Source of the DNA: Pedobacter sp. PLR
Lineage (GTDB): Bacteria; Bacteroidota; Bacteroidia; Sphingobacteriales; Sphingobacteriaceae
NCBI RefSeq assembly: GCF_026239675.1
Contig: NZ_JAPIVQ010000010.1
Location: 124,001 to 188,000, forward strand
Direction: 5' to 3'
Length of the DNA: 64,000 nucleotides
Program-made: the position numbers and the translations under genes
The notes under the pieces: model-generated
What the model saw: the letters and a program-made list of their open reading frames with translations, nothing else
Databases searched by the model: none
Told to the model about the DNA's origin: nothing
Part shown: piece after piece, positions 1 through 64,000 of the stretch
How the letters are laid out: each line of letters starts with the position of its first letter
Position numbering within the stretch: the stretch's first letter is position 1

Positions 1-927
1 TTCGGATCCGGGCTCTGTACTACACAACATCGGGATATGTACAAAACCTTTGCGGGTACTCTTGCCATCTTCAGGCTTCCAGTTTTGCTGTAATGACCAG
101 CGGTTAGAGATCTTTGCATTTTCGATACCTATATAATGTCCGTTTGAAAAGCTACCCTGGTTTAAGGCTGCTGGAATAAAGATCTTTGGTTTTTCATCCG
201 TATCCGTCTGCATCTTAATTGCGTCTTGTAGCAGCCGCTGGATGGCCTTAAAATAGAGCTCCTGACCAAATGGCGAAGGATGTAAATCTTTGAAATCCTG
301 TGCCCAGCTAAACTCCTGATTGGCCATCCGGTCGTGCACCGCTTTCGCCAGGTTAATGGAAGGCAATCCATAATGTCCCGCTACCAGCTCATGGTTATTA
401 ACGGGTACCGGAATTTTACCTTCACTGTAAGTTTTTGTTTTATCAGGATCGGCAAAAGACATCATCACAATGTCTATATCTGGTTGATTTTCTTTAGCAT
501 GTCTAACGATCCCTTCCAGTGAACGAACCTGGGTAAGGCTGTCTGTGCCATTGGCTTCATCATTTACTGCGGCTTCGAGAAATAACAGATCTACCTTTCC
601 GAAGTCCAGCACATCGCGTTTAAAGCGAAATGCATGGGGCAAACTGCCTAAGGATGGGATTCCAGCTGCGATAAAATGAAATTTAGTTGCCGGGAAACGG
701 CTTTGCAATTCTGCAGCTACCTTATTTCTCCAACCGGGATTGTAAGTTATCGATCCCCCTAAAAAGGCAACTGTTGCTGTTTTCTGCTGTTTAAAAACTT
801 TAATGGCCCTGGCCAGACCAGCTCTTTGCTGAATGTAGTTTCCATCATCCAATGGTTTTACCTGAGCATATCCCATTACTATACTGTACAGCAAACTGCT
901 GCAAAAACAAAAAAGTACTTTACGCAT
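1..927 (-). CDS. SGNH/GDSL-family esterase, C-terminus beyond window
   Basis: The frame is open from an ATG at 927 to the window edge (309 codons), so the 3' end is missing. The product starts with a hydrophobic signal peptide ending near GYAQ. At about residues 54-58 it has a GGSIT block, the SGNH block I with the nucleophilic serine. Near residues 215-220 it has DLHPSPFG, which fits the catalytic Asp-x-x-His pair of block V. GLPSINLA and AVNDEANG also fit SGNH hydrolases. Such proteins in Bacteroidota deacetylate glycans or sialate-like sugars in the periplasm. The substrate cannot be told from the sequence. It is separated by 37 bp from the next minus-strand gene upstream and may be co-transcribed with it. 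Confidence 0.8.
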   Translation of the reverse strand, partial: MRKVLFCFCSSLLYSIVMGYAQVKPLDDGNYIQQRAGLARAIKVFKQQKTATVAFLGGSITYNPGWRNKVAAELQSRFPATKFHFIAAGIPSLGSLPHAFRFKRDVLDFGKVDLLFLEAAVNDEANGTDSLTQVRSLEGIVRHAKENQPDIDIVMMSFADPDKTKTYSEGKIPVPVNNHELVAGHYGLPSINLAKAVHDRMANQEFSWAQDFKDLHPSPFGQELYFKAIQRLLQDAIKMQTDTDEKPKIFIPAALNQGSFSNGHYIGIENAKISNRWSLQQNWKPEDGKSTRKGFVHIPMLCSTEPGSE

Positions 928-964
928 AAATATTTCCGGATTTTTCCGCTATTAAGATAGGAAT

Positions 965-2161
965 TTAATGGTTTGGATCATACTGATAAACAACCTGGTA
1001 AGGAATACGCTTTAGCCTGGCAGAAATTGTCCCGATTGGAAGGTCTTCCTTTTGAGGCGTAGGCTCACATACCGAGTATAATTTTCCTTTATACACAATG
1101 GCATCCCCTATTGGCTGGTCAAACTGAACGCCCATGGTGATGTGTGTCGGGTACAGCATCGCGATCATAGGCAGGTTGTAGATTTCCTTCACCAGGTAGA
1201 AAAACAGCGCCACACGGTCGTCACAGTCGCTGTGACTGGCAAATAAGGTCTCTTCCGGAGAAAGGCGTTTCTCTGCACCAAAATTCTCCTCGTCATCTTC
1301 ATAAAGAAAAGCATAACGCGTAAAGCGCATTAAGTAGTCCACGCCTTTTTTCTGATTCATCCCCGCTGTGTTTTTCTTAAGCAGGGGAATCAATGAACCA
1401 TAGGTTTCTTTACTCAAAGGGATGTTGAAATAGGTTTCAAAATCTACACCCGGATAATTGGCAAATATGGCTTCCACATCTTTACTCAGCTTCACGTTGA
1501 AGTGATAGGCTTTATGTTTGTACACAAACTCCAGTTTTTTCTCCTGGTAGTTTTCCGGACTAAAATCAGGCAATTTTGTCACTTTATAAGAGAAAGATTT
1601 CGTCGCTTCAGGGATATTAATCTGCACTGGAACCGGTGGATCCAGGTTAAGGTCGGCTTTAGGATAATCATGGTAGTTTAAGCACATGAATTTCTTTTGA
1701 TCAACCATAAAAAATGGAATATCAGAGATGTCTTCATCATTAAAGACGTAGAAAATGATCTTGTCCCGACTCAATGCCAAACGGGCATCATACCCTGATT
1801 TTGCCAATAGAAACCATTTGTAGAGTGTATAACGGCTATAGTTGATCACTTTCGGACTCAGTTGCTCCGCGGTTTTCCGGATCAATTGATAATATAACCA
1901 GTCGTTCAGCTCCTGTTTCTTCTTGTAAGCTAAAAGAGAGTCTATGATGGGTTGGTAATCTCCGGAATTTAAGCGTTGGTAAGCCTGTTTGATGGAGGAA
2001 GCAGAAAGCTCAGGAGCAGCAACAATGATCGAGGTATCAAGGTTGGTATGAAACTTTCCTCCGTAAAACTCAAAAGAAATGTCTTGTTTACGCTGGCCGT
2101 AAGTAGTGCTTAATGTCAGTAGTAAAGATAAAGTCCCGAATATTTTTAAGATATGGCCCAT
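965..2161 (-). CDS. Exported protein with transglutaminase-like core
   Basis: About 398 residues. I place the start at the ATG at 2161 because it is directly followed by a typical signal peptide (MGHILKIFGTLSLLL, cleavage after TYGQ). The longer frame to 2266 would put 35 unrelated residues before it. The C-terminal half has SDCDDRVALFFYLV, then PTHITMGV, then YSVCEPT. This Cys...His...(Asp/Glu) order matches the transglutaminase-like/cysteine-protease fold, in which the last motif is usually DPT; here it is EPT. The N-terminal half has no recognisable domain. Function is unknown. A periplasmic peptidase or scaffold role is possible. Family assignment is moderately certain from motif order only. 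Confidence 0.7.
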   Translation of the reverse strand: MGHILKIFGTLSLLLTLSTTYGQRKQDISFEFYGGKFHTNLDTSIIVAAPELSASSIKQAYQRLNSGDYQPIIDSLLAYKKKQELNDWLYYQLIRKTAEQLSPKVINYSRYTLYKWFLLAKSGYDARLALSRDKIIFYVFNDEDISDIPFFMVDQKKFMCLNYHDYPKADLNLDPPVPVQINIPEATKSFSYKVTKLPDFSPENYQEKKLEFVYKHKAYHFNVKLSKDVEAIFANYPGVDFETYFNIPLSKETYGSLIPLLKKNTAGMNQKKGVDYLMRFTRYAFLYEDDEENFGAEKRLSPEETLFASHSDCDDRVALFFYLVKEIYNLPMIAMLYPTHITMGVQFDQPIGDAIVYKGKLYSVCEPTPQKEDLPIGTISARLKRIPYQVVYQYDPNH

Positions 2162-2284
2162 AGTCCCGGATTGCTTCTTATTAAATATACGTAAATTTAG
2201 TATTAAACTAAAGTAAATTTTACCGGAATATTCTCCCGAAGTACGGCAGCACCCGGGCGCATTCAAAAGCCATCAATTTCCACA

Positions 2285-2294
2285 CAAACGTTTG
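2285..2294. promoter_or_regulatory. Perfect 10-bp palindrome CAAACGTTTG
   Basis: This palindrome lies in the 143-bp gap between the helicase stop and the start of the exported transglutaminase-like gene. AACGTT-centred palindromes are typical of LacI-family operators. With a single copy and no other support here, a regulatory role is only a guess. Confidence 0.2.
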
Positions 2295-2304
2295 CATGGG
2301 ACCC

Positions 2305-5300
2305 TTAACTGAATAAGGCCAGCAGGTCTTTTTTCGATAAAGATTTAAAGATCGAAGTATCCGTTTTGATGAGGTCTTTGACCAGCTCCTTTTTAGAAGA
2401 CTGAAGTTTCATGATTTTCTCTTCTATGGTGTCAGGACAGATCAGGCGCACTGCAATTACATTCTTCTGCTGCCCGATACGATAGGTACGGTCGATGGCT
2501 TGATTTTCTACTGCCGGATTCCACCAGGGATCAACCAAAAACACATAATCGGCCTGGGTAAGGTTTAATCCTACTCCACCTGCTTTTAAGCTGATCAAAA
2601 ACACCCTGATTTCCGGATTATTCTGGAAGGAATCTACTACGGCTTCCCGGTTTTTAGTCTGCCCGGTCAGGTAGGCAAAAGCGATTCCACGGTCCTTCAA
2701 TTCTTTTCTGATCAGATCCAGCATCCCTACAAATTGAGAGAAAACCAGAATCTTGTGATTGGAAGATTTGTTTTCAATCTGTTCCAGGAGTACTTCCATT
2801 TTAGCAGAAGAACTGCCGTAAAACTCATCTTCGCTGAGTAAGGCCGGAGAATTACAAATCTGTCTTAGTTTGGTGATTCCCTTCAATACATTCATGGTAT
2901 TGCTTGCCACTTCTTCATCCGTTTGGTTGGTCAGGTAATCGCGGATTTCTTTTTCATAACCCTCATAGACTTTACGCTGATCAGCTTCCATCTCACAATA
3001 AATCACCATTTCCGTCTTATCCGGCAGTTCTTTTGCCACCTGTTCTTTGGTTCTGCGCAATAAAAACGGACTAATGCGCTGCTGTAATTGCATCGCTGCC
3101 CTCCGGTCTTTAAACTGATCAATCGGTGTAGAATAGATCTCCCTGAAATGCTGTTTGCTGCCCAATAAGCCCGGACAGGCAAAGGACAATTGTCCATACA
3201 GGTCAAAAGTATTGTTCTCTATCGGCGTACCGGTTAGCACCACTTTATTCCTGGACTGCAGTAATCGGACGGATTTATAGCGCTGTGATTCCGGGTTCTT
3301 GATGGTCTGAGATTCATCTAAAAAGATGTAATTAAATCTATAATCTTTTAAGAACCTGACATCGGTAAGCATCGTGCCATAGGAAGTCAATACCACTTCA
3401 TACCGGTCAAAGTCTTTATGACTTTTTATCCGGTCGGCGCCGTAAATCGTCATGACTTTGATAGAAGGTGCAAATTTCTGGATTTCCTGCTGCCAGTTGA
3501 ATATTAAAGAAGCCGGCACCACGATTAAGTTGGTATTGTGGTGTCCTTTTTCTCTTTGTGCCAGAATAAAGGCGATAATTTGTATGGTTTTTCCGAGTCC
3601 CATGTCGTCTGCCAGACAAGCGCCGAAATTAAACTCATCCAAGAAGCTCAGCCAGTTCAGCCCTTCTTTTTGGTATTGTCTTAAGGTGGCATTCAATCCT
3701 TCAGGAACTTTTATGTCGGTAATTTTGGCTGCAGAGCCGGAAAGTTTGCTTTTATACAAGGCCAGCTGGTCTTTTACAGATTCATCCAGCAACTGCGTTT
3801 CGTACAATTCTTCAATCGCCGTAAAACTGATTCTTGGGGTTTGAATGTGTTCTTCTACCACTTCTCCGGCATTAAAATACTTGCTAAACTTTTCAATCCA
3901 TTCGTCGGGAAGAATCCCCAACGTACCATCGTCGAGCTTTACAAATTTGTTTTTATTGCGGATAGATTTATGCAAATGCCTCAGCGAAACCACCTGATTG
4001 CCATACTTAAGCTTCACGGCGGTTTTAAACCAGTCGATTCCACTCATCACATTGATTGAAATATTGGCCTTATGTGGATTAAGGTTATTGTCTTTTAACT
4101 GATTGAAACCAAGGATACTGATATTCTTATTCCTCCATTCTTCAAAAGCATGAAGAAACCACTGGTCTTCTAAAAGTCTGGTTTTATGCAGATAGAAGCA
4201 GTCGTTACTTTCCATTTGATCCTGGAAGTATGGGTGTTGCCGGATGATATTGGTAATAAATTGCAGCTCGGTTTCCGAATCCCTGTTAAGGGTAAATAAA
4301 TTACCATTTCTATCCCGCGACTGGATTTGCTTCCTGGACAAGACCGGTATTTCCAGATTTCCATACCTCATTACCGGTGTCAGTAAAACAAAATCTTCAG
4401 ATTCGGAGAGGTAAATGATTTGTTCATTCTCCAGGTCAAAGCCTTTCTCTACCAGCTGTTTCTTTGTAGCAGGTTTCAGGTAATCGTAAGTCACCTTAAT
4501 CTTGTTTTCCAGTTTGGAAAGGATTTCCACCTGGAAGGCTTCAAATTTAGAATGGTGGATCAACATCTTATCATGATGTTGCTTAAAAAAATCTATGATC
4601 CGTAAAAAATTGGGATTATCAATCAGATGAAGACATTGGTCCATCTGGATAAAATAGTTGTATTTGAGCTGAATCTGATCCAGGGCATAAGCAGTTCCAT
4701 TGAGGGTTAATTTTCCGGAAACCTCATAGAATTCGTGCCTCTGACTCACATGGAGTGCCATATCTACACTTAACATGTTTAGCTGTACCGGAATGATTGC
4801 ATTGGCCGTTATGTTGGTTGATATTTTGGCATCATGCAGGAAGACTTCCATTTTCATGGGATTCTTTGCCACGGCCCTCAGGGCATCCAGGTCAGAATCG
4901 CTCCGCTCCGCATTATAATTGTTCTGAAACTTTAAGATGCCGCTATAGAATTTTATCGCTGCGTTGTCTTCCGTTTTCCAGAGTAGATCTGATGGGCTAA
5001 TGGTTTGAACAGGGTTTTTAAACTTCCCGTCCAGTGTGGTTTGGGCTTCGATTAATTCCAGGGTCATGTGACTATAGAAACGATGCTGACCAAACACCAG
5101 CCCCATTTTATGCTTAGGTTTTAGTCCTCCGGAAGCCGGTAATTGCAGTCCTTCTTTAGGCAGAAGGTTCTTTTTAAGATCTTGCTTACTTATTCCGTTT
5201 AGGGGGTATAACTCCCTCATTTTTGCTTTAATCAGCGTCTGACCTTGCTGATATTCCAGTTCAAAGAAGTCACTGAAGTTTGTTTCTGCTTCCAGCCCAT

Positions 5301-5667
5301 AGTCTTTGGCTTGCAGTTTCATCTTTTCTGCACGTAACTTCTGGTCAAAGAAAAGACGCAAAGCAGAACGGTTCAGGATATTATGGAGGGCTTGAGCCTG
5401 ATGGCTGCATAGTTTCGGATTGGCATCCGTACAACCGCAGGTAATCACCGTTTGGCGACCCCTCTGACTAATGCCTACCCCCGGAAAAGGAATAATGCTA
5501 TTGGGTTGGGTAAAAAAAACAACGTCAATGTCTAGGTGTTCCGGAAGCAGGTCATAAAACCCTTTTATCCCTGTGTCTACCCGCTCATTGACGTGTTTTA
5601 ATATATATAAATCTGTTAATTCTGAGAAATCAAAATCTGTTAATACGTATTCTTTTCTAACCTCCAT
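2305..5667 (-). CDS. SWIM zinc-finger SNF2-family helicase/ATPase
   Basis: About 1120 residues. The frame opens at a TTG at 5685, but the ATG at 5667 is preferred. Near residues 75-95 a CGC...CSH pattern fits a SWIM zinc finger. The C-terminal half carries the full SNF2 helicase set: motif I DDMGLGKT (about residue 685), motif II DESQ, motif III LTGTPIENN, motif IV KILVFSQF, motif V KAGGVGLNL, and motif VI QAIDRTYRIGQ. It is a double-stranded-DNA translocase with a role in transcription recycling, repair or chromatin-like remodelling. Bacterial relatives include RapA-like and SWIM-SNF2 proteins; the exact partner is unknown. The middle (residues 100-640) is a large poorly conserved region. 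The gene ends 143 bp before the next minus-strand gene and follows the O-methyltransferase by 47 bp. Confidence 0.92.
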   Translation of the reverse strand: MEVRKEYVLTDFDFSELTDLYILKHVNERVDTGIKGFYDLLPEHLDIDVVFFTQPNSIIPFPGVGISQRGRQTVITCGCTDANPKLCSHQAQALHNILNRSALRLFFDQKLRAEKMKLQAKDYGLEAETNFSDFFELEYQQGQTLIKAKMRELYPLNGISKQDLKKNLLPKEGLQLPASGGLKPKHKMGLVFGQHRFYSHMTLELIEAQTTLDGKFKNPVQTISPSDLLWKTEDNAAIKFYSGILKFQNNYNAERSDSDLDALRAVAKNPMKMEVFLHDAKISTNITANAIIPVQLNMLSVDMALHVSQRHEFYEVSGKLTLNGTAYALDQIQLKYNYFIQMDQCLHLIDNPNFLRIIDFFKQHHDKMLIHHSKFEAFQVEILSKLENKIKVTYDYLKPATKKQLVEKGFDLENEQIIYLSESEDFVLLTPVMRYGNLEIPVLSRKQIQSRDRNGNLFTLNRDSETELQFITNIIRQHPYFQDQMESNDCFYLHKTRLLEDQWFLHAFEEWRNKNISILGFNQLKDNNLNPHKANISINVMSGIDWFKTAVKLKYGNQVVSLRHLHKSIRNKNKFVKLDDGTLGILPDEWIEKFSKYFNAGEVVEEHIQTPRISFTAIEELYETQLLDESVKDQLALYKSKLSGSAAKITDIKVPEGLNATLRQYQKEGLNWLSFLDEFNFGACLADDMGLGKTIQIIAFILAQREKGHHNTNLIVVPASLIFNWQQEIQKFAPSIKVMTIYGADRIKSHKDFDRYEVVLTSYGTMLTDVRFLKDYRFNYIFLDESQTIKNPESQRYKSVRLLQSRNKVVLTGTPIENNTFDLYGQLSFACPGLLGSKQHFREIYSTPIDQFKDRRAAMQLQQRISPFLLRRTKEQVAKELPDKTEMVIYCEMEADQRKVYEGYEKEIRDYLTNQTDEEVASNTMNVLKGITKLRQICNSPALLSEDEFYGSSSAKMEVLLEQIENKSSNHKILVFSQFVGMLDLIRKELKDRGIAFAYLTGQTKNREAVVDSFQNNPEIRVFLISLKAGGVGLNLTQADYVFLVDPWWNPAVENQAIDRTYRIGQQKNVIAVRLICPDTIEEKIMKLQSSKKELVKDLIKTDTSIFKSLSKKDLLALFS

Positions 5668-5714
5668 TTGCTCCGGCAATTCCAAGCCTTAAAGGTAATT
5701 GAATTTTGAATGTA

Positions 5715-6299
5715 CTAGGGTGCTTTTTTTGTGGCAATTACAATTCCCGTTGCCCAGCATTGTTTGGTCAGGACCAGATCTTCGCGTTGCTCCAGGTCTT
5801 CGATGAGGCGGAGGGCCTTCTCTGCATGTCCTTCCGGCCAGTTTTCCTGAGGAAGCATGTCATCAATAATGTAAAATGCACCAGGTTTTAACATGTCCAG
5901 TACTTCATTCAGCAAGAGGTATTTCCCATGCCAGGTATCCGCAAAAATATAGTCGAACTTCTGGCCTTTATTTTGAAGTACCCAGTCCTCTCCTTCTATA
6001 CATTCCAGTTTTAAACGGTTATCCTGTCCGAGAAAAAGTTCGGCGATCGCTAAAAACTGCGCATCATTATCAATAGAGGTTAGTGTAGCCTTCGTGTCCA
6101 TTCCTTCCAGAATCCAGGACGTCGACAGCCCGGTTCCTGTACCCAGTTCGAGAAAAGCACCACCAGGTTTTGAAGCAGCCAGTGTTTTTAATAAGGAACA
6201 GGTCATTGTTGCAGAGGCCATCGTAAAACCTGCATCCCTTGTCGCTTCATCGATGGCCAAATAGGCCTCAGGGTACTTTTGTTTTATTTCTTCTATCAT
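5715..6299 (-). CDS. Class I SAM-dependent O-methyltransferase
   Basis: 194 residues from an ATG at 6299. The N-terminal Rossmann core shows LELGTGTGLSTSWIL, the glycine-rich SAM-binding motif I. This is followed by TLTSIDNDAQFL, whose acidic residue would hold the ribose hydroxyls, and FDYIFADTWHGKYLL, motif IV. Length and motif order match the small O-methyltransferase family (methyltransferase 24/caffeoyl-CoA-like). The acceptor is unknown. It sits 47 bp upstream of the helicase start on the same strand. Confidence 0.8.
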   Translation of the reverse strand: MIEEIKQKYPEAYLAIDEATRDAGFTMASATMTCSLLKTLAASKPGGAFLELGTGTGLSTSWILEGMDTKATLTSIDNDAQFLAIAELFLGQDNRLKLECIEGEDWVLQNKGQKFDYIFADTWHGKYLLLNEVLDMLKPGAFYIIDDMLPQENWPEGHAEKALRLIEDLEQREDLVLTKQCWATGIVIATKKAP

Positions 6300-6371
6300 A
6301 TAGCTGTGGTTCCTTTAGGAATTTGAAATATAGATAAAAGAAATAATAGTCAGTAACTTATTGGGTATTAA

Positions 6372-6947
6372 TTAGGCAATTGCAGCATTTACTGTGTTTT
6401 CTTCGCTTGATTTCTCCTGCTCTAAAAAGGCTAATATTTCTGTCCAGCTATTTACTCTCAGGTGATGATGTTGGTTCACATTATGAGAAGCATCAAACAT
6501 GATTGCCTTTCCTTTACAGAAATCCAGGTTTTTACAGTGATCATCAATCAGGTAATCGGTCACTACCACACGCTTATCTCCACAGAATATGATGTTTCTC
6601 CAGCTGATGGAAGGGAAATGTTCCGCTAACCATTCCTGTTTTTCTGATAAACATTGTGGGAATTCCATTGCAGCAGACACGATATAAACGTCGTAATCTT
6701 CCATCAATTTCTTCACCGCTTCTATTGCGCCTTCCATTACCGGAATGGTCCTGAAAAAACCAGGTGTGTTTACATAACGTCTGATTGCACCTTTTTCAGG
6801 GAAGCCTTCTGGTTCTAAAACACCTAAACGCTCTGCTCTTGGCACTCTCACACCATACTCATTTTCGTACCAGTCCATGAATTGTTGTTCTATATCTGCA
6901 AGAACCCCATCCATGTCAATTCCTATAGTCTTTCTTATCTTGTTCAT
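6372..6947 (-). CDS. 5'(3')-deoxyribonucleotidase, HAD family
   Basis: 191 residues. The N-terminus IGIDMDGVLADIEQQF is HAD motif I (DxDGVLAD), with both catalytic aspartates. VSAAMEFPQ fits motif II and CGDKRVVVTDYLIDDH fits motifs III and IV. The length and the DGVLAD signature match the NT5C-like 5'(3')-deoxyribonucleotidases, which dephosphorylate deoxynucleoside monophosphates in the cytoplasm. It is divergent from the DeoR-type regulator. The shared 91-bp gap holds a long inverted repeat. On the minus strand, a TATCTTTG box at 6970-6977 resembles a Bacteroidota -7 element placed inside that repeat, so the regulator may repress this gene. Confidence 0.85.
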   Translation of the reverse strand: MNKIRKTIGIDMDGVLADIEQQFMDWYENEYGVRVPRAERLGVLEPEGFPEKGAIRRYVNTPGFFRTIPVMEGAIEAVKKLMEDYDVYIVSAAMEFPQCLSEKQEWLAEHFPSISWRNIIFCGDKRVVVTDYLIDDHCKNLDFCKGKAIMFDASHNVNQHHHLRVNSWTEILAFLEQEKSSEENTVNAAIA

Positions 6948-6954
6948 ATGTTAT

Positions 6955-7000
6955 TGTAATATCTTGCAACAAAGATAGCATTATTTTGCAAGATATTGCA
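6955..7000. promoter_or_regulatory. Inverted repeat operator between nucleotidase and DeoR regulator
   Basis: Left arm TGTAATATCTTGCAA (6955-6969) and right arm TTGCAAGATATTGCA (6986-7000) pair at 14 of 15 positions across a 16-bp spacer. A further half-site-like TTTGCAACAAGATG occurs at 7029-7042, over the regulator start. A minus-strand -7 box (TATCTTTG, 6970-6977) falls between the arms. A plus-strand TACATTTG (7024-7031) lies just before the regulator. The arrangement fits autoregulation plus control of the divergent gene. The binding protein is inferred from position. Confidence 0.6.
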
Positions 7001-7038
7001 TTATATTGCTCAGATTATTTACTTACATTTGCAACAAG

Positions 7039-7788
7039 ATGATAAAGGAAGAAAGATTACAACTCATCATAGAGCACATTCGTAAAGAGAGAAAAGTGCT
7101 GTTGGGAGACTTGAGCACCCTATTGGGGGTTTCTGAGGACACGGTAAGACGTGACATCAAGGAGCTTTCTGACCAGGGTTTACTAAAAGCCGTACGTGGC
7201 GGTGCAATTTCCAGATCACCTATCCCCCGCCATTTTCGGGAACGTGAGCATTATGATGTGAGTCATAAAGGGATTATTGCGGAAAAAGCGTTAAAACTGA
7301 TTAAGAACGGCCAGGTAGTTTTGTTCGATTCAGGAACTTCAGCATTGGCAATTGCCACCCTGCTACCCCGTGATTTACAAATTACAGTCATCACCAATAG
7401 TTTCCCTGTCGCGACCGTTTTAGAAGATCACCCTTGTATAGAAGTGATATTTTTGGGTGGCCGACTGAACAAAACCTCCTTCTCGACTACCGGTTTCGAA
7501 GTGATTCAAACCATTCGTGGCATTCGTCCGGACCTTTGTTTTCTGGGTATTTGCAGCATAGACCTGATTTCTGGTATCACCGGAATAAACTATGAAGATT
7601 GCCAGGTTAAAAAAGCAATGGTAGAGACCTCTAAACAGATCGTAGCATTGGCCACAGTTGAAAAACTAGGTACAACAGAACCTTATTATATTACCAGTAT
7701 CAGCGATATTGACATGATTATCACGGATATCGATCCTGATGATGAAAGCCTGAAAGGTTATAAAGAAGCCGGAATCAAAATGGAATAA
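7039..7788 (+). CDS. DeoR-family transcriptional regulator
   Basis: 249 residues from the ATG at 7039. A start at 7006 would add an 11-residue tail absent from the usual family N-terminus. Residues 1-57 form the DeoR helix-turn-helix (LLGVSEDTVRRDIKELSDQG, then LLKAVRGGA). The rest is a DeoR C-terminal sensor domain, related to ribose-phosphate isomerase, that usually binds a phosphorylated sugar. FDSGTSALAIA fits the phosphate-binding loop, and VITNSFPVA and LGGRLN are family landmarks. Only the nucleotidase gene is divergent from it, and the galacturonate operon is convergent. A deoxynucleotide- or sugar-phosphate-responsive repressor is likely, but the ligand is unknown. Confidence 0.88.
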   Translation: MIKEERLQLIIEHIRKERKVLLGDLSTLLGVSEDTVRRDIKELSDQGLLKAVRGGAISRSPIPRHFREREHYDVSHKGIIAEKALKLIKNGQVVLFDSGTSALAIATLLPRDLQITVITNSFPVATVLEDHPCIEVIFLGGRLNKTSFSTTGFEVIQTIRGIRPDLCFLGICSIDLISGITGINYEDCQVKKAMVETSKQIVALATVEKLGTTEPYYITSISDIDMIITDIDPDDESLKGYKEAGIKME

Positions 7789-7807
7789 AATCCATTGATT
7801 CCGGCTT
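7766..7807 (+). terminator. Hairpin terminator overlapping the regulator's 3' end
   Basis: AAGCCGGAATCAA (7766-7778) pairs perfectly with TTGATTCCGGCTT (7795-7807). TGGA/TCCA extends the stem inside, after a 2-nt bulge. The stop codon TAA (7786-7788) lies in the loop. The stem could act in both directions between the convergent regulator and gapN, although no long T-run follows at once. Confidence 0.65.
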
Positions 7808-7843
7808 GCTGTCCTGCTTTTAAGTAAAAACCAGTATTTATTA

Positions 7844-9469
7844 CTAAAACAAGTACTTAGTACTTAAAAAGTTAGAATTGTTACTGTCTACAATTTCATT
7901 GATCAGGTGTTTATTGTTTTCATTTAGTTTCGTTGCTACTAGAGAACGGATAGAAAACGACCGCAATGCATCCACTACAGAAAGCGTGCCTTCGGCACTA
8001 TCTTTTCTTCCGGTAAATGGGAACACGTCTGGCCCACGCTGGCACTGACAATTGATATTTACGCGACTCACCTGGTTAACTAATGGATCAATCAGGGAGG
8101 CGATTTCCTCATTGTCATTGCTGAATATGCTCACCTGTTGTCCGTGAGTAGATTCAATCAGGTACTCGATCGTTTCTTCCAGGTCATCAAAAGGCACAAC
8201 TGGAATCACCGGTCCAAATTGCTCTTCGGTATACAGTTTCATATCTTTCGTAACCGGATACACAATAGCCGGGTAGACAAAGGATTCGTTTACCGCACCT
8301 CCGTTTTCATTGATTACACGGGCACCATGGGCGATTGCATCTGCAATACATTCCTGTAAATAAGCCGGTTTATGAGGTTCTGGCAGCGGTGTCAGTGACA
8401 CCCCGTTTTCCCATGGCATTCCGTACTTTAATTGCTCCACAGCCGCAGTCAGTTCTTTTAAAAACACATCTGCCAGACTGCGGTGCACAAATATGATTTT
8501 CAATGCTGTGCAACGTTGTCCGTTAAATGACAAGGAACCTAATACCGTTTCCTGCACTGCTAACTGTACGTCTGCATTGGCCGTGATGATCGCTGCATTC
8601 TTTGCATCCAGCCCTAAAATAGCACGTAAACGATTTACTTTTGGATGTAGTTTTTTTAATTCATTGGCTACTTTACTCGATCCGATTAATGTCAGCACAT
8701 TGATCTGTCCGGATTTCATCAAATCAGGAATAATCTTATTCCCACGACCATAAATCGTATTGACCACACCTTTAGGAAAACAGTCGCGGAAAGCCTCCAA
8801 CAGTGGATAATGCAATAGCGTTCCATGCTTAGGTGGTTTGAACAACAGGGTATTCCCCATGATCAAAGCCGGAATTAATGTGGTAAAAGTCTCATTCAAC
8901 GGATAATTGAAAGGGCCCATACACAACACTACGCCCAATGGAGAACGTCTGATCTGTGCTACAATTCCCTGCTCAATACTGAACCTCGACGATTGTCTGT
9001 CCAGATCTTTTAATGCATCAATCGTAGCATGAATGTATTCTACAGTACGGTCAAACTCCTTCACTGAATCGGCGTAAGATTTGCCAATTTCCCACATCAG
9101 GAGCTTCACTACAGTCGCTTTCTTCTCAATAATCCGGTGTGTGAATTTCTCCACACAGTGAATACGGTCTGCAACGCTCATGGTTGGCCATTCGCCTCTG
9201 CCATTGTTATACGCTGCTACTGCCGCCGCTAATGCTTCAGCAGCTTCTTTTTCACTACACAAAGGGTATGTTCCAATCACCTTACGCTTCAATCCCTCAG
9301 GGGTTTTGATGCAGATTGGCGATAAAACTTCATGTATTTCTCCATCCCATGCACGTAGTTCCCCATTGCTCAAATACTCGCGTTGGTGAACCTCTTCTGC
9401 CAGTTTAAATTCCTCCGGAATCTGATGCTCCTCTACAAAAATAGATTGGAGCTGGTCATTAAAATTCAT
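7844..9469 (-). CDS. gapN: NADP-dependent non-phosphorylating glyceraldehyde-3-phosphate dehydrogenase (GapN-like)
   Basis: 541 residues, aldehyde dehydrogenase superfamily. MGPFNYPLNETFTTLIPAL and FKPPKHG match the substrate- and cofactor-binding stretch of GapN enzymes. Cys320 in SFNGQRCTALK is the catalytic thiol. The usual ELGG general-base motif reads ILGLDAKN instead, so the glutamate position is Ile284, with Asp288 nearby. GapN oxidises glyceraldehyde-3-phosphate to 3-phosphoglycerate, making NADPH without ATP. As the last gene of the galacturonate operon it would use the glyceraldehyde-3-phosphate released by KDPG aldolase. A different aldehyde substrate cannot be excluded. It lies 32 bp after the transporter gene. 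Confidence 0.78.
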   Translation of the reverse strand: MNFNDQLQSIFVEEHQIPEEFKLAEEVHQREYLSNGELRAWDGEIHEVLSPICIKTPEGLKRKVIGTYPLCSEKEAAEALAAAVAAYNNGRGEWPTMSVADRIHCVEKFTHRIIEKKATVVKLLMWEIGKSYADSVKEFDRTVEYIHATIDALKDLDRQSSRFSIEQGIVAQIRRSPLGVVLCMGPFNYPLNETFTTLIPALIMGNTLLFKPPKHGTLLHYPLLEAFRDCFPKGVVNTIYGRGNKIIPDLMKSGQINVLTLIGSSKVANELKKLHPKVNRLRAILGLDAKNAAIITANADVQLAVQETVLGSLSFNGQRCTALKIIFVHRSLADVFLKELTAAVEQLKYGMPWENGVSLTPLPEPHKPAYLQECIADAIAHGARVINENGGAVNESFVYPAIVYPVTKDMKLYTEEQFGPVIPVVPFDDLEETIEYLIESTHGQQVSIFSNDNEEIASLIDPLVNQVSRVNINCQCQRGPDVFPFTGRKDSAEGTLSVVDALRSFSIRSLVATKLNENNKHLINEIVDSNNSNFLSTKYLF

Positions 9470-9501
9470 AGTAATATGGTCGGTTAGGTAAATAAAACGA
9501 A

Positions 9502-10869
9502 TTATAGGTCAGTAATCGGCGCGTATTTTGGAACCAATGATTTCATTACGATCCAGGCTAATAAATAAGCTACTGCACAAATTGCAAACATGATGGTATA
9601 GCCGGTCTGTGTATGCCCCAATTCCTTATAGTGGTCAAATAGTGCTCCACCAAGTTTAGACATCACTACGCCGCCCAATCCACCTGCCATGCCACCTATA
9701 CCGATCACCGAAGCGATACTTTTCTTAGGAAACATATCTGAAACTGTGGTGAAAATATTTGCCGACCAGGCCTGGTGCGCTGAAGCACCGATACCGATCA
9801 GGATTACCGGAATCCAATAACTGTAATGGCCCAGCGGTTGTGCCAATAACACCAATAGCGGAAACAAAGCGATCACAAACATGGCACGCATACGACCGTC
9901 ATACGGAGAATATCCTTTATTAATGAAGTACATTGGAAACCAACCTCCGCCAACACTACCAATCATGGTCATGCTATATAACACGGTTAATGGCAACATA
10001 ATGTCTGTTCCCTGCAAATTGTACTGCACTTTCAGGTAAGAAGGCAACCAAAACAGGAAGAACCACCATACGCCATCAGTCATGAACTTACCAAAAGCAA
10101 ATGCCCAGGTTTGTTTATAACCTAACAACTTAGTCCATGGTACTTTTTTACCTTCATCAACAACCTCTACAGGTGCTTCATCTGCCTGATCACTATTCAC
10201 ATAGGCCAGTTCGCCAGCACACATTCTCTTTTGATTTTCTGGTTTTTCATAGAAAACACCCCAAAAGCCCAACCAGATAAATCCTACAGCACCGATGATT
10301 AAGAAAGCAGCTTCCCAACCCCAAACGGTAGCGATCCAGGGCACGGTCAATGGTGCCAAAATAGCACCGACGTTAGCGCCAGAATTGAATATACCCGTTG
10401 CGAAGGAACGTTCTTTTTTAGGAAAATACTCGGCTGTAGCTTTAATAGCTGCCGGAAAGTTAGCTGATTCCCCAAAAGCAAGGACTGCTCTGGCGATGAT
10501 AAATCCGACAACGGAAACCGGCATTGCGCCCAGTCCTACCCAAGCCAGGATTGTATTTGCACCTTCTCCGATCGGAATGGCCACGGCATGCATAATGGCA
10601 CCGATAGACCAGATAATCAAGGCGATGATATAGCCCCATTTCGTTCCTAATTTATCTACAAATCGCCCTGCAAAAAGCATAGAGATCGCATATACGAATT
10701 GAAAAGCGGCTGTTATATTGGCATAATCACTGTTGGTCCAGTTAAATTCTTTCTCCAGCATGGGATGCAGGAGACTTAATACTTGTCTGTCAAGGTAATT
10801 GACGGTAGTTGCGAAAAACAGTAATGCACAGATTGTCCATCTGTAATTACTCATTTTATTCTCTTTCAT
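9502..10869 (-). CDS. exuT: MFS hexuronate transporter (ExuT-like)
   Basis: 455 residues, about 12 membrane segments. The N-terminus (RWTICALLFFATTVNYLDRQ) and ALAFGESANFPAAIKA-type block (residues about 125-140) are typical of the anion:cation symporter branch of MFS, which includes hexuronate transporters. A second in-frame ATG at 10854 is also possible. It sits between gapN and the KDPG aldolase gene in an operon that fully catabolises galacturonate. Import of galacturonate across the inner membrane by H+ symport is the best reading. Substrate is inferred from family and neighbours. Confidence 0.88.
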   Translation of the reverse strand: MKENKMSNYRWTICALLFFATTVNYLDRQVLSLLHPMLEKEFNWTNSDYANITAAFQFVYAISMLFAGRFVDKLGTKWGYIIALIIWSIGAIMHAVAIPIGEGANTILAWVGLGAMPVSVVGFIIARAVLAFGESANFPAAIKATAEYFPKKERSFATGIFNSGANVGAILAPLTVPWIATVWGWEAAFLIIGAVGFIWLGFWGVFYEKPENQKRMCAGELAYVNSDQADEAPVEVVDEGKKVPWTKLLGYKQTWAFAFGKFMTDGVWWFFLFWLPSYLKVQYNLQGTDIMLPLTVLYSMTMIGSVGGGWFPMYFINKGYSPYDGRMRAMFVIALFPLLVLLAQPLGHYSYWIPVILIGIGASAHQAWSANIFTTVSDMFPKKSIASVIGIGGMAGGLGGVVMSKLGGALFDHYKELGHTQTGYTIMFAICAVAYLLAWIVMKSLVPKYAPITDL

Positions 10870-10911
10870 TATATTTGGTTTTTGGTTGGTTGTGGTTCGA
10901 TTGTAGGGGTA

Positions 10912-11571
10912 TTATCTACCCGCTTTTACCAGTTCAATCGTTTTGCTGGTGAGGTTCGCTAGTTCGTTATAGTCTTTGTTTTCTAAAATGTCTTTACTGA
11001 TTAGTTTGCTACCCATTCCAACGGCACATACGCCTGATTTGAACCAGTTGCTGATGTTGGTTTGCTCAATTTCAACACCACCGGTAGGAATGAAAAGCTG
11101 ACCAGGAAAAAGGTCTTTAATAGCTGCCATATAGGATGGACCAAGGATATTTGCAGGAAATAATTTGATCAATCCAGCACCCATTTGATGTGCAGTATTG
11201 ATTTCTGTCGGGGTAAAACAACCCGGAACCCATAACATGCCTTTTTCATGAACCAGATTCCCCACTGCTTCGTTTACAATCGGAGAAACAATAAAATGAG
11301 CACCAACAGCAATAAATGCTTCTGCTTCTGCTACAGTTTTGATGGTTCCTATACCCAGGTACAGGTCTTGCATTTCCGTTTTTAATGCTTCAATCAGCAG
11401 TTTGAAATTAGGCAATGCCGCCGGACCGCGGTTCGTGTATTCCAATACCCTGATTCCTGCTTTGTATAACGTCCTGATGATCTCCAGGCTCACCTGCGCA
11501 TCTTCAAAGTAGAACAAAGGAAGTATTCCCTGATCTGTAATGGCCTTTAAAGAGTTTTCTTTCGTTTTCAT
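10912..11571 (-). CDS. eda: 2-dehydro-3-deoxy-6-phosphogluconate (KDPG) aldolase
   Basis: 219 residues, class I aldolase of the KHG/KDPG family. VLEYTNRGP carries the catalytic glutamate. GLIKLFPANILGPSYM holds the Schiff-base lysine (about residue 135), and FIPTGGV binds the phosphate. The enzyme cleaves KDPG to pyruvate and glyceraldehyde-3-phosphate, the last carbon-splitting step of the galacturonate route. It follows kdgK by 57 bp on the same strand. Length is normal for the family. Confidence 0.92.
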   Translation of the reverse strand: MKTKENSLKAITDQGILPLFYFEDAQVSLEIIRTLYKAGIRVLEYTNRGPAALPNFKLLIEALKTEMQDLYLGIGTIKTVAEAEAFIAVGAHFIVSPIVNEAVGNLVHEKGMLWVPGCFTPTEINTAHQMGAGLIKLFPANILGPSYMAAIKDLFPGQLFIPTGGVEIEQTNISNWFKSGVCAVGMGSKLISKDILENKDYNELANLTSKTIELVKAGR

Positions 11572-11628
11572 TTCTCTATCGTTTTGTAAGGGTTCCTATT
11601 GTGGTTTATTCGTATGGTGTGTTGTTTG

Positions 11629-12657
11629 TTAAATAGCAGCTTCGTACATCCTGGCTACTTTAGGAATATCTTCCAGTTTGGTAGTGGTAAAGTCGGTATG
11701 GGTAAAGAGCTTCGAGAAGGCTGCTCTGGTGGCAAAACCAAGAATTTCTTCTTTGCTGTGCTCATGGTAGAAACCATAAATAAGGCCTGCCATAAAGCAA
11801 TCGCCACTACCTATTTTTCCAATAATTCTTTCCGCACGGTATTCTTTGGAAACGATGTTTTCTGTAGCGGTATGTAAAGTACAATAGTATTTAACGCCCT
11901 TTTCTTTGAAATCAAACCGGAACGTATTGGCCACAGCGGTACATTTTGGAAATTGCTGCATGATGGCTTCAGCACTCTTTTTAGCTTGCTCCAGGTAAAC
12001 CTCTTTGCGGTCTTCTTCAACTATTCCAGGTGCTACAGGGATACCTAACATGTTTTCTGCCGCCCATACATTACCCATGATCAGGTTACAGTATCTCGCC
12101 AGCGCAGGCATCACTTCTATCGGTTTTTTACCGTACTGCCACAGCTTACTTCTGAAATTGAGGTCCAGAGAAATCTGGATATTACGTTCGGAAGCAGCGA
12201 TTAAAGCCTCTTCACAAACAGCCACAACATCCTCATTTAATGCCGGACAAATGGCGCTAAAGTGCAACCAGGAAACATCCTGAAAAACCTTATCCCAATC
12301 GATTACCCCTGTTTTTAAGGTAGAAAAAGAGGAATGGGCGCGATCGTAGATCACTCCTGCATTCTTCAGATCCTTGCCATTTGGCAGGTAATACAAGCCG
12401 ATACGTTCGCCCGTATATTGCATCTGACTGGTATCAATATTCAGTTTATCCAGGTAGCTCACCACCTGTTTACTCATAAAATTGTCTGGCACTGCCGAAA
12501 GGTAGGACGATGGGACGCCCCAAAGCGCGAGTGCAGCAGCGACATTGGCCTCTGCACCTCCTACATAAAAGGACAGGTTGTTTTCTTTGAGCCAGTTCCC
12601 ATCCAAATCCGGAGAGATTCTCAATAACAGTTCACCAAAGTTTAAAACCTTTCCCAT
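11629..12657 (-). CDS. kdgK: 2-keto-3-deoxygluconate kinase, PfkB family
   Basis: 342 residues. The N-terminus VLNFGELLLRISPD and YVGGAEANVAAALALWG are PfkB sugar-binding signatures. IGSGDCFMAGLIYGF near the C-terminus is the GxGD catalytic/anion-hole motif, with Asp as the base; the family usually reads GAGDAF. In this operon it phosphorylates 2-keto-3-deoxygluconate, the product of UxaA, to KDPG, the substrate of Eda. Only 5 bp separate it from uxaC. Confidence 0.9.
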   Translation of the reverse strand: MGKVLNFGELLLRISPDLDGNWLKENNLSFYVGGAEANVAAALALWGVPSSYLSAVPDNFMSKQVVSYLDKLNIDTSQMQYTGERIGLYYLPNGKDLKNAGVIYDRAHSSFSTLKTGVIDWDKVFQDVSWLHFSAICPALNEDVVAVCEEALIAASERNIQISLDLNFRSKLWQYGKKPIEVMPALARYCNLIMGNVWAAENMLGIPVAPGIVEEDRKEVYLEQAKKSAEAIMQQFPKCTAVANTFRFDFKEKGVKYYCTLHTATENIVSKEYRAERIIGKIGSGDCFMAGLIYGFYHEHSKEEILGFATRAAFSKLFTHTDFTTTKLEDIPKVARMYEAAI

Positions 12658-12662
12658 ATCTA

Positions 12663-14063
12663 TTAAAATTTAAAGTACTCTTTTGCGTTGTTGTAACAGA
12701 TGTCCTGAATGATTTTACCCAGCCATTCCTGATCATCAGGCAATTCGCCGTTCTCCACGTCATCACCAAAAAGATTACATAAAATCCTTCTGAAATATTC
12801 ATGACGCGGGTAAGAAAGGAAACTTCTGCTGTCGGTCAGCATCCCTACAAACCGGCTCAGTAAGCCCATGTTTGACAAGGTATTCAGCTGTTTGATCATG
12901 CCGTCTTTCTGATCCAGGAACCACCATCCAGATCCCCATTGCACTTTTCCTGCAACCGTTCCGTCATTGTAATTCCCGATCATAGTCGCCATGAGTTCAT
13001 TGTCGGCAGGATTTAGATTGTACAGGATTGTTTTTGCCAGACAGTTCTTGCTATCCAATCTGTTTAAGAATTTAGCTAAGGCTTTCCCCTGACTAAAATC
13101 ACCTATAGAATCGAAACCGGTATCCGGCCCTAACTGACTCAATAAACGGTCATTATTATTTCTTAAAGCACCTAAGTGATATTGCTGAACCCATCCTTTT
13201 TCATGATCCCATAAAGCAAATTGAAACAGCAAGGCTGATTTAAACTGCCCGGTCTCTACCGGAGTTAAAGCAGATTGCTTTCTGATTTTAAGGTAAATTG
13301 CTTTAATTTCTTCATCTGTATAGTCATCGGCATAGATTTGCTCTAAACCATGATCAGAAACTGAACATCCGTTTTCTGCGAAATAGTCATGTCTTGATTT
13401 AAGCGCCGCTAAATAAGCATCTAAATCATCTAAAGAAGCCCCTGTTAAAGCCGCCAGCTGGTCGATATATTTATTTAACACCGTCGTGTCGTCTGCATTC
13501 ATCGCTTTATCAGGACGGAAGGCAGGCAGGACTTTAATATCCAGTTGATCTCTTTTGATTTGCTGGTGATATTCCAAAGAATCCAAAGGATCATCTGTAG
13601 TACATAAAGCCTTCACATTCATTTTACGCAACAGGTTTTGTACAGAATATTCTGGTGTTTGCAATTTAGCGGTACATTCTTCATAAATCCGCTCTGCATT
13701 TTCAGGACAAAGCACTTCATGAATATCGAAGTAACGTTGTAATTCCAGGTGTGTCCAGTGGTATAAAGGATTTCTTAGGGTATAAGGCACTGTTTCTGCC
13801 CATTTCTTGAACTTTTCAAGGTCGGTAGCCCCTCCGGTGATGTAATACTCATCAATACCGTTGGCACGCATAGCACGCCATTTATAGTGGTCGCCATACA
13901 ACCAGACCTGGGTAATATTTTCAAATATGAAATCGTTTGCAATCTGATCCGGCATTAAATGATTATGATAATCAATAATGGGCATCTGTTTTGCAAAATT
14001 ATGATACAGCGATTGTGCTGTCTTTGTCTGTAGTAAGAAGTTGCTATCTAAAAAGTTTTTCAC
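12663..14063 (-). CDS. uxaC: Glucuronate/galacturonate isomerase
   Basis: 466 residues, the normal length for UxaC. The start codon is GTG at 14063; no ATG fits upstream, and the N-terminus KNFLDSNFLLQ matches the family. MPIIDYHNHLMPDQI holds the metal-binding HxH of this amidohydrolase-fold enzyme. GSGWWFLDQKDGM and FVGMLTDSRSFLSYPRHEYF are conserved UxaC blocks. It isomerises D-galacturonate to tagaturonate (or glucuronate to fructuronate), the first cytosolic step. It is 26 bp downstream of uxaA. Confidence 0.95.
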   Translation of the reverse strand: MKNFLDSNFLLQTKTAQSLYHNFAKQMPIIDYHNHLMPDQIANDFIFENITQVWLYGDHYKWRAMRANGIDEYYITGGATDLEKFKKWAETVPYTLRNPLYHWTHLELQRYFDIHEVLCPENAERIYEECTAKLQTPEYSVQNLLRKMNVKALCTTDDPLDSLEYHQQIKRDQLDIKVLPAFRPDKAMNADDTTVLNKYIDQLAALTGASLDDLDAYLAALKSRHDYFAENGCSVSDHGLEQIYADDYTDEEIKAIYLKIRKQSALTPVETGQFKSALLFQFALWDHEKGWVQQYHLGALRNNNDRLLSQLGPDTGFDSIGDFSQGKALAKFLNRLDSKNCLAKTILYNLNPADNELMATMIGNYNDGTVAGKVQWGSGWWFLDQKDGMIKQLNTLSNMGLLSRFVGMLTDSRSFLSYPRHEYFRRILCNLFGDDVENGELPDDQEWLGKIIQDICYNNAKEYFKF

Positions 14064-14089
14064 AGTAATATTTCTAAATGTATAAAATT

Positions 14090-15742
14090 TTATAAAGAAA
14101 CGCCCCTTTTCCAGGGAATAAAATCATCTTGCCTGTGGCGTAAGGCACTCACCTCCACGTTCCCACTGGCCACTTCGATCACGTATTCCAATATACGGGC
14201 ACCTGCGGCTTCAATACTTTCTTCGCCATCGATGATAGACCCGGTGTCCAGATCAATAATGTCCCTCATTTTATTAAACAAGCGGGTATTACTGGCAATT
14301 TTCACTACCGGAGCAATCGGATTTCCTGTCGGAGTTCCCAGTCCAGTGGTAAATAAAACCACATTTGCGCCTGACCCTACCTCTGCAGTAGTCGATTCTA
14401 CATCATTACCTGGTGTACATAAAAGGTTCAATCCGGGCTTTGTCACTTTTTCGGGATAATCTAATACGGCCACTACCGGAGAGGTGCCGCCTTTTTTAGC
14501 TGCACCAGCAGATTTAATGGCATCGGTGATCAATCCGTCTTTAATATTCCCGGGCGAAGGGTTCATATCAAAGCCTGATCCTGCGGCTGTTGCCCTGCTG
14601 CTATAGGTAGTCATCAGTTCAGAAAAACGGCTTGCATCTGCACGCTCCACGCACCTGTCGCTAAGATTTTGCTCTACCCCACACAATTCAGGAAATTCTG
14701 CCAGAATTACGGAGCCGCCTAAAGCGACCAACAAGTCGGATGTATAGCCAATTGCCGGGTTTGCAGAAATTCCCGAGAAGCCATCGGAACCACCACATTC
14801 CAATCCGATACACAATTTGCTCAGAGGGGCAGCCTGGCGAACGTTTTTATTCGCCTGCATTAAACCTGCAAACGTTTGCTTAATTGCCTGACTCAGCAAC
14901 TCCGATTCTTTACCAATCGTCTGTTGATCCAGGATGTATAACGGCTTATCAAAGTTGGGTACCCGCTGCTCTATTTCTTCCTGCAAGATGCTCACCTGAG
15001 CATTCTGACAACCCAGACTAAGGATGGTTGCACCAGCAACATTCGGATGTGTGATGTATCCGGCCAATAATCCGCATAAAGTCTGGGAATCTTGTCTGGT
15101 ACCACCGCAACCGCCGGTATGCGTCAGGAACTTGATCCCGTCAACATTAGGAAATAAACGGTTTGCCTTCTCCTTTTGTTCTGTATAGATCAATTGTGCG
15201 TTCAGGATCTCATCCAGACTTTTTCCCTGCTCATATAAGGAGATCAGTTCTTTTGCCTGCTGCTGGTAAGTTTCATTACGGCCATAGCCCAGATTATTCA
15301 ATAAAGCTTCCTGAATCACCTCCAGATTCCTGTTTTCACAGAAAACCATCGGAATCACCAACCAATAATTCGCGGTTCCCACCTGTCCGTCGTTGCGATG
15401 AAAACCATTGAATGTGCGATCTTTCCAGCCCTGGATATCTGGCTTATTCCAGGACAAATGCGCTTCATTGGTTTCAAAACCAGTCGCAGCATGTTTGATG
15501 TTTGAAGTAGTCAACAGGGAGCCAGGGGGAATATCCGCCTGGGCTTTACCCACCAATACGCCATACATGATCAGCTCGTCTCCGGATTTCATCGCTTCAG
15601 TATTGAACTTATGTTTTGCCGCTACATTGTCCTGCAACAGGTAATCTAAACCCGCATAGCTCAAAACTTCCCCTTTCGACAGGTCCGTTAATGCCACCAA
15701 CACATTATCTTTTGGATGGACCTTTAATATTCTTTGCTTCAT
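14090..15742 (-). CDS. uxaA: Altronate dehydratase
   Basis: 550 residues from the ATG at 15742; a TTG one codon earlier is less likely. Residues 1-95 form a SAF domain. The remainder is the UxaA catalytic region, with THTGGCGGTRQDSQTL, GLECGGSDGFSGI and TGLGTPTGNPI. The enzyme dehydrates D-altronate to 2-keto-3-deoxygluconate. Its start overlaps the uxaB stop by one base (TGATG), so translation is probably coupled. Both SAF and catalytic parts are present in one chain, as in E. coli. Confidence 0.95.
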   Translation of the reverse strand: MKQRILKVHPKDNVLVALTDLSKGEVLSYAGLDYLLQDNVAAKHKFNTEAMKSGDELIMYGVLVGKAQADIPPGSLLTTSNIKHAATGFETNEAHLSWNKPDIQGWKDRTFNGFHRNDGQVGTANYWLVIPMVFCENRNLEVIQEALLNNLGYGRNETYQQQAKELISLYEQGKSLDEILNAQLIYTEQKEKANRLFPNVDGIKFLTHTGGCGGTRQDSQTLCGLLAGYITHPNVAGATILSLGCQNAQVSILQEEIEQRVPNFDKPLYILDQQTIGKESELLSQAIKQTFAGLMQANKNVRQAAPLSKLCIGLECGGSDGFSGISANPAIGYTSDLLVALGGSVILAEFPELCGVEQNLSDRCVERADASRFSELMTTYSSRATAAGSGFDMNPSPGNIKDGLITDAIKSAGAAKKGGTSPVVAVLDYPEKVTKPGLNLLCTPGNDVESTTAEVGSGANVVLFTTGLGTPTGNPIAPVVKIASNTRLFNKMRDIIDLDTGSIIDGEESIEAAGARILEYVIEVASGNVEVSALRHRQDDFIPWKRGVSL

Positions 15743-17274
15743 CAATTGCTTTGTAAATGTTTTTCTGACTGTTGAAATGCCTGTCGCAATGTTTCCTGCA
15801 TTCCTGCTGATAAAATCAGTTTATACTGTGCTGTTATGGTCTCTTTTAGCCCTGGTAATACCGATAAGTCCGTAGACCATAATCCTGTATCTGCCAGTAC
15901 CTGTTGTACATACTCTTCTGCTGACAGTCCGCTTTTTGCCTGGAAATAACCGGCCTGATCGTCTGTAATCTGGTATTCTTTACCTTCAAACACGCCAAAG
16001 TACTGGCCATTCGAGGAAGCTCTGCTCACCCTCATAAACACCAGATAGGCCGCAAAACCAAGGGCAATATGTGGCGGAACCTGGTGGTATTTCTTAAAAT
16101 AGTTGAGCAACACCGGAACCACTCTGATCTTGATTTTCATCGTATACTGGAAGGTAATATTGATCCAGAAATGAGCGATAAAAGGATTCGAGAAGCGATC
16201 GATTACCGTATTTGAAAATGCGCTGGAAAGTGCTATTGCCACTTCGTAAGGAATTGCCGGTGCGATCTCTTTCTGCATCACCTTGGTGATATAACGCTTT
16301 AAAGGTTGTTCAGACATCGCTTCTGCTACCGTAGGAATTCCGGAAAGGAAGGCTATTGCCGCTGCAAGCGTATGTGAGCCGTTTAACAAACGAACTTTCA
16401 GCTCTCTGTAAACCTCAATATCGGGCTTTACAATAATTCCTTCATCTACTCCAGTTAGCCCCAGCAATCTTTCTACTTCTGCTCCACCTTCTATTGCCCA
16501 AAGGCGATAAGGTTCGGCCATGATTAACAATTGATCAGTATAACCCAGCTCCTGCTCCAGTTCAGTGAGTACTTCCGCATCAGGTTTCCCAGGGACAATC
16601 CTGTCTACCAGTGAATTGCAGAAATGAATGTGTTGTTTTAGCCATTCTTTAAATGCTATGTCTAAACCCTGGTGATCAGCTAGTTCATACACGATCGCTT
16701 CCAGTCTTTTTCCATTATCAGGGATGAGCTCTGTAGCAATCACCACTAAATCTGCATCACCATCATTCGCGGCAAAAGCTTTGAACCTCGCATACAATAC
16801 AGCTAGTAATTTTGCCGGAAATGAGCGTGGCGGACGCTGGTGAATATCTTCCTTCAGGAGTTGTATGCCTACTTCAGTGGTATTGGAAACGATTAGTCTT
16901 AAGTCTTTGCTGGTTGCGATTTCCAGGATACTGTCCCAGTCCTCATCTGCAGTCAACACACGGCTGATTGCAGATGAAATGATATTTTCTTTGATATCCT
17001 CTCCTTGTTCAATCCCCCTGACACATATGGTGTACAAACTATCTTGTGCAGTAAAAGCGTTGGTATTTCCTTTACTGGTTGATTTCACCACAGCAATTCT
17101 GCCGTTAAAGGTGCCCATCAGATTTGCTTTGTTGATGAAATAATCCGGAAGTCCACGTAAAAGTACGCCGGTTCCAAATTGCAAGACCCTTTCAGGAAGG
17201 TTAAAATGCCGCTGATCAGGAACAGTTAGCTTCCCTGATCCCATACCATTTAAGGTGTTTTTGGATAGTATCAT
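15742..17274 (-). CDS. uxaB: Tagaturonate reductase
   Basis: 510 residues, mannitol-dehydrogenase family. VLQFGTGVLLRGLPDYFINK near residue 30 is the NAD-binding glycine loop, and VKVRLLNGSHTLAAAIAFL-type sequence near residue 300 is the conserved substrate-binding lysine/asparagine/histidine block. It reduces tagaturonate to altronate with NADH. It is the first gene of the catabolic operon uxaB-uxaA-uxaC-kdgK-eda-exuT-gapN. The operon is preceded by a regulatory module at 17299-17373, whose -7-like box ends about 25 bp before the start codon. Confidence 0.93.
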   Translation of the reverse strand: MILSKNTLNGMGSGKLTVPDQRHFNLPERVLQFGTGVLLRGLPDYFINKANLMGTFNGRIAVVKSTSKGNTNAFTAQDSLYTICVRGIEQGEDIKENIISSAISRVLTADEDWDSILEIATSKDLRLIVSNTTEVGIQLLKEDIHQRPPRSFPAKLLAVLYARFKAFAANDGDADLVVIATELIPDNGKRLEAIVYELADHQGLDIAFKEWLKQHIHFCNSLVDRIVPGKPDAEVLTELEQELGYTDQLLIMAEPYRLWAIEGGAEVERLLGLTGVDEGIIVKPDIEVYRELKVRLLNGSHTLAAAIAFLSGIPTVAEAMSEQPLKRYITKVMQKEIAPAIPYEVAIALSSAFSNTVIDRFSNPFIAHFWINITFQYTMKIKIRVVPVLLNYFKKYHQVPPHIALGFAAYLVFMRVSRASSNGQYFGVFEGKEYQITDDQAGYFQAKSGLSAEEYVQQVLADTGLWSTDLSVLPGLKETITAQYKLILSAGMQETLRQAFQQSEKHLQSN

Positions 17275-17576
17275 GTCTTAATTTACATTCGGTTGAAAAC
17301 AATTCTACATAATAATTATAAGGAAAGTCCGGCTTAGGTGGAAATTATTTGCGCAATCGTTATCGGGAACGTTATCGTGCGCCACTCATTAGGCTATTTC
17401 ATCAGAAAGGCCATTATTTGAAAAAACACAAGAAAATCAGGGATCAGGATTACATCGGCAAGACTGGTTGTGAGGTCTGGTTAATAGCTGATATTTAAGA
17501 AAATCCCGGGATTACCGGGGGATAACCGCCTGATGAAATCAGGTCGGCAGACAGGCAGGAAGGATTCAAGATATGG
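17275..17576. other. Intergenic region between uxaB and the pectate lyase gene
   Basis: This 302-bp gap holds regulatory module A in its uxaB-proximal part. Near the lyase stop it has a hairpin at about 17525-17547 (CCTGAT-GAA-ATCAGG, with flanking CCG/CGG), which could end the GH105-PL10 transcript although no T-run follows. The stretch 17383-17520 has no ORF or repeat that I can support. Confidence 0.55.
17299..17373 (-). promoter_or_regulatory. Pectin regulon module A, upstream of uxaB
   Basis: ACAATTCTACAT (17299-17310), then 39 bp, then TGCGCAATCGTT (17350-17361), then 6 bp and AACGTT (17368-17373). The same order and the same 39-bp spacing occur at 22436 and 34549. Read on the minus strand toward uxaB, the inner element contains TAGAATTG, a one-mismatch match to the Bacteroidota -7 box TAnnTTTG. 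The outer element AACGATTGCGCA is the likely activator or operator site. No consistent -33 TTG is seen between them. Confidence 0.75.
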
Positions 17577-18617
17577 CTACAGGGTTTTTAACCATTTCGG
17601 ATATTTCTTATCAATCAGATTTACAGGCCATTTACCATACCAGGCATACCCTACCCGTCTTTCCACTTCAATCTCTGCTACTGTTTTTTTAGGAATACTC
17701 TCCCTCCCCATAAAAATAGGCGTATTGGTAGACAGGTCATAAAACCGGGCCCATATCACACCCAATGCGTCCGCTTTCAGCACGCGGTCTTTACCACCGA
17801 CTTGCTTCGGATCACTAATGAATACAAAATCATAGCCGGTAATTTTTGCCTTACCGAACCATTGAATCGCAGACTTTACGGCGCTTATGATCGCGGTAGA
17901 AGGGTTTTTCTGTCGCATTAAGAATTCTACTATCGCAACAGATTCCATGGCTGTCAATGAAACCGGCTCAAAGGCCCGTGCCTGAGCAGGTTTCAGGGTA
18001 TGCTGGTCATATTGCGCACACCATACGGTTGACTTTCCATCCTGGACTACCTGCGTTTTTAAAATGCAGGATATTCCTTTATCAACGGCAACTAAAGCCC
18101 GTTTACGGTCTTCTTCGGACAGTGCCTCAAAGCCTTCTTTTCCTTCTGCCAGATCCTGCAGCACATTCAACACATTGACCATGGCATTGTCGTTGTAAGT
18201 AACTTGTCCGCGGTACAAATGGTGATCCGGGAAATATTGCGGCCAGCCACCGTTCTCATATTGTGCCTTAAAAAGATAGGCAATCCCCTTTTTTACCGCA
18301 GCCAGGTAACGTGGGTTTCTGGTGTTGGTATAGGCTGTGGCCAGATAACGCAATTCTCTTGTCGTTGCTTTGTTGTCAATTGTGGCATCGTCATGCAGGG
18401 AATCTGCCCTAATCTCTAATCGTTGGAGTGTAGAAAGTTCCCGGTTGTAATCAATAGCTACTTTGCCAACTGCTTTCGGCCATCCTCCCACACTACGTTG
18501 ATAAACCAACATTTTTTCTGCTGTACTATCCAAATTTGAAGGGCGCTCGTTGAGGTTCTGCGCAACAGCACAGGAACTCAGCATCACAGCCATAAAAGCG
18601 ATGGTTAATATTTTCAT
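17577..18617 (-). CDS. Pectate lyase, polysaccharide lyase family 10
   Basis: 346 residues with a signal peptide (AFMAVMLSSCAVAQ, cysteine possibly a lipobox). QRSVGGWPKAVG, NGGWPQYFPDHHLYRGQVTY, YNDNAMVNVL and WCAQYDQHTLKP are characteristic of the PL10 alpha/alpha toroid pectate lyases, which cleave polygalacturonan by beta-elimination with Ca2+. The start codon overlaps the GH105 stop by one base (TAATG), so the two are translationally coupled. It generates the unsaturated oligogalacturonides that GH105 enzymes then hydrolyse. Predicted location is periplasm or cell surface. Confidence 0.92.
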   Translation of the reverse strand: MKILTIAFMAVMLSSCAVAQNLNERPSNLDSTAEKMLVYQRSVGGWPKAVGKVAIDYNRELSTLQRLEIRADSLHDDATIDNKATTRELRYLATAYTNTRNPRYLAAVKKGIAYLFKAQYENGGWPQYFPDHHLYRGQVTYNDNAMVNVLNVLQDLAEGKEGFEALSEEDRKRALVAVDKGISCILKTQVVQDGKSTVWCAQYDQHTLKPAQARAFEPVSLTAMESVAIVEFLMRQKNPSTAIISAVKSAIQWFGKAKITGYDFVFISDPKQVGGKDRVLKADALGVIWARFYDLSTNTPIFMGRESIPKKTVAEIEVERRVGYAWYGKWPVNLIDKKYPKWLKTL

Positions 18618-20560
18618 TATTTGTTTGAGGGTAATTGCTTAACCAACCATTGTACCAGATCAGTTGCTGCTGTGAAATTATCGTATCCGGCAGGTAACTT
18701 CCTGCCATCTACATACTCGTTATATAGCCAGGGATCACCAATAACAAAGACCGTTCCTTTGCCGTATTTTGAAATGGCAATGACGTTATTCCCTGCTTTA
18801 TCTTTGACAACCGGAGTTGCAGTATCACTTAACAACAAACTACTAAACTCCTTCACAAACAGCTGTTTTGTATTTTCGAAGATAGAATTTCTTGCAGGTA
18901 CATCGATCCTTGCGGTTTCATATTCGTTCTTGTTGACCCTACCCTTACTGTCTTTGTTAAACTGAATGCCAAAAGGCTTTGCCAGCTGGTTAAAATGATC
19001 CAGCTCGGTGTTGCCTGTATCATTTGCCATCAGTACCAATAACCCTCCTGCTTTAACCCAGGAACTGAGGTCTTTGATGTGAGTAGCACCAATATAATTA
19101 GGTTTTGGGCTTTCTTTTTCGGTATCCGGATCCACGATGATGTATACCGCAGCATTGCTGAGGTTTTTCAAGGTTGGTCCTGCTCCAAGCTCCTTTGTTT
19201 TAAAACCATTTCTTTCAAAAACACCTGCCCACATCGAAAAACCGCCATTTGCGCGTTCTGCCCATTTGTAATGCCAGGAGAGGTCATTTCCACTTTGGTC
19301 TTTCTTAATTTCATGGTTGAAGTAATTGTCCAGCAGCACGGTTTTTCCCTTTCCGGGTTTTGGTGCTAATGCCCATTCCATTTCGTTCGCAGCCAATAAA
19401 AAGGCACCTACACCTTTAGGGTCATTGGTAATCACCGGCTCAGACATATAGTAAGCAAAACTGCCATCGCGGTATGGTTTGCCGCCTAATCCAGACACAC
19501 TAACCGTGCCTTTCAGGCTCACTGTTCCATCACCATTCTGCTCTATAAACACTTTTTCTATTCCACGATAACCTAACTCTGCAACAACAAGATAAGAGTC
19601 TGATAAATCTCCATTCCTTACCCCCTTGGCAAGGCTATAGACAAACATGGAGGAAGCAGAAGCTTCGGGATAATTTCCTTTCGCATCCGGTTGATCCAGA
19701 ATGTCGTACCATAGTCCGGTTTTAGGATCCTGGTACTTTTTGATCGCCACAGCGGTCCTGTTTAAAATCTCCAGGAGTGTCTTTCTTTTTGGATGGTCTT
19801 TAGGGAAATACTCCAGTGCATCAACGAGCGCCATTGCATACCAGCCCATGGCGCGTCCCCAGAAATTTGGCGACTGCCCTGTTACCTGGTTTGCCCATTT
19901 TTGTTCTTTTGATTCATCCCAGCCATGGTACAACAAACCCGTTTTAGGATCCTTGCTATGTTTTTCCATCAGGATGAACTGATTTGCGATATCGTCAAAA
20001 GCGGCCTGGTCATTAACCAATGCCGCATATTCTGCGTAAAAAGGTTGCCCCATGTACAAGCCATCCAGCCACATTTGATGTGGATAGATCTTTTTATGCC
20101 AGAAACCACCCTCTTTAGTTCTTGGATGTCCTTTAAGCTGCTCCCTTAATGCGGTAGCGGCTATAAAATATTTCATCTGACCGGTCACTTTGTATAAAGT
20201 AAGGAGTGAACGGCCATTTTTAATATGGTCAATATTATAGTCCTGAGGCTTGTAGCGTTGAATAAGGCCTTCTTTGGTGACAAAAAAGTCCATACTTTTC
20301 TGCATGTACTTAAAATATTCGCCTTTTCCGGTTCTTTTCCAAAGCCCGTCAATTCCTTCCAGGATCACGCCCTGATCATAAGCCCATTTAACCGGCTTAG
20401 GCTGCTCAGGATTGAGGTTTAATGAGTCTGCCCATATTTCCATCACTTTAGCCGCCATACGCTCTGAGAGCGGCTTATCTGACTGTGCATAGGCTACAGA
20501 AGAGCAGCTTGCCTGTAGAACCAGCAAAGCTACCGCAGTATTTATCCAGGTTATTTTCAT
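18617..20560 (-). CDS. GH105 unsaturated glucuronyl/rhamnogalacturonyl hydrolase with C-terminal DUF4350-like domain
   Basis: 647 residues, signal peptide at the N-terminus. Residues about 30-385 form a GH105 barrel. NIDHIKNGRSLL and PHQMWLDGLYMGQPFYAEY carry the two expected catalytic aspartates, and NFWGRAMGWYAMALVDAL is a family hallmark. Residues about 400-645 form a second domain (LLDNYFNHEI, then WVKAGGLLVLMANDT, then FVIGDPWLYNEY) resembling glutamine-amidotransferase-fold DUF4350 modules. The enzyme removes unsaturated uronic acids from lyase products, giving 5-keto-4-deoxyuronate. It is encoded directly before the PL10 lyase. The upstream 132 bp holds only a small palindrome (AATTAAGCTTAATT, 20645-20658). 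Confidence 0.9.
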   Translation of the reverse strand: MKITWINTAVALLVLQASCSSVAYAQSDKPLSERMAAKVMEIWADSLNLNPEQPKPVKWAYDQGVILEGIDGLWKRTGKGEYFKYMQKSMDFFVTKEGLIQRYKPQDYNIDHIKNGRSLLTLYKVTGQMKYFIAATALREQLKGHPRTKEGGFWHKKIYPHQMWLDGLYMGQPFYAEYAALVNDQAAFDDIANQFILMEKHSKDPKTGLLYHGWDESKEQKWANQVTGQSPNFWGRAMGWYAMALVDALEYFPKDHPKRKTLLEILNRTAVAIKKYQDPKTGLWYDILDQPDAKGNYPEASASSMFVYSLAKGVRNGDLSDSYLVVAELGYRGIEKVFIEQNGDGTVSLKGTVSVSGLGGKPYRDGSFAYYMSEPVITNDPKGVGAFLLAANEMEWALAPKPGKGKTVLLDNYFNHEIKKDQSGNDLSWHYKWAERANGGFSMWAGVFERNGFKTKELGAGPTLKNLSNAAVYIIVDPDTEKESPKPNYIGATHIKDLSSWVKAGGLLVLMANDTGNTELDHFNQLAKPFGIQFNKDSKGRVNKNEYETARIDVPARNSIFENTKQLFVKEFSSLLLSDTATPVVKDKAGNNVIAISKYGKGTVFVIGDPWLYNEYVDGRKLPAGYDNFTAATDLVQWLVKQLPSNK

Positions 20561-20692
20561 TTTGTTTCTTTAATCAGGTACAAGCTTATTTCCAAACCCC
20601 CGGGTAAAAATCACATAACAGAATTAAAACCAAATACTTAAAACAATTAAGCTTAATTTTTAATCCAACATATGCGATCCATCCGGCGCTTA

Positions 20693-22378
20693 TTATTTCT
20701 TCATTTCGAGTACCGCAGACTTAGCCCCATGCGTAAATTCCGAGATCCCTTTTGCTTTACCAGTGGCCGTACCAGAGATTTTAAGGTCTTTATTCTGGTC
20801 GCCGGAAACGCGTATCAGCAGTTCTGCATTCGTATAGTCGATATTGTCAAAAAAGATCGATTTCCCGTTTTGCACATACAGTAATGGCTTTGCTTTAGGA
20901 ATGTCCAGGTGTGCATTTGTCAAATGAATATTTTTAGCTTCCTGAATGTCTACACCTTCATCGGCTTTGATCACCAGATTATCCAGATAGATGTCAGAAA
21001 TACTCATTTCCGGCAATCCACGAACGAATACTGCTTTGGCAGCTCCATCACAAACGACATTCTGGATATAAAACTTCCTGAAAACAGGTGTCTCCTCAGT
21101 CACAGGCAGTAATTCTACTTTAGGCGCTTCGCGCTGCTCTCCCGTTAGAGGAACCGGATCAACCGCAGCATAGTACATATCAAAAAGAATGGCCTCGCCG
21201 GCAATGTCTTTCATATTGATGTTTTTAGCATAGATGTTTTCTACCACACCGCCTCTTCCTCTGGTTGTTTTAAAACGCAGACCGATGTCTGTGCCAATGA
21301 AAGTACAATCAGAGATGAAGATATTTTTAGCACCGCCTGACATTTCACTGCCGATTACAAAACCGCCATGGGCATGGTAAACGGTACTATTTCTGATGAT
21401 CACATTTTCGGTAGGCACTCCACGTTCCCTTCCTGCAGCATCACGACCGGATTTAATACAAATCCCGTCATCACCAACATCGAAAGTACTTCCTTCAATC
21501 AGCACATTTTTACAGGACTCAATGTCTATCCCGTCTCCGTTTTGTGCATACCATGGGTTTTTAACATATACATTTCTAACAGTTATATCCTCACTCATTA
21601 ATGGGTGAAGGTTCCACGCCGGAGAGTTTTGAAAGGTTACTCCTTCCAGTAAAACCTGCTTACAACGGTACAATACCATTAGATTAGGTCGTAAGAAATC
21701 CTTGATACTTTCATAGAATTCCGGCGTTTTCTCTGCACTGATTTTTCCTGGATCTTTCATTTTTGATCCTTTAAGCGTTAAAGCAGAAGGATACCAGATT
21801 TTCTTGTCTTCAGACACTAAACCGCCCGAAGCCAGTAATTTCTTCCACTGGCTTTCTGTTAATTTATCTTTTTTGACCATTCTCCAGGCATCACCAGCAC
21901 CATCAATGATTCCGAAACCGGTTATTGCAATATTTACCTCGTTATTTGCCCAGATTGGCGATTGATTGCGCATCTGCGAAAGTCCTTCCCAGTTTCCTTT
22001 CACCAGTTCATATTGCCTGAAGTCTTTGCTAAACTGTAACAGGGAGTTTTTCTGTAGGTGAAGATTCACATTACTTTTCAACTCCACAGGACCTGTCAGC
22101 CATAATCCCGCAGGAATAACGACTACACCGCCACCTTTTTTGCTCATCGCCTGAATGGCCGAATTGATGCTTTTAGTGTTTAGTGTGATGCCGTCATTTT
22201 TGGCTCCATAGCTAAGAATATTGATGGTGTCTTTTTTAAACTGCGTTCCTTTTACTTTCGGTAGGTTATCAAAGGAATATTGCTGCGCTTTGGTTGATCC
22301 CTGTCCTTTTGAAACCATAGGGTTCCATAACAAAAGGGAAAAAGACAAAGTCCATAGCATAGGGGTAATTTTGCTCAT
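20693..22378 (-). CDS. Polygalacturonase-type glycoside hydrolase, GH28
   Basis: 561 residues with signal peptide (cleavage near SKGQ). ITGFGIIDGAGDAW marks the start of the right-handed beta-helix. NGDGIDIESC (about residue 280), VGDDGICIKSGRD (about 297) and HGGFVIGSEMSGG (about 335) supply the three catalytic aspartates and the histidine of GH28. The length and the insertion at residues 170-230 are like bacterial exo-acting polygalacturonases or rhamnogalacturonan-active members. It hydrolyses pectic backbone in the periplasm or at the surface. It is a separate transcription unit headed by module B. Confidence 0.92.
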   Translation of the reverse strand: MSKITPMLWTLSFSLLLWNPMVSKGQGSTKAQQYSFDNLPKVKGTQFKKDTINILSYGAKNDGITLNTKSINSAIQAMSKKGGGVVVIPAGLWLTGPVELKSNVNLHLQKNSLLQFSKDFRQYELVKGNWEGLSQMRNQSPIWANNEVNIAITGFGIIDGAGDAWRMVKKDKLTESQWKKLLASGGLVSEDKKIWYPSALTLKGSKMKDPGKISAEKTPEFYESIKDFLRPNLMVLYRCKQVLLEGVTFQNSPAWNLHPLMSEDITVRNVYVKNPWYAQNGDGIDIESCKNVLIEGSTFDVGDDGICIKSGRDAAGRERGVPTENVIIRNSTVYHAHGGFVIGSEMSGGAKNIFISDCTFIGTDIGLRFKTTRGRGGVVENIYAKNINMKDIAGEAILFDMYYAAVDPVPLTGEQREAPKVELLPVTEETPVFRKFYIQNVVCDGAAKAVFVRGLPEMSISDIYLDNLVIKADEGVDIQEAKNIHLTNAHLDIPKAKPLLYVQNGKSIFFDNIDYTNAELLIRVSGDQNKDLKISGTATGKAKGISEFTHGAKSAVLEMKK

Positions 22379-22435
22379 ACAAGGCTGGTTTAGGTATCTT
22401 AAATATATTTGGTTACCGCTGTTTCCAGCTGGTAC

Positions 22436-22502
22436 ACAATTCTACATAGTTTTGTGAGAGAATAAAACAAAAGCGCTCAAAATAACTGCGCAATCGTTCC
22501 CG
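22436..22502 (-). promoter_or_regulatory. Pectin regulon module B, upstream of the GH28 gene
   Basis: ACAATTCTACAT (22436-22447), 39 bp, then TGCGCAATCGTT (22487-22498) followed by CCCG. The spacing is identical to modules A and C, and the orientation toward the minus-strand gene is the same. The AACGTT seen in A and C is absent here. The outer element ends 2 bp after the GH43 stop codon, so the whole module fits in the gap between GH43 and GH28. A TTG lies 23 bp before the TAGAATTG box. Confidence 0.75.
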
Positions 22503-22504
22503 TA

Positions 22505-24274
22505 TTACTGAGCTGCTTCCACACGGAACCAATCAACATCGGCATAACCGGAATCATTGCTTTTTCCTTTTTTAACGGCAAACAGCCCCATTTTAGCACC
22601 GATCCATTGTCCTTCTTCCGCGGGAAAAGACCCTGGAATGGAGGTGTAATCCGATCCATCAAGGCTATAGCTAAAAGTACAAAGTGCACCCTTTCCTACT
22701 TTAACACGCAAATACACTTCCCCTGCTTGCTCTTTCCAGTCTGTAATCGTGATTTCCTGTTCCTTTTTTCCTTTAGCAGCACCTATACATGTGGTATAAA
22801 CTAAGGATACCTGTCCGTTTTTACTTTTTAAAGCAAGATTAGCATAGCTTCTGCCCATGACAATTAATCCTGCTTTTTCCTCTTCCAACTTCAGATTAGG
22901 ACTGAATTTCATTTTAACAGTAGCCATAAACTCTTCCGCAGGGAATTTTTGCAGGAGCAGATTTGGCACTTCCCAGTAACTGTTCATCTCTTCGGGAGCT
23001 TGTTGCGTAAAAAGTCTTAGGCTTCCTTTTGCAGGGTTCATAATAGCCCAGGTGGCTTCCGGATTGGCCTGCCATTGCCATTGAAGGCCCATACTGTTTT
23101 CATTAAATTCGTCACTTTCTGCGGGTGTGAGGATTTGAAAAACCTTAGCCATAGCCGGCTTTTTGTATTCAGATACGGGAGTACCTACTCCTGTTCCCGC
23201 TGGATCCAATCCGATGACCGGCCAATCTTTGACCCATTTCATAGGTTGTAAATGTACCACCCGGCCATAAGGGCCTTTATCCTGAAAATGCAGGAACCAA
23301 TCTTCTCCCCCGGGTGTATCAACCCAGGCACCCTGATGTGGACCGTTTACCAGGGATTTCCCCTGATCCATCACTACCTTTCTTTCATAAGGACCATAGA
23401 TGTTTTTAGAACGTAGTACGAGTTGCCATCCGGTAGCTACGCCGCCTGCCGGAGCAAACAGGTAATAGTATCCGTTACGTTTATAAAATTTGGGCCCCTC
23501 GATGGTCGGATCTTCCTCATGACCATCATAAACCAGTTGCCCCTGATCTATCGCCTGATCTCCGGCCTCATTCAGCCTTTTAACCGCCAGGACACTTTTA
23601 ATTCCCGCCCTGCTGCCTGCATAGGCATAAGCCAGATAAACTTTACCATCCTCATCCCAAAACGGACAAGGGTCAATCAGTCCTTTTCCTTCGGCCACCA
23701 TAACTGGTGCAGACCATTTGCCGGCCGGATCCTTTGCTTTAATCAGGTAGATTCCGAAATCCGGATCCGGGTAATAGATATAAAACTCTCCTTTATGAAA
23801 ACGAATGGCAGGTGCCCATACGCCATTACCGTGCTGAGTCTTAGAGAAATGAGCTTCAGGAATTTGTCGGGTTAAGGCATGGCCGATAATTGACCAGTTC
23901 ACCAGATCTTTGGAGTGTAGGATCGGGATTCCGGGAACACCATCAAAACTAGAGGCAATCATATAAAAATCATCACCCACTCTGATCGCGTCAGGATCTG
24001 AATAATCGGCATTCAATACCGGATTTTTATACTTTCCATTACCAAGATCGGCCACCCAGACTTTACTGATGGCGGACTTATTAAGCATTGAATTTCCGTT
24101 TAAATCCTTCCGGAGTTGTGCATTTGCATATCCTCCACAGAAGAACAAACTACCCAGCCATAGACTTCCTATCCATAAACGGGTAATCCCTGTCTGCTTA
24201 ACCATTGTGGTTTCTTTAGCTACTGCTGATTGTTTAACTACTGCTGATCGTTTAACTATTGTTCCGGCTTCCAT
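22505..24274 (-). CDS. GH43 arabinofuranosidase/xylosidase with C-terminal beta-sandwich
   Basis: 589 residues if the ATG at 24274 is used. Another ATG at 24208 gives a cleaner signal peptide (MVKQTGITRLW to GGYANAQ). The GH43 five-bladed propeller starts at YKNPVLNADYSDPDAIRVGD, where the Asp after YS is the base. EEDPTIEGPKFYKRNGYYYL carries the acid glutamate. Residues about 385-585 are a concanavalin-like C-terminal domain (beta-xylosidase C-terminal type). It probably trims arabinose or xylose side chains from pectin. It is the last gene of the susC operon and overlaps the upstream pectinesterase gene by 19 bp under the long start. Confidence 0.88.
   Translation of the reverse strand: MEAGTIVKRSAVVKQSAVAKETTMVKQTGITRLWIGSLWLGSLFFCGGYANAQLRKDLNGNSMLNKSAISKVWVADLGNGKYKNPVLNADYSDPDAIRVGDDFYMIASSFDGVPGIPILHSKDLVNWSIIGHALTRQIPEAHFSKTQHGNGVWAPAIRFHKGEFYIYYPDPDFGIYLIKAKDPAGKWSAPVMVAEGKGLIDPCPFWDEDGKVYLAYAYAGSRAGIKSVLAVKRLNEAGDQAIDQGQLVYDGHEEDPTIEGPKFYKRNGYYYLFAPAGGVATGWQLVLRSKNIYGPYERKVVMDQGKSLVNGPHQGAWVDTPGGEDWFLHFQDKGPYGRVVHLQPMKWVKDWPVIGLDPAGTGVGTPVSEYKKPAMAKVFQILTPAESDEFNENSMGLQWQWQANPEATWAIMNPAKGSLRLFTQQAPEEMNSYWEVPNLLLQKFPAEEFMATVKMKFSPNLKLEEEKAGLIVMGRSYANLALKSKNGQVSLVYTTCIGAAKGKKEQEITITDWKEQAGEVYLRVKVGKGALCTFSYSLDGSDYTSIPGSFPAEEGQWIGAKMGLFAVKKGKSNDSGYADVDWFRVEAAQ
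24208..24274 (-). repeat. Short tandem repeats at the GH43 gene 5' end
   Basis: Read on the minus strand, two near-identical 18-bp units (TAAACGATCAGCAGTAGT and TAAACAATCAGCAGTAGC) follow each other, with a more degenerate third copy. They encode repeated VKxSAV-like hexapeptides before the second ATG. The region overlaps the end of the upstream pectinesterase gene. Confidence 0.6.
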
Positions 24275-25254
24275 AAACTTTTTCCTGAAAATATCTTGAT
24301 TAATGTATAGGCTTTAACTTCTTTCTTAGACAATTGCTTTGACCATGGGATTCTTGCTGTAGTTGCTCCACCTGGTCCTTTAGAACCGTATTCCGCATAA
24401 AAACTGGTCTTATGATTGTCGTTCGCATTCCAGGCAGACCAGCCCGCAGGCAAGATATGCGAACCCATTTCTGTGTTTATAAATACGGTATTGGCATAGG
24501 GCCGCCAGGGCCTGCCGAGATAAACTTTTGTGATGCCGGGGGATGCAGTCAGCTCACAATCCAGGAACACAAAACCATAAGGTTGTGCCGGAGTCGTTGA
24601 AGCTGCTGTGAGGTAAGAATTCCTTTTGCTGTGGATATGGCAACGTTCAAAGACTACTGTCGCCGCCCCAAAGATGAAATCGGTGGTTCCTTCTATATAG
24701 CAATCCACATAATACTGTCTGCTGGTATCTACAGCAGGAAACAGCGTATCCTGATTCCCGGTTATCCGGCAATTCTTAACCAGCATACGATCTCCTTCTG
24801 CATGAAGCGCGACTGCTTGTCCAACCGGACCAGCAGTATTTTCAATGGTCAGGTTCTCTGCCCTGAAATCATTCCCCTGCACCAGTAACGTATAGGAATT
24901 GAAAGTATTGATTCCTGCTTTGCCTGAATAATCCCCGTTAGAGATCACAGTCTGCTCTTTATCTTCTCCGAGAAGAAACACTTTTGTTTTCCAGGAGGGT
25001 ACGACTAGTTTCTCTTTGTACACTCCCTTTTTGATGTGGATGGTGACTACGGGAACTGAGAAATCGCGGACGGCATTAATTGCAGCCTGAATAGATTGAA
25101 AGTCCCCGCTTCCATCTTTACTTACCGTAAAAGAGGCCGGAAAGGTTTGACTAACCTGAGCCGGGGTGTTTTGGCCAGCAGTGTTTTGAGCTATTGTCCG
25201 AAAACACGCTCCCAACAACATCAGGAACAATATTAACTTTTTGCTGGTATCCAT
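24256..25254 (-). CDS. Pectin methylesterase, CE8 (first copy)
   Basis: 332 residues with a signal peptide. FTVSKDGSGDFQSIQAAINA opens the beta-helix. GPVGQAVALHAEGDR (Gln), CRITGNQDTLF (Gln and Asp), TDFIFGAATVVFE (Asp) and VYLGRPWRPYANTVF (Arg, Trp) are the five conserved pectinesterase motifs with all catalytic residues. It demethylates homogalacturonan so that PL10 and GH28 can act. It overlaps the upstream CE8 copy by 22 bp. A non-conserved linker of about 20 residues rich in Q, T and A follows the signal peptide. Confidence 0.94.
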   Translation of the reverse strand: MDTSKKLILFLMLLGACFRTIAQNTAGQNTPAQVSQTFPASFTVSKDGSGDFQSIQAAINAVRDFSVPVVTIHIKKGVYKEKLVVPSWKTKVFLLGEDKEQTVISNGDYSGKAGINTFNSYTLLVQGNDFRAENLTIENTAGPVGQAVALHAEGDRMLVKNCRITGNQDTLFPAVDTSRQYYVDCYIEGTTDFIFGAATVVFERCHIHSKRNSYLTAASTTPAQPYGFVFLDCELTASPGITKVYLGRPWRPYANTVFINTEMGSHILPAGWSAWNANDNHKTSFYAEYGSKGPGGATTARIPWSKQLSKKEVKAYTLIKIFSGKSLWKPEQ

Positions 25255-26189
25255 CCTTTAAATATCTTTTCTAGTGTATAATCCGCAGCTTCCTGATCAT
25301 TTAGTTGCTTCGCCCAGCTCACTCTTTTTCCTGGAGTACTGCCAATTCCTTTGTTCTGGTACTCCGCATAAAAAGCAGTTTGCTCATTGCTGGTTTTACC
25401 CCAGTTGTTCCAGCCTTCTGCTTTAATCATTTCACCAAGGTCACAATTCAAAAAAACTGCTTGTGAATATGGACGCCAGGGTCTCCCCAGGTAAACGGAT
25501 TGTGCAGGCGCAGTTCCTGTAATTTTACAGTTCAAAAATACATAGCCATGTTTTACAGAATCCGGTGCCGAGGAAGCAGTTACAAAACCCGGTTGTTTAC
25601 AGAATAGCTCACAATCTTCAAAGACAGCGGTGGCTGATCCGAAGATGAAATCTACCGTTCCGCTAATGAAGCAGTGGTAAAAGTATTGCTTGCTTCCGGG
25701 ACCATAAGTATACAGCGTATCCTGAAAGCCTAACATCCTGCAATTCAAAAAGCTGGCTTTGTCTCCGGCTATCCATAATGCCACGGCCTGACCTACCGGG
25801 CCAGCCGTGTTTTCAAAGGTGATGTTCTTAGCGGTAAAGTCATCGCCATAAATGTAGAATCCGGAAGAACCGGAGGTTCCCATTTCTTCGCCAAAGCGGT
25901 TCTTCTTTTGCGCGTAATCGTCGTAAAAAAGAATGGTCTTCTCCACACTTTCTCCGATCATCGTCACCATCTTTTTGGAGGCCGACAGGTTTAACTTCTC
26001 TTTATAGCGTCCGTTTTTAATAAAAATAGTAGTGGTTACTTTTCTAAAATCAGGAACGGCATTGATTGCTTCCTGAACCGTTTTAAAATCACCGCTTCCA
26101 TCCTGAGCAACCACCAACGTTTTATCTTGTGCTTTTAACTGTCCCGGGCCTAAAAGACCAAAAACAGCGAGCCATAATATCATTTTCAT
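25233..26189 (-). CDS. Pectin methylesterase, CE8 (second copy)
   Basis: 318 residues, signal peptide ending near LKAQ. LVVAQDGSGDFKTVQEAINA, GPVGQAVALWIAGDK, GFQDTLYTYG, VDFIFGSATAVFEDC and YLGRPWRPYSQAVF give a complete set of CE8 motifs. It is a paralogue of the next gene downstream (24256-25254), with clear divergence between the motifs. Its start overlaps the stop of the upstream CE12 gene by 4 bp (ATGA), so the genes are tightly coupled. The two copies may prefer different methylation patterns or be placed in different compartments; this is inference. Confidence 0.94.
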   Translation of the reverse strand: MKMILWLAVFGLLGPGQLKAQDKTLVVAQDGSGDFKTVQEAINAVPDFRKVTTTIFIKNGRYKEKLNLSASKKMVTMIGESVEKTILFYDDYAQKKNRFGEEMGTSGSSGFYIYGDDFTAKNITFENTAGPVGQAVALWIAGDKASFLNCRMLGFQDTLYTYGPGSKQYFYHCFISGTVDFIFGSATAVFEDCELFCKQPGFVTASSAPDSVKHGYVFLNCKITGTAPAQSVYLGRPWRPYSQAVFLNCDLGEMIKAEGWNNWGKTSNEQTAFYAEYQNKGIGSTPGKRVSWAKQLNDQEAADYTLEKIFKGWIPAKS

Positions 26190-26971
26190 TTCTTTGTTGC
26201 TTTAGGTTGTACGATATAATTACACAAATCCAATTGCTGCTTTTTCATTTCTGAAAGCACAAGCTGGGCGATTTTCCTGGCTCCAAACTCATTAAAATGA
26301 GTATTGTCTTTTTTACCTTCCGGATAATTCGGATGAACACCAGGTTCCAGCTGCATAAACAGTTTTTTAGCGGCCAATGGACCCATTTTTTCATACATCG
26401 CCCTGCTGTCTCTATCAAGATCAATCAGGGGGACATCATACGCTTTCGCTACTTCATATACCGCAGCGGTATATTCCGTATGCGTTTCTTTTGCATGATC
26501 GCTTTTATCGAAACTCAATCTGGATACCGGAGTAATGAGCACAGGAATGGCATTTTTCGCCCTACTTTCTTTGATAAACCTGGCAAGGTTAGTCTTGTAA
26601 TCTGCTACAGAAGTGTAGCGCTCTTTATATTTCTCTCCTTTAGCGGCATCATTGTGACCAAACTGAATCAGCACATAATCACCTTTACTTAAGCTATCCG
26701 ATACATTTGACCATCGTTTTTCTGCGATGAACGTTCTGGTACTCCTTCCTCCTTTTGCGCGGTTATTCAGTTCCACATCAGCGGTAAAAAAACCGGCAAA
26801 GGGCATTCCCCATCCTGTTAAGGGCGCTCTGGAACTTTCATAATCACACATTGTGGAATCACCAATCATCCAGACCTTTATTGGCGTTTGCCCGTTTATA
26901 AAAGCAGTACATAAACAGACTAAGCCAACTGCAACTATCTTTAACTTTCTAAATTGAGTGATTTGCATCAT
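26186..26971 (-). CDS. Rhamnogalacturonan acetylesterase, CE12 (first copy)
   Basis: 261 residues, SGNH hydrolase. VWMIGDSTMCDYES has the nucleophile serine (block I). LNNRAKGGRSTRTFI has the block II glycine. YVLIQFGHNDAAKG is block III (GHND). KKDNTHFNEFGA has the Asp-x-x-His pair. It removes acetyl groups from rhamnogalacturonan or galacturonan in the periplasm. A signal peptide (VGLVCLCTAFINGQ) is present. It lies 3 bp after the other CE12 gene and overlaps the CE8 gene downstream. Confidence 0.92.
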   Translation of the reverse strand: MMQITQFRKLKIVAVGLVCLCTAFINGQTPIKVWMIGDSTMCDYESSRAPLTGWGMPFAGFFTADVELNNRAKGGRSTRTFIAEKRWSNVSDSLSKGDYVLIQFGHNDAAKGEKYKERYTSVADYKTNLARFIKESRAKNAIPVLITPVSRLSFDKSDHAKETHTEYTAAVYEVAKAYDVPLIDLDRDSRAMYEKMGPLAAKKLFMQLEPGVHPNYPEGKKDNTHFNEFGARKIAQLVLSEMKKQQLDLCNYIVQPKATKK

Positions 26972-26974
26972 TTC

Positions 26975-27727
26975 TTAATTAATCTTGTTTTTAACCAGAA
27001 ACCTTAATACCGGTAAATTTAATGTGCTCATTTCCTGTAAAACCAGTTGTGCCATTTCTCTTGCACCGAGTTCATTAAAATGCGTATCATCTTTTTTCCC
27101 TTCCGGATAATTTGGATGTTCTCCTGGTTCTAAATGGTTGAACAACAATTTAGATTGCTCCGGACCATATTGCTGCAATAAGACCTGACTTTTCAAATCG
27201 AGGTCAATCAAAGGAACCCCGGAAGATTTGGCTAATTCCCTAACCAGCGCTGCGTATACCCCATGGGTTTCCTTAACTTTTCCGGAATCATCAAAACTTC
27301 TTCTGGCTACTGGCGTGATCAACACCGGGAAAGCACCTTTTGCCCGGGTTTCCTGAACAAATTTCAACAGGTTCTTTACGAAATCTGCTTCCGGTGTATA
27401 GCTGGCTTTGGTTTTCACTTCATCATTATGACCAAACTGAATCAACACATAATCGCCTTTTTGAAGTCCTGAGGCCACTGGCGCCCATAAATTCTCTGAG
27501 ATAAAGGTTTTGGTACTCCTCCCATTCTTCGCGCGGTTATCGACTAAAACAGCTTCGCTAAAAAAATTAGCAAAAGGCATTCCCCATCCAGTTTCAGGGA
27601 AAGCGCCTGCTGATTTAACAGCAAGCGTAGAATCCCCGATCAGGTATATTTTCATTTTTTGCGGAGGTGTTGAAACAAAAGACATCAATACCAGGGCCAT
27701 TAAAGCAAACCAGCTATATTTTCTCAT
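26975..27727 (-). CDS. Rhamnogalacturonan acetylesterase, CE12 (second copy)
   Basis: 250 residues with a signal peptide (ALMALVLMSFVSTPP). IYLIGDSTLAVKSAGAFPE, DNRAKNGRSTKTFIS, YVLIQFGHNDEVK and KDDTHFNELGAREMAQLVL show intact SGNH blocks I, II, III and V. It is paralogous to the neighbouring CE12 gene. It follows the surface protein gene by 9 bp in the susC operon. Confidence 0.92.
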   Translation of the reverse strand: MRKYSWFALMALVLMSFVSTPPQKMKIYLIGDSTLAVKSAGAFPETGWGMPFANFFSEAVLVDNRAKNGRSTKTFISENLWAPVASGLQKGDYVLIQFGHNDEVKTKASYTPEADFVKNLLKFVQETRAKGAFPVLITPVARRSFDDSGKVKETHGVYAALVRELAKSSGVPLIDLDLKSQVLLQQYGPEQSKLLFNHLEPGEHPNYPEGKKDDTHFNELGAREMAQLVLQEMSTLNLPVLRFLVKNKIN

Positions 27728-27736
27728 TCCTGTGAT

Positions 27737-29344
27737 TTAAAGTGCCCATCGCGGGTCGCCAACTTGTCCACCGCTGCTATTGCTTTTCAACAATACAGAT
27801 CCGGCAGGCAAAGTGAATTGAGTGGTATTCGCATTCCAGCCCGGATCTACCGTTTGTCCCAGTTTAGCTCCGGCAGGTAAAGGCAAGTCAGTTCCATTGG
27901 TATTGCTTGTTTTCAGGTTAAAAGTATTGTTGTATTCAAAAGTTGTAACAGAAGCGCCTGAAGTAATCGAGGTTAGTCCTGCCACCGTACCAGAACGCGG
28001 TGCATTGGCAATAATAGAGTTTTTCATGCTAAAGGTAACCGGGTTTGCAGCCGCAATGATCAATGTATACATCCCGGCAAAGCCGATATTATTGATGGAA
28101 CACTCACTGATGCTTACCTCTGGCGCGGCACCAGCCATCGTGGTTTTACAATTTACCAAACCTGGCGAACTGTTATAGATGGTACTCTTCGTAATTTTCA
28201 ATGATTTAAAGGCAAGTTTATCCAGGTGGAACAGGTAATAACTGGTACCAGAAATATCATAGATCTTACATCTGTTGATCTCCAGTTCATTCATGACGAA
28301 CAAAGTATTCCGATCCGCACGTACAATAGCCGTGCTGATCCCATGAATCCAGGAGTTTTCAAACCTGACATTTTTAAATGTAGAAGCAACGCCTGTACCG
28401 GAGCTAATCAAATCGCAGAAATACAAGGAACTGTAGGCTGTTCCATCAAAGTTAATTCCTGAAAACGAAAGACCAGCTCCCGTACCAGTCAGGGTAAAGC
28501 CTTTTCCGTTTACTTTTACCTTCTCCGGATTATCATTCACTGATCTTAAAGTGATCATTTTACCGGCAAGATTTACTAAGGCCGGCAATTCATAGGTACC
28601 ATCTTCCAGACCAATCACCGCATTATCCGCAGCCGTAGCAATGATGCCCGCCAGGTTATCAGCCGGTGTAATCTTTACCGTATAGACAACCGGTGCTGAT
28701 GTTGTAAAAGTCAGGTAGCCATTGCTACTTGTTCCTGAAAACAACTCCGCAGTATATTTGGTGCTGGCCATAAGACCCGGAATAGTCACCGATTTTTTGG
28801 CCAGATCGGCTGTACCTAAAGTTACTGTAATTGCAGTTCCGGTTTCCGGAGTCAGGACAATTTTAGAACCCGCCGGAACTTCCAAAAAGCCAAGGTCTAC
28901 ACTATTGTCCCTAACCGTTATTTTGTCGGCCCTAAACAATTGTTTACCCACAATCTTAAATCCTGAACTCAACATATATTTAGATTCCGGCTGTGTAGCG
29001 GTTGCATTTGCTTTGATACGGGCAAAATATTTGAGCCTTAATTTAAGCTCTCCCTCCTTAACCGTAAAACCAGCAGAATCGGTTTTACCGGAAAACTCCG
29101 TAGTAGAGAACAAGGAATCTGTAGAAAAATCTACGGTATAACTATATGGATTGTCACCGGTAAACAAAGGAGCTTTCCAGCTTAACCATGCGGAGCTTTC
29201 TGAGGCTACCACTTTAATTTCTGAGGGCTTAAAAATTCTTGGGGCCGCTGTTGGTGTTTCGTCCTTTTTGCAGGAGGAGACAAACAAGGCTGAACTTGCA
29301 AATAGAAAACAATGGCAAGCGATCGTTAAAAGATTTCTTTTCAT
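27737..29344 (-). CDS. Surface lipoprotein with Fn3 and beta-helix (DUF4957/DUF5123-like)
   Basis: 535 residues. The N-terminus ends in FVSSCKKDE, a lipobox with Cys25. The acidic/lysine residues after it fit surface-exposed Bacteroidota lipoproteins. Residues about 40-125 resemble a fibronectin type III domain (SSAWLSWKAP and YFARIKA). Residues about 220-530 form repeated short strands (LRSVNDNPEKVKVNG, FSGINFDG, NRCKIYDISG), like a parallel beta-helix of the DUF4957/DUF5123 type. No catalytic residues are evident. Its place directly after susD suggests a glycan-binding surface protein for pectin, as SusE/SusF are for starch. Confidence 0.75.
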   Translation of the reverse strand: MKRNLLTIACHCFLFASSALFVSSCKKDETPTAAPRIFKPSEIKVVASESSAWLSWKAPLFTGDNPYSYTVDFSTDSLFSTTEFSGKTDSAGFTVKEGELKLRLKYFARIKANATATQPESKYMLSSGFKIVGKQLFRADKITVRDNSVDLGFLEVPAGSKIVLTPETGTAITVTLGTADLAKKSVTIPGLMASTKYTAELFSGTSSNGYLTFTTSAPVVYTVKITPADNLAGIIATAADNAVIGLEDGTYELPALVNLAGKMITLRSVNDNPEKVKVNGKGFTLTGTGAGLSFSGINFDGTAYSSLYFCDLISSGTGVASTFKNVRFENSWIHGISTAIVRADRNTLFVMNELEINRCKIYDISGTSYYLFHLDKLAFKSLKITKSTIYNSSPGLVNCKTTMAGAAPEVSISECSINNIGFAGMYTLIIAAANPVTFSMKNSIIANAPRSGTVAGLTSITSGASVTTFEYNNTFNLKTSNTNGTDLPLPAGAKLGQTVDPGWNANTTQFTLPAGSVLLKSNSSGGQVGDPRWAL

Positions 29345-29356
29345 GACTGTATAGAC

Positions 29357-31210
29357 TTAATAACCATTATTTTGAACCATATTGGTAGTTTCGATGAGCA
29401 CCGTTTTAGGGTAAGGTAACAGCTCGCGTTCATTTGCTTTGAAGTACGTTGCGAAACCATTTGCAGTACCAGAGATAGATCCGGAAACCTTATCATCATT
29501 CACTGCCATGCGCCATGCTTTAACAGTATATCCACCCGCAGGTGCTGCCGGAGTTCCAAGACCTGCACTATAAAATACCGTATTTGGCGTACCGCCATAA
29601 AAGTCCAGGTTGGCCACTTCCGCTACGCTGCCGCCTTTCAGGTAATTGTTCTCTTTTACATAAATATAAAGCGGCACATTGGCATACGCGCCAACACCGT
29701 TCATAAAATCCTTCAACTTATTACGTGTTTCATTAAACTTCGTCTCCATCAGGTTCCAGCGGATCAGGTCATATTTACGAATCCCTTCCCCACCAAATTC
29801 CAGTAAGCGTTCTTTTACAATCGCCTCAAAGAATCCAGCTTTATCTTGTGGAGTTACAGGGATAACCGTTTCGAAACCCAGGTAAGCACGCTTACGCACT
29901 CTTTCTAAAGCCAGTTTAGCATCAGCAGAAGGCCCGCCATTAACCTCATTATCAGCCTCTGCAAACATCAGCAGTACATCTGAAAAGCGCAATATAGGCC
30001 AGTTGATGGCGAAATTCTGAGAAGTGGAAGTGTTGTTAAAGGCTGTCCATGCTTTTCTGAATTTCCCATCGGTCATGGTAGTCGCTACATTCAGGATTTT
30101 CTTAGAATTGTCATTGATCTCGTATACACCGATGGTCACATCTCTCCGGCTATCTTTAGCAGGATCAAACTCATAAAAGTAGGTAGGAATTGCGTTCATA
30201 CCACCACCACCTTGTCCAAAGGTAGATTTAGCAGAGTATCTTAAGCCATTATAATAACCCAGTTTACTATCTGTAGAAGCATTACCTCCAAATGCACCAA
30301 CCTCGAACATTAACTCATGAGCATCATCCAGACGCGCACCATGCAAAGTCTTAAACACATTTTCATAACTTGGATTTAAATCATGTTCTGCTGCCTCAGC
30401 AATCACCTCAGCGCATTCTTTTGCTGCGATCTTATAATAAGTTAAATAATCTGCTCTTCTTTCCATTCGACGGGTATCAATACGTAAAGCGTATCCACCT
30501 CTGGCTAAAGCAATCCTTGCCCTTAGCCCCTTTATTGCTCCTTTGGTAAAACGGAAGCTCCCGTAATCGGCGATCTTTGATCTCCATGGCACCAGCGTTT
30601 GTGCCAGTTCCAGGTCTTTCAAGAGCTGATCATAAGTTTCATCGCGGTTGCTATTGAAAAAGTTCAGGGTAGGCGCATCAGAAGCCGGAACAAAAGTTCC
30701 CGGAACATCTCCCCAGTTGCGGATCAGTTCCTGGTAAAACTGAGCTCTTAAGGCCAGTGCTTCCCCATAATACCTGCCCATTTCTTCTTTCTGAGCAGCA
30801 GTACCACTGGTATATAATTTTGACAACGGGATATATTTAATACAAATGTTGGCACGTTCTACACCTGCAAACAATTGCGCAAAAGGTTTGGTCAATTCTG
30901 TATTGTCGGAGCTTGCCCCATACATACTTACCCCTCTACGATCTGAAGAGCTGTAACTGCCTGATGTTTTAAAATCATCGGCACTCAGGTTCAGGATTGT
31001 TGCCAACCGGTTTCCATATCCGTCGTCACCAACCAATCTATTGTACACCCCAATCAGGGCAGAGTTGGTATACACCGTACTTTCGAAGACCGTTGAAGGC
31101 GAGGAAACAGAAGGAGATTCAAATTCCAACGCTTTTTTACAGGAAGGAAGTATGCTTAAAGTGCCAATCGTAAAAGCCATAATGGCAGCTGATAATATTT
31201 TCGTTTTCAT
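29357..31210 (-). CDS. susD: SusD/RagB-family glycan-binding lipoprotein (pectin PUL)
   Basis: 617 residues. The lipobox is LPSCKKA (Cys24). The body shows SusD landmarks: RANICIKYIP, EALALRAQFYQELIRNWGDVP, ALERVRKRAYLGFE and FGGEGIRKYDLIRWN. SusD proteins cap the SusC channel outside and capture oligosaccharides. It starts 20 bp after susC. With the CE8, CE12 and GH43 genes behind it, the ligand is most probably a pectic oligosaccharide. Confidence 0.92.
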   Translation of the reverse strand: MKTKILSAAIMAFTIGTLSILPSCKKALEFESPSVSSPSTVFESTVYTNSALIGVYNRLVGDDGYGNRLATILNLSADDFKTSGSYSSSDRRGVSMYGASSDNTELTKPFAQLFAGVERANICIKYIPLSKLYTSGTAAQKEEMGRYYGEALALRAQFYQELIRNWGDVPGTFVPASDAPTLNFFNSNRDETYDQLLKDLELAQTLVPWRSKIADYGSFRFTKGAIKGLRARIALARGGYALRIDTRRMERRADYLTYYKIAAKECAEVIAEAAEHDLNPSYENVFKTLHGARLDDAHELMFEVGAFGGNASTDSKLGYYNGLRYSAKSTFGQGGGGMNAIPTYFYEFDPAKDSRRDVTIGVYEINDNSKKILNVATTMTDGKFRKAWTAFNNTSTSQNFAINWPILRFSDVLLMFAEADNEVNGGPSADAKLALERVRKRAYLGFETVIPVTPQDKAGFFEAIVKERLLEFGGEGIRKYDLIRWNLMETKFNETRNKLKDFMNGVGAYANVPLYIYVKENNYLKGGSVAEVANLDFYGGTPNTVFYSAGLGTPAAPAGGYTVKAWRMAVNDDKVSGSISGTANGFATYFKANERELLPYPKTVLIETTNMVQNNGY

Positions 31211-31230
31211 TTCTTTCGTAGCTGAATGGA

Positions 31231-34200
31231 TTAAAAGACAAGATTAATACCTGCAAGGATATATCGGCTACGCGGATAAGCGGCGTAATCAATCCCTGGT
31301 GTTAGCGGGTTACTTCTGCGGGTATTGGCTTCCGGATCATATCCTGAATAACCAGTAATCGTCAATAGATTATTTACCGTACCATACACCCTAAGTCTGG
31401 AAATAAATCCTGTGCGTTTCATTAGTTGCTCAGGAAGTGTATAACCCAGGGTCACATTCGTGATGCGCAGGAAAGAACCGTTTTCAATCGCAAAAGAAGT
31501 TAAGGCATAGTTTCCAGGCGTAGGTGTCCAGAAAGTGGTGTTCTCATTTAACGCGGCTAATGCTACCGGATCAGTTACTTTGACTCCATTTGCATCAAAA
31601 TTCTTCCAGCGTTGCGTCATGATCTCCAACAAATTGTTGTCTTTCACATTATACTGAGAAGTAAACTCTAAACGATTCGCATTGTAGACCTTGTTTCCTA
31701 CGGAAAAGTTAAGGAATACAGTCATGTCAAAATTCTTATACGTAAACTGGTTGTTGAATCCACCGGTAAACTTTGGTTGGGCATTGCCCAATACGGTACG
31801 GTCGTCTTCAGTAATCACCATACTTTCCGAAGAAGAAAGCTTTTTCAGTTTCATATCTCCGGGTTGTGGCTCTCTGTTTCCGATTAAAGATTTGCTGTTG
31901 GGCACATCGGATTTTAAAGTATAAGTATATACACCGGTATTGGTGTTTTGTACATAGTCGAAATCATTTACAGTGTATCTGCCATCAGAAATATACCCAT
32001 AGAATTGCCCGACAGGCTTCCCTACTTCTACCTTCACATCTGCAAGGCTATTTACCCATCCCGACTGCGTCAGATAAGAATTCACCCCACTTTGCAATTC
32101 CAGAATTTTGTTCCTGTTGAAGGAAATGTTGAAACTGGTGTTATAGCTGAAATCTCTGCTTTTCACCGCAAGGAAGCCCAATTGTAGCTCAATCCCTTTG
32201 TTTTGTGTTTTACCTATATTTTGTTGTTGAGAAATATAACCCGAGATCGGTGAAATGTTAGCATCCAGCAATAAATCTTTTGTTTTATTCTCATACAGGT
32301 CGATGCTTGCGGTTAAACGGTTACTGAAAAGCTCCATATCAACCCCAATGTTGGTAGAAAGATTGGTTTCCCATTTAATGTTAGGGTTAGCCAGTTTCGT
32401 CGAAATCAAGCCGGTGCTTACCGCAGCATCATTAGCTGCATAGCCACCTGCGGTAGAATTCGCCAGGAATATCGTTCTGAACAAATCCTGACCGATTCTG
32501 CTATTTCCGGCAGCACCATAACTCAACCTGAATTTCAAGCTGTTTATCCATTTAATATTCGCTTGCTTAAAAAATTCTTCCTCAGAAGCACGCCATGCAA
32601 CTTGTCCGGATGGAAAATTACCATAACGATTGCCAGCTGCAAATACAGAAATACCATCTCTTCTAAAATTGAAAGTAGCCAGGTATTTCCCTTTGTAAGC
32701 ATAGGCAGCACGGGCGAATACAGAAAGGTTTCTTGTTCCGCTTACCAAAGAAGTTGGCTTATCCTGAACAGCGCCATTCGGCAAATCTGTTTTCTGAATG
32801 TTAGAGAAAGCCTCATCCGGAGTAATATTTGCAGGGAACCATTTAATCAGCATGTTGTCTGCATTCACATCATCATTGCGCAACTCTTGTCCCGCAAGGA
32901 GATCCAGACTATGGTCTGAGCCTAAATCCGGTTTGTAATTTAAGGTATTGGTATTGATGAAAGTCGTGCTATAAGAGTTCTCCAGCTGAATAGCAGGTCT
33001 GTTTGCATTATTTCTTGAGATATTCGTCAGCAAGCCATTGAAGGTATCCACATGACGGTCGTTATAATTCAAACCGATGGTGCTTTTCAAGGTCAGGTTT
33101 TTTAAAATCTGATAGCTTAGGTAAGCGCTGGTGATCAGATCATTGCGGTAATCATATTTCAATTCATTATGCGCTAAACTAATCGGATTGGTCAGGTTGG
33201 TTGCCTGAAAATCTGCATCAAACAAATCTCCTGAATCTCCACCACCCAGATAAGGCTGATAACGTACTGCATTCCTTAAACGGTTGGCACTTTGCGATTG
33301 CGTATTGCTGGTCCCTACTCCGTCTACACGCTGGCGACTATACCTCGCATTCAATCCGAACCTTAACTTATCAGAGATCTTATGGTCAAAACGAAAAGAA
33401 GCAAATGTTCTTTTATAAGCAGATTCCAACATAATCCCGTCTTCTTTGGTATTGTTAAGCGAGAAGTTGAAAGTTGTTTTATCAGTTCCTCCGGAAATAT
33501 TCAGAATCTGGGTAGCTGACCAGGCCTGGCGACCGAAGACTTTATCCTGCCAATCTACTTTTGGAATATGCTTATAAATCTCTAAATCTTCAAAGGTTCC
33601 GTAAGCTTTGGTGAAATCGTCCTTTACCTGTAGAGAAGTGTTGTTATTGTACAATTCATATTGATAAGTTACAAAATCGAAAGGGTCCATCACTTCTAAC
33701 TTGTTGACGATCTGACGAGCACCCCCGAATACATCAAATGAAATGATTGTTTTACCCGATTTTCCGGCTTTAGTGGTAATGATCATTACCCCATTTGATC
33801 CTCTGGAACCATAAATCGCAGTCGAGGCCACGTCTTTTAACAAGTTGATCGACTCAATCTCACCGGGAGATAAAATGGAAAGCGCATTGTCTACCGGAAT
33901 CCCGTCTACAATATATAAAGGAGAATTGTCGCCGGTAAGCGAACTTCCACCACGCACTTTAACCTGGATATCAGCACCTGGATTACCTTCTGGCGTAGTC
34001 ACCGATAAGCCGGCCATTTTACCCGATAACGCCTGTGCCAATGTTCCGACCGGAAAATCAGCCACATCCTTACCAGACAATACTGATACAGAACCCGTCA
34101 GCATTTCCTTCCTTACCGAGCCATAACCAATATTGATCATCACCTCATTCAGTTGGGATACATCTTCCTGTAAAATAAAATTGATTTTAGATTGTTTGCC

Positions 34201-34461
34201 TACCGGGATTTCCTGGGGCACATAGCCGATATATCTGGCGATTAAAACAGTTTCTCCCTGATCAGGAACAGAAATCCTAAACTGGCCTTTCTCATCCGTA
34301 CTCACCACAATGGCGGTACCTTTAATAGAAACGCTCACGCCAGGAATAGATTCCTTGCTTGCTTTGTCGGTTACCTTGCCTGTTACCTGGCGAATTTTCT
34401 GTGCGTCCGCCCGGAAAACTACAATAGCCAACAATACAAACAGTAGTAAAATTCTTTTCAT
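31231..34461 (-). CDS. susC: SusC/RagA-family TonB-dependent transporter (pectin PUL)
   Basis: 1076 residues. Signal peptide ends at FRADAQ. Residues about 22-100 form the carboxypeptidase-like N-terminal domain (VTGKVTDKASKESIPGVSVS). The plug domain carries LYIVDGIPVDN and STAIYGSRGSNGVMIITTK, which are SusC hallmarks. The remaining residues form the 22-strand barrel, ending in a terminal phenylalanine (AGINLVF). It imports oligosaccharides across the outer membrane with TonB energy. It heads the pectin enzyme operon and lies 87 bp after module C. No cysteine is visible in the chain, as usual for outer-membrane barrels. Confidence 0.94.
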   Translation of the reverse strand: MKRILLLFVLLAIVVFRADAQKIRQVTGKVTDKASKESIPGVSVSIKGTAIVVSTDEKGQFRISVPDQGETVLIARYIGYVPQEIPVGKQSKINFILQEDVSQLNEVMINIGYGSVRKEMLTGSVSVLSGKDVADFPVGTLAQALSGKMAGLSVTTPEGNPGADIQVKVRGGSSLTGDNSPLYIVDGIPVDNALSILSPGEIESINLLKDVASTAIYGSRGSNGVMIITTKAGKSGKTIISFDVFGGARQIVNKLEVMDPFDFVTYQYELYNNNTSLQVKDDFTKAYGTFEDLEIYKHIPKVDWQDKVFGRQAWSATQILNISGGTDKTTFNFSLNNTKEDGIMLESAYKRTFASFRFDHKISDKLRFGLNARYSRQRVDGVGTSNTQSQSANRLRNAVRYQPYLGGGDSGDLFDADFQATNLTNPISLAHNELKYDYRNDLITSAYLSYQILKNLTLKSTIGLNYNDRHVDTFNGLLTNISRNNANRPAIQLENSYSTTFINTNTLNYKPDLGSDHSLDLLAGQELRNDDVNADNMLIKWFPANITPDEAFSNIQKTDLPNGAVQDKPTSLVSGTRNLSVFARAAYAYKGKYLATFNFRRDGISVFAAGNRYGNFPSGQVAWRASEEEFFKQANIKWINSLKFRLSYGAAGNSRIGQDLFRTIFLANSTAGGYAANDAAVSTGLISTKLANPNIKWETNLSTNIGVDMELFSNRLTASIDLYENKTKDLLLDANISPISGYISQQQNIGKTQNKGIELQLGFLAVKSRDFSYNTSFNISFNRNKILELQSGVNSYLTQSGWVNSLADVKVEVGKPVGQFYGYISDGRYTVNDFDYVQNTNTGVYTYTLKSDVPNSKSLIGNREPQPGDMKLKKLSSSESMVITEDDRTVLGNAQPKFTGGFNNQFTYKNFDMTVFLNFSVGNKVYNANRLEFTSQYNVKDNNLLEIMTQRWKNFDANGVKVTDPVALAALNENTTFWTPTPGNYALTSFAIENGSFLRITNVTLGYTLPEQLMKRTGFISRLRVYGTVNNLLTITGYSGYDPEANTRRSNPLTPGIDYAAYPRSRYILAGINLVF

Positions 34462-34548
34462 ACTCGGTTTGGTTAATACTCCCCTTTTTTGGGATAAGGG
34501 GGTTTTGGTTTAATTTGGTTAGTATGGAAAATGCTCAGTCTTCCATTA

Positions 34549-34623
34549 ACAATTCTACATTGTTTTTTTAATAAAGGAATCTCCGGGGCCAGATAAATTT
34601 GCGCAATCGTTCCCGACAACGTT
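34549..34623 (-). promoter_or_regulatory. Pectin regulon module C, between susC and the LacI regulator
   Basis: ACAATTCTACAT (34549-34560), 39 bp, TGCGCAATCGTT (34600-34611), 6 bp, AACGTT (34618-34623). All spacings equal those of module A. The minus-strand TAGAATTG box points at susC. The outer element is about 90 bp before the LacI-type gene, which is read the other way, so one site may control both. Confidence 0.75.
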
Positions 34624-34712
34624 GCCGACCTGAAAATCAGATACTTTTAATTAGAAGGAAAATCCTTATATTGCCCTATATAGACCGATTATTAAAACTT
34701 TCCATCTTTTTC

Positions 34713-35726
34713 ATGTTCGAACCAACTACTTTAAAAGACATTGCAAAGGCCTTAGGCCTATCTACCTCCACTGTTTCAAGGGCATTAAGAGATACTCACG
34801 AAATCAGTTCTGAAACGAAAAAGATAGTATTGGAATATGCACAAAGGATCAACTACAGACCCAACCCTATTGCTTTAAGCTTAAAAGAAAGACGGACAAA
34901 ATCCATAGGGGTTTTGGTGAGTGAGGTGGCCAACCATTATTTCTCTCAGGCCATTGGAGGAATTGAATCTATTGCCTACGACAGGGGCTATCATGTCATC
35001 ATTACACAAACCCATGAATCTTACGAAAGAGAGAAGATAAATATTCAACATTTAGCCTCCAGAGGTGTAGATGGATTATTGGTTTCGCTATCTGCGGAGA
35101 CTAGTGATACTGCTCATTTGAGTCTTTTACATGACCGCGGTTTACCGATGGTGTTTTTCGACCGTGTAGCCAAAGACATTGAAACTCATAAGATCAGTGC
35201 AAATAATGAACAAGGCGCCTATGATGCGACCATACAGCTGCTGGAATCCGGACGCCGGAAAATCGCACACCTGACCAGTTCTGACCACCTTTCTATCAGT
35301 ATCGAACGATTGGCTGGTTATACCGCAGCATTGAACAAATATGGGATTCCGGTACAGCAGGAGTATATCAAACATTGTCCGCATGGCGGCATGTTTTCCG
35401 AAGAAACGGAACAGGCCATCAAAGAACTCATGTCCTTAAAAGATAAACCTGATGCTATTTTTGTTGCCGGAGACCGCCTGAGCATCGGATGTTTAACGGT
35501 GTTGAAGAAATTCAATATTTCCGTACCCGAAGAAATCTCTCTCTCCGGTTTTAGCAATTCCGATGTGCTGGACTTGTTTAAATCTCCATTAAGCTCCGTA
35601 AGGCAGCCTGCTTATGAAATGGGACGCCTGGCTACAGAAATGCTGATCAAGCTGATTGAAAGCAAATATCCGGTTACTGAATTTGAAAACCGCGTATTGG
35701 ATACCGAACTGGTGATCCGTAGTTAG
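34713..35726 (+). CDS. LacI-family transcriptional regulator
   Basis: 337 residues from the ATG at 34713. A longer frame from 34599 adds 38 basic, unrelated residues and would run through the regulatory module, so I reject it. Residues 4-50 are the LacI helix-turn-helix and hinge (TLKDIAKALGLSTSTVSRAL, INYRPNPIA). Residues 60-337 are a periplasmic-binding-like effector domain (SIGVLVSEVANHYFSQAI, GVDGLLVSLS, DAIFVAGDRLSIGCL). It is the only regulator inside the pectin PUL and is divergent from susC. It is the prime candidate to bind modules A-C, with a galacturonate-derived effector. The stop overlaps the convergent regulator's stop by 3 bp. Confidence 0.9.
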   Translation: MFEPTTLKDIAKALGLSTSTVSRALRDTHEISSETKKIVLEYAQRINYRPNPIALSLKERRTKSIGVLVSEVANHYFSQAIGGIESIAYDRGYHVIITQTHESYEREKINIQHLASRGVDGLLVSLSAETSDTAHLSLLHDRGLPMVFFDRVAKDIETHKISANNEQGAYDATIQLLESGRRKIAHLTSSDHLSISIERLAGYTAALNKYGIPVQQEYIKHCPHGGMFSEETEQAIKELMSLKDKPDAIFVAGDRLSIGCLTVLKKFNISVPEEISLSGFSNSDVLDLFKSPLSSVRQPAYEMGRLATEMLIKLIESKYPVTEFENRVLDTELVIRS

Positions 35727-36343
35727 TCTTCGATTTTAGCAATCCGGTACGCACATCTCCGGTCTCCACTTACAATATGATCCATACGATGGATGCTCAC
35801 AGCTTCTCCCAGAACGTGTTTAAATACGTTAAGCTCGGCGGTACAAAAGCCCTGACAGGTTTTTGCTGCCGCACAAATCGGACAATGGTTCTCCACTAAC
35901 AGGTAACCGGATTCATCTTTACTATACTCCGCCATATACCCTTCTCTGGTCCTGATTTCCGCGAGTTTCGCAATACGATCTTCTAAATCAGCCAACGGTT
36001 CCAATTCCTCGAAATAACGTTGTTTTCCAGCCTGTTCGGTCACATCAATCACTTTCTGCAATGCTTCATCTCCCAAAGCATCGCGCATTCCGGCAATCAG
36101 CTTTACGGTTAATTCGGCATGAGTATCCGGAAACTTCGCATGGCCATCCTCCGTTAAATTAAAGAATTGTTTTGGCCTCCCCACTCCTGTAGATTCATTA
36201 AATGAGCTCACCAGGCCCTCCTCTGTATACTTCAATAACTGCAATCTTGCCCCTTCATTGGTGATACCCAGCTCCTTCGCTATCGAAGCCGAAGTCAAAG
36301 CTCCCCTGGTTTTCAGCAACATTAAAAATCTGTTTGTCTTCAT
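35723..36343 (-). CDS. SufR/ArsR-like HTH regulator with C-terminal cysteine cluster
   Basis: 206 residues. Residues about 5-60 are a winged helix (ASIAKELGITNEGARLQLLK, GVGRPKQFF wing). The C-terminus has NHCPICAAAKTCQGFC and a last cysteine in DRRCAYRI. The first and fourth cysteines are separated by 12 residues, as in the SufR C-x12-C motif, but the third SufR cysteine is missing and the final one lies 29 residues on. An Fe-S or thiol redox sensor is likely. It is divergent from the RND efflux operon and probably represses it through the palindrome at 36356-36369. Confidence 0.8.
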   Translation of the reverse strand: MKTNRFLMLLKTRGALTSASIAKELGITNEGARLQLLKYTEEGLVSSFNESTGVGRPKQFFNLTEDGHAKFPDTHAELTVKLIAGMRDALGDEALQKVIDVTEQAGKQRYFEELEPLADLEDRIAKLAEIRTREGYMAEYSKDESGYLLVENHCPICAAAKTCQGFCTAELNVFKHVLGEAVSIHRMDHIVSGDRRCAYRIAKIED

Positions 36344-36355
36344 AATCTAATAAAC

Positions 36356-36395
36356 CAAGTATTTACTTGTTATATTAACAAAAGTACTAACTTTG
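36356..36395 (+). promoter_or_regulatory. Promoter with overlapping palindrome for the RND operon
   Basis: CAAGTA-TT-TACTTG (36356-36369) is a perfect palindrome. Its last three bases are the TTG of a Bacteroidota -33 element (36367-36369), placed 18 bp before a perfect -7 box TAACTTTG (36388-36395). A bound dimer would block this promoter, and the site also lies 13 bp before the divergent regulator's start. AAAGTACT at 36382-36388 may be a further half-site. Transcription would begin about 330 nt before the adaptor gene. Confidence 0.65.
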
Positions 36396-36426
36396 CCGAA
36401 CTTATCAAGCCCTAAAACCGATAATA

Positions 36427-36510
36427 ATGGCCTTTGTCCGATCAGGTAAGCGGCAGATGAGCAATTATTCAATTATTCAACCCACAGGATTATGCCAATT
36501 AAGCTACTAA
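36427..36510 (+). CDS. Possible 27-residue leader ORF
   Basis: ATG at 36427, stop TAA at 36508-36510. The frame begins MAFVRSGKRQM. It overlaps the next short frame by 19 bp in another phase. There is no homology or ribosome-binding evidence, and it could be chance. Confidence 0.2.
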   Translation: MAFVRSGKRQMSNYSIIQPTGLCQLSY

Positions 36511-36599
36511 AGAATACCCTGACTGCTCCTTTTGCGACAGCTGACTTGCTGCCCGTCTATCTGGTTCCTTACTGGAACGTGCTTTTTAAGCAACACTAA
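36492..36599 (+). CDS. Possible 35-residue leader ORF
   Basis: ATG at 36492, stop TAA at 36597-36599. The frame begins MPIKLLKNTLTAPF and ends FKQH. It sits in the middle of the RND leader, 126 nt before the adaptor start. Its place resembles that of the cysteine-ending ORF in the SusC leader, but it has no special codon run. Translation is unproven. Confidence 0.3.
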   Translation: MPIKLLKNTLTAPFATADLLPVYLVPYWNVLFKQH

Positions 36600-36646
36600 G
36601 AAAACATTCCTGTTTAGCGCGATAATTCCCGCGTAACTTATTACTT

Positions 36647-36681
36647 CTGATCCCTCCGGATATCAGGAGCAGGAATCCTAT
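36647..36681 (+). promoter_or_regulatory. Shared leader element, copy 1 (RND operon)
   Basis: CTGATCC, a 4-nt loop region and GG, then AT-ATCAG, can fold as a hairpin (CTGAT/ATCAG and CC/GG with a 2-nt bulge). It is followed by GGAGC and AATCCTAT (36674-36681). The same order is found at 42901-42941. It ends 44 nt before the adaptor start codon. Confidence 0.5.
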
Positions 36682-36725
36682 GCCCAAATTTTTAAGCACA
36701 AAATCATTTAAAACACCGTCATCTA

Positions 36726-37886
36726 ATGAACATTACCCGCACAAAACTACTCAGCTATCCCCTGTTATTAACCGCACTTTTCAGCGCCTGTACCGCAGCA
36801 CAGCAACAAGAACAACAACAAGACCTTCCTGAATTTTCTACGCTCCTGATTGAACCCTCCGGAACTGCGGTTGCCGTAGAATACCCGGCCATCCTACAGG
36901 GTGAAGAAACTGTGGAAATCAGGTCCAAAGTAGATGGGTATATAGAAAAAGTATATGTGACCGAAGGAAGCCGCGTTACCAAAGGACAACCCTTGTTTAT
37001 AATTGATGCCAACAGTTTCCAGCAGGACAGGAACAGCAAACAGGCTGCGGTACTTGCTGCCGAAGCAGATTTGGAAACAGCCAGCATCCAGGCAGAAAGA
37101 ACTAAAGCCCTCGTAGATAAAAAGATTGTCAATGATTTCGAACATACTGCTGCAAAAAACATTGTCCGCGTTAAAAAAGCGGCCTTACTACAGGCAAAAG
37201 CAATTCTTTCCGCCGCGCAATCTAATCTTGCCTTTACCCATATCATAAGTCCGATCAACGGCGTAGTAGGTAGTCTTCCTCATAAGATAGGAAGTTTGGT
37301 GAGCAGTACTTCCGAAACGCCACTCACGAGCATTGCAAATACCGCAAAGATTTACGCGTTTTTCTCGCTTAGTCAGCAACAACTCGCCTCCTTCTTAAAT
37401 AAGTATGATGGCAACCAGGCTACTGATAAATTTAAAAACATGCCGGAAGTTTCTTTAATCCTGGCGGATGGCAGCGCGTACCCAACCAAAGGGAAAATTG
37501 AAACGCTAAGTGGCGTATTGAATGCCAGTACCGGAGCGGCAAATTTCAAGGCAGTCTTCCCTAACCCCGAAGGAAAGTTATGGAGCGGCTCCAGTGCCGT
37601 ATTACGCATCCCAACCCAACTGAACAATGCCCTAATGGTTCCTAAAAGTGCCACTTTCGAGCTGCAAGGCAAGCACTTTGTATTTACCATCGATCCTGAA
37701 AACACCGTTCATCACACCGCAATTGAAGTGATGGATGCCGGAACGGAGAAAGATTTCATTGTGAACAAGGGCTTAAAATCTGGAGATCAGATCGTGACCG
37801 AAGGACTCGATAACCTCAAAGACGGAATGAAAATCAAAACGGCAAAGCCGGTTAAAAAATTATCAACTGCGGCTGCACAATTATAA
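36726..37886 (+). CDS. RND efflux periplasmic adaptor lipoprotein
   Basis: 386 residues. Lipobox TALFSAC (Cys22) anchors it to the inner membrane. VEIRSKVDGYIEKVYVTEGSRVTKGQPLFIID is the first half of the barrel-sandwich (lipoyl-like) hybrid. A coiled-coil hairpin covers about residues 100-165. AFTHIISPING-like sequence (about residue 172) closes the sandwich. The C-terminal part is beta-barrel and membrane-proximal domain. It bridges the RND pump and the outer-membrane channel. The next gene starts 6 bp after its stop. A Gln/Glu-rich stretch (QQQEQQQ) follows the lipobox. Confidence 0.92.
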   Translation: MNITRTKLLSYPLLLTALFSACTAAQQQEQQQDLPEFSTLLIEPSGTAVAVEYPAILQGEETVEIRSKVDGYIEKVYVTEGSRVTKGQPLFIIDANSFQQDRNSKQAAVLAAEADLETASIQAERTKALVDKKIVNDFEHTAAKNIVRVKKAALLQAKAILSAAQSNLAFTHIISPINGVVGSLPHKIGSLVSSTSETPLTSIANTAKIYAFFSLSQQQLASFLNKYDGNQATDKFKNMPEVSLILADGSAYPTKGKIETLSGVLNASTGAANFKAVFPNPEGKLWSGSSAVLRIPTQLNNALMVPKSATFELQGKHFVFTIDPENTVHHTAIEVMDAGTEKDFIVNKGLKSGDQIVTEGLDNLKDGMKIKTAKPVKKLSTAAAQL

Positions 37887-37892
37887 AAAGAG

Positions 37893-40800
37893 ATGTTAAG
37901 AAAATTCATAGAAAACCCGGTACTGTCTACAGTCATATCGGTTATTATCGTCATACTTGGTCTTTTAGGCCTGCTCTCCCTTCCTATTTCTCAATATCCG
38001 GAAATTGCTCCGCCAACTGTTGCCGTTTCCGCAGCCTATCAGGGTGCCAATGCCGACGTAGTCATGAAAAGCGTGATTGTGCCCCTGGAAGAGCAAATCA
38101 ACGGTGTAGAAAACATGACTTACATGACTTCCACCGCAAGTAACAACGGAAGTGCCACCATCACCATTTTCTTTAAGCAGGGCACTGACCCTGATCAGGC
38201 CGCAGTAAACGTGCAAAACCGCGTCACTAAAGCCACCAGTTTATTACCCAATGAGGTGATTAAAGCCGGAATTACGACCAGTAAAAAACTGAGCAGTACT
38301 GCTTTTAGCTTTTTACTATTCAGTAAAGACGGTGCTTACGACCAGAAATTCTTAGACAATTACCTGCGGATAAACATCATGCCACAGATGAAACGTGTGG
38401 AAGGTGTGGGCGAAGCCGTCATTTACGGAAATCAGGAATACTCAATGAGGATCTGGTTGAAACCGGATGCGATGGCCAGTTACCACCTGGTACCTGATGA
38501 TATTACAGCTGCCTTAAAAGAACAAAACATAGAAGCAGCTCCCGGTAAAATCGGAGAGAACAGCAGACAGTCTGTCCAGTATGCCTTAAAATATACCGGC
38601 AGATTGGAAGAAGCTGCCGGGTTTGAAAACATCATTCTCCGCAGTGCACAGCAAGGCGGATTGGTCAGGTTAAAAGATGTGGCCAGCGTAGAGTTTGGCG
38701 CATTAGACTATACAACCAGTCTGGTAACCCAGGGAAAAGTGTCTTCCGGTGGTGCCATAAGCCAGTCTTCCGGCTCCAATGCCAGAGAACTGATCATTGC
38801 CTGTGAAAACATTTTGAAAGAAGCCTCGAAGGATTTTCCTCCGGGTGTGGAGTACCAAACCTTTTTAAATGCCAATGAATTTCTGGATGCCTCCATTGAA
38901 AAAGTGATCTATACCATTATAGAAGCCTTTATCCTGGTATTCATTGTGGTGTTTATCTTCTTACAGGACTTCAGGTCTACCTTAATTCCGGCTATTGCCG
39001 TACCAGTCGCCATCATTGGTACCTTTTTCTTCTTAAAGCTTTTCGGTTTTACGATTAACTTACTGACACTTTTCGCGCTGGTGCTGGCGATAGGGATTGT
39101 GGTAGATGATGCGATTGTAGTGGTCGAGGCCGTCCATGCGAAGCTGGATCAGGGGGCTAAATCTGCGAAAAAAGCAACCATCCATGCGATGAGTGAAATC
39201 AGCGGAGCAATTGTTTCGATTACCCTGATCATGTCAGCAGTATTTGTGCCGGTTACTTTTATCACCGGATCCGCAGGTGTATTTTACAAGCAGTTCGGAT
39301 TAACCTTAGCTGTGGCGATTGTGATCTCTGCCGTTAACGCCCTTACTTTAAGTCCGGCGCTTTGTGCGATACTCTTAAAACCGCACCACCCAGAGAAAGA
39401 CCATCCAAAACAAGGTTTTATGCCGCGGTTCTATGCCGGATTTAATGCTTCATTTGAATCCTTAACCGGTAAATATATGTCGGCAGTAAGGTTTTTGATT
39501 CGAAGAAAATGGGTTTCTGTGATAGGTATTGCGCTTTTCGGAATGATTTTCTATTCCTTATTGAAAACTACACCTACCGGTTTTGTGCCCAATGAAGATG
39601 GTGGTGCCATTTATGGCGATGTGATCCTCCCTCCTGCGGCAACCTTAGAACGTACCGAAGAAATCACCAATCTGGTAGACAGTATCGCCAGAAGCATTCC
39701 GGAAGTAGAACTTTCTTCCCGACTGGCAGGAATGGACCTGATCAATGGTTTTGGTGGTTCTTATGGCGCCTTGTTTATCCGTTTAAAACCATGGAATGAG
39801 CGTAAAGGACCGCAACAGGATGTGGGGAGCATCGTAAACCAGCTTTTCGCAAAAACTGCGCATATCAAAGGAGCAAAAGTAATATTTTTTGCTGCGCCAA
39901 CCTTACAGGGCTTCGGAAACAGCAATGGTTTCGAAGTACAGTTACAGGATAAAACCGGCGGCAATTATGAAGCGTTTGCCAAATCTATCGGGAAGTTCAT
40001 GGCTGGCATCAACCAACGTCCGGAGATTATGTATGCCACCAGTCCATTCAACATTGGTTTTCCGGAATTGGAAGTTAACGTCAATGTGGCCCGTTGTAAA
40101 GATGCAGGCGTATCTGTAAACACCGTATTGAACACGCTTCAAGGTTATTTTGGTGGGGTTTATGCTTCCGATTTCAACAAATTCGGCAAGCAATACCGCG
40201 TCATGATGCAAAGTCACCCGGATTTCAGAGAGAAAGAAACCGACCTGAACAAGGTATTTGTTAAAACGGATCAGGGAGTCATGGCACCGATTTCCGAATT
40301 TGTGACCTTAAAGAAAACCTATGGTCCGGAGTTCATCAACAGGTTCAATCTCTTTACTTCCACCATGGTGACCGGTGTTCCCAATAAGGGATACAGTTCC
40401 GGTGATGCCATAAAGGCCATTGAAGAAGTTGCGGCCCGGACTTTAAGTCGCGGTTACACTTACGAATTTTCAGGCTTAACCAGAGAAGAACTGTCCAGCG
40501 GTAGTCAGACGATCATGATTTTCGCCTTATGTCTGGTCTTTATCTATTTCCTGCTCAGTGCGCAGTATAAGAGTTATATCCTGCCCTTCTCGGTCTTATT
40601 TTCCTTACCAATAGGTTTAGCCGGTGCCTTTATTTTTGCCAACCTGTTTGGAGTGGACAACAATATCTTCCTTCAAATCAGCCTGATCATGTTAATCGGC
40701 TTGCTCGCCAAGAACGCTATTCTGATTGTAGAATTCGCCTTGATGCACAGGTTAAGTGGTAGAAGCATCGTACAAGCAGCCTTGTTAGGTGCAAAAGCAA

Positions 40801-41051
40801 GATTACGCCCAATCCTGATGACTTCCTTCGCCTTCATTTTCGGATTGATTCCATTGATGCTGGCTACTGGTGCAGGTGCATTGAGTAATAAATCCATTGG
40901 TACTGCCGCCGTTGGTGGGATGCTGATCGGAACCTTATTTGGCGTATTTGTAATCCCGGTATTGTTTGTCATTTTCCAATCCCTGCAGGAGAAAATATCA
41001 GGGGTACCGACTCCGAATCACCCTCCACGTCCAATTCCAGAAATCAATTAA
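37893..41051 (+). CDS. RND multidrug efflux transporter, HAE1 family
   Basis: 1052 residues, full length for AcrB-like pumps. TM4 has GIVVDDAIVVVEAVH, the proton-relay Asp pair at about residues 405-406. TM10 has GLLAKNAILIVEFA, with the relay lysine at about 940. The N-terminus (RKFIENPVLSTVISVIIVIL), LPISQYPEIAPPTV and GVENMTYMTS are HAE1 signatures. Two large periplasmic loops form the porter and docking domains. It exports hydrophobic or amphiphilic compounds using the proton gradient. It is the middle gene of a three-gene operon controlled at the promoter at 36356-36395. Confidence 0.95.
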   Translation: MLRKFIENPVLSTVISVIIVILGLLGLLSLPISQYPEIAPPTVAVSAAYQGANADVVMKSVIVPLEEQINGVENMTYMTSTASNNGSATITIFFKQGTDPDQAAVNVQNRVTKATSLLPNEVIKAGITTSKKLSSTAFSFLLFSKDGAYDQKFLDNYLRINIMPQMKRVEGVGEAVIYGNQEYSMRIWLKPDAMASYHLVPDDITAALKEQNIEAAPGKIGENSRQSVQYALKYTGRLEEAAGFENIILRSAQQGGLVRLKDVASVEFGALDYTTSLVTQGKVSSGGAISQSSGSNARELIIACENILKEASKDFPPGVEYQTFLNANEFLDASIEKVIYTIIEAFILVFIVVFIFLQDFRSTLIPAIAVPVAIIGTFFFLKLFGFTINLLTLFALVLAIGIVVDDAIVVVEAVHAKLDQGAKSAKKATIHAMSEISGAIVSITLIMSAVFVPVTFITGSAGVFYKQFGLTLAVAIVISAVNALTLSPALCAILLKPHHPEKDHPKQGFMPRFYAGFNASFESLTGKYMSAVRFLIRRKWVSVIGIALFGMIFYSLLKTTPTGFVPNEDGGAIYGDVILPPAATLERTEEITNLVDSIARSIPEVELSSRLAGMDLINGFGGSYGALFIRLKPWNERKGPQQDVGSIVNQLFAKTAHIKGAKVIFFAAPTLQGFGNSNGFEVQLQDKTGGNYEAFAKSIGKFMAGINQRPEIMYATSPFNIGFPELEVNVNVARCKDAGVSVNTVLNTLQGYFGGVYASDFNKFGKQYRVMMQSHPDFREKETDLNKVFVKTDQGVMAPISEFVTLKKTYGPEFINRFNLFTSTMVTGVPNKGYSSGDAIKAIEEVAARTLSRGYTYEFSGLTREELSSGSQTIMIFALCLVFIYFLLSAQYKSYILPFSVLFSLPIGLAGAFIFANLFGVDNNIFLQISLIMLIGLLAKNAILIVEFALMHRLSGRSIVQAALLGAKARLRPILMTSFAFIFGLIPLMLATGAGALSNKSIGTAAVGGMLIGTLFGVFVIPVLFVIFQSLQEKISGVPTPNHPPRPIPEIN

Positions 41052-41061
41052 TTGAAACCTT

Positions 41062-42453
41062 ATGAAATTATTTCCACATAAAACCCTTTTGTTGCTGTTG
41101 GTGGCAGCAGTATGGAGTTCCTGTAAAGTCACCAAAACTTATCAGCAACCCAATACACTTAAGCAAGGTGCTTATCGCAGTTCACAGCAAACGGATACGG
41201 TAAACATGGCCGGTATGCAATGGTCTTCTCTTTTTACGGATACCGTTTTACAACAGCTGATCAGAGCAGGACTGGCTGCCAATCTGGACCTGAAAATTGC
41301 AGTAGAACGCATCAATCAGTCGAAAGCTGTATTTAGAAGAAGTAAGGCAGCTTACCTTCCCGATTTAAAAGGAAATGTTGGGCTGAAAGAATCCAAATTA
41401 TCCTATCCTCAGGGATTTGGCCTTTTCAGTAATACCACACAGTACGACTTTGGCATCAGCAGCAATTGGGAGCTGGACATCTGGGGCAAATTAGGAAGTG
41501 CAAAAAGCGGAGCAATGGCAGAGCTGTTGGCCAGTGATGCCGCCAAAAGAGCCATACAGACACAGCTGATTGCTGATATTGCCAACCATTACTACGACTT
41601 GCTGACACTGGATGAGCAATTATTGCTCACCAGAAAAACCGCCCTGAACAGAGGTCAGGATGCCGCAACCATTAAACTGTTATTTGAAAACTCGATCTTA
41701 AATGGTGTTGCCGTCGTACAAAGTGAGGCGAATTACTATGAAGCGGAGCTGTCAATCCCGGACCTGGAACAAGAAATCAGCGCAAAGGAAAACGCATTAA
41801 CCGTATTGCTGGCGAGGGCTCCCGGCCCCATTCCCAGAACTTCCCTTAGACAACAACAACTTACTTATGATTTGAAACCTGGAATACCGGCGCAATTGCT
41901 GGCGCATCGTCCTGATGTACAGCAGGCAGAATACCGGTTTCGCGCAGCATTTGAAAACAGCAATGTAGCCAGAACCCAGTTCTACCCGGGATTGAACATC
42001 ACTGCAATGGGCGGATTTTCAAGTTTCAGTCTTAAAGACTGGTTTAGCAATGGCAGTTTATTCGGCAACATTGCCGCTGGATTAACCCAGCCTATCTTTA
42101 ACAAAGGGCAAAATAAAGCGGGTTTAACCATCGCGCTTTCTAAGCAGCAAGAAGCGTTGCATGGCTTTGAACTGTCCTTACTGAAAGCAAGTCAGGAAGT
42201 ATCAGATGCGCTTTCTGCTTATCAGGCAGCTACACAAAAAGAAGAAAAGCGAGCAAAACAACTGAAAGCTTTAACCCTGGCTGTTGAATTTAATAAAGAG
42301 CTGTTAAACAACAGCAACAATACCAATTATACGGATGTACTTGCTGCAGAGCAAAACCTGCTGACCGCGGAACTGAAAGGAATCAACGACCAGAGTCAGA
42401 AATTACATGCAGTAGTAAATCTATACCGCGCATTAGGCGGAGGTTGGAACTAA
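41062..42453 (+). CDS. TolC-like outer-membrane efflux lipoprotein (NodT family)
   Basis: 463 residues with lipobox VWSSC (Cys21). It has the two-fold repeated outer-membrane efflux domain: AGLAANLDLKIAVERINQSKAVFRRSKA in the first half, and LAHRPDVQQAEYRFRAAFENSNVARTQFYP in the second. LTQPIFNKGQNKAGL is also conserved. Trimers form the outer-membrane channel of the efflux pump. It lies 10 bp after the pump gene, and a strong 12-bp hairpin follows its stop codon. Confidence 0.93.
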   Translation: MKLFPHKTLLLLLVAAVWSSCKVTKTYQQPNTLKQGAYRSSQQTDTVNMAGMQWSSLFTDTVLQQLIRAGLAANLDLKIAVERINQSKAVFRRSKAAYLPDLKGNVGLKESKLSYPQGFGLFSNTTQYDFGISSNWELDIWGKLGSAKSGAMAELLASDAAKRAIQTQLIADIANHYYDLLTLDEQLLLTRKTALNRGQDAATIKLLFENSILNGVAVVQSEANYYEAELSIPDLEQEISAKENALTVLLARAPGPIPRTSLRQQQLTYDLKPGIPAQLLAHRPDVQQAEYRFRAAFENSNVARTQFYPGLNITAMGGFSSFSLKDWFSNGSLFGNIAAGLTQPIFNKGQNKAGLTIALSKQQEALHGFELSLLKASQEVSDALSAYQAATQKEEKRAKQLKALTLAVEFNKELLNNSNNTNYTDVLAAEQNLLTAELKGINDQSQKLHAVVNLYRALGGGWN

Positions 42454-42465
42454 TACTGTAGAAAT

Positions 42466-42506
42466 GCTGGTTTGGAGGACTGCTACGGCATTTTCTCCAA
42501 ACCAGC
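42466..42506 (+). terminator. 12-bp hairpin after the efflux operon
   Basis: GCTGGTTTGGAG (42466-42477) pairs perfectly with CTCCAAACCAGC (42495-42506) around a 17-nt loop. It begins 13 bp after the channel stop codon. No T-run follows, so it may be a transcript-end stabiliser rather than a classical intrinsic terminator. Confidence 0.55.
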
Positions 42507-42698
42507 TATCACAAACCTCCTCTTCACATACCGCCCTGTTTTAAACACCAGCTTGCTATCAGATGAAAAATTAAAGCTATTCAGATCAAGCTATTATGAC
42601 AATAGCCTGAAATAATTCAGGTAAAGTCTAGGGATTTAGTAGTGTTTTTAATTACCTTTGCAAGCGAAACGATTATATGTTCAAGTAAAGACACGGTT

Positions 42699-42800
42699 AT
42701 GTATCAAATTCTACTTCAAATTTTTCCTCAGGCTGAGTCCTTCGCCTGTTTAATCTTCAATGTTCCAGCAACACGCCGAATGTGTTGTTGCCCGGCCTAA
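42699..42800 (+). CDS. 33-residue upstream peptide ending in a Cys-Cys-Cys run
   Basis: ATG at 42699, stop TAA at 42798-42800. The translation begins MYQILLQIFPQAE and ends TRRMCCCPA. Four of its 33 residues are cysteine, three of them consecutive (TGT TGT TGC) four codons before the stop codon. Runs of a regulatory amino acid near the end of an upstream ORF are typical of translation-dependent attenuation, for example cysteine-run ORFs upstream of sulfur genes in actinobacteria. Here it would couple cysteine-tRNA charging to expression of the susC/susD pair 162 nt downstream. Translation is not proven. Confidence 0.5.
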   Translation: MYQILLQIFPQAESFACLIFNVPATRRMCCCPA

Positions 42801-42831
42801 TCCCGTAGAAATATTTTAATATTGACCTAAG

Positions 42832-42846
42832 CACCGGTTCCCGGTG
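42832..42846 (+). promoter_or_regulatory. Tight hairpin downstream of the cysteine-run ORF
   Basis: CACCGG-TTC-CCGGTG is a perfect 6-bp GC-rich stem with a 3-nt loop. It begins 31 nt after the upstream ORF stop. It could be part of an attenuator. No U-run follows directly (AAGGAAAAC). Confidence 0.4.
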
Positions 42847-42900
42847 AAGGAAAACTATTGCCCAAAATTTCTGCCCGAAACCTAATTTATTCCCCTTTTC

Positions 42901-42941
42901 CTGATCCTTGTGGTCCGGGAATCAGCGGAGCTAAATCCTAT
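42901..42941 (+). promoter_or_regulatory. Shared leader element, copy 2 (susC operon)
   Basis: CTGATCC, a 9-nt loop, GG, a 2-nt bulge, ATCAG, then CGGAGC and AATCCTAT (42934-42941). The order and most bases match 36647-36681, although the two downstream operons are unrelated. It ends 21 nt before the susC start codon. Confidence 0.5.
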
Positions 42942-42962
42942 TATCAACAATAAAATATTCAA

Positions 42963-45900
42963 ATGAAAACAAGATTATCAATTTTATTCCTTTTGTTGTT
43001 CATTCAATTCGCAGATGCCCAGGAACTTTATAAAGTCAGCGGTAAAGTAATTGAAAAAGGAACACAACTTCCCCTTCCCGGGGTAAGCGTGCTGATCAAA
43101 GGCTCGAAAGTCGGTACCACCACCGACCAGTCCGGAAACTTCAGTATCCAGTTACCGAAAGAACAGGAAACCCTGAGCTTTTCTTTCCTTGGCTTTAGCA
43201 GCCAGGAAATTCCTGCACATGCCGGACAAAATTTAAAAGTGTCCCTTGCCGATGCATCCAATGATCTGGATGAAGTCGTTGTGGTGGCTTATGGTACGAC
43301 AAAAAAGAGAGACATTACCGGAGCAGTATCCCGTATTAACGGCGAACAACTACAAAACCGACAGGTTTCCAACATCACTAAAGCGCTGCAAGGTCTGGCA
43401 CCAGGTGTTCAGGCAGTTGCTTCCAGCGGACAACCGGGAACCTCAGCAACCATCCGTATCCGCGGTATTGGTTCTATTAACGCTTCCAGCTCGCCACTAT
43501 ATGTAGTAGATGGAAATCCTTATTCCGGAGATCTGAGTTCGATCAACCCCAGCGATGTTGAATCTATCAGTGTGTTAAAAGACGCTGCTTCCAGTGCTTT
43601 ATATGGTTCCAGAGGTGCAAATGGTGTGATCATCATCACCACCAAATCCGGCAAAAAGAACCGCGAAACACAGATTAATGCCAGCTTTTCACAAGGAATT
43701 TCTGATCGCTCTGTAAAGGATTACGAACAGGTAACCACCGATCAGTATTTTGAAAATTACTGGTTAGCGGTAAAAAACAAGCAACTGAGTTCTAATCCGA
43801 CTTTCACAGATCAACAAGCAGGCGAAGCGGCCAGCAGACAATTGATCGGTGATTTAGGGATTAACCCTTACGGAATCAACTTCCCGAATCCTGTTGGATT
43901 GGATGGTAAAATCGTACCCGGAGCACAGGCGTTATGGAACGACAACTGGGGAGAGGCCACCGAACAAACAGCCAGAAGAACACAGGCAGACCTGAGTTTT
44001 AGTGGTGGTAGCGAAAAAAGCCAGTATTACATCTCCGGTGGTTACCTGAACGATAAAGGTATCGCCCTTGGCTCAGGATTTAAACGCTATAATACCAGAA
44101 TAAACCTGACTACACAGGCAAAAAAATGGCTCACAGCTGGTTTGAATATCTCCGCTTCAAGTAGCCTGCAAGACTATCCAACTTCGGAAGACAGTAAAAC
44201 TTCCAATGTGATTCAATATTCAAGAGCCATTCCAGGCTTTTATCCCATCTATCAACACAACCCGGATGGTTCTTTTAAACTGGATGGCAACAATCAAAAG
44301 ATCTATGATTTCGGTGATTACCGCCCAAGTTCGGCCCTCCCAAAAAGTAACCTTCCTGCAACTGTTGGGCTGGATAAATCACAGATCATGAAAGACAATG
44401 TTTCTGCCAGAACATTCTTAGAAGCGACTATCCTACCGGAATTAACGTTCAAAACCACTTATAGCGGCGATTTCCAGAACTATAATTCTCATTCCTATAC
44501 CAATCCATTGCTGGGCGACGGAAAAGAAACCGGTGGTGATGTTTCCAAATCAAACAGCAGAACCTATTCCTGGACCTGGAACAACATCGCGACCTACGAT
44601 AAAAGTTTCGGCGATCATCACCTGAATGTTTTAGGTGGACAGGAGCTTTACAAATACAATTACAGCGTAATTTCCGGCTCCCGTCAGCGCTTTGTGCTTC
44701 CGGATTTATATGAGCCTGATGCTGCGGCACAGTTAACCGGTTTTGGCGGAAATTCCATTGACTATACCTTACTGAGTTTCCTTGGAAGAGCAGAATATGA
44801 CTACAAAAAGAAATACCTGTTATCAGCCTCTTTAAGAACTGACGGAACATCAAGATTCTCACCAGAGCAACGATGGGGTACCTTCTGGTCGCTGGGTGCT
44901 TCCTGGAAAGTATCAGAAGAAGCCTTCCTGAAAAACACACCATGGTTGAGTACCTTAACCCTAAGAACCAGTTATGGCGCACAGGGTAATGACAATATCG
45001 GTACTTACTACGCTTACAAAGGGTTGTACAGCATCAAAAGTAACCTTGGCGAAAACGGATTGGTGACCTCAAGGCTCCCTACACCGGACCTGAAATGGGA
45101 ATCTAATTTAAACCTGAATGTCGGTATCGACTTTGGTATCTTCAACGACCGCATCAATGGTACGATTGAATATTTCGACAGAAGGTCAAAAGACCTGTTG
45201 TTTAGTCGCCCGATAGCGCCATCCCTTGGATTTAGCTCCATAGATGAAAACATTGGCGCCCTAAAAAATCAAGGTATCGAGCTGCAAATCAATGCCATTC
45301 CGGTTCGTACAACGGATTTCAGGTGGACCATCAGTCTGAATGCAACTCATTACAAAAACACCATTACCGCATTACCAGGTAATAAGGATATCCCGACAGC
45401 TACCAAAATTATGCGTGTAGGTGGGACAATCTCCGACTTCTTCCTTAAAGAATGGGCTGGTGTAAACCCTGACAACGGAGATCCCCTTTGGTATAAAAAT
45501 GATGCAAGTGGCAACAGAATCACCACAAACGATTATAGTTCGGCTACACAATACTACCAGGGCACTTCATTACCTGACCTGACCGGTGGTATTTCCAATA
45601 CTTTCAACTACAAAGAATTTGAGATCTCTGCTTTACTCAGCTATAGCATTGGTGGTAAAATCCTTGACAATGATTATGTAGGTTTAATGCACACTGGTAA
45701 TGCGATTGGCCGCCCCTGGTCTACAGAAATTCTGAACCACTGGACACCGGAAAACCGCAATACAGACGTCCCTAAACTGACAACAGATGATAAAGGATGG
45801 ACGCAACCCTCTACCCGCTTCCTGTACAGTGGCACTTATGCCAGATTGAAAAATGTGACACTAGGCTACAGTCTGCCAAAAGCGCTGGCCAACAGATGGG

Positions 45901-46055
45901 GTTTAGCGAATCTTAAACTGACCCTAACCGGAGAAAACCTGTTGACGTTTTACGGTCATAAAGGAATGGATCCTGAACAAACCATTGAAGGAACTACCTA
46001 TTACCGTTATCCGGCAATGCGCACCCTATCTGCTGGTTTAAACCTTACTTTCTAA
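42963..46055 (+). CDS. susC: SusC/RagA-family TonB-dependent transporter (second pair)
   Basis: 1030 residues with signal peptide (FADAQ). N-terminal carboxypeptidase-like domain (VSGKVIEKGTQLPLPGVSVL), TonB-box-like stretch DEVVVVAYGTTKKRDITGAV, plug with LYVVDGNPYSGD and SALYGSRGANGVIIITTK, then the barrel ending in LNLTF. I see no cysteine and only about six methionines in the whole chain. No degradative enzyme follows its partner susD, so the substrate is not evident. The cysteine-run upstream ORF suggests a link to sulfur supply, which is inference. Confidence 0.93.
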   Translation: MKTRLSILFLLLFIQFADAQELYKVSGKVIEKGTQLPLPGVSVLIKGSKVGTTTDQSGNFSIQLPKEQETLSFSFLGFSSQEIPAHAGQNLKVSLADASNDLDEVVVVAYGTTKKRDITGAVSRINGEQLQNRQVSNITKALQGLAPGVQAVASSGQPGTSATIRIRGIGSINASSSPLYVVDGNPYSGDLSSINPSDVESISVLKDAASSALYGSRGANGVIIITTKSGKKNRETQINASFSQGISDRSVKDYEQVTTDQYFENYWLAVKNKQLSSNPTFTDQQAGEAASRQLIGDLGINPYGINFPNPVGLDGKIVPGAQALWNDNWGEATEQTARRTQADLSFSGGSEKSQYYISGGYLNDKGIALGSGFKRYNTRINLTTQAKKWLTAGLNISASSSLQDYPTSEDSKTSNVIQYSRAIPGFYPIYQHNPDGSFKLDGNNQKIYDFGDYRPSSALPKSNLPATVGLDKSQIMKDNVSARTFLEATILPELTFKTTYSGDFQNYNSHSYTNPLLGDGKETGGDVSKSNSRTYSWTWNNIATYDKSFGDHHLNVLGGQELYKYNYSVISGSRQRFVLPDLYEPDAAAQLTGFGGNSIDYTLLSFLGRAEYDYKKKYLLSASLRTDGTSRFSPEQRWGTFWSLGASWKVSEEAFLKNTPWLSTLTLRTSYGAQGNDNIGTYYAYKGLYSIKSNLGENGLVTSRLPTPDLKWESNLNLNVGIDFGIFNDRINGTIEYFDRRSKDLLFSRPIAPSLGFSSIDENIGALKNQGIELQINAIPVRTTDFRWTISLNATHYKNTITALPGNKDIPTATKIMRVGGTISDFFLKEWAGVNPDNGDPLWYKNDASGNRITTNDYSSATQYYQGTSLPDLTGGISNTFNYKEFEISALLSYSIGGKILDNDYVGLMHTGNAIGRPWSTEILNHWTPENRNTDVPKLTTDDKGWTQPSTRFLYSGTYARLKNVTLGYSLPKALANRWGLANLKLTLTGENLLTFYGHKGMDPEQTIEGTTYYRYPAMRTLSAGLNLTF

Positions 46056-46071
46056 TTTTAATTCTACGACA

Positions 46072-47577
46072 ATGAACATCAAAAATATCACCTATATCGC
46101 GGTTACAGCCCTATTGCTCCCATTTCTGGGTTGCAAGAAAGAGCTAACCACCAGTCCTACGGCATCCGTAGATGAAACCCTGGTGTATGCGAATGTTGAC
46201 AATATCGAGACGGTCCTGAACGGGACATGGGCTTATATGCACGATACTTTTTTCACCTATGCCAATCCCGGATATTCTACCATTTTAAGGAACAGTGATG
46301 CTATGGGGAATGATGTAGCGATCATCCAAAATAAATATGGATACAAAGATTCTTACAACTTTACCATCGCCAATAATCAGACCCGCTTAGGCGCGATCTG
46401 GTCACTGCTTTACAAGGTGATCGACAACAGCAATAACATCATCACCAAGATTGATGCCTCAGCAGGTGCAGCAGATAAAAAAGCAAGGATTAAAGGTCAG
46501 GCACTAGCCTTAAGGGCCAACAGTTATTTAAACCTGGTTACTTACTACCAGTTCAATTATCAGTTGAATCCACAGGCAAAAGCGGTTCCTTTGTACACTA
46601 CGCCAACTGTTCCAGGTTCGGTAGCGAATCCAAAAGCCACGTTGGAGCAGATCTATCAGGTCATTGTAGCCGATTTAACAGAGGCTGCGGCTTTATTGCC
46701 GGACTATAACCGCCCGAATACCACTAAATACAAGATCAACATTGATGTGGTTCATGGTCTTTTAGCGAGAACCTACCTGAATATGGGAAAATGGGATCTG
46801 GCAGCAGAGCACGCTTTAGCGGCAAAGAAGAACTATACTTATATGGCTGCCGATGAGTATGCGAATGGCTTTAATGAGTTAAAGAACAGTGAATGGATCT
46901 GGGGACAAGGACAGCAGGCAGATCAAAGTACGGCCAGTTATTCCTTCCATTTCCTGGATGTCAGCAGCCCTTCTTCCTACTATTACAGCTTCATGGCTGA
47001 TCCGAATTTCAAAAAGCTATTTGACGCCACCGACATCAGAACAAAACTGTTTTTATGGGATGGATTACCAGGCAGAGAAGGTTATTTAAGGTACCAGAAG
47101 TTTAAGTTCCGTCCGGATGTAACCGCAGATATTGTGATGATGCGTTCTGCAGAAATGACATTAATCGCAGCAGAAGGTTATGCAAGAGCAGGAAACCTGC
47201 CTAAAGCATCAGAAACCTTAAATGAACTGCTTACTGCCAGAAAAGCTACGCCATTTGATTTGGGTTCAAAATCAAAAGAAGAAGTGATAGCCAGCATCCT
47301 GACCGAAAGAAGAAAAGAACTTTGGGGAGAAGGTTTTGCCTTATCAGATATCCTGAGAACACAGGCATCTGTGATCAGAAAACCTGCATTAGGACCAGAT
47401 GGACAACCTTTAAAAGTGACGGTGATTACGCCTGATGGTACGCCTAAAGAAGTATTTGCCAAACAGCATACCACTTTAAGGTTCCCGAACAGCACTGATT
47501 TCGTACCCAACAGCCCTTATTATTTAATTCCACTACCATTAACGGAATTATCCAACAATGGCAACCTGGGGAAATAA
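46072..47577 (+). CDS. susD: SusD/RagB-family lipoprotein (second pair)
   Basis: 501 residues, lipobox LPFLGCKKE (Cys21). SusD features include GQALALRANSYLNLVTYYQF, HGLLARTYLNMGKWDLAAEH, RSAEMTLIAAEGYARAGNLP and RRKELWGEGFALSDILR. It begins 16 bp after susC and acts with it as substrate-binding lid. Apart from the lipobox, no cysteine is visible. A terminator hairpin follows, so the operon is just susC-susD. The substrate is unknown. Confidence 0.92.
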   Translation: MNIKNITYIAVTALLLPFLGCKKELTTSPTASVDETLVYANVDNIETVLNGTWAYMHDTFFTYANPGYSTILRNSDAMGNDVAIIQNKYGYKDSYNFTIANNQTRLGAIWSLLYKVIDNSNNIITKIDASAGAADKKARIKGQALALRANSYLNLVTYYQFNYQLNPQAKAVPLYTTPTVPGSVANPKATLEQIYQVIVADLTEAAALLPDYNRPNTTKYKINIDVVHGLLARTYLNMGKWDLAAEHALAAKKNYTYMAADEYANGFNELKNSEWIWGQGQQADQSTASYSFHFLDVSSPSSYYYSFMADPNFKKLFDATDIRTKLFLWDGLPGREGYLRYQKFKFRPDVTADIVMMRSAEMTLIAAEGYARAGNLPKASETLNELLTARKATPFDLGSKSKEEVIASILTERRKELWGEGFALSDILRTQASVIRKPALGPDGQPLKVTVITPDGTPKEVFAKQHTTLRFPNSTDFVPNSPYYLIPLPLTELSNNGNLGK

Positions 47578-47608
47578 AAGATAATACCCTACAATACCCC
47601 TACCTATG

Positions 47609-47650
47609 AAAAAGGGCTGCTCCGATCAATTCGGACAGCCCTTTGTTTGT
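47609..47650. terminator. Intrinsic terminator after the second susD
   Basis: AAAGGGCTG-C-TCCGA pairs with TTCGGA-CAGCCCTTT (47611-47644), a stem of about 14 bp with one bulged C and a loop of about 5 nt. It is followed by a T-rich tail (TGTTTGT). It lies 30 bp after the susD stop. Confidence 0.8.
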
Positions 47651-47704
47651 ATTTACAGCTTATTCTAATAAAAGCTACCTGCTACATTGAAACAAGAGCA
47701 AGCA

Positions 47705-47783
<79 letters not shown>

Positions 47784-47784
47784 A

Positions 47785-49122
47785 TTAAACCGCGTCTGAT
47801 AAAGACGTAAAGGTAAAATCCCTGATCTTCAAGGGAGGAAGTAAGTAGTTTGAATTTGATTCTGCACTGACTGTTCTTTCCGTTTTACCCATTTCATCCA
47901 GATTGTTGAGCATAATAATCGGGCTCTCATTGAACCTGAAGTTCTTTACCGGAAACTTGATCTCTCCGTTCTCAATATAAAAAGTACCATCTCTGGTAAG
48001 TCCTGTCAGCAGTAATGTTTGCGGATCTACAGAACGGATATACCATAACCTCGTGACCAAAATCCCCTTTTCCGTTCCTTTAATCAGCTCTTCCAGCGAT
48101 TTATCGCCACCCAACATGATGAGCCCATCCGGTGAAGGAAGCGCTTTAATCCCGGTCTTTTCTGCCCAATATCTGGACGAATACAGGTTTTTAACCACCC
48201 CTTTTTCTATCCAGTTGACTTTCTGCTGCGGTCTTCCATCACCCGACCAGGTGGCTCCCGGCAGCTCTTTATTCCATGGATCTGAAAAAACATTGACACG
48301 TTCATCCAGCAATTGCTCACCTACTTTAGTCTTTCCACCAGGCTTGCTCATCGAGCTCCTGCCCTCATCAGCCCTACGGGCGTCCAGGTCGAAAAACAGG
48401 TTTTCCAGCATCACGGCCACCGCCGTAGGCTCCAGGATCACCGTATACTTACCTGGCTCGATGGCCTTCGCTGTCACAGAAGCCATGGCTTTCTTTGCTG
48501 CCACTGCGGTATCCGTCCGGGCATCCAGCTTACTAAAATCATTATAACCTCTGGTCGCATAACCAGATCCTTTCCCGTCTTCTGTGCGGATGGTGATGTT
48601 GAAAGCCACGTCAGTGCCTTTATTATAGGCAAACAAGCCCTTACTGTTCATCATTGCGGAGAAACCTGACTGATTAGAAAGGAAACCCGCTGCATTCAGC
48701 TTATTTTTCTTTGCCTGCTCCAGACTTGCCGCTACGGCATCCGCTCTTTCTTTCGGCCCTACAGCCGCGGTTACTTCCGAGAAAGTTGGCGAATCCGGAC
48801 CATATTCCTGAGGTCCCAGAAAGGACATAAACTCCGGATTTTCCGGAGCCAGCCGGGCCAGCTCCTCTGCCCTGCGCACTACTTTTTCCAGGGAAGCATC
48901 GTCAAACTCATTGATGGTAGCCACCCCTGATTTCTTTCCAAAAGCGGAGCTCACCACCAGACTTTGAGTACTGGACCCTCCGCTGGTAGAGACAGAACTT
49001 CTCGCATACCGGATATTTCCAGAATCTGATCCACCAAGATTTACTTCACATTCATCTGCTTTTGAGTAGCTCAGCACTTTCGTTAAAAGCGCTTTAGCTT
49101 GTTCTTTAGTTAGTATTGCCAT
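47785..49122 (-). CDS. pmbA: PmbA/TldE-family protein (first copy)
   Basis: 445 residues, no signal peptide (starts MAILTKEQAKALLTKVLSYS). The modulator-of-DNA-gyrase fold is recognisable from RYARSSVSTSGG, AFGKKSGVATINEFDDASL, EPGKYTVILEPTAVAVML and LLLTGLTRDGTFYIENGEI. TldE/PmbA subunits lack the HExxxH zinc motif, and none is seen here. It pairs with the TldD gene whose stop lies 5 bp upstream. In E. coli the TldD/TldE dimer degrades unstructured peptides and matures microcin B17. The 3' end abuts the TTGC microsatellite. Confidence 0.88.
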   Translation of the reverse strand: MAILTKEQAKALLTKVLSYSKADECEVNLGGSDSGNIRYARSSVSTSGGSSTQSLVVSSAFGKKSGVATINEFDDASLEKVVRRAEELARLAPENPEFMSFLGPQEYGPDSPTFSEVTAAVGPKERADAVAASLEQAKKNKLNAAGFLSNQSGFSAMMNSKGLFAYNKGTDVAFNITIRTEDGKGSGYATRGYNDFSKLDARTDTAVAAKKAMASVTAKAIEPGKYTVILEPTAVAVMLENLFFDLDARRADEGRSSMSKPGGKTKVGEQLLDERVNVFSDPWNKELPGATWSGDGRPQQKVNWIEKGVVKNLYSSRYWAEKTGIKALPSPDGLIMLGGDKSLEELIKGTEKGILVTRLWYIRSVDPQTLLLTGLTRDGTFYIENGEIKFPVKNFRFNESPIIMLNNLDEMGKTERTVSAESNSNYLLPPLKIRDFTFTSLSDAV

Positions 49123-49127
49123 GATTT

Positions 49128-50768
49128 CTATCCGATTTTTCTAGCTGTATTGATCACATTAACTCCATTAAAACGCGCCGTAGCAGATCCATGAGATACT
49201 GCACTGCTTTGCATAGGCTGCCCCTTACCATCAAAGAAGGAACCTCCTAACCGGTAATCACTTTGATCGCAGATTGCCGAACAGGAATTCCAGAACTCCT
49301 GCGTATTGGCCTGATAGGCCACATCTTTCAACATCCCGACAATCTTACCGCCCTTAATTTCATAATACAATTGTCCGCCAAACTGGAAGTTATAGCGCTG
49401 CTGATCAATAGAAAACGAACCATCACCAACAATATAAATGCCCTTTTCTACATTTTTAATCTGGTCGGCAATAGACAAAGGCTTTTTACCCGGTTGCAGG
49501 GAAATATTGGCCATGCGCTGAAACTGCACACTGCTCCAGTTGTCGGCATAGCAACAACCCTGAGAATGATCCAGCCCCACAATGTGCGCCTGATCCCTGA
49601 TGGCCTGATAATTCACCAAAACCCCGTCTTTAATCACATCCCATTGACCGCATTTCACACCTTCATCGTCATAGCCTACGGCCCCTAAAGAACCTGGTTC
49701 TGTTTTATCCGCCGTAATGTTGACTTCCTTACTGCCATATTTGAAATTTTTACTTTCCCATTTGTCTAAAGTCAGGAAACTTGTGCCCGCAAAATTCGCT
49801 TCATAGCCCAATACGCGATCCAGTTCTGTAGGGTGTCCACAAGACTCATGGATGGTTAACCAGAGGTGTGAAGGGTCTAATACCAGGTCGTATTTACCTG
49901 GCTCTACCGACTTCGCTTTCAGCTTTTCGCCCACCTGCGTTGCCGCCTGTGTTGCATCTTCCAGCATATCATACCTACCTTTGTACAGCGTTCCGGAAGC
50001 AGTTTTTATTTTATCTTCAGGTCTGGCATCCAGATATTCATAACCTTTACCTGTAGGTGCACTTAAAGCATTTCTCGTTTCAAACTTCCCGCTTTCTTTA
50101 TTGATCTTCGTGATGAAAAACGTTGGCCAGATGCGGTGAATATCCTGGTCAATATAAGAGCCGTCGGAGGAAGCAAAATACTTTTGCTCGTTCACCATAA
50201 ACAGAATAGAATTGATATAATCTGCACCACCTTTCATGGCGGCATCATTCACTGACAACAACAAATCCACCTTTTCTTTGATCGGCACTTCGAAAGCATT
50301 TTTCTCTATCGGAGATTTCCAGCTCACCTCACCATAGCCCTTTTGAGGGGCAAGTTGTACCGGTTCAGTCTGTAACCTTGCATTCTCTTTTGCGATTGCC
50401 ACGGCCAGTTCTGCTGCTTTCGCGATGCTATCCTTGTCCACCTGATCTGTTGCCGCAAATCCCCAGCAGCCATTGGCAATCACTCGAATACCGACCCCAT
50501 AGGACTCTGTATTGACGATGTTCTGCACTTTATCCTCTCTGGTTACCACAAACTGGTTCAGGTAACGACCTACACGAACATCTGTATAGCTGGCTCCTTT
50601 AGCACGTGCCGCATTGAGTGCCACGTCAGAAAGCAGCTTTTTTGCAGCCGGATCGATGTATTCGAGTGCCCTTTCAGGGGAGATCTCATTTCCCCACACC
50701 GGAATTGCCGGAAGCATTGCCGCGGCCGCTCCGATTCCTGTTAAATGAATAAAATTTCTACGTTTCAA
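49128..50768 (-). CDS. tldD: TldD-family zinc metalloprotease with Tat-like signal (copy 1)
   Basis: 546 residues. The start is a TTG at 50768; no in-frame ATG is available. The N-terminus KRRNFIHLTGIGAAAAM resembles a twin-arginine signal (RRNFI plus hydrophobic stretch). The active site HESCGHPTELDRVLGYEAN (about residue 306) gives HExxxH. FWNSCSAICDQSDYRLGG near the C-terminus may hold the zinc-binding cysteine. TldD usually lacks a signal peptide and is cytoplasmic, so the Tat-like N-terminus suggests export. It pairs with the PmbA gene 5 bp downstream. Confidence 0.88.
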   Translation of the reverse strand: MKRRNFIHLTGIGAAAAMLPAIPVWGNEISPERALEYIDPAAKKLLSDVALNAARAKGASYTDVRVGRYLNQFVVTREDKVQNIVNTESYGVGIRVIANGCWGFAATDQVDKDSIAKAAELAVAIAKENARLQTEPVQLAPQKGYGEVSWKSPIEKNAFEVPIKEKVDLLLSVNDAAMKGGADYINSILFMVNEQKYFASSDGSYIDQDIHRIWPTFFITKINKESGKFETRNALSAPTGKGYEYLDARPEDKIKTASGTLYKGRYDMLEDATQAATQVGEKLKAKSVEPGKYDLVLDPSHLWLTIHESCGHPTELDRVLGYEANFAGTSFLTLDKWESKNFKYGSKEVNITADKTEPGSLGAVGYDDEGVKCGQWDVIKDGVLVNYQAIRDQAHIVGLDHSQGCCYADNWSSVQFQRMANISLQPGKKPLSIADQIKNVEKGIYIVGDGSFSIDQQRYNFQFGGQLYYEIKGGKIVGMLKDVAYQANTQEFWNSCSAICDQSDYRLGGSFFDGKGQPMQSSAVSHGSATARFNGVNVINTARKIG

Positions 50769-50839
50769 AGTAAGGTGGTTTAGGTTAATTAAATAGTAAG
50801 TATCAGACGGTTAGCCCCCACAAAAAGTTACAAAAAATC

Positions 50840-52480
50840 TTAGCCTAGCTTACGTCCGGTATTGATCACATTTACCCCGTTAAAACGGGTCGTTGCACTG
50901 CCATGCGAAACCGCACTCACCTGACCAGGCTGTCCTTTCCCATCGGCAAAGGTACCGCCCAGCCGGTAATCGTTCTGGTCGCATAGTTGTGTGCAGGAAT
51001 TCCAGAACTCCTGCGTGTTGGACTGATAAGAAGCATCTTTCAACATTCCCCCAATCTGTCCGTCTTTAATCTCATAGGCCAGCTGGGCACTAAACTGAAA
51101 ATTATAGCGCTGCTGATCAATAGAATAGGAGTTCCTGCCAAACATATAAATCCCCTTCTCTACATTCTTCACCATTTCTGCTGCACTAAGCGGGATTTTC
51201 CCTGGCGCCAGCGAGACATTTGGCATCCGCTGAAACTGAATACTTTGCCAGCTATCTGCATAGCAACAAGCCTGGGAAGCTTTTAAACCAAGAATATGCG
51301 CCTGATCCCTGATGGTTTGATAATTGACCAGTATACCATCCTTAATGATATCCCAGTTACCACATTTCACCCCTTCATCATCATAACCAACCGCTCCTAA
51401 AGAACCGGGCTCCGTTTTATCTGCAATAACATTCACGGCTTTACTGCCAAAATTGAATTGCTTACTCTCCCATTTATCTAAAGTCAGGAAACTCGTTCCT
51501 GCATAATTCGCTTCATAACCCAATACGCGATCCAGCTCAGTTGGGTGCCCTACAGATTCATGAATGGTCAGGAATAAATGTGTAGGATCCAATACCAGAT
51601 CATACTTTCCGGGATCAACCGGCTTAGCCTTTAGCTTTTCTGCAACATGAGCAGTAGCTTCCCGAACATCTTCCAGCATATCATAACGTTTTTTATACAT
51701 CGTTACCGGACCACCCTTAATCTTCTCGGAATCCTTTGGTGTCAGATATTCAAAGCCCATTCCCATTGGCGAAGAAAGTGCATTTCTGGTTTCAAACTTT
51801 CCTCCTGCAGGGTCAATCCCCGTCACGGTAAAAGTTGGCCAGATCCGCTGGATGTCCTGATCGATATAAGAACCATCCGTAGAAGCAAAATATTTCTGTT
51901 CATTGACCATAAAAAGATTCGAATTCACATACTTCGCTCCTCCTTTTAAAGCCTCGTTATTCACCCCCAACAACAACTCCACCTTATCAGGAATCGGAAC
52001 CTCAAAAGCATTGATTTCCAAAGGAGTTTTCCAGGTCACCTCACCAAAACCTTGCTGTGGCGCCAACTGTACCGGTTCCGTTAATAACTTAGCATTTCCT
52101 TTGGCAATAGCGACCGCCATTTCTGCTGCACGGGCGATGCTGTCATTGTCCAGATTATTGGTAGCCGCAAAACCCCAGCTACCAAAAGCAACCACCCGGA
52201 CACCCATTCCATAAGACTCTGAATTGGCAATATTCTGCACCTGCTTTTCCCGTGTCGCAATCACCTGATTCAGATACCGGCCAATCCGGACATCCGCATA
52301 TGTTGCCCCTTTAGCACGTGCCGCATTGAGTGCCACATCAGCCATCCTTTTCTTCAGGGCCACATCAACAGGAGTTAAAGCCTCCTCAATCGTGATCTCC
52401 TTACCAAAAAGCGGCATACTTTGAACCATCGAAGCCCCAAGGCCTACTCCGGTCATATATAGAAAGTCTCTTCTTCTCAA
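50840..52480 (-). CDS. tldD: TldD-family zinc metalloprotease with Tat-like signal (copy 2)
   Basis: 546 residues from a TTG at 52480; an upstream TAA leaves no ATG. The N-terminus RRRDFLYMTGVGLG fits the Tat consensus RRxFL. The zinc motif is HESVGHPTELDRVLGYEAN at about residue 306. FWNSCTQLCDQNDYRLGG matches the C-terminal cysteine region of the other copies. It is the only TldD copy without a PmbA gene directly downstream: TldD copy 1 follows after 71 bp. A structured 199-bp gap precedes it. Confidence 0.87.
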   Translation of the reverse strand: MRRRDFLYMTGVGLGASMVQSMPLFGKEITIEEALTPVDVALKKRMADVALNAARAKGATYADVRIGRYLNQVIATREKQVQNIANSESYGMGVRVVAFGSWGFAATNNLDNDSIARAAEMAVAIAKGNAKLLTEPVQLAPQQGFGEVTWKTPLEINAFEVPIPDKVELLLGVNNEALKGGAKYVNSNLFMVNEQKYFASTDGSYIDQDIQRIWPTFTVTGIDPAGGKFETRNALSSPMGMGFEYLTPKDSEKIKGGPVTMYKKRYDMLEDVREATAHVAEKLKAKPVDPGKYDLVLDPTHLFLTIHESVGHPTELDRVLGYEANYAGTSFLTLDKWESKQFNFGSKAVNVIADKTEPGSLGAVGYDDEGVKCGNWDIIKDGILVNYQTIRDQAHILGLKASQACCYADSWQSIQFQRMPNVSLAPGKIPLSAAEMVKNVEKGIYMFGRNSYSIDQQRYNFQFSAQLAYEIKDGQIGGMLKDASYQSNTQEFWNSCTQLCDQNDYRLGGTFADGKGQPGQVSAVSHGSATTRFNGVNVINTGRKLG

Positions 52481-52679
52481 TGTATATCTTCTTTATAAAA
52501 TCTAATATCCTTTAAATAACCCATTTAAACGACCCCCATAAAGTATGGCGATAAACAAAAAAGGGAGCACGGTTATGAAAAAGGCATAGGAATTTTGCCC
52601 CCTTCAGGGCAAAGGTTCCAGCCGTTGAATAATTGTGCTCCCTTTTTTAATTGTCCCTTTTTAATTGTCCCTTTTTAAT
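52481..52679. other. Structured intergenic element with long inverted repeat
   Basis: AAAAAAGGGAGCAC (52557-52570) is fully complementary to GTGCTCCCTTTTTT (52635-52648). Between them is an inner hairpin TTTGCCC-CCTTCA-GGGCAAA (52594-52613). Beside it, toward the PmbA stop, the unit CCCTTTTTAATTGT is repeated two to three times. On the minus strand the outer stem ends in a T-run, so it can end transcription after the second PmbA gene. The two-level fold would also suit a small stable RNA. Confidence 0.6.
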
Positions 52680-53996
52680 TTAAACCGCGTCCGACAAAGA
52701 AGTAAACGTAAAGTCCCTGATTTTCATCGGAGGAATCATCCCGCTTCCCGTCCTCACCGGTTTCCCTAATGCTTCTACATTATTCAACATAATCACCGGA
52801 CTCTCATTGAACCTGAAATTCTTCACCGGAAACTTGATCTCTCCGTTTTCTATGTAAAAAGTACCATCCCTTGTTAGCCCGGTCAATAACAATGTTTGCG
52901 GGTCCACCGACCTGATGTACCAGAATCTGGTAACCAAAATCCCCTTTTCCGTGCTCTTAATCAGATCTTCTAAAGATTGCGTGCCACCTTCCAATACAAT
53001 ACTTCTGCTGAAAGGCACCGGCTCTACACCTTTTTGCCCTGCCCAATACCTGGAATAGGCCAGATTTTTCACCACCCCATTTTCTACCCACTGGGTCCTT
53101 TTTACCGGTAAACCGTCGCCAGTCCATGTCGCAGAAGGGATTTCCGGATTCATCGGATCAGAATAGATGTTTACATTTTCAGAAAACAGCTGTTCACCTA
53201 GACGCGTTCCTCCACCTTTTTTGCTCATAAAGCTTCTGCCTTCATCGGCGCTGCGGGCATCAAAGCCCCTGAACATATTGCCCAGCATATCACTGGCGGC
53301 TAATGGTTCCAGAATTACCGTATACTTTCCGGGCTCAATGGCTTTTGCTGCGGCCGAACCTGTAGCTTTAGCAGCGGCGATCTTGCTCAGCGTTAGCGTA
53401 TCCATTTTATCCAGCTCATTAAAACCCTGTTCGATATAGCCGGAACCTGTTCCTGCCTGATTTCTAACCGTCACAGAAAAGGAAACATCTGTTCCTTTAT
53501 TATAGGCAAAAAGCCCTTTAGAGTTCATGATCGCATTGAATCGGGTAGAATTCTCTAAAAACCCGGCTGCTTCCAGATTTGCGGCTTTAGACACCTGGAG
53601 ACTCTTACCCACCATTTCTGCTCTGGTATCCGGGGTAATCGCGGCTGTTTTTGCGTTATAGGTTGCGGACTCCTGAAAAGTCTGTGGTCCTAACAAAGGC
53701 ATAAATTCCGGATTCTCCGGTGCCAGCATAGCCAGTTCTTCTGCTCTTTTTACCACTTTTTGCAGCGAAGCATCGTCAAACTCATTGATGGTTGCTACTC
53801 CGGTTTTCTTGCCAAAAGTAGCGCTCACTGCCAGATCCATCACGCTGATTTGTCCGGCAGTAGAGACCGCATTTCTTGCATAGCGGATATTTCCGCCGTC
53901 AGAGCCACTTAAACTTAGTTCGCAGGAATCTGCTTTTGAATAGCTGAGTACCTTTTTTAGTATTGCCTGGGCTTCTTCTTTACTTAGTATGGCCAT
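52680..53996 (-). CDS. pmbA: PmbA/TldE-family protein (second copy)
   Basis: 438 residues, no signal peptide (MAILSKEEAQAILKKVLSYS). It is clearly paralogous to the copy at 47785: shared ATFGKKTGVATINEFDDASL, EPGKYTVILEPLAASDML and the identical end KIRDFTFTSLSDAV. It lacks HExxxH, as expected for the TldE-type partner. It starts 2 bp after the third TldD gene, so these two are co-translated and likely form the heterodimer. Confidence 0.88.
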   Translation of the reverse strand: MAILSKEEAQAILKKVLSYSKADSCELSLSGSDGGNIRYARNAVSTAGQISVMDLAVSATFGKKTGVATINEFDDASLQKVVKRAEELAMLAPENPEFMPLLGPQTFQESATYNAKTAAITPDTRAEMVGKSLQVSKAANLEAAGFLENSTRFNAIMNSKGLFAYNKGTDVSFSVTVRNQAGTGSGYIEQGFNELDKMDTLTLSKIAAAKATGSAAAKAIEPGKYTVILEPLAASDMLGNMFRGFDARSADEGRSFMSKKGGGTRLGEQLFSENVNIYSDPMNPEIPSATWTGDGLPVKRTQWVENGVVKNLAYSRYWAGQKGVEPVPFSRSIVLEGGTQSLEDLIKSTEKGILVTRFWYIRSVDPQTLLLTGLTRDGTFYIENGEIKFPVKNFRFNESPVIMLNNVEALGKPVRTGSGMIPPMKIRDFTFTSLSDAV

Positions 53997-53998
53997 AA

Positions 53999-55633
53999 TT
54001 AAATCTTTCTTGCTGTATTAATCACATTAACTCCATTAAATCTTGTGGTTGCGCTACCATGGGAAACTGCGCTGCTTTGAGAAGGCTGTCCTTTACCATC
54101 ATTAAAAGAACCACCAAGGCGGTAATCACTTTGGTCGCAGATGGCGGAACAGGAATTCCAGAACTCCTGTGTGTTGGACTGGTAGGCCACATCATTGAGC
54201 ATACCGGCAATCTTTCCGTTTTTGATCTCGTAAAATGTTTGTCCGCCGAACTGGAAATTATAGCGCTGCTGATCAATTGAAAAGCTACCGTTTCCGATGA
54301 TATAAATCCCTTTTTCTACGTTTTTGATCATATCATCGACACTTAACTTCTCTTTTCCGGCTTGCAAAGAGATATTTGGCATACGCTGAAACTGTACATC
54401 GTCCCAGCCCTGCGCATAGCAACAACCCTGAGATTCATCTAAACCTATGATGTGCGCCTGATCACGGATCGCCTGGTAATTCACCAGAACGCCGTCTTTG
54501 ATGATGTCCCATTTCTTACATTTCACACCTTCATCGTCATAGCCAACAGCACCCAGAGAACCCGGCTGTGTTTTATCCGCGACCACGTTTACGCGGTCGC
54601 TGCCAAACTTAAAGTTCTTAGATTTCCATTTATCAAGAGTCAGGAAGCTCGTTCCTGCATAATTCGCTTCATAGCCCAATACGCGATCCAGCTCTGTGGG
54701 ATGCCCTACAGATTCATGGATAGTTAGCCATAAATGGGAAGGATCCAGCACCAGGTCATATTTTCCGGGCTCCACAGATTTGGCTTTCACCTTTTCTGAG
54801 GCATTCAGCGCCGCTGATTTCACATCTTCCAGCATATCATACCTGTCTTTATAGCGGGTAACGACACCAGAAACCTTGTCCTGCGGACGGGCATTCATGT
54901 ATTCATAGCCCATCCCCATTGGAGAACTTAAGGCAGACCGGGTCTGAAACTTACCAGATTCCCTGTCAATTCTGGTCACATTGAAAGAAGGATAGATGCG
55001 GTGGATATCCTGATCGATGTAGGAACCATCGGTAGAGGCAAAATACTTCTGCTCATTTACAGCAAAGATGACCGAGTTTACATAGCTGGCACCATTCTGC
55101 ATGGCGATGTCATTCACATTCAGTAAGAGGTCTACTTTATCTTTCACCGGAACTTCAAAGGCATTGATTTCTACCGGAGTTTTCCAGCTCACCTCACCAA
55201 AACCTTTCTGTGGCGCCAGCTGTACCGGCTCTCCCTGAATCTTTGCATTTGCTTTGGCCACCGCCACGGCTTGCTCAGCAGCTTTAGCAACCGCCTCTTT
55301 GGTTACGTTATTGGTTGCCGCAAATCCCCAGCAACCATCTGCAAGCACGCGTACGCCAATCCCATAAGATTCGGTATTCGCCACCGCCTGCACTCTTTTC
55401 TCCCGTGTAGCTACAAACTGGTTGAGGTATCGGCCTATGCGGATATCGGCATAACTGGCGCCTTTAGATTTTGCCGCGTTTAAGGCCACATCGGCGAGTT
55501 CCTTTTTAATTTTCACATCTACACCCTCTAATGCCTGCAAAGGATCTATGGGGTTTCCGAAAGCAGAAAGGTCAGGAAGCAACAAGGCCCCCATCCCGAT
55601 TCCGGATAGGTAGATAAAGTCTTTTCTTTTCAA
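53999..55633 (-). CDS. tldD: TldD-family zinc metalloprotease with Tat-like signal (copy 3)
   Basis: 544 residues from a TTG at 55633; an in-frame TAA four codons upstream excludes an earlier ATG. The N-terminus KRKDFIYLSGIGMGALLLP has RK in place of RR, a weaker Tat match. The zinc motif HESVGHPTELDRVLGYEAN is at about residue 306, and FWNSCSAICDQSDYRLGG follows near the C-terminus. It is the first gene of the protease cluster, 69 bp after the membrane-protein operon, and is paired with the PmbA gene at 52680. Confidence 0.88.
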   Translation of the reverse strand: MKRKDFIYLSGIGMGALLLPDLSAFGNPIDPLQALEGVDVKIKKELADVALNAAKSKGASYADIRIGRYLNQFVATREKRVQAVANTESYGIGVRVLADGCWGFAATNNVTKEAVAKAAEQAVAVAKANAKIQGEPVQLAPQKGFGEVSWKTPVEINAFEVPVKDKVDLLLNVNDIAMQNGASYVNSVIFAVNEQKYFASTDGSYIDQDIHRIYPSFNVTRIDRESGKFQTRSALSSPMGMGYEYMNARPQDKVSGVVTRYKDRYDMLEDVKSAALNASEKVKAKSVEPGKYDLVLDPSHLWLTIHESVGHPTELDRVLGYEANYAGTSFLTLDKWKSKNFKFGSDRVNVVADKTQPGSLGAVGYDDEGVKCKKWDIIKDGVLVNYQAIRDQAHIIGLDESQGCCYAQGWDDVQFQRMPNISLQAGKEKLSVDDMIKNVEKGIYIIGNGSFSIDQQRYNFQFGGQTFYEIKNGKIAGMLNDVAYQSNTQEFWNSCSAICDQSDYRLGGSFNDGKGQPSQSSAVSHGSATTRFNGVNVINTARKI

Positions 55634-55702
55634 GTGGTTCAGTTAGTTAGGTTAATAATACTCCCAATTTAACTAATTAAAAAAAGGAATATTGAAGAAC
55701 TT

Positions 55703-57538
55703 TTATAACATTTTAGTTTCATACCACAAAAAGCTGACAGAAAGTAGCAGGGGGATAAAAAACCACCATAAAGAAAACTTTTTCTCTAATAAAACACTCG
55801 TTTCCAAAACCTTAGTCTGGATGGGATGTTCATTTACAAATTGAGCGGTCGCAAGGCGGTTTTGAGCATTTCGAAGCTGTTGCCAATCGGATGCTTCATA
55901 GACGTAAAAAGAATCATTAGTATCGCCAAAACTTAAAGTATTCCATCCCGGCTGTGTCGCCCAGGTGTTCAATTGCCATTGCGTAGGAAGCTCTCTGTTT
56001 TGCAAAGGGCTGATCAGCTCGTTCGCTAGTTTAAAACGGGGAAGAACTCCTCCCTGCGACAAAGAGATGGAAATATTTAACCTTTCGCCGGTTTTAGGGA
56101 GTGCAGGACTCACAGACCAGCTTTGCTGAACTTCAGCCGCTCTGGCTGTTTTATCCAGCATTTCTGCCCAAAACCTTGCATAATCTGCGCTGGAACCATT
56201 CAGAAGCCATTGATAAGTAGCAGGCAAGACCGAAAGCGTTTGCCGGCCCATACCGTAAATGCTGGTGCTGACCAGAATTTTACCACCAGACTCCTGAATT
56301 ACTGGCTGATCATTGTTGTTTGATTTTAAAAACAAGGTCTGTTCGACAGGTAAAGCGCTAAGCATAGCACCATGGTTGGCAAAACCGGCCTTTAAAGGTT
56401 TATTCTTTAATGCCTGAGATTCATAACGACCAGTCCCAATTCCAAAAGCCGTTCCAGTTCCGTTCCCGAAAGCAGGTTTCGGACTATTCACACTGATAAA
56501 CAGGCCTAAACCTTCTTCTACAGCATGTTTAATATTGGATAACTCTGCTCCTGATAGTTGTGCAAGTTCCGCTTCATCCAGGATCACCAAGTCCATTTTC
56601 TTTAACAAAGCAGCGGTTATGGTATTGACGTCCCTGATGTCCGTATTCAAAAAATCTTTGCTGTATTTATCTTTACTGATCCGCGTTCTAAAAACCAAAG
56701 GATACTTTTTTTCGAAGAACCAGTTCTTAAGGAACTTATATTCAAAATCCGGATTAGAAGCCAGCATCAGGATCTTAACCGGATCAGAAGGCTTAATCTC
56801 AATTGGAACAGGCGCAGTAAACAAGATGTCATCTGCTCCTTTTATCCCGGTCAATCGAAAAACTGCCTTTCCCGCTTGTTGGGGATTAGCCTTCAAGCTA
56901 AAAGACTGTAGCCCTTTTTTGGCTATCGTTACGGAATCCATCTTTGTTCCTAAACCTTCCAGCAACAAGGTTACCGGTTCTGAACCGGTATGCTGATAAG
57001 TCCCCTGCAACACCAATTCCGCTGTGGCTTTAAGCTGGCCATTCCAATTCAGTGCAGTCAGGCCATCCTGTACCGGCCCGGGATGAAAACTGAGTTGTTT
57101 TCCTTTTAACAATTGCAGCTGATTTGCGTTCAGGCCATGGCCATAAATATGAACGACTTGTAGGTCAGGATTTGATTTCAGGAAATATTCCAGATCAGAA
57201 ATATACCGGACTCCAGTTTTTTTATGAACCATAAACAACTGATAATCTAAAACATAAGAACTTCCTTTTAAAGTGTTAATATCGGCAGAAAACAAACCTA
57301 AACCTTTATCTGAGCCATCTCTGGCACCTGCACTTAACAGATTGATTTCCTGAACCCTTCCAGCTTTGCTAGTCGTATAGACCGGAGGATATAACAATAA
57401 ATAAAAGCAAAGAATGCCAACGGTACTTGCTGCCAGTCTCCAGGCCAAATGTGCTTTACGCTTTCTACGCGTCTCGCTGATCAGGAGAAAAACGCCCAAT
57501 GCCACACAAAGTCCGATAGCCAGGTATTTAAATTCCAT
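55703..57538 (-). CDS. Membrane protein with glutamine-amidotransferase-like middle domain
   Basis: 611 residues. Two N-terminal membrane segments (AIGLCVALGVFLLIS, STVGILCFYLLLYPP) and one C-terminal segment (SLWWFFIPLLLSVSFLWY) frame a large periplasmic part. Residues about 255-420 (KILMLASNPDFEYKFLKN, MDLVILDEAELAQLS, GLGLFISV) look like a class I glutamine-amidotransferase fold without a visible catalytic cysteine. It is the last gene of the MoxR operon and overlaps the upstream gene by 11 bp. I do not recognise a named family, and its function is unknown. Confidence 0.7.
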   Translation of the reverse strand: MEFKYLAIGLCVALGVFLLISETRRKRKAHLAWRLAASTVGILCFYLLLYPPVYTTSKAGRVQEINLLSAGARDGSDKGLGLFSADINTLKGSSYVLDYQLFMVHKKTGVRYISDLEYFLKSNPDLQVVHIYGHGLNANQLQLLKGKQLSFHPGPVQDGLTALNWNGQLKATAELVLQGTYQHTGSEPVTLLLEGLGTKMDSVTIAKKGLQSFSLKANPQQAGKAVFRLTGIKGADDILFTAPVPIEIKPSDPVKILMLASNPDFEYKFLKNWFFEKKYPLVFRTRISKDKYSKDFLNTDIRDVNTITAALLKKMDLVILDEAELAQLSGAELSNIKHAVEEGLGLFISVNSPKPAFGNGTGTAFGIGTGRYESQALKNKPLKAGFANHGAMLSALPVEQTLFLKSNNNDQPVIQESGGKILVSTSIYGMGRQTLSVLPATYQWLLNGSSADYARFWAEMLDKTARAAEVQQSWSVSPALPKTGERLNISISLSQGGVLPRFKLANELISPLQNRELPTQWQLNTWATQPGWNTLSFGDTNDSFYVYEASDWQQLRNAQNRLATAQFVNEHPIQTKVLETSVLLEKKFSLWWFFIPLLLSVSFLWYETKML

Positions 57539-59798
57539 TTGAACGTGCTGCTTTTTTAAGGTGATTAAAATACTTTTGACCTAAGGTTGATGCCGGTGCT
57601 ATAACCGGCAATTGTGGGGTTATTTGCACTGGCCCCAACATGTTAAGAATCGCCTTTTGCAACAAGGCCAGGTCCTTTTCTGAACCACCTTTTTCGGATA
57701 AGATTTTCCGCCCTGCCGCTAATGCCGGTAAAAAGAGTTCCGGTTGAGCTGAGGCCGAAATGACCATATACTGCTCCGTTTCTTTCAACAACTGACGTTC
57801 CCCATTGCTAAATCCAGTAACATACTTCAAATTCCCGGCGGACTTAACCCCGACAGCAGCCTTCCTGTTTTCCAATACACCAAGCACTTGCTTTAACAGT
57901 AATTGCCGCTTTTCCTGCGGTTCAAAATCGCTTTTCTGTACCGGTGACCCGATTTTATCCAGCTCCCCCGACAAGCGTTTCTCTTCTTTCAGTTGCGTTA
58001 CTTTTACGGTAGTCTTAGCCACATAAGCCCTTGATTTTTGCTGAAGATCTTTCAGTAAACGCAAAGCTTTGTATTCAAAGGGCAAAGCATCACGTGTTTT
58101 ATAAGTTCTCAACTGCAATTCCGACTTCCACATTTCCGTCAGCACTGCCTTTAACTGAGCTTTTAACTCCGGTTCAAAGAAAGTAGCATCCTCGGCAATG
58201 TCATGTTTATGGGCATAGCTATCCATAATGGCTTTTACATCGCCAAACTTCGCTGTGCTTTCTATTTCTTTTCCCTCCTGATGCCCCTCATGTTCTTCGT
58301 TTTCCTGATGTTCTTTTCCCGCTTTCTTCCCTTTTCCTGCTTCCTGCTCATGATCATCATCCTTTTCCCCTTCGTTATGGTCATGACCGGCTCCTATCTC
58401 TGTTTCAGACTCTTCGCCAAGGAACTTCCCATACCGAAGTCTCAATAGCTTCTGATCCATGCCCAGTTCATTGCTCCTGCTTTTAAAGGTATCCCCGCTG
58501 ATCGTATTTTTATCCGCCAATAGCTTTTCTGTATCGATAATAATCTGTCGCTGACTTCTAAAATACTCAGGAACCAGGTTTACACCGTTCGTCATACCGG
58601 CCATACTCATCAACTCTGCGGTATCTACAATGGACACGAAATACACGTCAGACCTACTCATTTGCCCTAAATTATCAAAAGCAGTCACAAAGAAATAGAG
58701 TTCATCACCTGGTTTCATCCCTAAAGCCCTGAGGTCGATTAGTTTGGTTAATGACATAGATTTACGGTTAGCAAACTGCTCCCTGAAATCCAGTTTCTTT
58801 TCGGTAAAACTCACACCTTCCCCCTTGCCGCTTGCCATAGTCGCAGAAACATAAGCAGCCTTCAAGCCATAATCATCCGTTAAGGAAACGTTTAAACGTA
58901 CTTGTTGTGCTTGTCCATAATCGATGCTGGTATGCGGTTCAGGCCGGGTAATTTTGATTACTGCCGGAAGATCCGGTAGGATCGTCATCATATAGAGTTC
59001 AGACTTTTTACCGTCCAGTTCGACCTGATAAAAACCAGGCTTACTAATGGTTTTTAAAAACGTCCATACTTTACCTTCCCCGTCCTGCGACTTTAAAACC
59101 GCTACTTCTTTATCATTAAAAATCAATTTCAACACCTTAGCCGGCATAGAAGTCCGGATGTTCCATTTCAGCAAAGCGCCATTTTCTGCTTTAAAGGCAA
59201 AATGCGTTTGTGTTCTTTCCGGAACACCGGTATAAGCAGGAGCTTTGATCAGCAGGGAAAAAGACGCGATCTCCGGCAGTACTTTTTCTTTAACACTCAC
59301 AACGTTCTCTTTTGCAGCAGCACTGGCCTCAGCGCCTGTTAAGGGCTTTAAGAAGGAAAACCCCAGGCTCATCGCTATACCTAATGTCATTACCACAGCT
59401 GCCCGGGCTAATTTCTGAAATGGCGGTTTGGGCGCAGGGCTCAGATCAATAATGACCTGACTAATTTTATGTTGTTGTAAACGTTCCAGGCGACTACATG
59501 CTGCTGCCGGTTTCAGCAAGAGCGCTGCACTTTCTTCCAGTTCAGGGTATTTTTCATTCAAATACCTGCAAATCTGCGCAGAGCTTACCTTCCAAAACGG
59601 CTTCAACCAACTCAGCAGGCAGAAAATGATTAAAAACAAAGCAACAAACGCCCAAACCGGCCAGTCAAACAGGTAGCTCATTAAAGCACCTAAAATCAAT
59701 GTTAGCCCAAGGCTTAAGATTAATATCCTGAACAGCAACAAGACCGTCCATTGTTTTTGGAGTCTTTCTATACGATATATGCCTTCCTGCTCAACCAT
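57528..59798 (-). CDS. DUF4175-like membrane protein with His/acidic-rich tract
   Basis: 756 residues. Two N-terminal membrane helices (ILILSLGLTLILGALM, VALFLIIFCLLSW) are followed by a third near residue 135 (AVVMTLGIAMSLGFSF). Beta-rich periplasmic repeats come next and then a helical C-terminal half. Around residues 450-515 is a low-complexity run of His, Asp, Glu and Lys (GHDHNEGEKDDDHEQEAG and following), which may bind metal or be a flexible linker. The architecture resembles DUF4175 proteins encoded beside MoxR/DUF58/BatA genes. Its start overlaps the BatA-like gene stop by 8 bp. Function unknown. Confidence 0.68.
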   Translation of the reverse strand: MVEQEGIYRIERLQKQWTVLLLFRILILSLGLTLILGALMSYLFDWPVWAFVALFLIIFCLLSWLKPFWKVSSAQICRYLNEKYPELEESAALLLKPAAACSRLERLQQHKISQVIIDLSPAPKPPFQKLARAAVVMTLGIAMSLGFSFLKPLTGAEASAAAKENVVSVKEKVLPEIASFSLLIKAPAYTGVPERTQTHFAFKAENGALLKWNIRTSMPAKVLKLIFNDKEVAVLKSQDGEGKVWTFLKTISKPGFYQVELDGKKSELYMMTILPDLPAVIKITRPEPHTSIDYGQAQQVRLNVSLTDDYGLKAAYVSATMASGKGEGVSFTEKKLDFREQFANRKSMSLTKLIDLRALGMKPGDELYFFVTAFDNLGQMSRSDVYFVSIVDTAELMSMAGMTNGVNLVPEYFRSQRQIIIDTEKLLADKNTISGDTFKSRSNELGMDQKLLRLRYGKFLGEESETEIGAGHDHNEGEKDDDHEQEAGKGKKAGKEHQENEEHEGHQEGKEIESTAKFGDVKAIMDSYAHKHDIAEDATFFEPELKAQLKAVLTEMWKSELQLRTYKTRDALPFEYKALRLLKDLQQKSRAYVAKTTVKVTQLKEEKRLSGELDKIGSPVQKSDFEPQEKRQLLLKQVLGVLENRKAAVGVKSAGNLKYVTGFSNGERQLLKETEQYMVISASAQPELFLPALAAGRKILSEKGGSEKDLALLQKAILNMLGPVQITPQLPVIAPASTLGQKYFNHLKKAARSNGI

Positions 59799-61335
59799 GA
59801 TTCAGCTTGTTTTTATGACGGAAAGAAAGGATACGTTCTAAAGTAAAAACCAGTATCGCCATCAGCCAGAATGCTTTTTGAAGCGGTTCCTCCTTTTGGG
59901 ACGCGGTCGGTAATTGCTCCTCAGTGGCCTTTCCTGATTTCAGTGCGTTTGTTTGAGCCATCGACGCCTCTTCTTTTGCCCTTTGACCTACTCCTGGCTG
60001 AGCTGAGGATTGAGCTCCTGATGATTGAGTTAAAGAGACTAAACTATTGCGTTGGTCTTTAGGATTGATTTCGAAGCCAAAACCAGCATCAGTCCCATCA
60101 TTTCCCAATAGGATGGGCATCATGGCCTCCACAAATTTGGCATTCCACACCAGATCAGTCCAGCCAGGATTGATGCGGCTATAGAAACGATAATGATCAA
60201 ATGACTTTTCTTTTGTCCGCGTTAACAATGGAATACCGAATCCGTCGGTCCAGATCTGCGCTCCCGGATAGGACGCTGCAGTCGTTCTTTTACGGAGTGT
60301 GATGCCAGCGGTATTTCCTTTCCCTTCTGGTTCTACATCCAACCAGGAACTAAGCATACTTACTTCTTCACCTGCATAATTGAACAAACGACCGCCATTA
60401 CGGATGCTTTCCGAAAAGCCGGATCCTACAGGTTTATCGGAAATCCAGAACCCAATATCAAAACTTAAAGAACTAATAACCTTACCATTAAACACTTCAA
60501 CCTCTACATTTCGTTTTGTTTCCTGAGCAATCGCCAGGATTGCTGACCTCAGGTAATTTACATCTTCCGGATGGTCGGCTCCATATATCAACACCTTGAT
60601 GGTTGATTCCTCCCTGGTCTTCGAATCATCTTTGAGCGTTGAATGATCTTGCCCCTCATCCAATCTTTTAAAACTGGTTAATGCAGGACCAGATGTCGCT
60701 TCAAAGGTTTTATGAGCGAAGGTACTGCTCCAGGTATTCATCGTATCTGCCCGCTTCATTTCCTTCCATATCAAACGAAAGTCAATCCGGGGTAGATCTC
60801 CTCCCTGATTTTGCAGACGACGATCCGCATATAGGTAAACCCGGAGGTTCGGGGCAAGTCGCCCATTCAATTCCTTCAACAAAGCAAAATGACTTAGTTC
60901 AGGACCTTTATCTCCGGAATTCTTATTTATGGTATCCTTTAAGCTGATCTTTTGAAAACCCAACCCGAAGTCGTGTAACTCATAACCAGCCAACAGCAAG
61001 GAATCAATGCTTTTCTGTTGTGTTTTGTAAAGCAAAGGCAAATCGCCTTTCTCCAGTAACACCCAACCTTTTTGTCCGCCTGCACTGCTTTCCTTTTTTA
61101 ACAACCAGGGCTCCGCGAGGAAAAACGCTAACAATGCAATCAACAGCATCCTTAACAACAACAACAGCCAATCGGTGATCTGGTAACTTCTGGAAGTAAA
61201 AGGCGAACCCGCCCCCAATAGTGCTATACTACCGATCTGCAGGGTTTTCCCCTGTTTTAATTTCCACAGGTGAATGATCAGCGGGATCAACAATCCTGCT
61301 AACGCGATTAAACCTATGGGATAGAGTAAATGCAC
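59791..61335 (-). CDS. BatA-like membrane protein
   Basis: 514 residues from a GTG at 61335. The first 90 residues are the double-transmembrane BatA N-terminal domain (YPIGLIALAGLLIPLIIHLW, WLLLLLRMLLIALLAFFLAE). The periplasmic remainder has no clear von Willebrand domain. A last hydrophobic helix (AFWLMAILVFTLERIL) re-enters the membrane. Such proteins lie beside MoxR and DUF58 genes and are thought to form an envelope complex. The 71-bp gap to DUF58 holds an 18-bp imperfect direct repeat (61355-61372 and 61379-61396). Confidence 0.82.
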   Translation of the reverse strand: MHLLYPIGLIALAGLLIPLIIHLWKLKQGKTLQIGSIALLGAGSPFTSRSYQITDWLLLLLRMLLIALLAFFLAEPWLLKKESSAGGQKGWVLLEKGDLPLLYKTQQKSIDSLLLAGYELHDFGLGFQKISLKDTINKNSGDKGPELSHFALLKELNGRLAPNLRVYLYADRRLQNQGGDLPRIDFRLIWKEMKRADTMNTWSSTFAHKTFEATSGPALTSFKRLDEGQDHSTLKDDSKTREESTIKVLIYGADHPEDVNYLRSAILAIAQETKRNVEVEVFNGKVISSLSFDIGFWISDKPVGSGFSESIRNGGRLFNYAGEEVSMLSSWLDVEPEGKGNTAGITLRKRTTAASYPGAQIWTDGFGIPLLTRTKEKSFDHYRFYSRINPGWTDLVWNAKFVEAMMPILLGNDGTDAGFGFEINPKDQRNSLVSLTQSSGAQSSAQPGVGQRAKEEASMAQTNALKSGKATEEQLPTASQKEEPLQKAFWLMAILVFTLERILSFRHKNKLNHG

Positions 61336-61406
61336 CTTGATATCTTTATGTCTTTAACGTATTTCTTATATTATGGCTTAACGTGTTTCTTATATTTCAA
61401 ATCATC

Positions 61407-62294
61407 TTAAACCTTTAACTTGTTTCTTTGATTCAGGAAGTCTCTCAATGCCTGATCCAATGGCTGATCCGTTTGAATCAAGCGATAAGCAATCCGCCGG
61501 TCCAGCATTTTGTTCCTGATCTGCTCCAGGTGAAGCCTCAGGTTCTCCTGATACGTTGTCCTTGCAGTTTCCTGATCAATCTGAATGGTTTTTCCGGTTT
61601 CCAGGTCTTCGAAAGTAGTATACCCTTTAAAATCCAGGGTCATTTCATTTCCGGACATCAAATGAAACACCAGCACCTCATGTTTCAAGGTGTTCAAAGT
61701 ATCCAACAAGTCAAATATCTCCTGATTCACCTCATAGAGGTCCGTGATAAAGATGAGCAACTCCCGTTTTTGGGCACCGGCGTACAGTTCTTTGTAATTG
61801 ACAGGCCTTGTAAAAGAACCTTCGGGCTTCACCTGTTCCAATTGATAGAACAACCTGGCGAGATGCTGAAAATCCTGTTTCGCCACCATAGAAAAGATGC
61901 CGGCATCTTTAAACACATACAAACCAATGGCATCACCCTGCAGATTACCCAGATAAGCTAGTGAAGCAGCCAGATAACGGGCATAATCAATTTTACGAAA
62001 TTCTCCGTCCTGATGCGCCATTGAGGCACTTGCATCAATCAACAGACGAATACCAATGTTCGTTTCTACCTCTGACTCCCTGATGTAATACCTATCGGAA
62101 CGGGCAAACATCTTCCAGTCGAGGGAACGCAGGTCATCACCTGGCTGATAGCTCCGGTATTGGCTAAATTCCAGTCCGGGGCCCTTAACCGTGCTTTTAT
62201 GGATGCCGCTCATAAAGCCGTCTATCGTCATTTTTGCCGACAAAGACAGCTCTTTAATCGCCATCATCACTTTCGGATCCAGCAACTTGCTCAT
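61407..62294 (-). CDS. DUF58 (von Willebrand A-like) protein
   Basis: 295 residues. GLEFSQYRSYQPGDDLRSLDWKMFARSD is the DUF58 signature, and IRLLIDASASMAH has the DxSxS MIDAS metal site. LLIFITDLYEVNQE continues the vWA fold. These proteins work with MoxR AAA ATPases, usually as metal-dependent adaptor partners. The ATG overlaps the moxR stop by one base (TAATG). Confidence 0.92.
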   Translation of the reverse strand: MSKLLDPKVMMAIKELSLSAKMTIDGFMSGIHKSTVKGPGLEFSQYRSYQPGDDLRSLDWKMFARSDRYYIRESEVETNIGIRLLIDASASMAHQDGEFRKIDYARYLAASLAYLGNLQGDAIGLYVFKDAGIFSMVAKQDFQHLARLFYQLEQVKPEGSFTRPVNYKELYAGAQKRELLIFITDLYEVNQEIFDLLDTLNTLKHEVLVFHLMSGNEMTLDFKGYTTFEDLETGKTIQIDQETARTTYQENLRLHLEQIRNKMLDRRIAYRLIQTDQPLDQALRDFLNQRNKLKV

Positions 62295-63292
62295 TAAATA
62301 TTAATTTTCGGTCTTGAAATGGTTTTCAAAAGTTCCCCGGCCACCATATCCGCAGTTATCTGTTCTGCATCCGCTTTAAAATTCATCAAAATACGGTGTC
62401 TCAATACCGGAAAGGCCATGGTTTGCAAATCTTCCATCACCACCGCATAGCGTCCATGAATCAGGGCTCTTGCTTTAGCGGTCAGGATCAACGCTTGTCC
62501 GGCTCTCGGACCAGCACCCCAGCGTACCCATTCTTTCACATAGGCGATAGTGCTGGTATCCGGTCTGGTTGCCCTGATCAGCTCTGCCACATAAGTAATC
62601 AGGTCCCCGCTAATACTCACCTCTCTGGTCAGGGCTTGAAGTTGTTTAATTTCTTCTGCACCAATTACAGCTTGCACCTTGTTTTTAATCATTCCTGTGG
62701 TGCTGCTCAGGATTTTCATTTCTTCGGCAGCAGTAGGGTAACCAATCTTAATAAACAACAGAAAACGATCTAATTGAGCCTCAGGAAGCGGATAAGTGCC
62801 TGCCTGCTCTATCGGATTTTGCGTAGCGAGGATAAAAAACGGTCGGTCTAAAGGATAAGTCTGACCTCCGTAAGTCACCTCAAACTCCTGCATAGCCTCC
62901 AATAAAGCGGATTGTGTTTTTGGTGGCGTCCGGTTGATCTCATCTGCCAAAATGATATTGGCGAATAAAGGCCCTTTATTGAACTTAAAAAACCGCTTTC
63001 CGGTCACATGGTCTTCTTCTAAAATCTCTGTACCAACGATATCGGTGGGCATCAGATCCGGGGTAAACTGAATCCTTCTAAAAGAAAGATCGAGTGCCTG
63101 CGACATGGTCCGCACCATTAGTGTTTTTGCCAGGCCTGGTACACCTTCCAACAGACAATGTCCGCCGGCAAGTAAGGCAACCAGCATTTCTTCAATAATA
63201 AGGTCCTGCCCGACGATCACTTTCTGAATTTCTTCCTTTAACAGGGTAATTTTATGGATCAGGGTTTTTAGGTTATTTTCTGAAATTTCCAA
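62294..63292 (-). CDS. moxR: MoxR-family AAA+ ATPase
   Basis: 332 residues. The only suitable start is a TTG at 63292; an ATG 5 bp upstream is out of frame. Walker A GVPGLAKT (about residue 45), Walker B ILADEINRTPPKTQSALLEAM, sensor ATQNPIEQAGTYPLPEAQLDRF and sensor 2 GAGPRAGQAL are all present. MoxR ATPases act as chaperones that mature or remodel vWA-containing complexes. It is the first gene of an operon with DUF58, BatA-like, DUF4175-like and membrane-protein genes. The 149-bp gap to the divergent DUF4159 gene has no clear promoter match. Confidence 0.93.
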   Translation of the reverse strand: MEISENNLKTLIHKITLLKEEIQKVIVGQDLIIEEMLVALLAGGHCLLEGVPGLAKTLMVRTMSQALDLSFRRIQFTPDLMPTDIVGTEILEEDHVTGKRFFKFNKGPLFANIILADEINRTPPKTQSALLEAMQEFEVTYGGQTYPLDRPFFILATQNPIEQAGTYPLPEAQLDRFLLFIKIGYPTAAEEMKILSSTTGMIKNKVQAVIGAEEIKQLQALTREVSISGDLITYVAELIRATRPDTSTIAYVKEWVRWGAGPRAGQALILTAKARALIHGRYAVVMEDLQTMAFPVLRHRILMNFKADAEQITADMVAGELLKTISRPKINI

Positions 63293-63441
63293 AGCATTGA
63301 GGTTTAATGAGGTATTGATTGTAATTCAATATAGGGCTCTCCTGGTATTTTTCCTTATCCCCGGATCAGAATATCAAAAAAATTACAAGATAACTCTTCC
63401 TTAAATCTGGATGTAATGAAAATTGACGTTATTTTAGAACG

Positions 63442-64000
63442 ATGCAAAGATCGAAGTTCACATTTGCGAGAATAAAATATAAATCCGGTAACTGGGATAC
63501 GGATCAGCGTATGCCTTCCAATCTGCTCAATTCCTTGCTGGAATATACCACTATCCCTCTGGACCCGGAAGAAAAGATTGTAGAGCTGAGTAGTCATGAT
63601 CTTTTCAAATATCCTTTTTGCTATATGAGTGGTCATAAGCTGGTGCAATTTGACCAGCAGGAAGCTGCCAATTTCAAGAAGTATGTAAACAACGGTGGTT
63701 TTGTATTTGTAGACGATTGCAACCATGATATTGACGGACTCTTTGCCAAATCATTTGAAACACAAATGAGCAATCTGTTTGGGGCCACAGCGTTGAAGAA
63801 GATATCCAATCAACACAAGATCTATCATTCCTTTTTCAACTTTGAAAAGGGCCCGCCTACTACCTCCTTCGAATTAAATGGCTGGGGTGATGATCTGGTA
63901 CACGATTACCTGAAAGCGATTACGGTAAACAACCGGATTGGTGTATTGTACAGCAACAAAGACTACGGCTGTGAATGGGATTATGACTTCAGAAACAAGC
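63442..64000 (+). CDS. DUF4159-family protein, C-terminus beyond window
   Basis: At least 186 residues from the ATG at 63442; the frame is still open at the window edge. FARIKYKSGNWDTDQRMP, YPFCYMSGHKLVQF and NNGGFVFVDDCNHD are typical of DUF4159, a glutamine-amidotransferase-like fold. No signal peptide is seen. It is divergent from moxR, and DUF4159 genes often sit beside MoxR/DUF58/BatA genes, so a shared function is likely but unknown. Confidence 0.85.
   Translation, partial: MQRSKFTFARIKYKSGNWDTDQRMPSNLLNSLLEYTTIPLDPEEKIVELSSHDLFKYPFCYMSGHKLVQFDQQEAANFKKYVNNGGFVFVDDCNHDIDGLFAKSFETQMSNLFGATALKKISNQHKIYHSFFNFEKGPPTTSFELNGWGDDLVHDYLKAITVNNRIGVLYSNKDYGCEWDYDFRNK

Follow-up and report, generated by a model that had tools for sequence, protein, structure and literature searches.

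Three promoters in the window (the whole stretch of DNA analysed, 64,000 nucleotides) share a bipartite module that we interpret as the regulated promoter type of a pectin/galacturonate regulon under LacI-family control, with LacI probably acting as a class-I-like activator. The module consists of an operator-like site and a −7-like box at a constrained spacing, and it is linked to a regulator gene and to a coherent set of target genes. The first-pass annotation had placed a constraint between two such elements, the outer of LacI type and the inner −7-like, and our analysis supports this.

The module, ACAATTCTACAT-N39-TGCGCAATCGTT, matches the window at 17299-17361, 22436-22498 and 34549-34611, always on the + strand and always with a spacer of 39 when spacers of 36-42 were allowed, and 100 shuffles of the window gave no match. 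The three-copy module with one spacer and one orientation described earlier was thus recovered. From the end of the inner element to the start codon we measured 24 nt (uxaB), 57 nt (GH28) and 87 nt (susC), in agreement with the earlier estimates of about 25, 57 and 87 bp. A whole-genome search, which the first-pass annotation had called for, found the exact module in the 5.8 Mb source genome only at the three window copies (reversed control, 0). When up to 3 mismatches were tolerated at the same fixed spacing (control, 0), a fourth, slightly diverged copy appeared on another contig, at G000:C1:91109-91175, upstream of a second pectin-type susC. Below, the gap is the number of nucleotides from the operator to the TA of the box; gaps of 42 and 43 equal 39 and 40 in the earlier spacer count. 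Only four perfect CGNNAACGATTGCRYA sites were found in the source genome, and the module is present at all four. Allowing one mismatch added 7 sites (reversed control, 5), none of which has TAnnnTTG at gap 42/43 in the orientation matched; one of them, when read from the other strand, is the operator on the uxuA side, whose centre is 51 nt from TAACATTG. TGTAGAMTTGT occurs at 8 sites, four of them module copies (reversed control, 4), and the four unpaired sites were set aside as chance, none lying near the 11 perfect or one-mismatch operator sites.

All three window modules precede genes on the − strand. The susC gene (31231..34461) heads a run of susC, susD, DUF4957, two GDSL esterases, two pectinesterases and GH43, down to 22505; GH28 (20693..22378) heads GH28, GH88 and pectic acid lyase, down to 17577; and uxaB, encoding tagaturonate reductase (15742..17274), is the first gene of a run down to 7844 that comprises uxaB, uxaA, uxaC, a PfkB kinase, eda, an MFS gene and an aldehyde dehydrogenase. 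Wide occurrence of the motif away from pectin genes, named in the first-pass annotation as refuting evidence, was not what we found: for 87 of 100 distinct modules, the gene that follows is homologous to a pectin/uronate or susC gene of the window, 39 of these 87 being susC homologs, which belong to a large and less specific family. Of the 13 others, two stand before KduD-like genes and another two before pectate-lyase-like genes. Four modules of the 100 (L147, L152, L154 and L159), all from the out-of-family box-based search, are probably due to chance. The three-operon pectin regulon proposed earlier therefore stands as a pectin regulon but not in its extent, which is at least four operons in the source genome and possibly includes a fifth (uxuAB).

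The outer element, in coding-strand orientation, is the predicted LacI-family operator CGNNAACG|ATTGCRYA. LacI-family operators are described, in the available text of PMC4052901, as even palindromes with a CG centre, and all three window operators have a CG centre. At uxaB the predicted LacI-type operator CGATAACGATTGCGCA spans 17350..17365 (− strand; outer element, 17350-17361) and is followed directly on its 3′ side by an A/T tract (17342..17349, −); throughout the 43 promoters, no G or C occurs at operator positions 19-22. The predicted operator CGGGAACGATTGCGCA lies upstream of GH28 (22487..22502, −), right after the GH43 stop codon, and again in the lacI-susC divergent region (34600..34615, −). 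Second, overlapping predicted operators are CGATAACGTTCCCG at uxaB (17364..17377, −), which contains AACGTT and is centred 12 bp upstream, and CGGCAACGTTGTCG at susC (34614..34627, −). The AACGTT noted earlier 6 bp past the outer element is present in the uxaB and susC copies and absent from the GH28 copy; its placement was correct, but it is the core of the second overlapping operator and not an independent element. CG occupies the equivalent second-operator centre in 25/43 non-redundant promoters. The arms of the upstream operator CGGCAACGTTGTCG pair at 6/7 positions and those of the downstream CGGGAACGATTGCG at only 4/7.

The gene divergent from susC encodes a LacI-family regulator of 337 aa (34713..35726, +), taken from the ATG at 34713; the open reading frame list starts it further upstream, at TTG 34599. 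Its PF00356 score of 47.8 bits (cut-off, 27), together with PF13377/PF00532 above cut-off, identifies the helix-turn-helix and the periplasmic-binding-protein-like effector domain of the LacI family. We regard this gene as the main candidate reader of the operator, because an operator adjoins it at 30/30 loci of its closest orthologs (source genome included; all of one genus). The strict module is present in 20/36 genomes with a LacI ortholog of at least 70% identity, compared with 5/363 others. No relative of the lacI-susC intergenic region was found in the plasmid collection.

The sigma factor and promoters of Bacteroidota differ from the textbook ones. The inner elements (17299-17310, 22436-22447 and 34549-34560) each contain the box TAGAATTG, at 17300..17307 for uxaB, 22437..22444 for GH28 and 34550..34557 for susC, all on the − strand. 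According to the available text of PMC7366714, the Bacteroidota −7 box is TAnnTTTG and the −33 box is TTTG around −33. TAGAATTG departs from this −7 consensus at the fifth base, and we class the inner element as −7-like by its position and its retained TA...TTG. It had been called near the consensus, which holds for its place and these letters but misses a systematic departure: the fifth base is T in 1/43 promoters versus 67/137 TAnnXTTG boxes in 254 other upstream regions, a background diluted by chance boxes (T in 28/80 antisense boxes). A weak −33 signal is also present, with TTG at −30..−20 from the box in 15/43 promoters (shuffles, 7.2 ± 2.4) and TTTG in 8/43.

Across relatives, the operator-to-box spacing is tight, not exact. 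We compared 59 operators at loci chosen by LacI homology, made non-redundant by spacer identity (at most 75%), a filter that still retains related susC promoters. TAnnnTTG lies at gap 42 in 30, 43 in 10 and 40 in 3 of them; elsewhere at 15-65 nt it occurs only twice, and control boxes gave 4 and 7 scattered occurrences. The 16 operators with no box at 40/42/43 are opposite-facing pair partners, have variant boxes or stand alone. Among the 30 sites with gap 42, pairwise identity in the central spacer is 33% on average. Family-wide, 34/38 matches fall at gap 42/43 with 27 gaps allowed (399 genomes; reversed control, 0); we took the match in G194 (gap 36), one in G341 (38) and one in G130 (51) to be chance. 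Because related promoters are not independent of one another, computed probabilities overstate significance. The 'exactly fixed' geometry of the first-pass annotation accordingly holds within the source genome only; relatives commonly show either 42 or 43, and some have 40. The family-wide search also matched G367 at a gap of 31, one helical turn shorter, upstream of a susC near a LacI of 49% identity.

We propose that the LacI protein encoded at 34713-35726 would bind CGNNAACGATTGCRYA, in many cases along with an overlapping second operator 12 bp further upstream, and would sense a product of pectin breakdown, either a uronate or KDG. The operator centre precedes the TA of the −7-like box by 51-52 nt and lies at about −62. 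From there LacI would most likely act as a class-I-like activator that recruits RNA polymerase, possibly by contact of the alpha C-terminal domain with the A/T tract beside the operator. The TA(G/A)A(A/C)TTG boxes, with no consensus T and a weak −33 signal, would be poor promoters alone. This role is favoured because the position is about −62, an A/T tract follows the operator and the boxes avoid the consensus T, which occurs in 1/43. Most characterised LacI proteins are sugar-responsive repressors, and LacI could instead be an ordinary repressor, released by inducer, that sits near −62 and blocks the A/T tract, another polymerase contact or an activator; the spacing would then be conserved because the blocked contact has a fixed place. 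The A/T tract adjoining the operator could be that contact, and the weak −33 signal means that core elements are not entirely missing from these promoters. However, the operators studied keep one nearly constant distance far upstream of the core promoter, whereas repressor sites can usually sit at a range of positions, and a merely repressed promoter is not expected to avoid the −7 consensus T; we consider repression unlikely, and activation remains our preferred reading. In gut Bacteroides, control of polysaccharide loci is generally attributed to HTCS and SusR-like regulators. More tentatively, this LacI lineage may be true activators of Bacteroidota polysaccharide loci in place of HTCS/SusR-like proteins, and, just as tentatively, the rigid 51-52 nt, A/T tract and off-consensus box may mark a class of activator-dependent promoters.

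In two genomes, G382 and G347, the module stands at uxaC and a GH88 gene but no LacI exceeds 45% identity, and the window LacI therefore cannot be the only reader. The source genome encodes a UxuR-like LacI paralog, 45% identical, which shares the module geometry: in the promoter of the UxuA/SDR pair that it adjoins, CGCAATCGTTATCGTA and TAACATTG are separated by a gap of 42. The recognition helices of LacI and the paralog are alike (STSTVSRAL vs STSTISKAL), and the paralog probably shares LacI's sites. These same observations would fit a main reader other than the neighbouring LacI, namely the UxuR-like paralog or a further LacI, with both elements real and the neighbouring LacI secondary. 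Such an arrangement is improbable given the operator beside the close ortholog at every one of its 30 loci and beside 59-62% orthologs in other families, and given the strong co-occurrence of module and LacI ortholog.

The module recurs in two further families, giving three Bacteroidia families in all. Outside the family, 14/30 matches fall at gaps 42/43 with 19 gaps allowed; 9 of these 14 precede susC, KduD-like, pectate-lyase-like, GH28 or sigma-factor genes, and a LacI of 59-62% identity lies on the same stretch in 3/5 of the genomes concerned. Five gap-42/43 matches with no pectin gene (G454, G497, G437, G740 and G508) were, like the 16 at other gaps, attributed to chance; the class-wide reversed control gave 11 matches versus 37 real ones in the listed genomes. 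Although the three window copies lie within 17.4 kb and have 24 letters in common, recent duplication of promoter DNA or chance, with no functional constraint, is a very remote explanation already contradicted by the comparative data, since spacers differ among the copies and the spacing is kept across genera and families despite divergent spacers. A geometry general to LacI proteins is only a lead, because palindrome-box pairs at 50-53 nt were not above controls. In a wider survey around other LacI genes of the class (CG-centred palindromes, 6 of 7 pairing; 80 stretches, 882 upstream regions), 3 of 14 pairs lay at 50-53 nt, compared with 3/24 for an AT centre, 2/12 for a reverse-complemented box, 0/8 for a GC centre and 0/4 for a reversed box; there was no peak above controls and no confirmation. 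Near another LacI paralog, in two related genomes (L200/L201), the perfect but unrelated operator AATTGGGAGCGCTCCCAATT is spaced from a TAnnTTTG box as in the pectin module, which together with the UxuR-like paralog's geometry hints at such a general mode.

A LacI-type regulon with activator-like geometry in three Bacteroidia families offers a simple model of inducible transcription, and operator, 42/43 nt and TAnn(A/C)TTG provide a sequence rule for locating pectin/uronate regulons. In class I activation, CRP acts at −61.5. The module is similar in that its site is centred ~62 bp before the presumed start and further upstream than the core promoter; it differs in protein family and in its Bacteroidota polymerase and promoter, and the polymerase contact is one that we infer. 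Our search of the open-licence literature turned up no account of pectin loci activated by a LacI-type protein, though one may still exist, and the available parts of PMC3870299, PMC4495994, PMC12125979 and PMC5306329 contain no direct precedent. In the available text of PMC4052901, Cra is both repressor and activator, GntH is termed an activator in a reference title, and overlapping LacI sites lie about 13 bp apart, with E. coli GntR at gntKU as a tested example; unlike gntKU, the overlap here is 12 bp and is accompanied by a strict distance to an off-consensus −7-like box. Like HTCS and SusR-like regulators of Bacteroides (PMC3878776), the regulator here would control polysaccharide utilisation genes. 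Their motifs, as far as that source is available, are direct repeats spaced, on average, 21 bp apart for HTCS and 67/77 bp apart for SusR-like proteins, whereas the site here is a CG-centred LacI-type operator, and no HTCS domain was reported in the 28 window proteins scanned, which come from ORFs up to 49128. Another close likeness by description is to UxaR, UxuR and KdgR of Bacteroides, LacI-family uronate regulators of the same phylum predicted by comparative genomics and linked to galacturonate, glucuronate and KDG genes (available portions of PMC3878776 and PMC4052901). As described there, those regulons cover monosaccharide pathways, whereas the one here also takes in susC/D receptors and pectin-degrading enzymes, and the near-fixed operator-to-box geometry sets the pectin module apart from those predictions.

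The bipartite module has three matches in the window, upstream of uxaB (17299), a GH28 gene (22436) and susC (34549), each in the coding-strand order AACGATTGCGCA-N39-ATGTAGAATTGT-gene, with a 39-nt spacer and in one orientation, as the first-pass annotation had described; 100 shuffles gave none. All three target genes, assigned by Pfam and NCBIfam, lie on the minus strand. The run led by susC continues with susD, DUF4957, two GDSL esterases, two pectinesterases and GH43; that led by GH28, with GH88 and a pectic acid lyase; and that led by uxaB, with altronate dehydratase (uxaA), uxaC, a PfkB-type kinase (kdgK), an eda-type aldolase, an MFS transporter and an aldehyde dehydrogenase. Between them, the three runs supply a pectin and galacturonate pathway, and from adjacency we infer that each is one operon. 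The window's other susC/susD pair (42963-47577) is without the exact module and probably lies outside the regulon.

A search of the whole 5.8-Mb own genome, as had been proposed, returned the exact module at the three window sites only. The regulon is nevertheless larger than the three operons first counted: with the spacing fixed and three mismatches allowed, a fourth, diverged copy (CGGGAACGATTGCACA and TTTGTAGACTTGT at the same distance) precedes a susC/susD pair on contig C1. The susC of this copy shares 79% identity with a susC in a Pedobacter cryoconitis locus (L043) and 48-49% with susCs in two further loci (L129 and L172). Pectin genes occur at each of the three loci, and the module precedes the matching susC itself in L043 and L129. 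Perfect CGNNAACGATTGCRYA sites number four in the own genome, all with the module, while none of seven further sites with one mismatch has it in that orientation; the reversed-pattern control returns 5 sites at this setting. TGTAGAMTTGT occurs eight times, four of them in modules, and the reversed control likewise gives 4; thus the 11-nt box in this form is no common promoter word in this genome.

To avoid selection on the box, operators were drawn from 69 loci chosen by homology to the LacI protein, 76 sites being reduced to 59 once similar spacers were dropped. With the gap taken as the distance between the end of the operator and the box's TA (42 for a 39-nt spacer), TAnnnTTG lay at 42 in 30 operators, 43 in 10 and 40 in 3, with only two other positions within 15-65; two control boxes matched 4 and 7 times, at scattered positions. 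The scans behind the 59 operators, the 43 non-redundant promoters and the 100 modules discussed here demanded the CG centre and the TAnnnTTG shape, so that those letters are invariant by construction. Across 399 genomes of the family, with 27 gaps allowed, 38 matches were found in 27 genomes (gap 42 in 30, 43 in 4, elsewhere 4), and the reversed pattern gave 0. Among the 30 gap-42 sites, central spacers share a mean identity of 33%. In the 87 modules whose downstream gene was recognised, the box lies 7 to 300 nt (median 54) from the start codon, taken as the earliest codon at which the ORF could begin. This places the constraint between operator and box, as had been claimed; the spacer is exactly fixed in the window copies, but gaps of 43 and 40 also occur elsewhere. 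A module with gap 31, one helical turn below the usual, precedes susC near a 49%-identical LacI (L168, G367:C129, at 3875; also L035) and is a possible natural helical-phase variant.

The box letters drift in other genera (TAATCTTG, TAACCTTG, TAAAATTG, TAATATTG, TATTTTTG) while the position is kept, a pattern to be expected from a -7 box and not from a second regulator site. The resemblance to the -7 consensus noted at first holds for place and for the TA...TTG letters but not for the fifth base, which is A in 20, C in 22 and T in 1 of the 43 promoters; the phylum consensus is TAnnTTTG (PMC7366714). Among TAnnXTTG matches in 254 other upstream regions, X is T in 67/137 sense and 28/80 antisense cases, so the regulon boxes avoid the consensus T (Fisher p about 1e-9 and 1e-5, respectively, both weakened by promoter kinship). 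There is a weak -33 signal, TTG at -30..-20 from the box in 15/43 promoters versus 7.2 +/- 2.4 in shuffles.

The outer element, CGNNAACG|ATTGCRYA, has a CG centre, a mark of LacI-family sites (PMC4052901, section 9). AACGTT, first seen as a separate feature beyond it in two copies, is present there, but as the core of a second, overlapping putative operator (CGATAACGTTCCCG or CGGCAACGTTGTCG) centred 12 bp away and sharing one CG with the first; CG stands at its centre in 25/43 promoters. In genus g15 the pair forms a long inverted repeat, AGCGCAATCGTTATCGGTAACGATTGCGCA (L009, L010, L011 and L135). One of these pairs, at L135, is flanked on either side by a box at 42/43, one ahead of GH43 and the other ahead of susC. 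Operator positions 19-22, on the promoter-facing side, hold no G/C in 43/43 promoters; the polymerase alpha C-terminal domain may dock on this A/T tract, or the tract may extend the operator, and the data fit either.

A module widespread apart from pectin genes would have spoken against the regulon, and this was not seen: a homolog of a window gene follows 87 of 100 distinct modules across all loci examined (susC, a large and less specific family, 39, GH28 17, uxaB 14, GH88 9, others 8). The other 13 include two KduD-like genes, two pectate-lyase-like genes, two ECF sigma genes before susC, one abhydrolase/acetyl-xylan-esterase-like gene, two modules near a locus end (one of them also called GH28) and four probable chance matches. 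In two relatives (L047/L122 and L172), an ECF-type sigma factor gene (TIGR02985, over cut-off) stands between the module and a susC; there the LacI regulon may lead into a step run by a sigma factor. A class-wide scan of 395 genomes listed 37 matches, 30 outside the family (reversed control 11), and 14 of the 30 were at gap 42/43, with 19 gaps allowed. Nine of these 14, found in family f36 (four genomes) and f68 (one), have the following genes downstream: four susC homologs, two KduD-like genes (best family kduD, slightly below its cut-off), one pectate-lyase-like gene (weak PelZ match, no Pfam match), one GH28 and one ECF sigma. The remaining five are without such genes downstream and are probably chance. 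The fetched stretches of G506, G765 and G633 carry a LacI of 59-62% identity; those read of G433 and G621 carry none.

The LacI-family gene (34713-35726, plus strand; start corrected from 34599 in the ORF list) is divergent from susC and 93-96% identical in three Pedobacter. LacI matched at E 1e-80 in 269/399 genomes; at the best 30 loci, own genome included and all of genus g1, the operator is present in 30/30 and TA(G/A)(A/T)(A/C/T)TTG at 42 or 43 nt in 26/30 (28/30 with TAnnnTTG), the L062 box pertaining to that locus's second operator. By hand count, with five candidates scored per genome, the strict module at gap 42/43 occurs in 20/36 genomes whose LacI ortholog is 70% identical or more, versus 5/363 others. 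Upstream of a 758-aa ORF (L200/L201), near a different LacI paralog (about 37%), a perfect palindrome, AATTGGGAGCGCTCCCAATT, has TACATTTG 52 nt from its centre: the same geometry with another operator.

Measured from the operator centre, the TA of the box is 51-52 nt downstream, which puts the operator at about -62 for a box at -11 to -4. Taken together, this position, the tight spacing, the A/T tract and the off-consensus box are better matched by class-I-like activation than by repression; that LacI is a repressor acting on an upstream contact is the less likely reading. That another protein is the main reader is still less probable. A single LacI reader is opposed by G382 and G347, which have two modules each and no LacI above 45% identity among all candidates scored. 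A 45%-identical paralog also adjoins the own genome's UxuA/SDR pair, where a related operator, CGCAATCGTTATCGTA, is followed at gap 42 by TAACATTG in the promoter (L114, G000:C2:104500-124000, around 7792). The recognition helix of this UxuR-like paralog is close to that of LacI, and the two likely read the module sites jointly. On sequence evidence, we favor LacI as an activator at these promoters with reasonable confidence; from an operator at about -62, it would act in the manner of a class-I activator.
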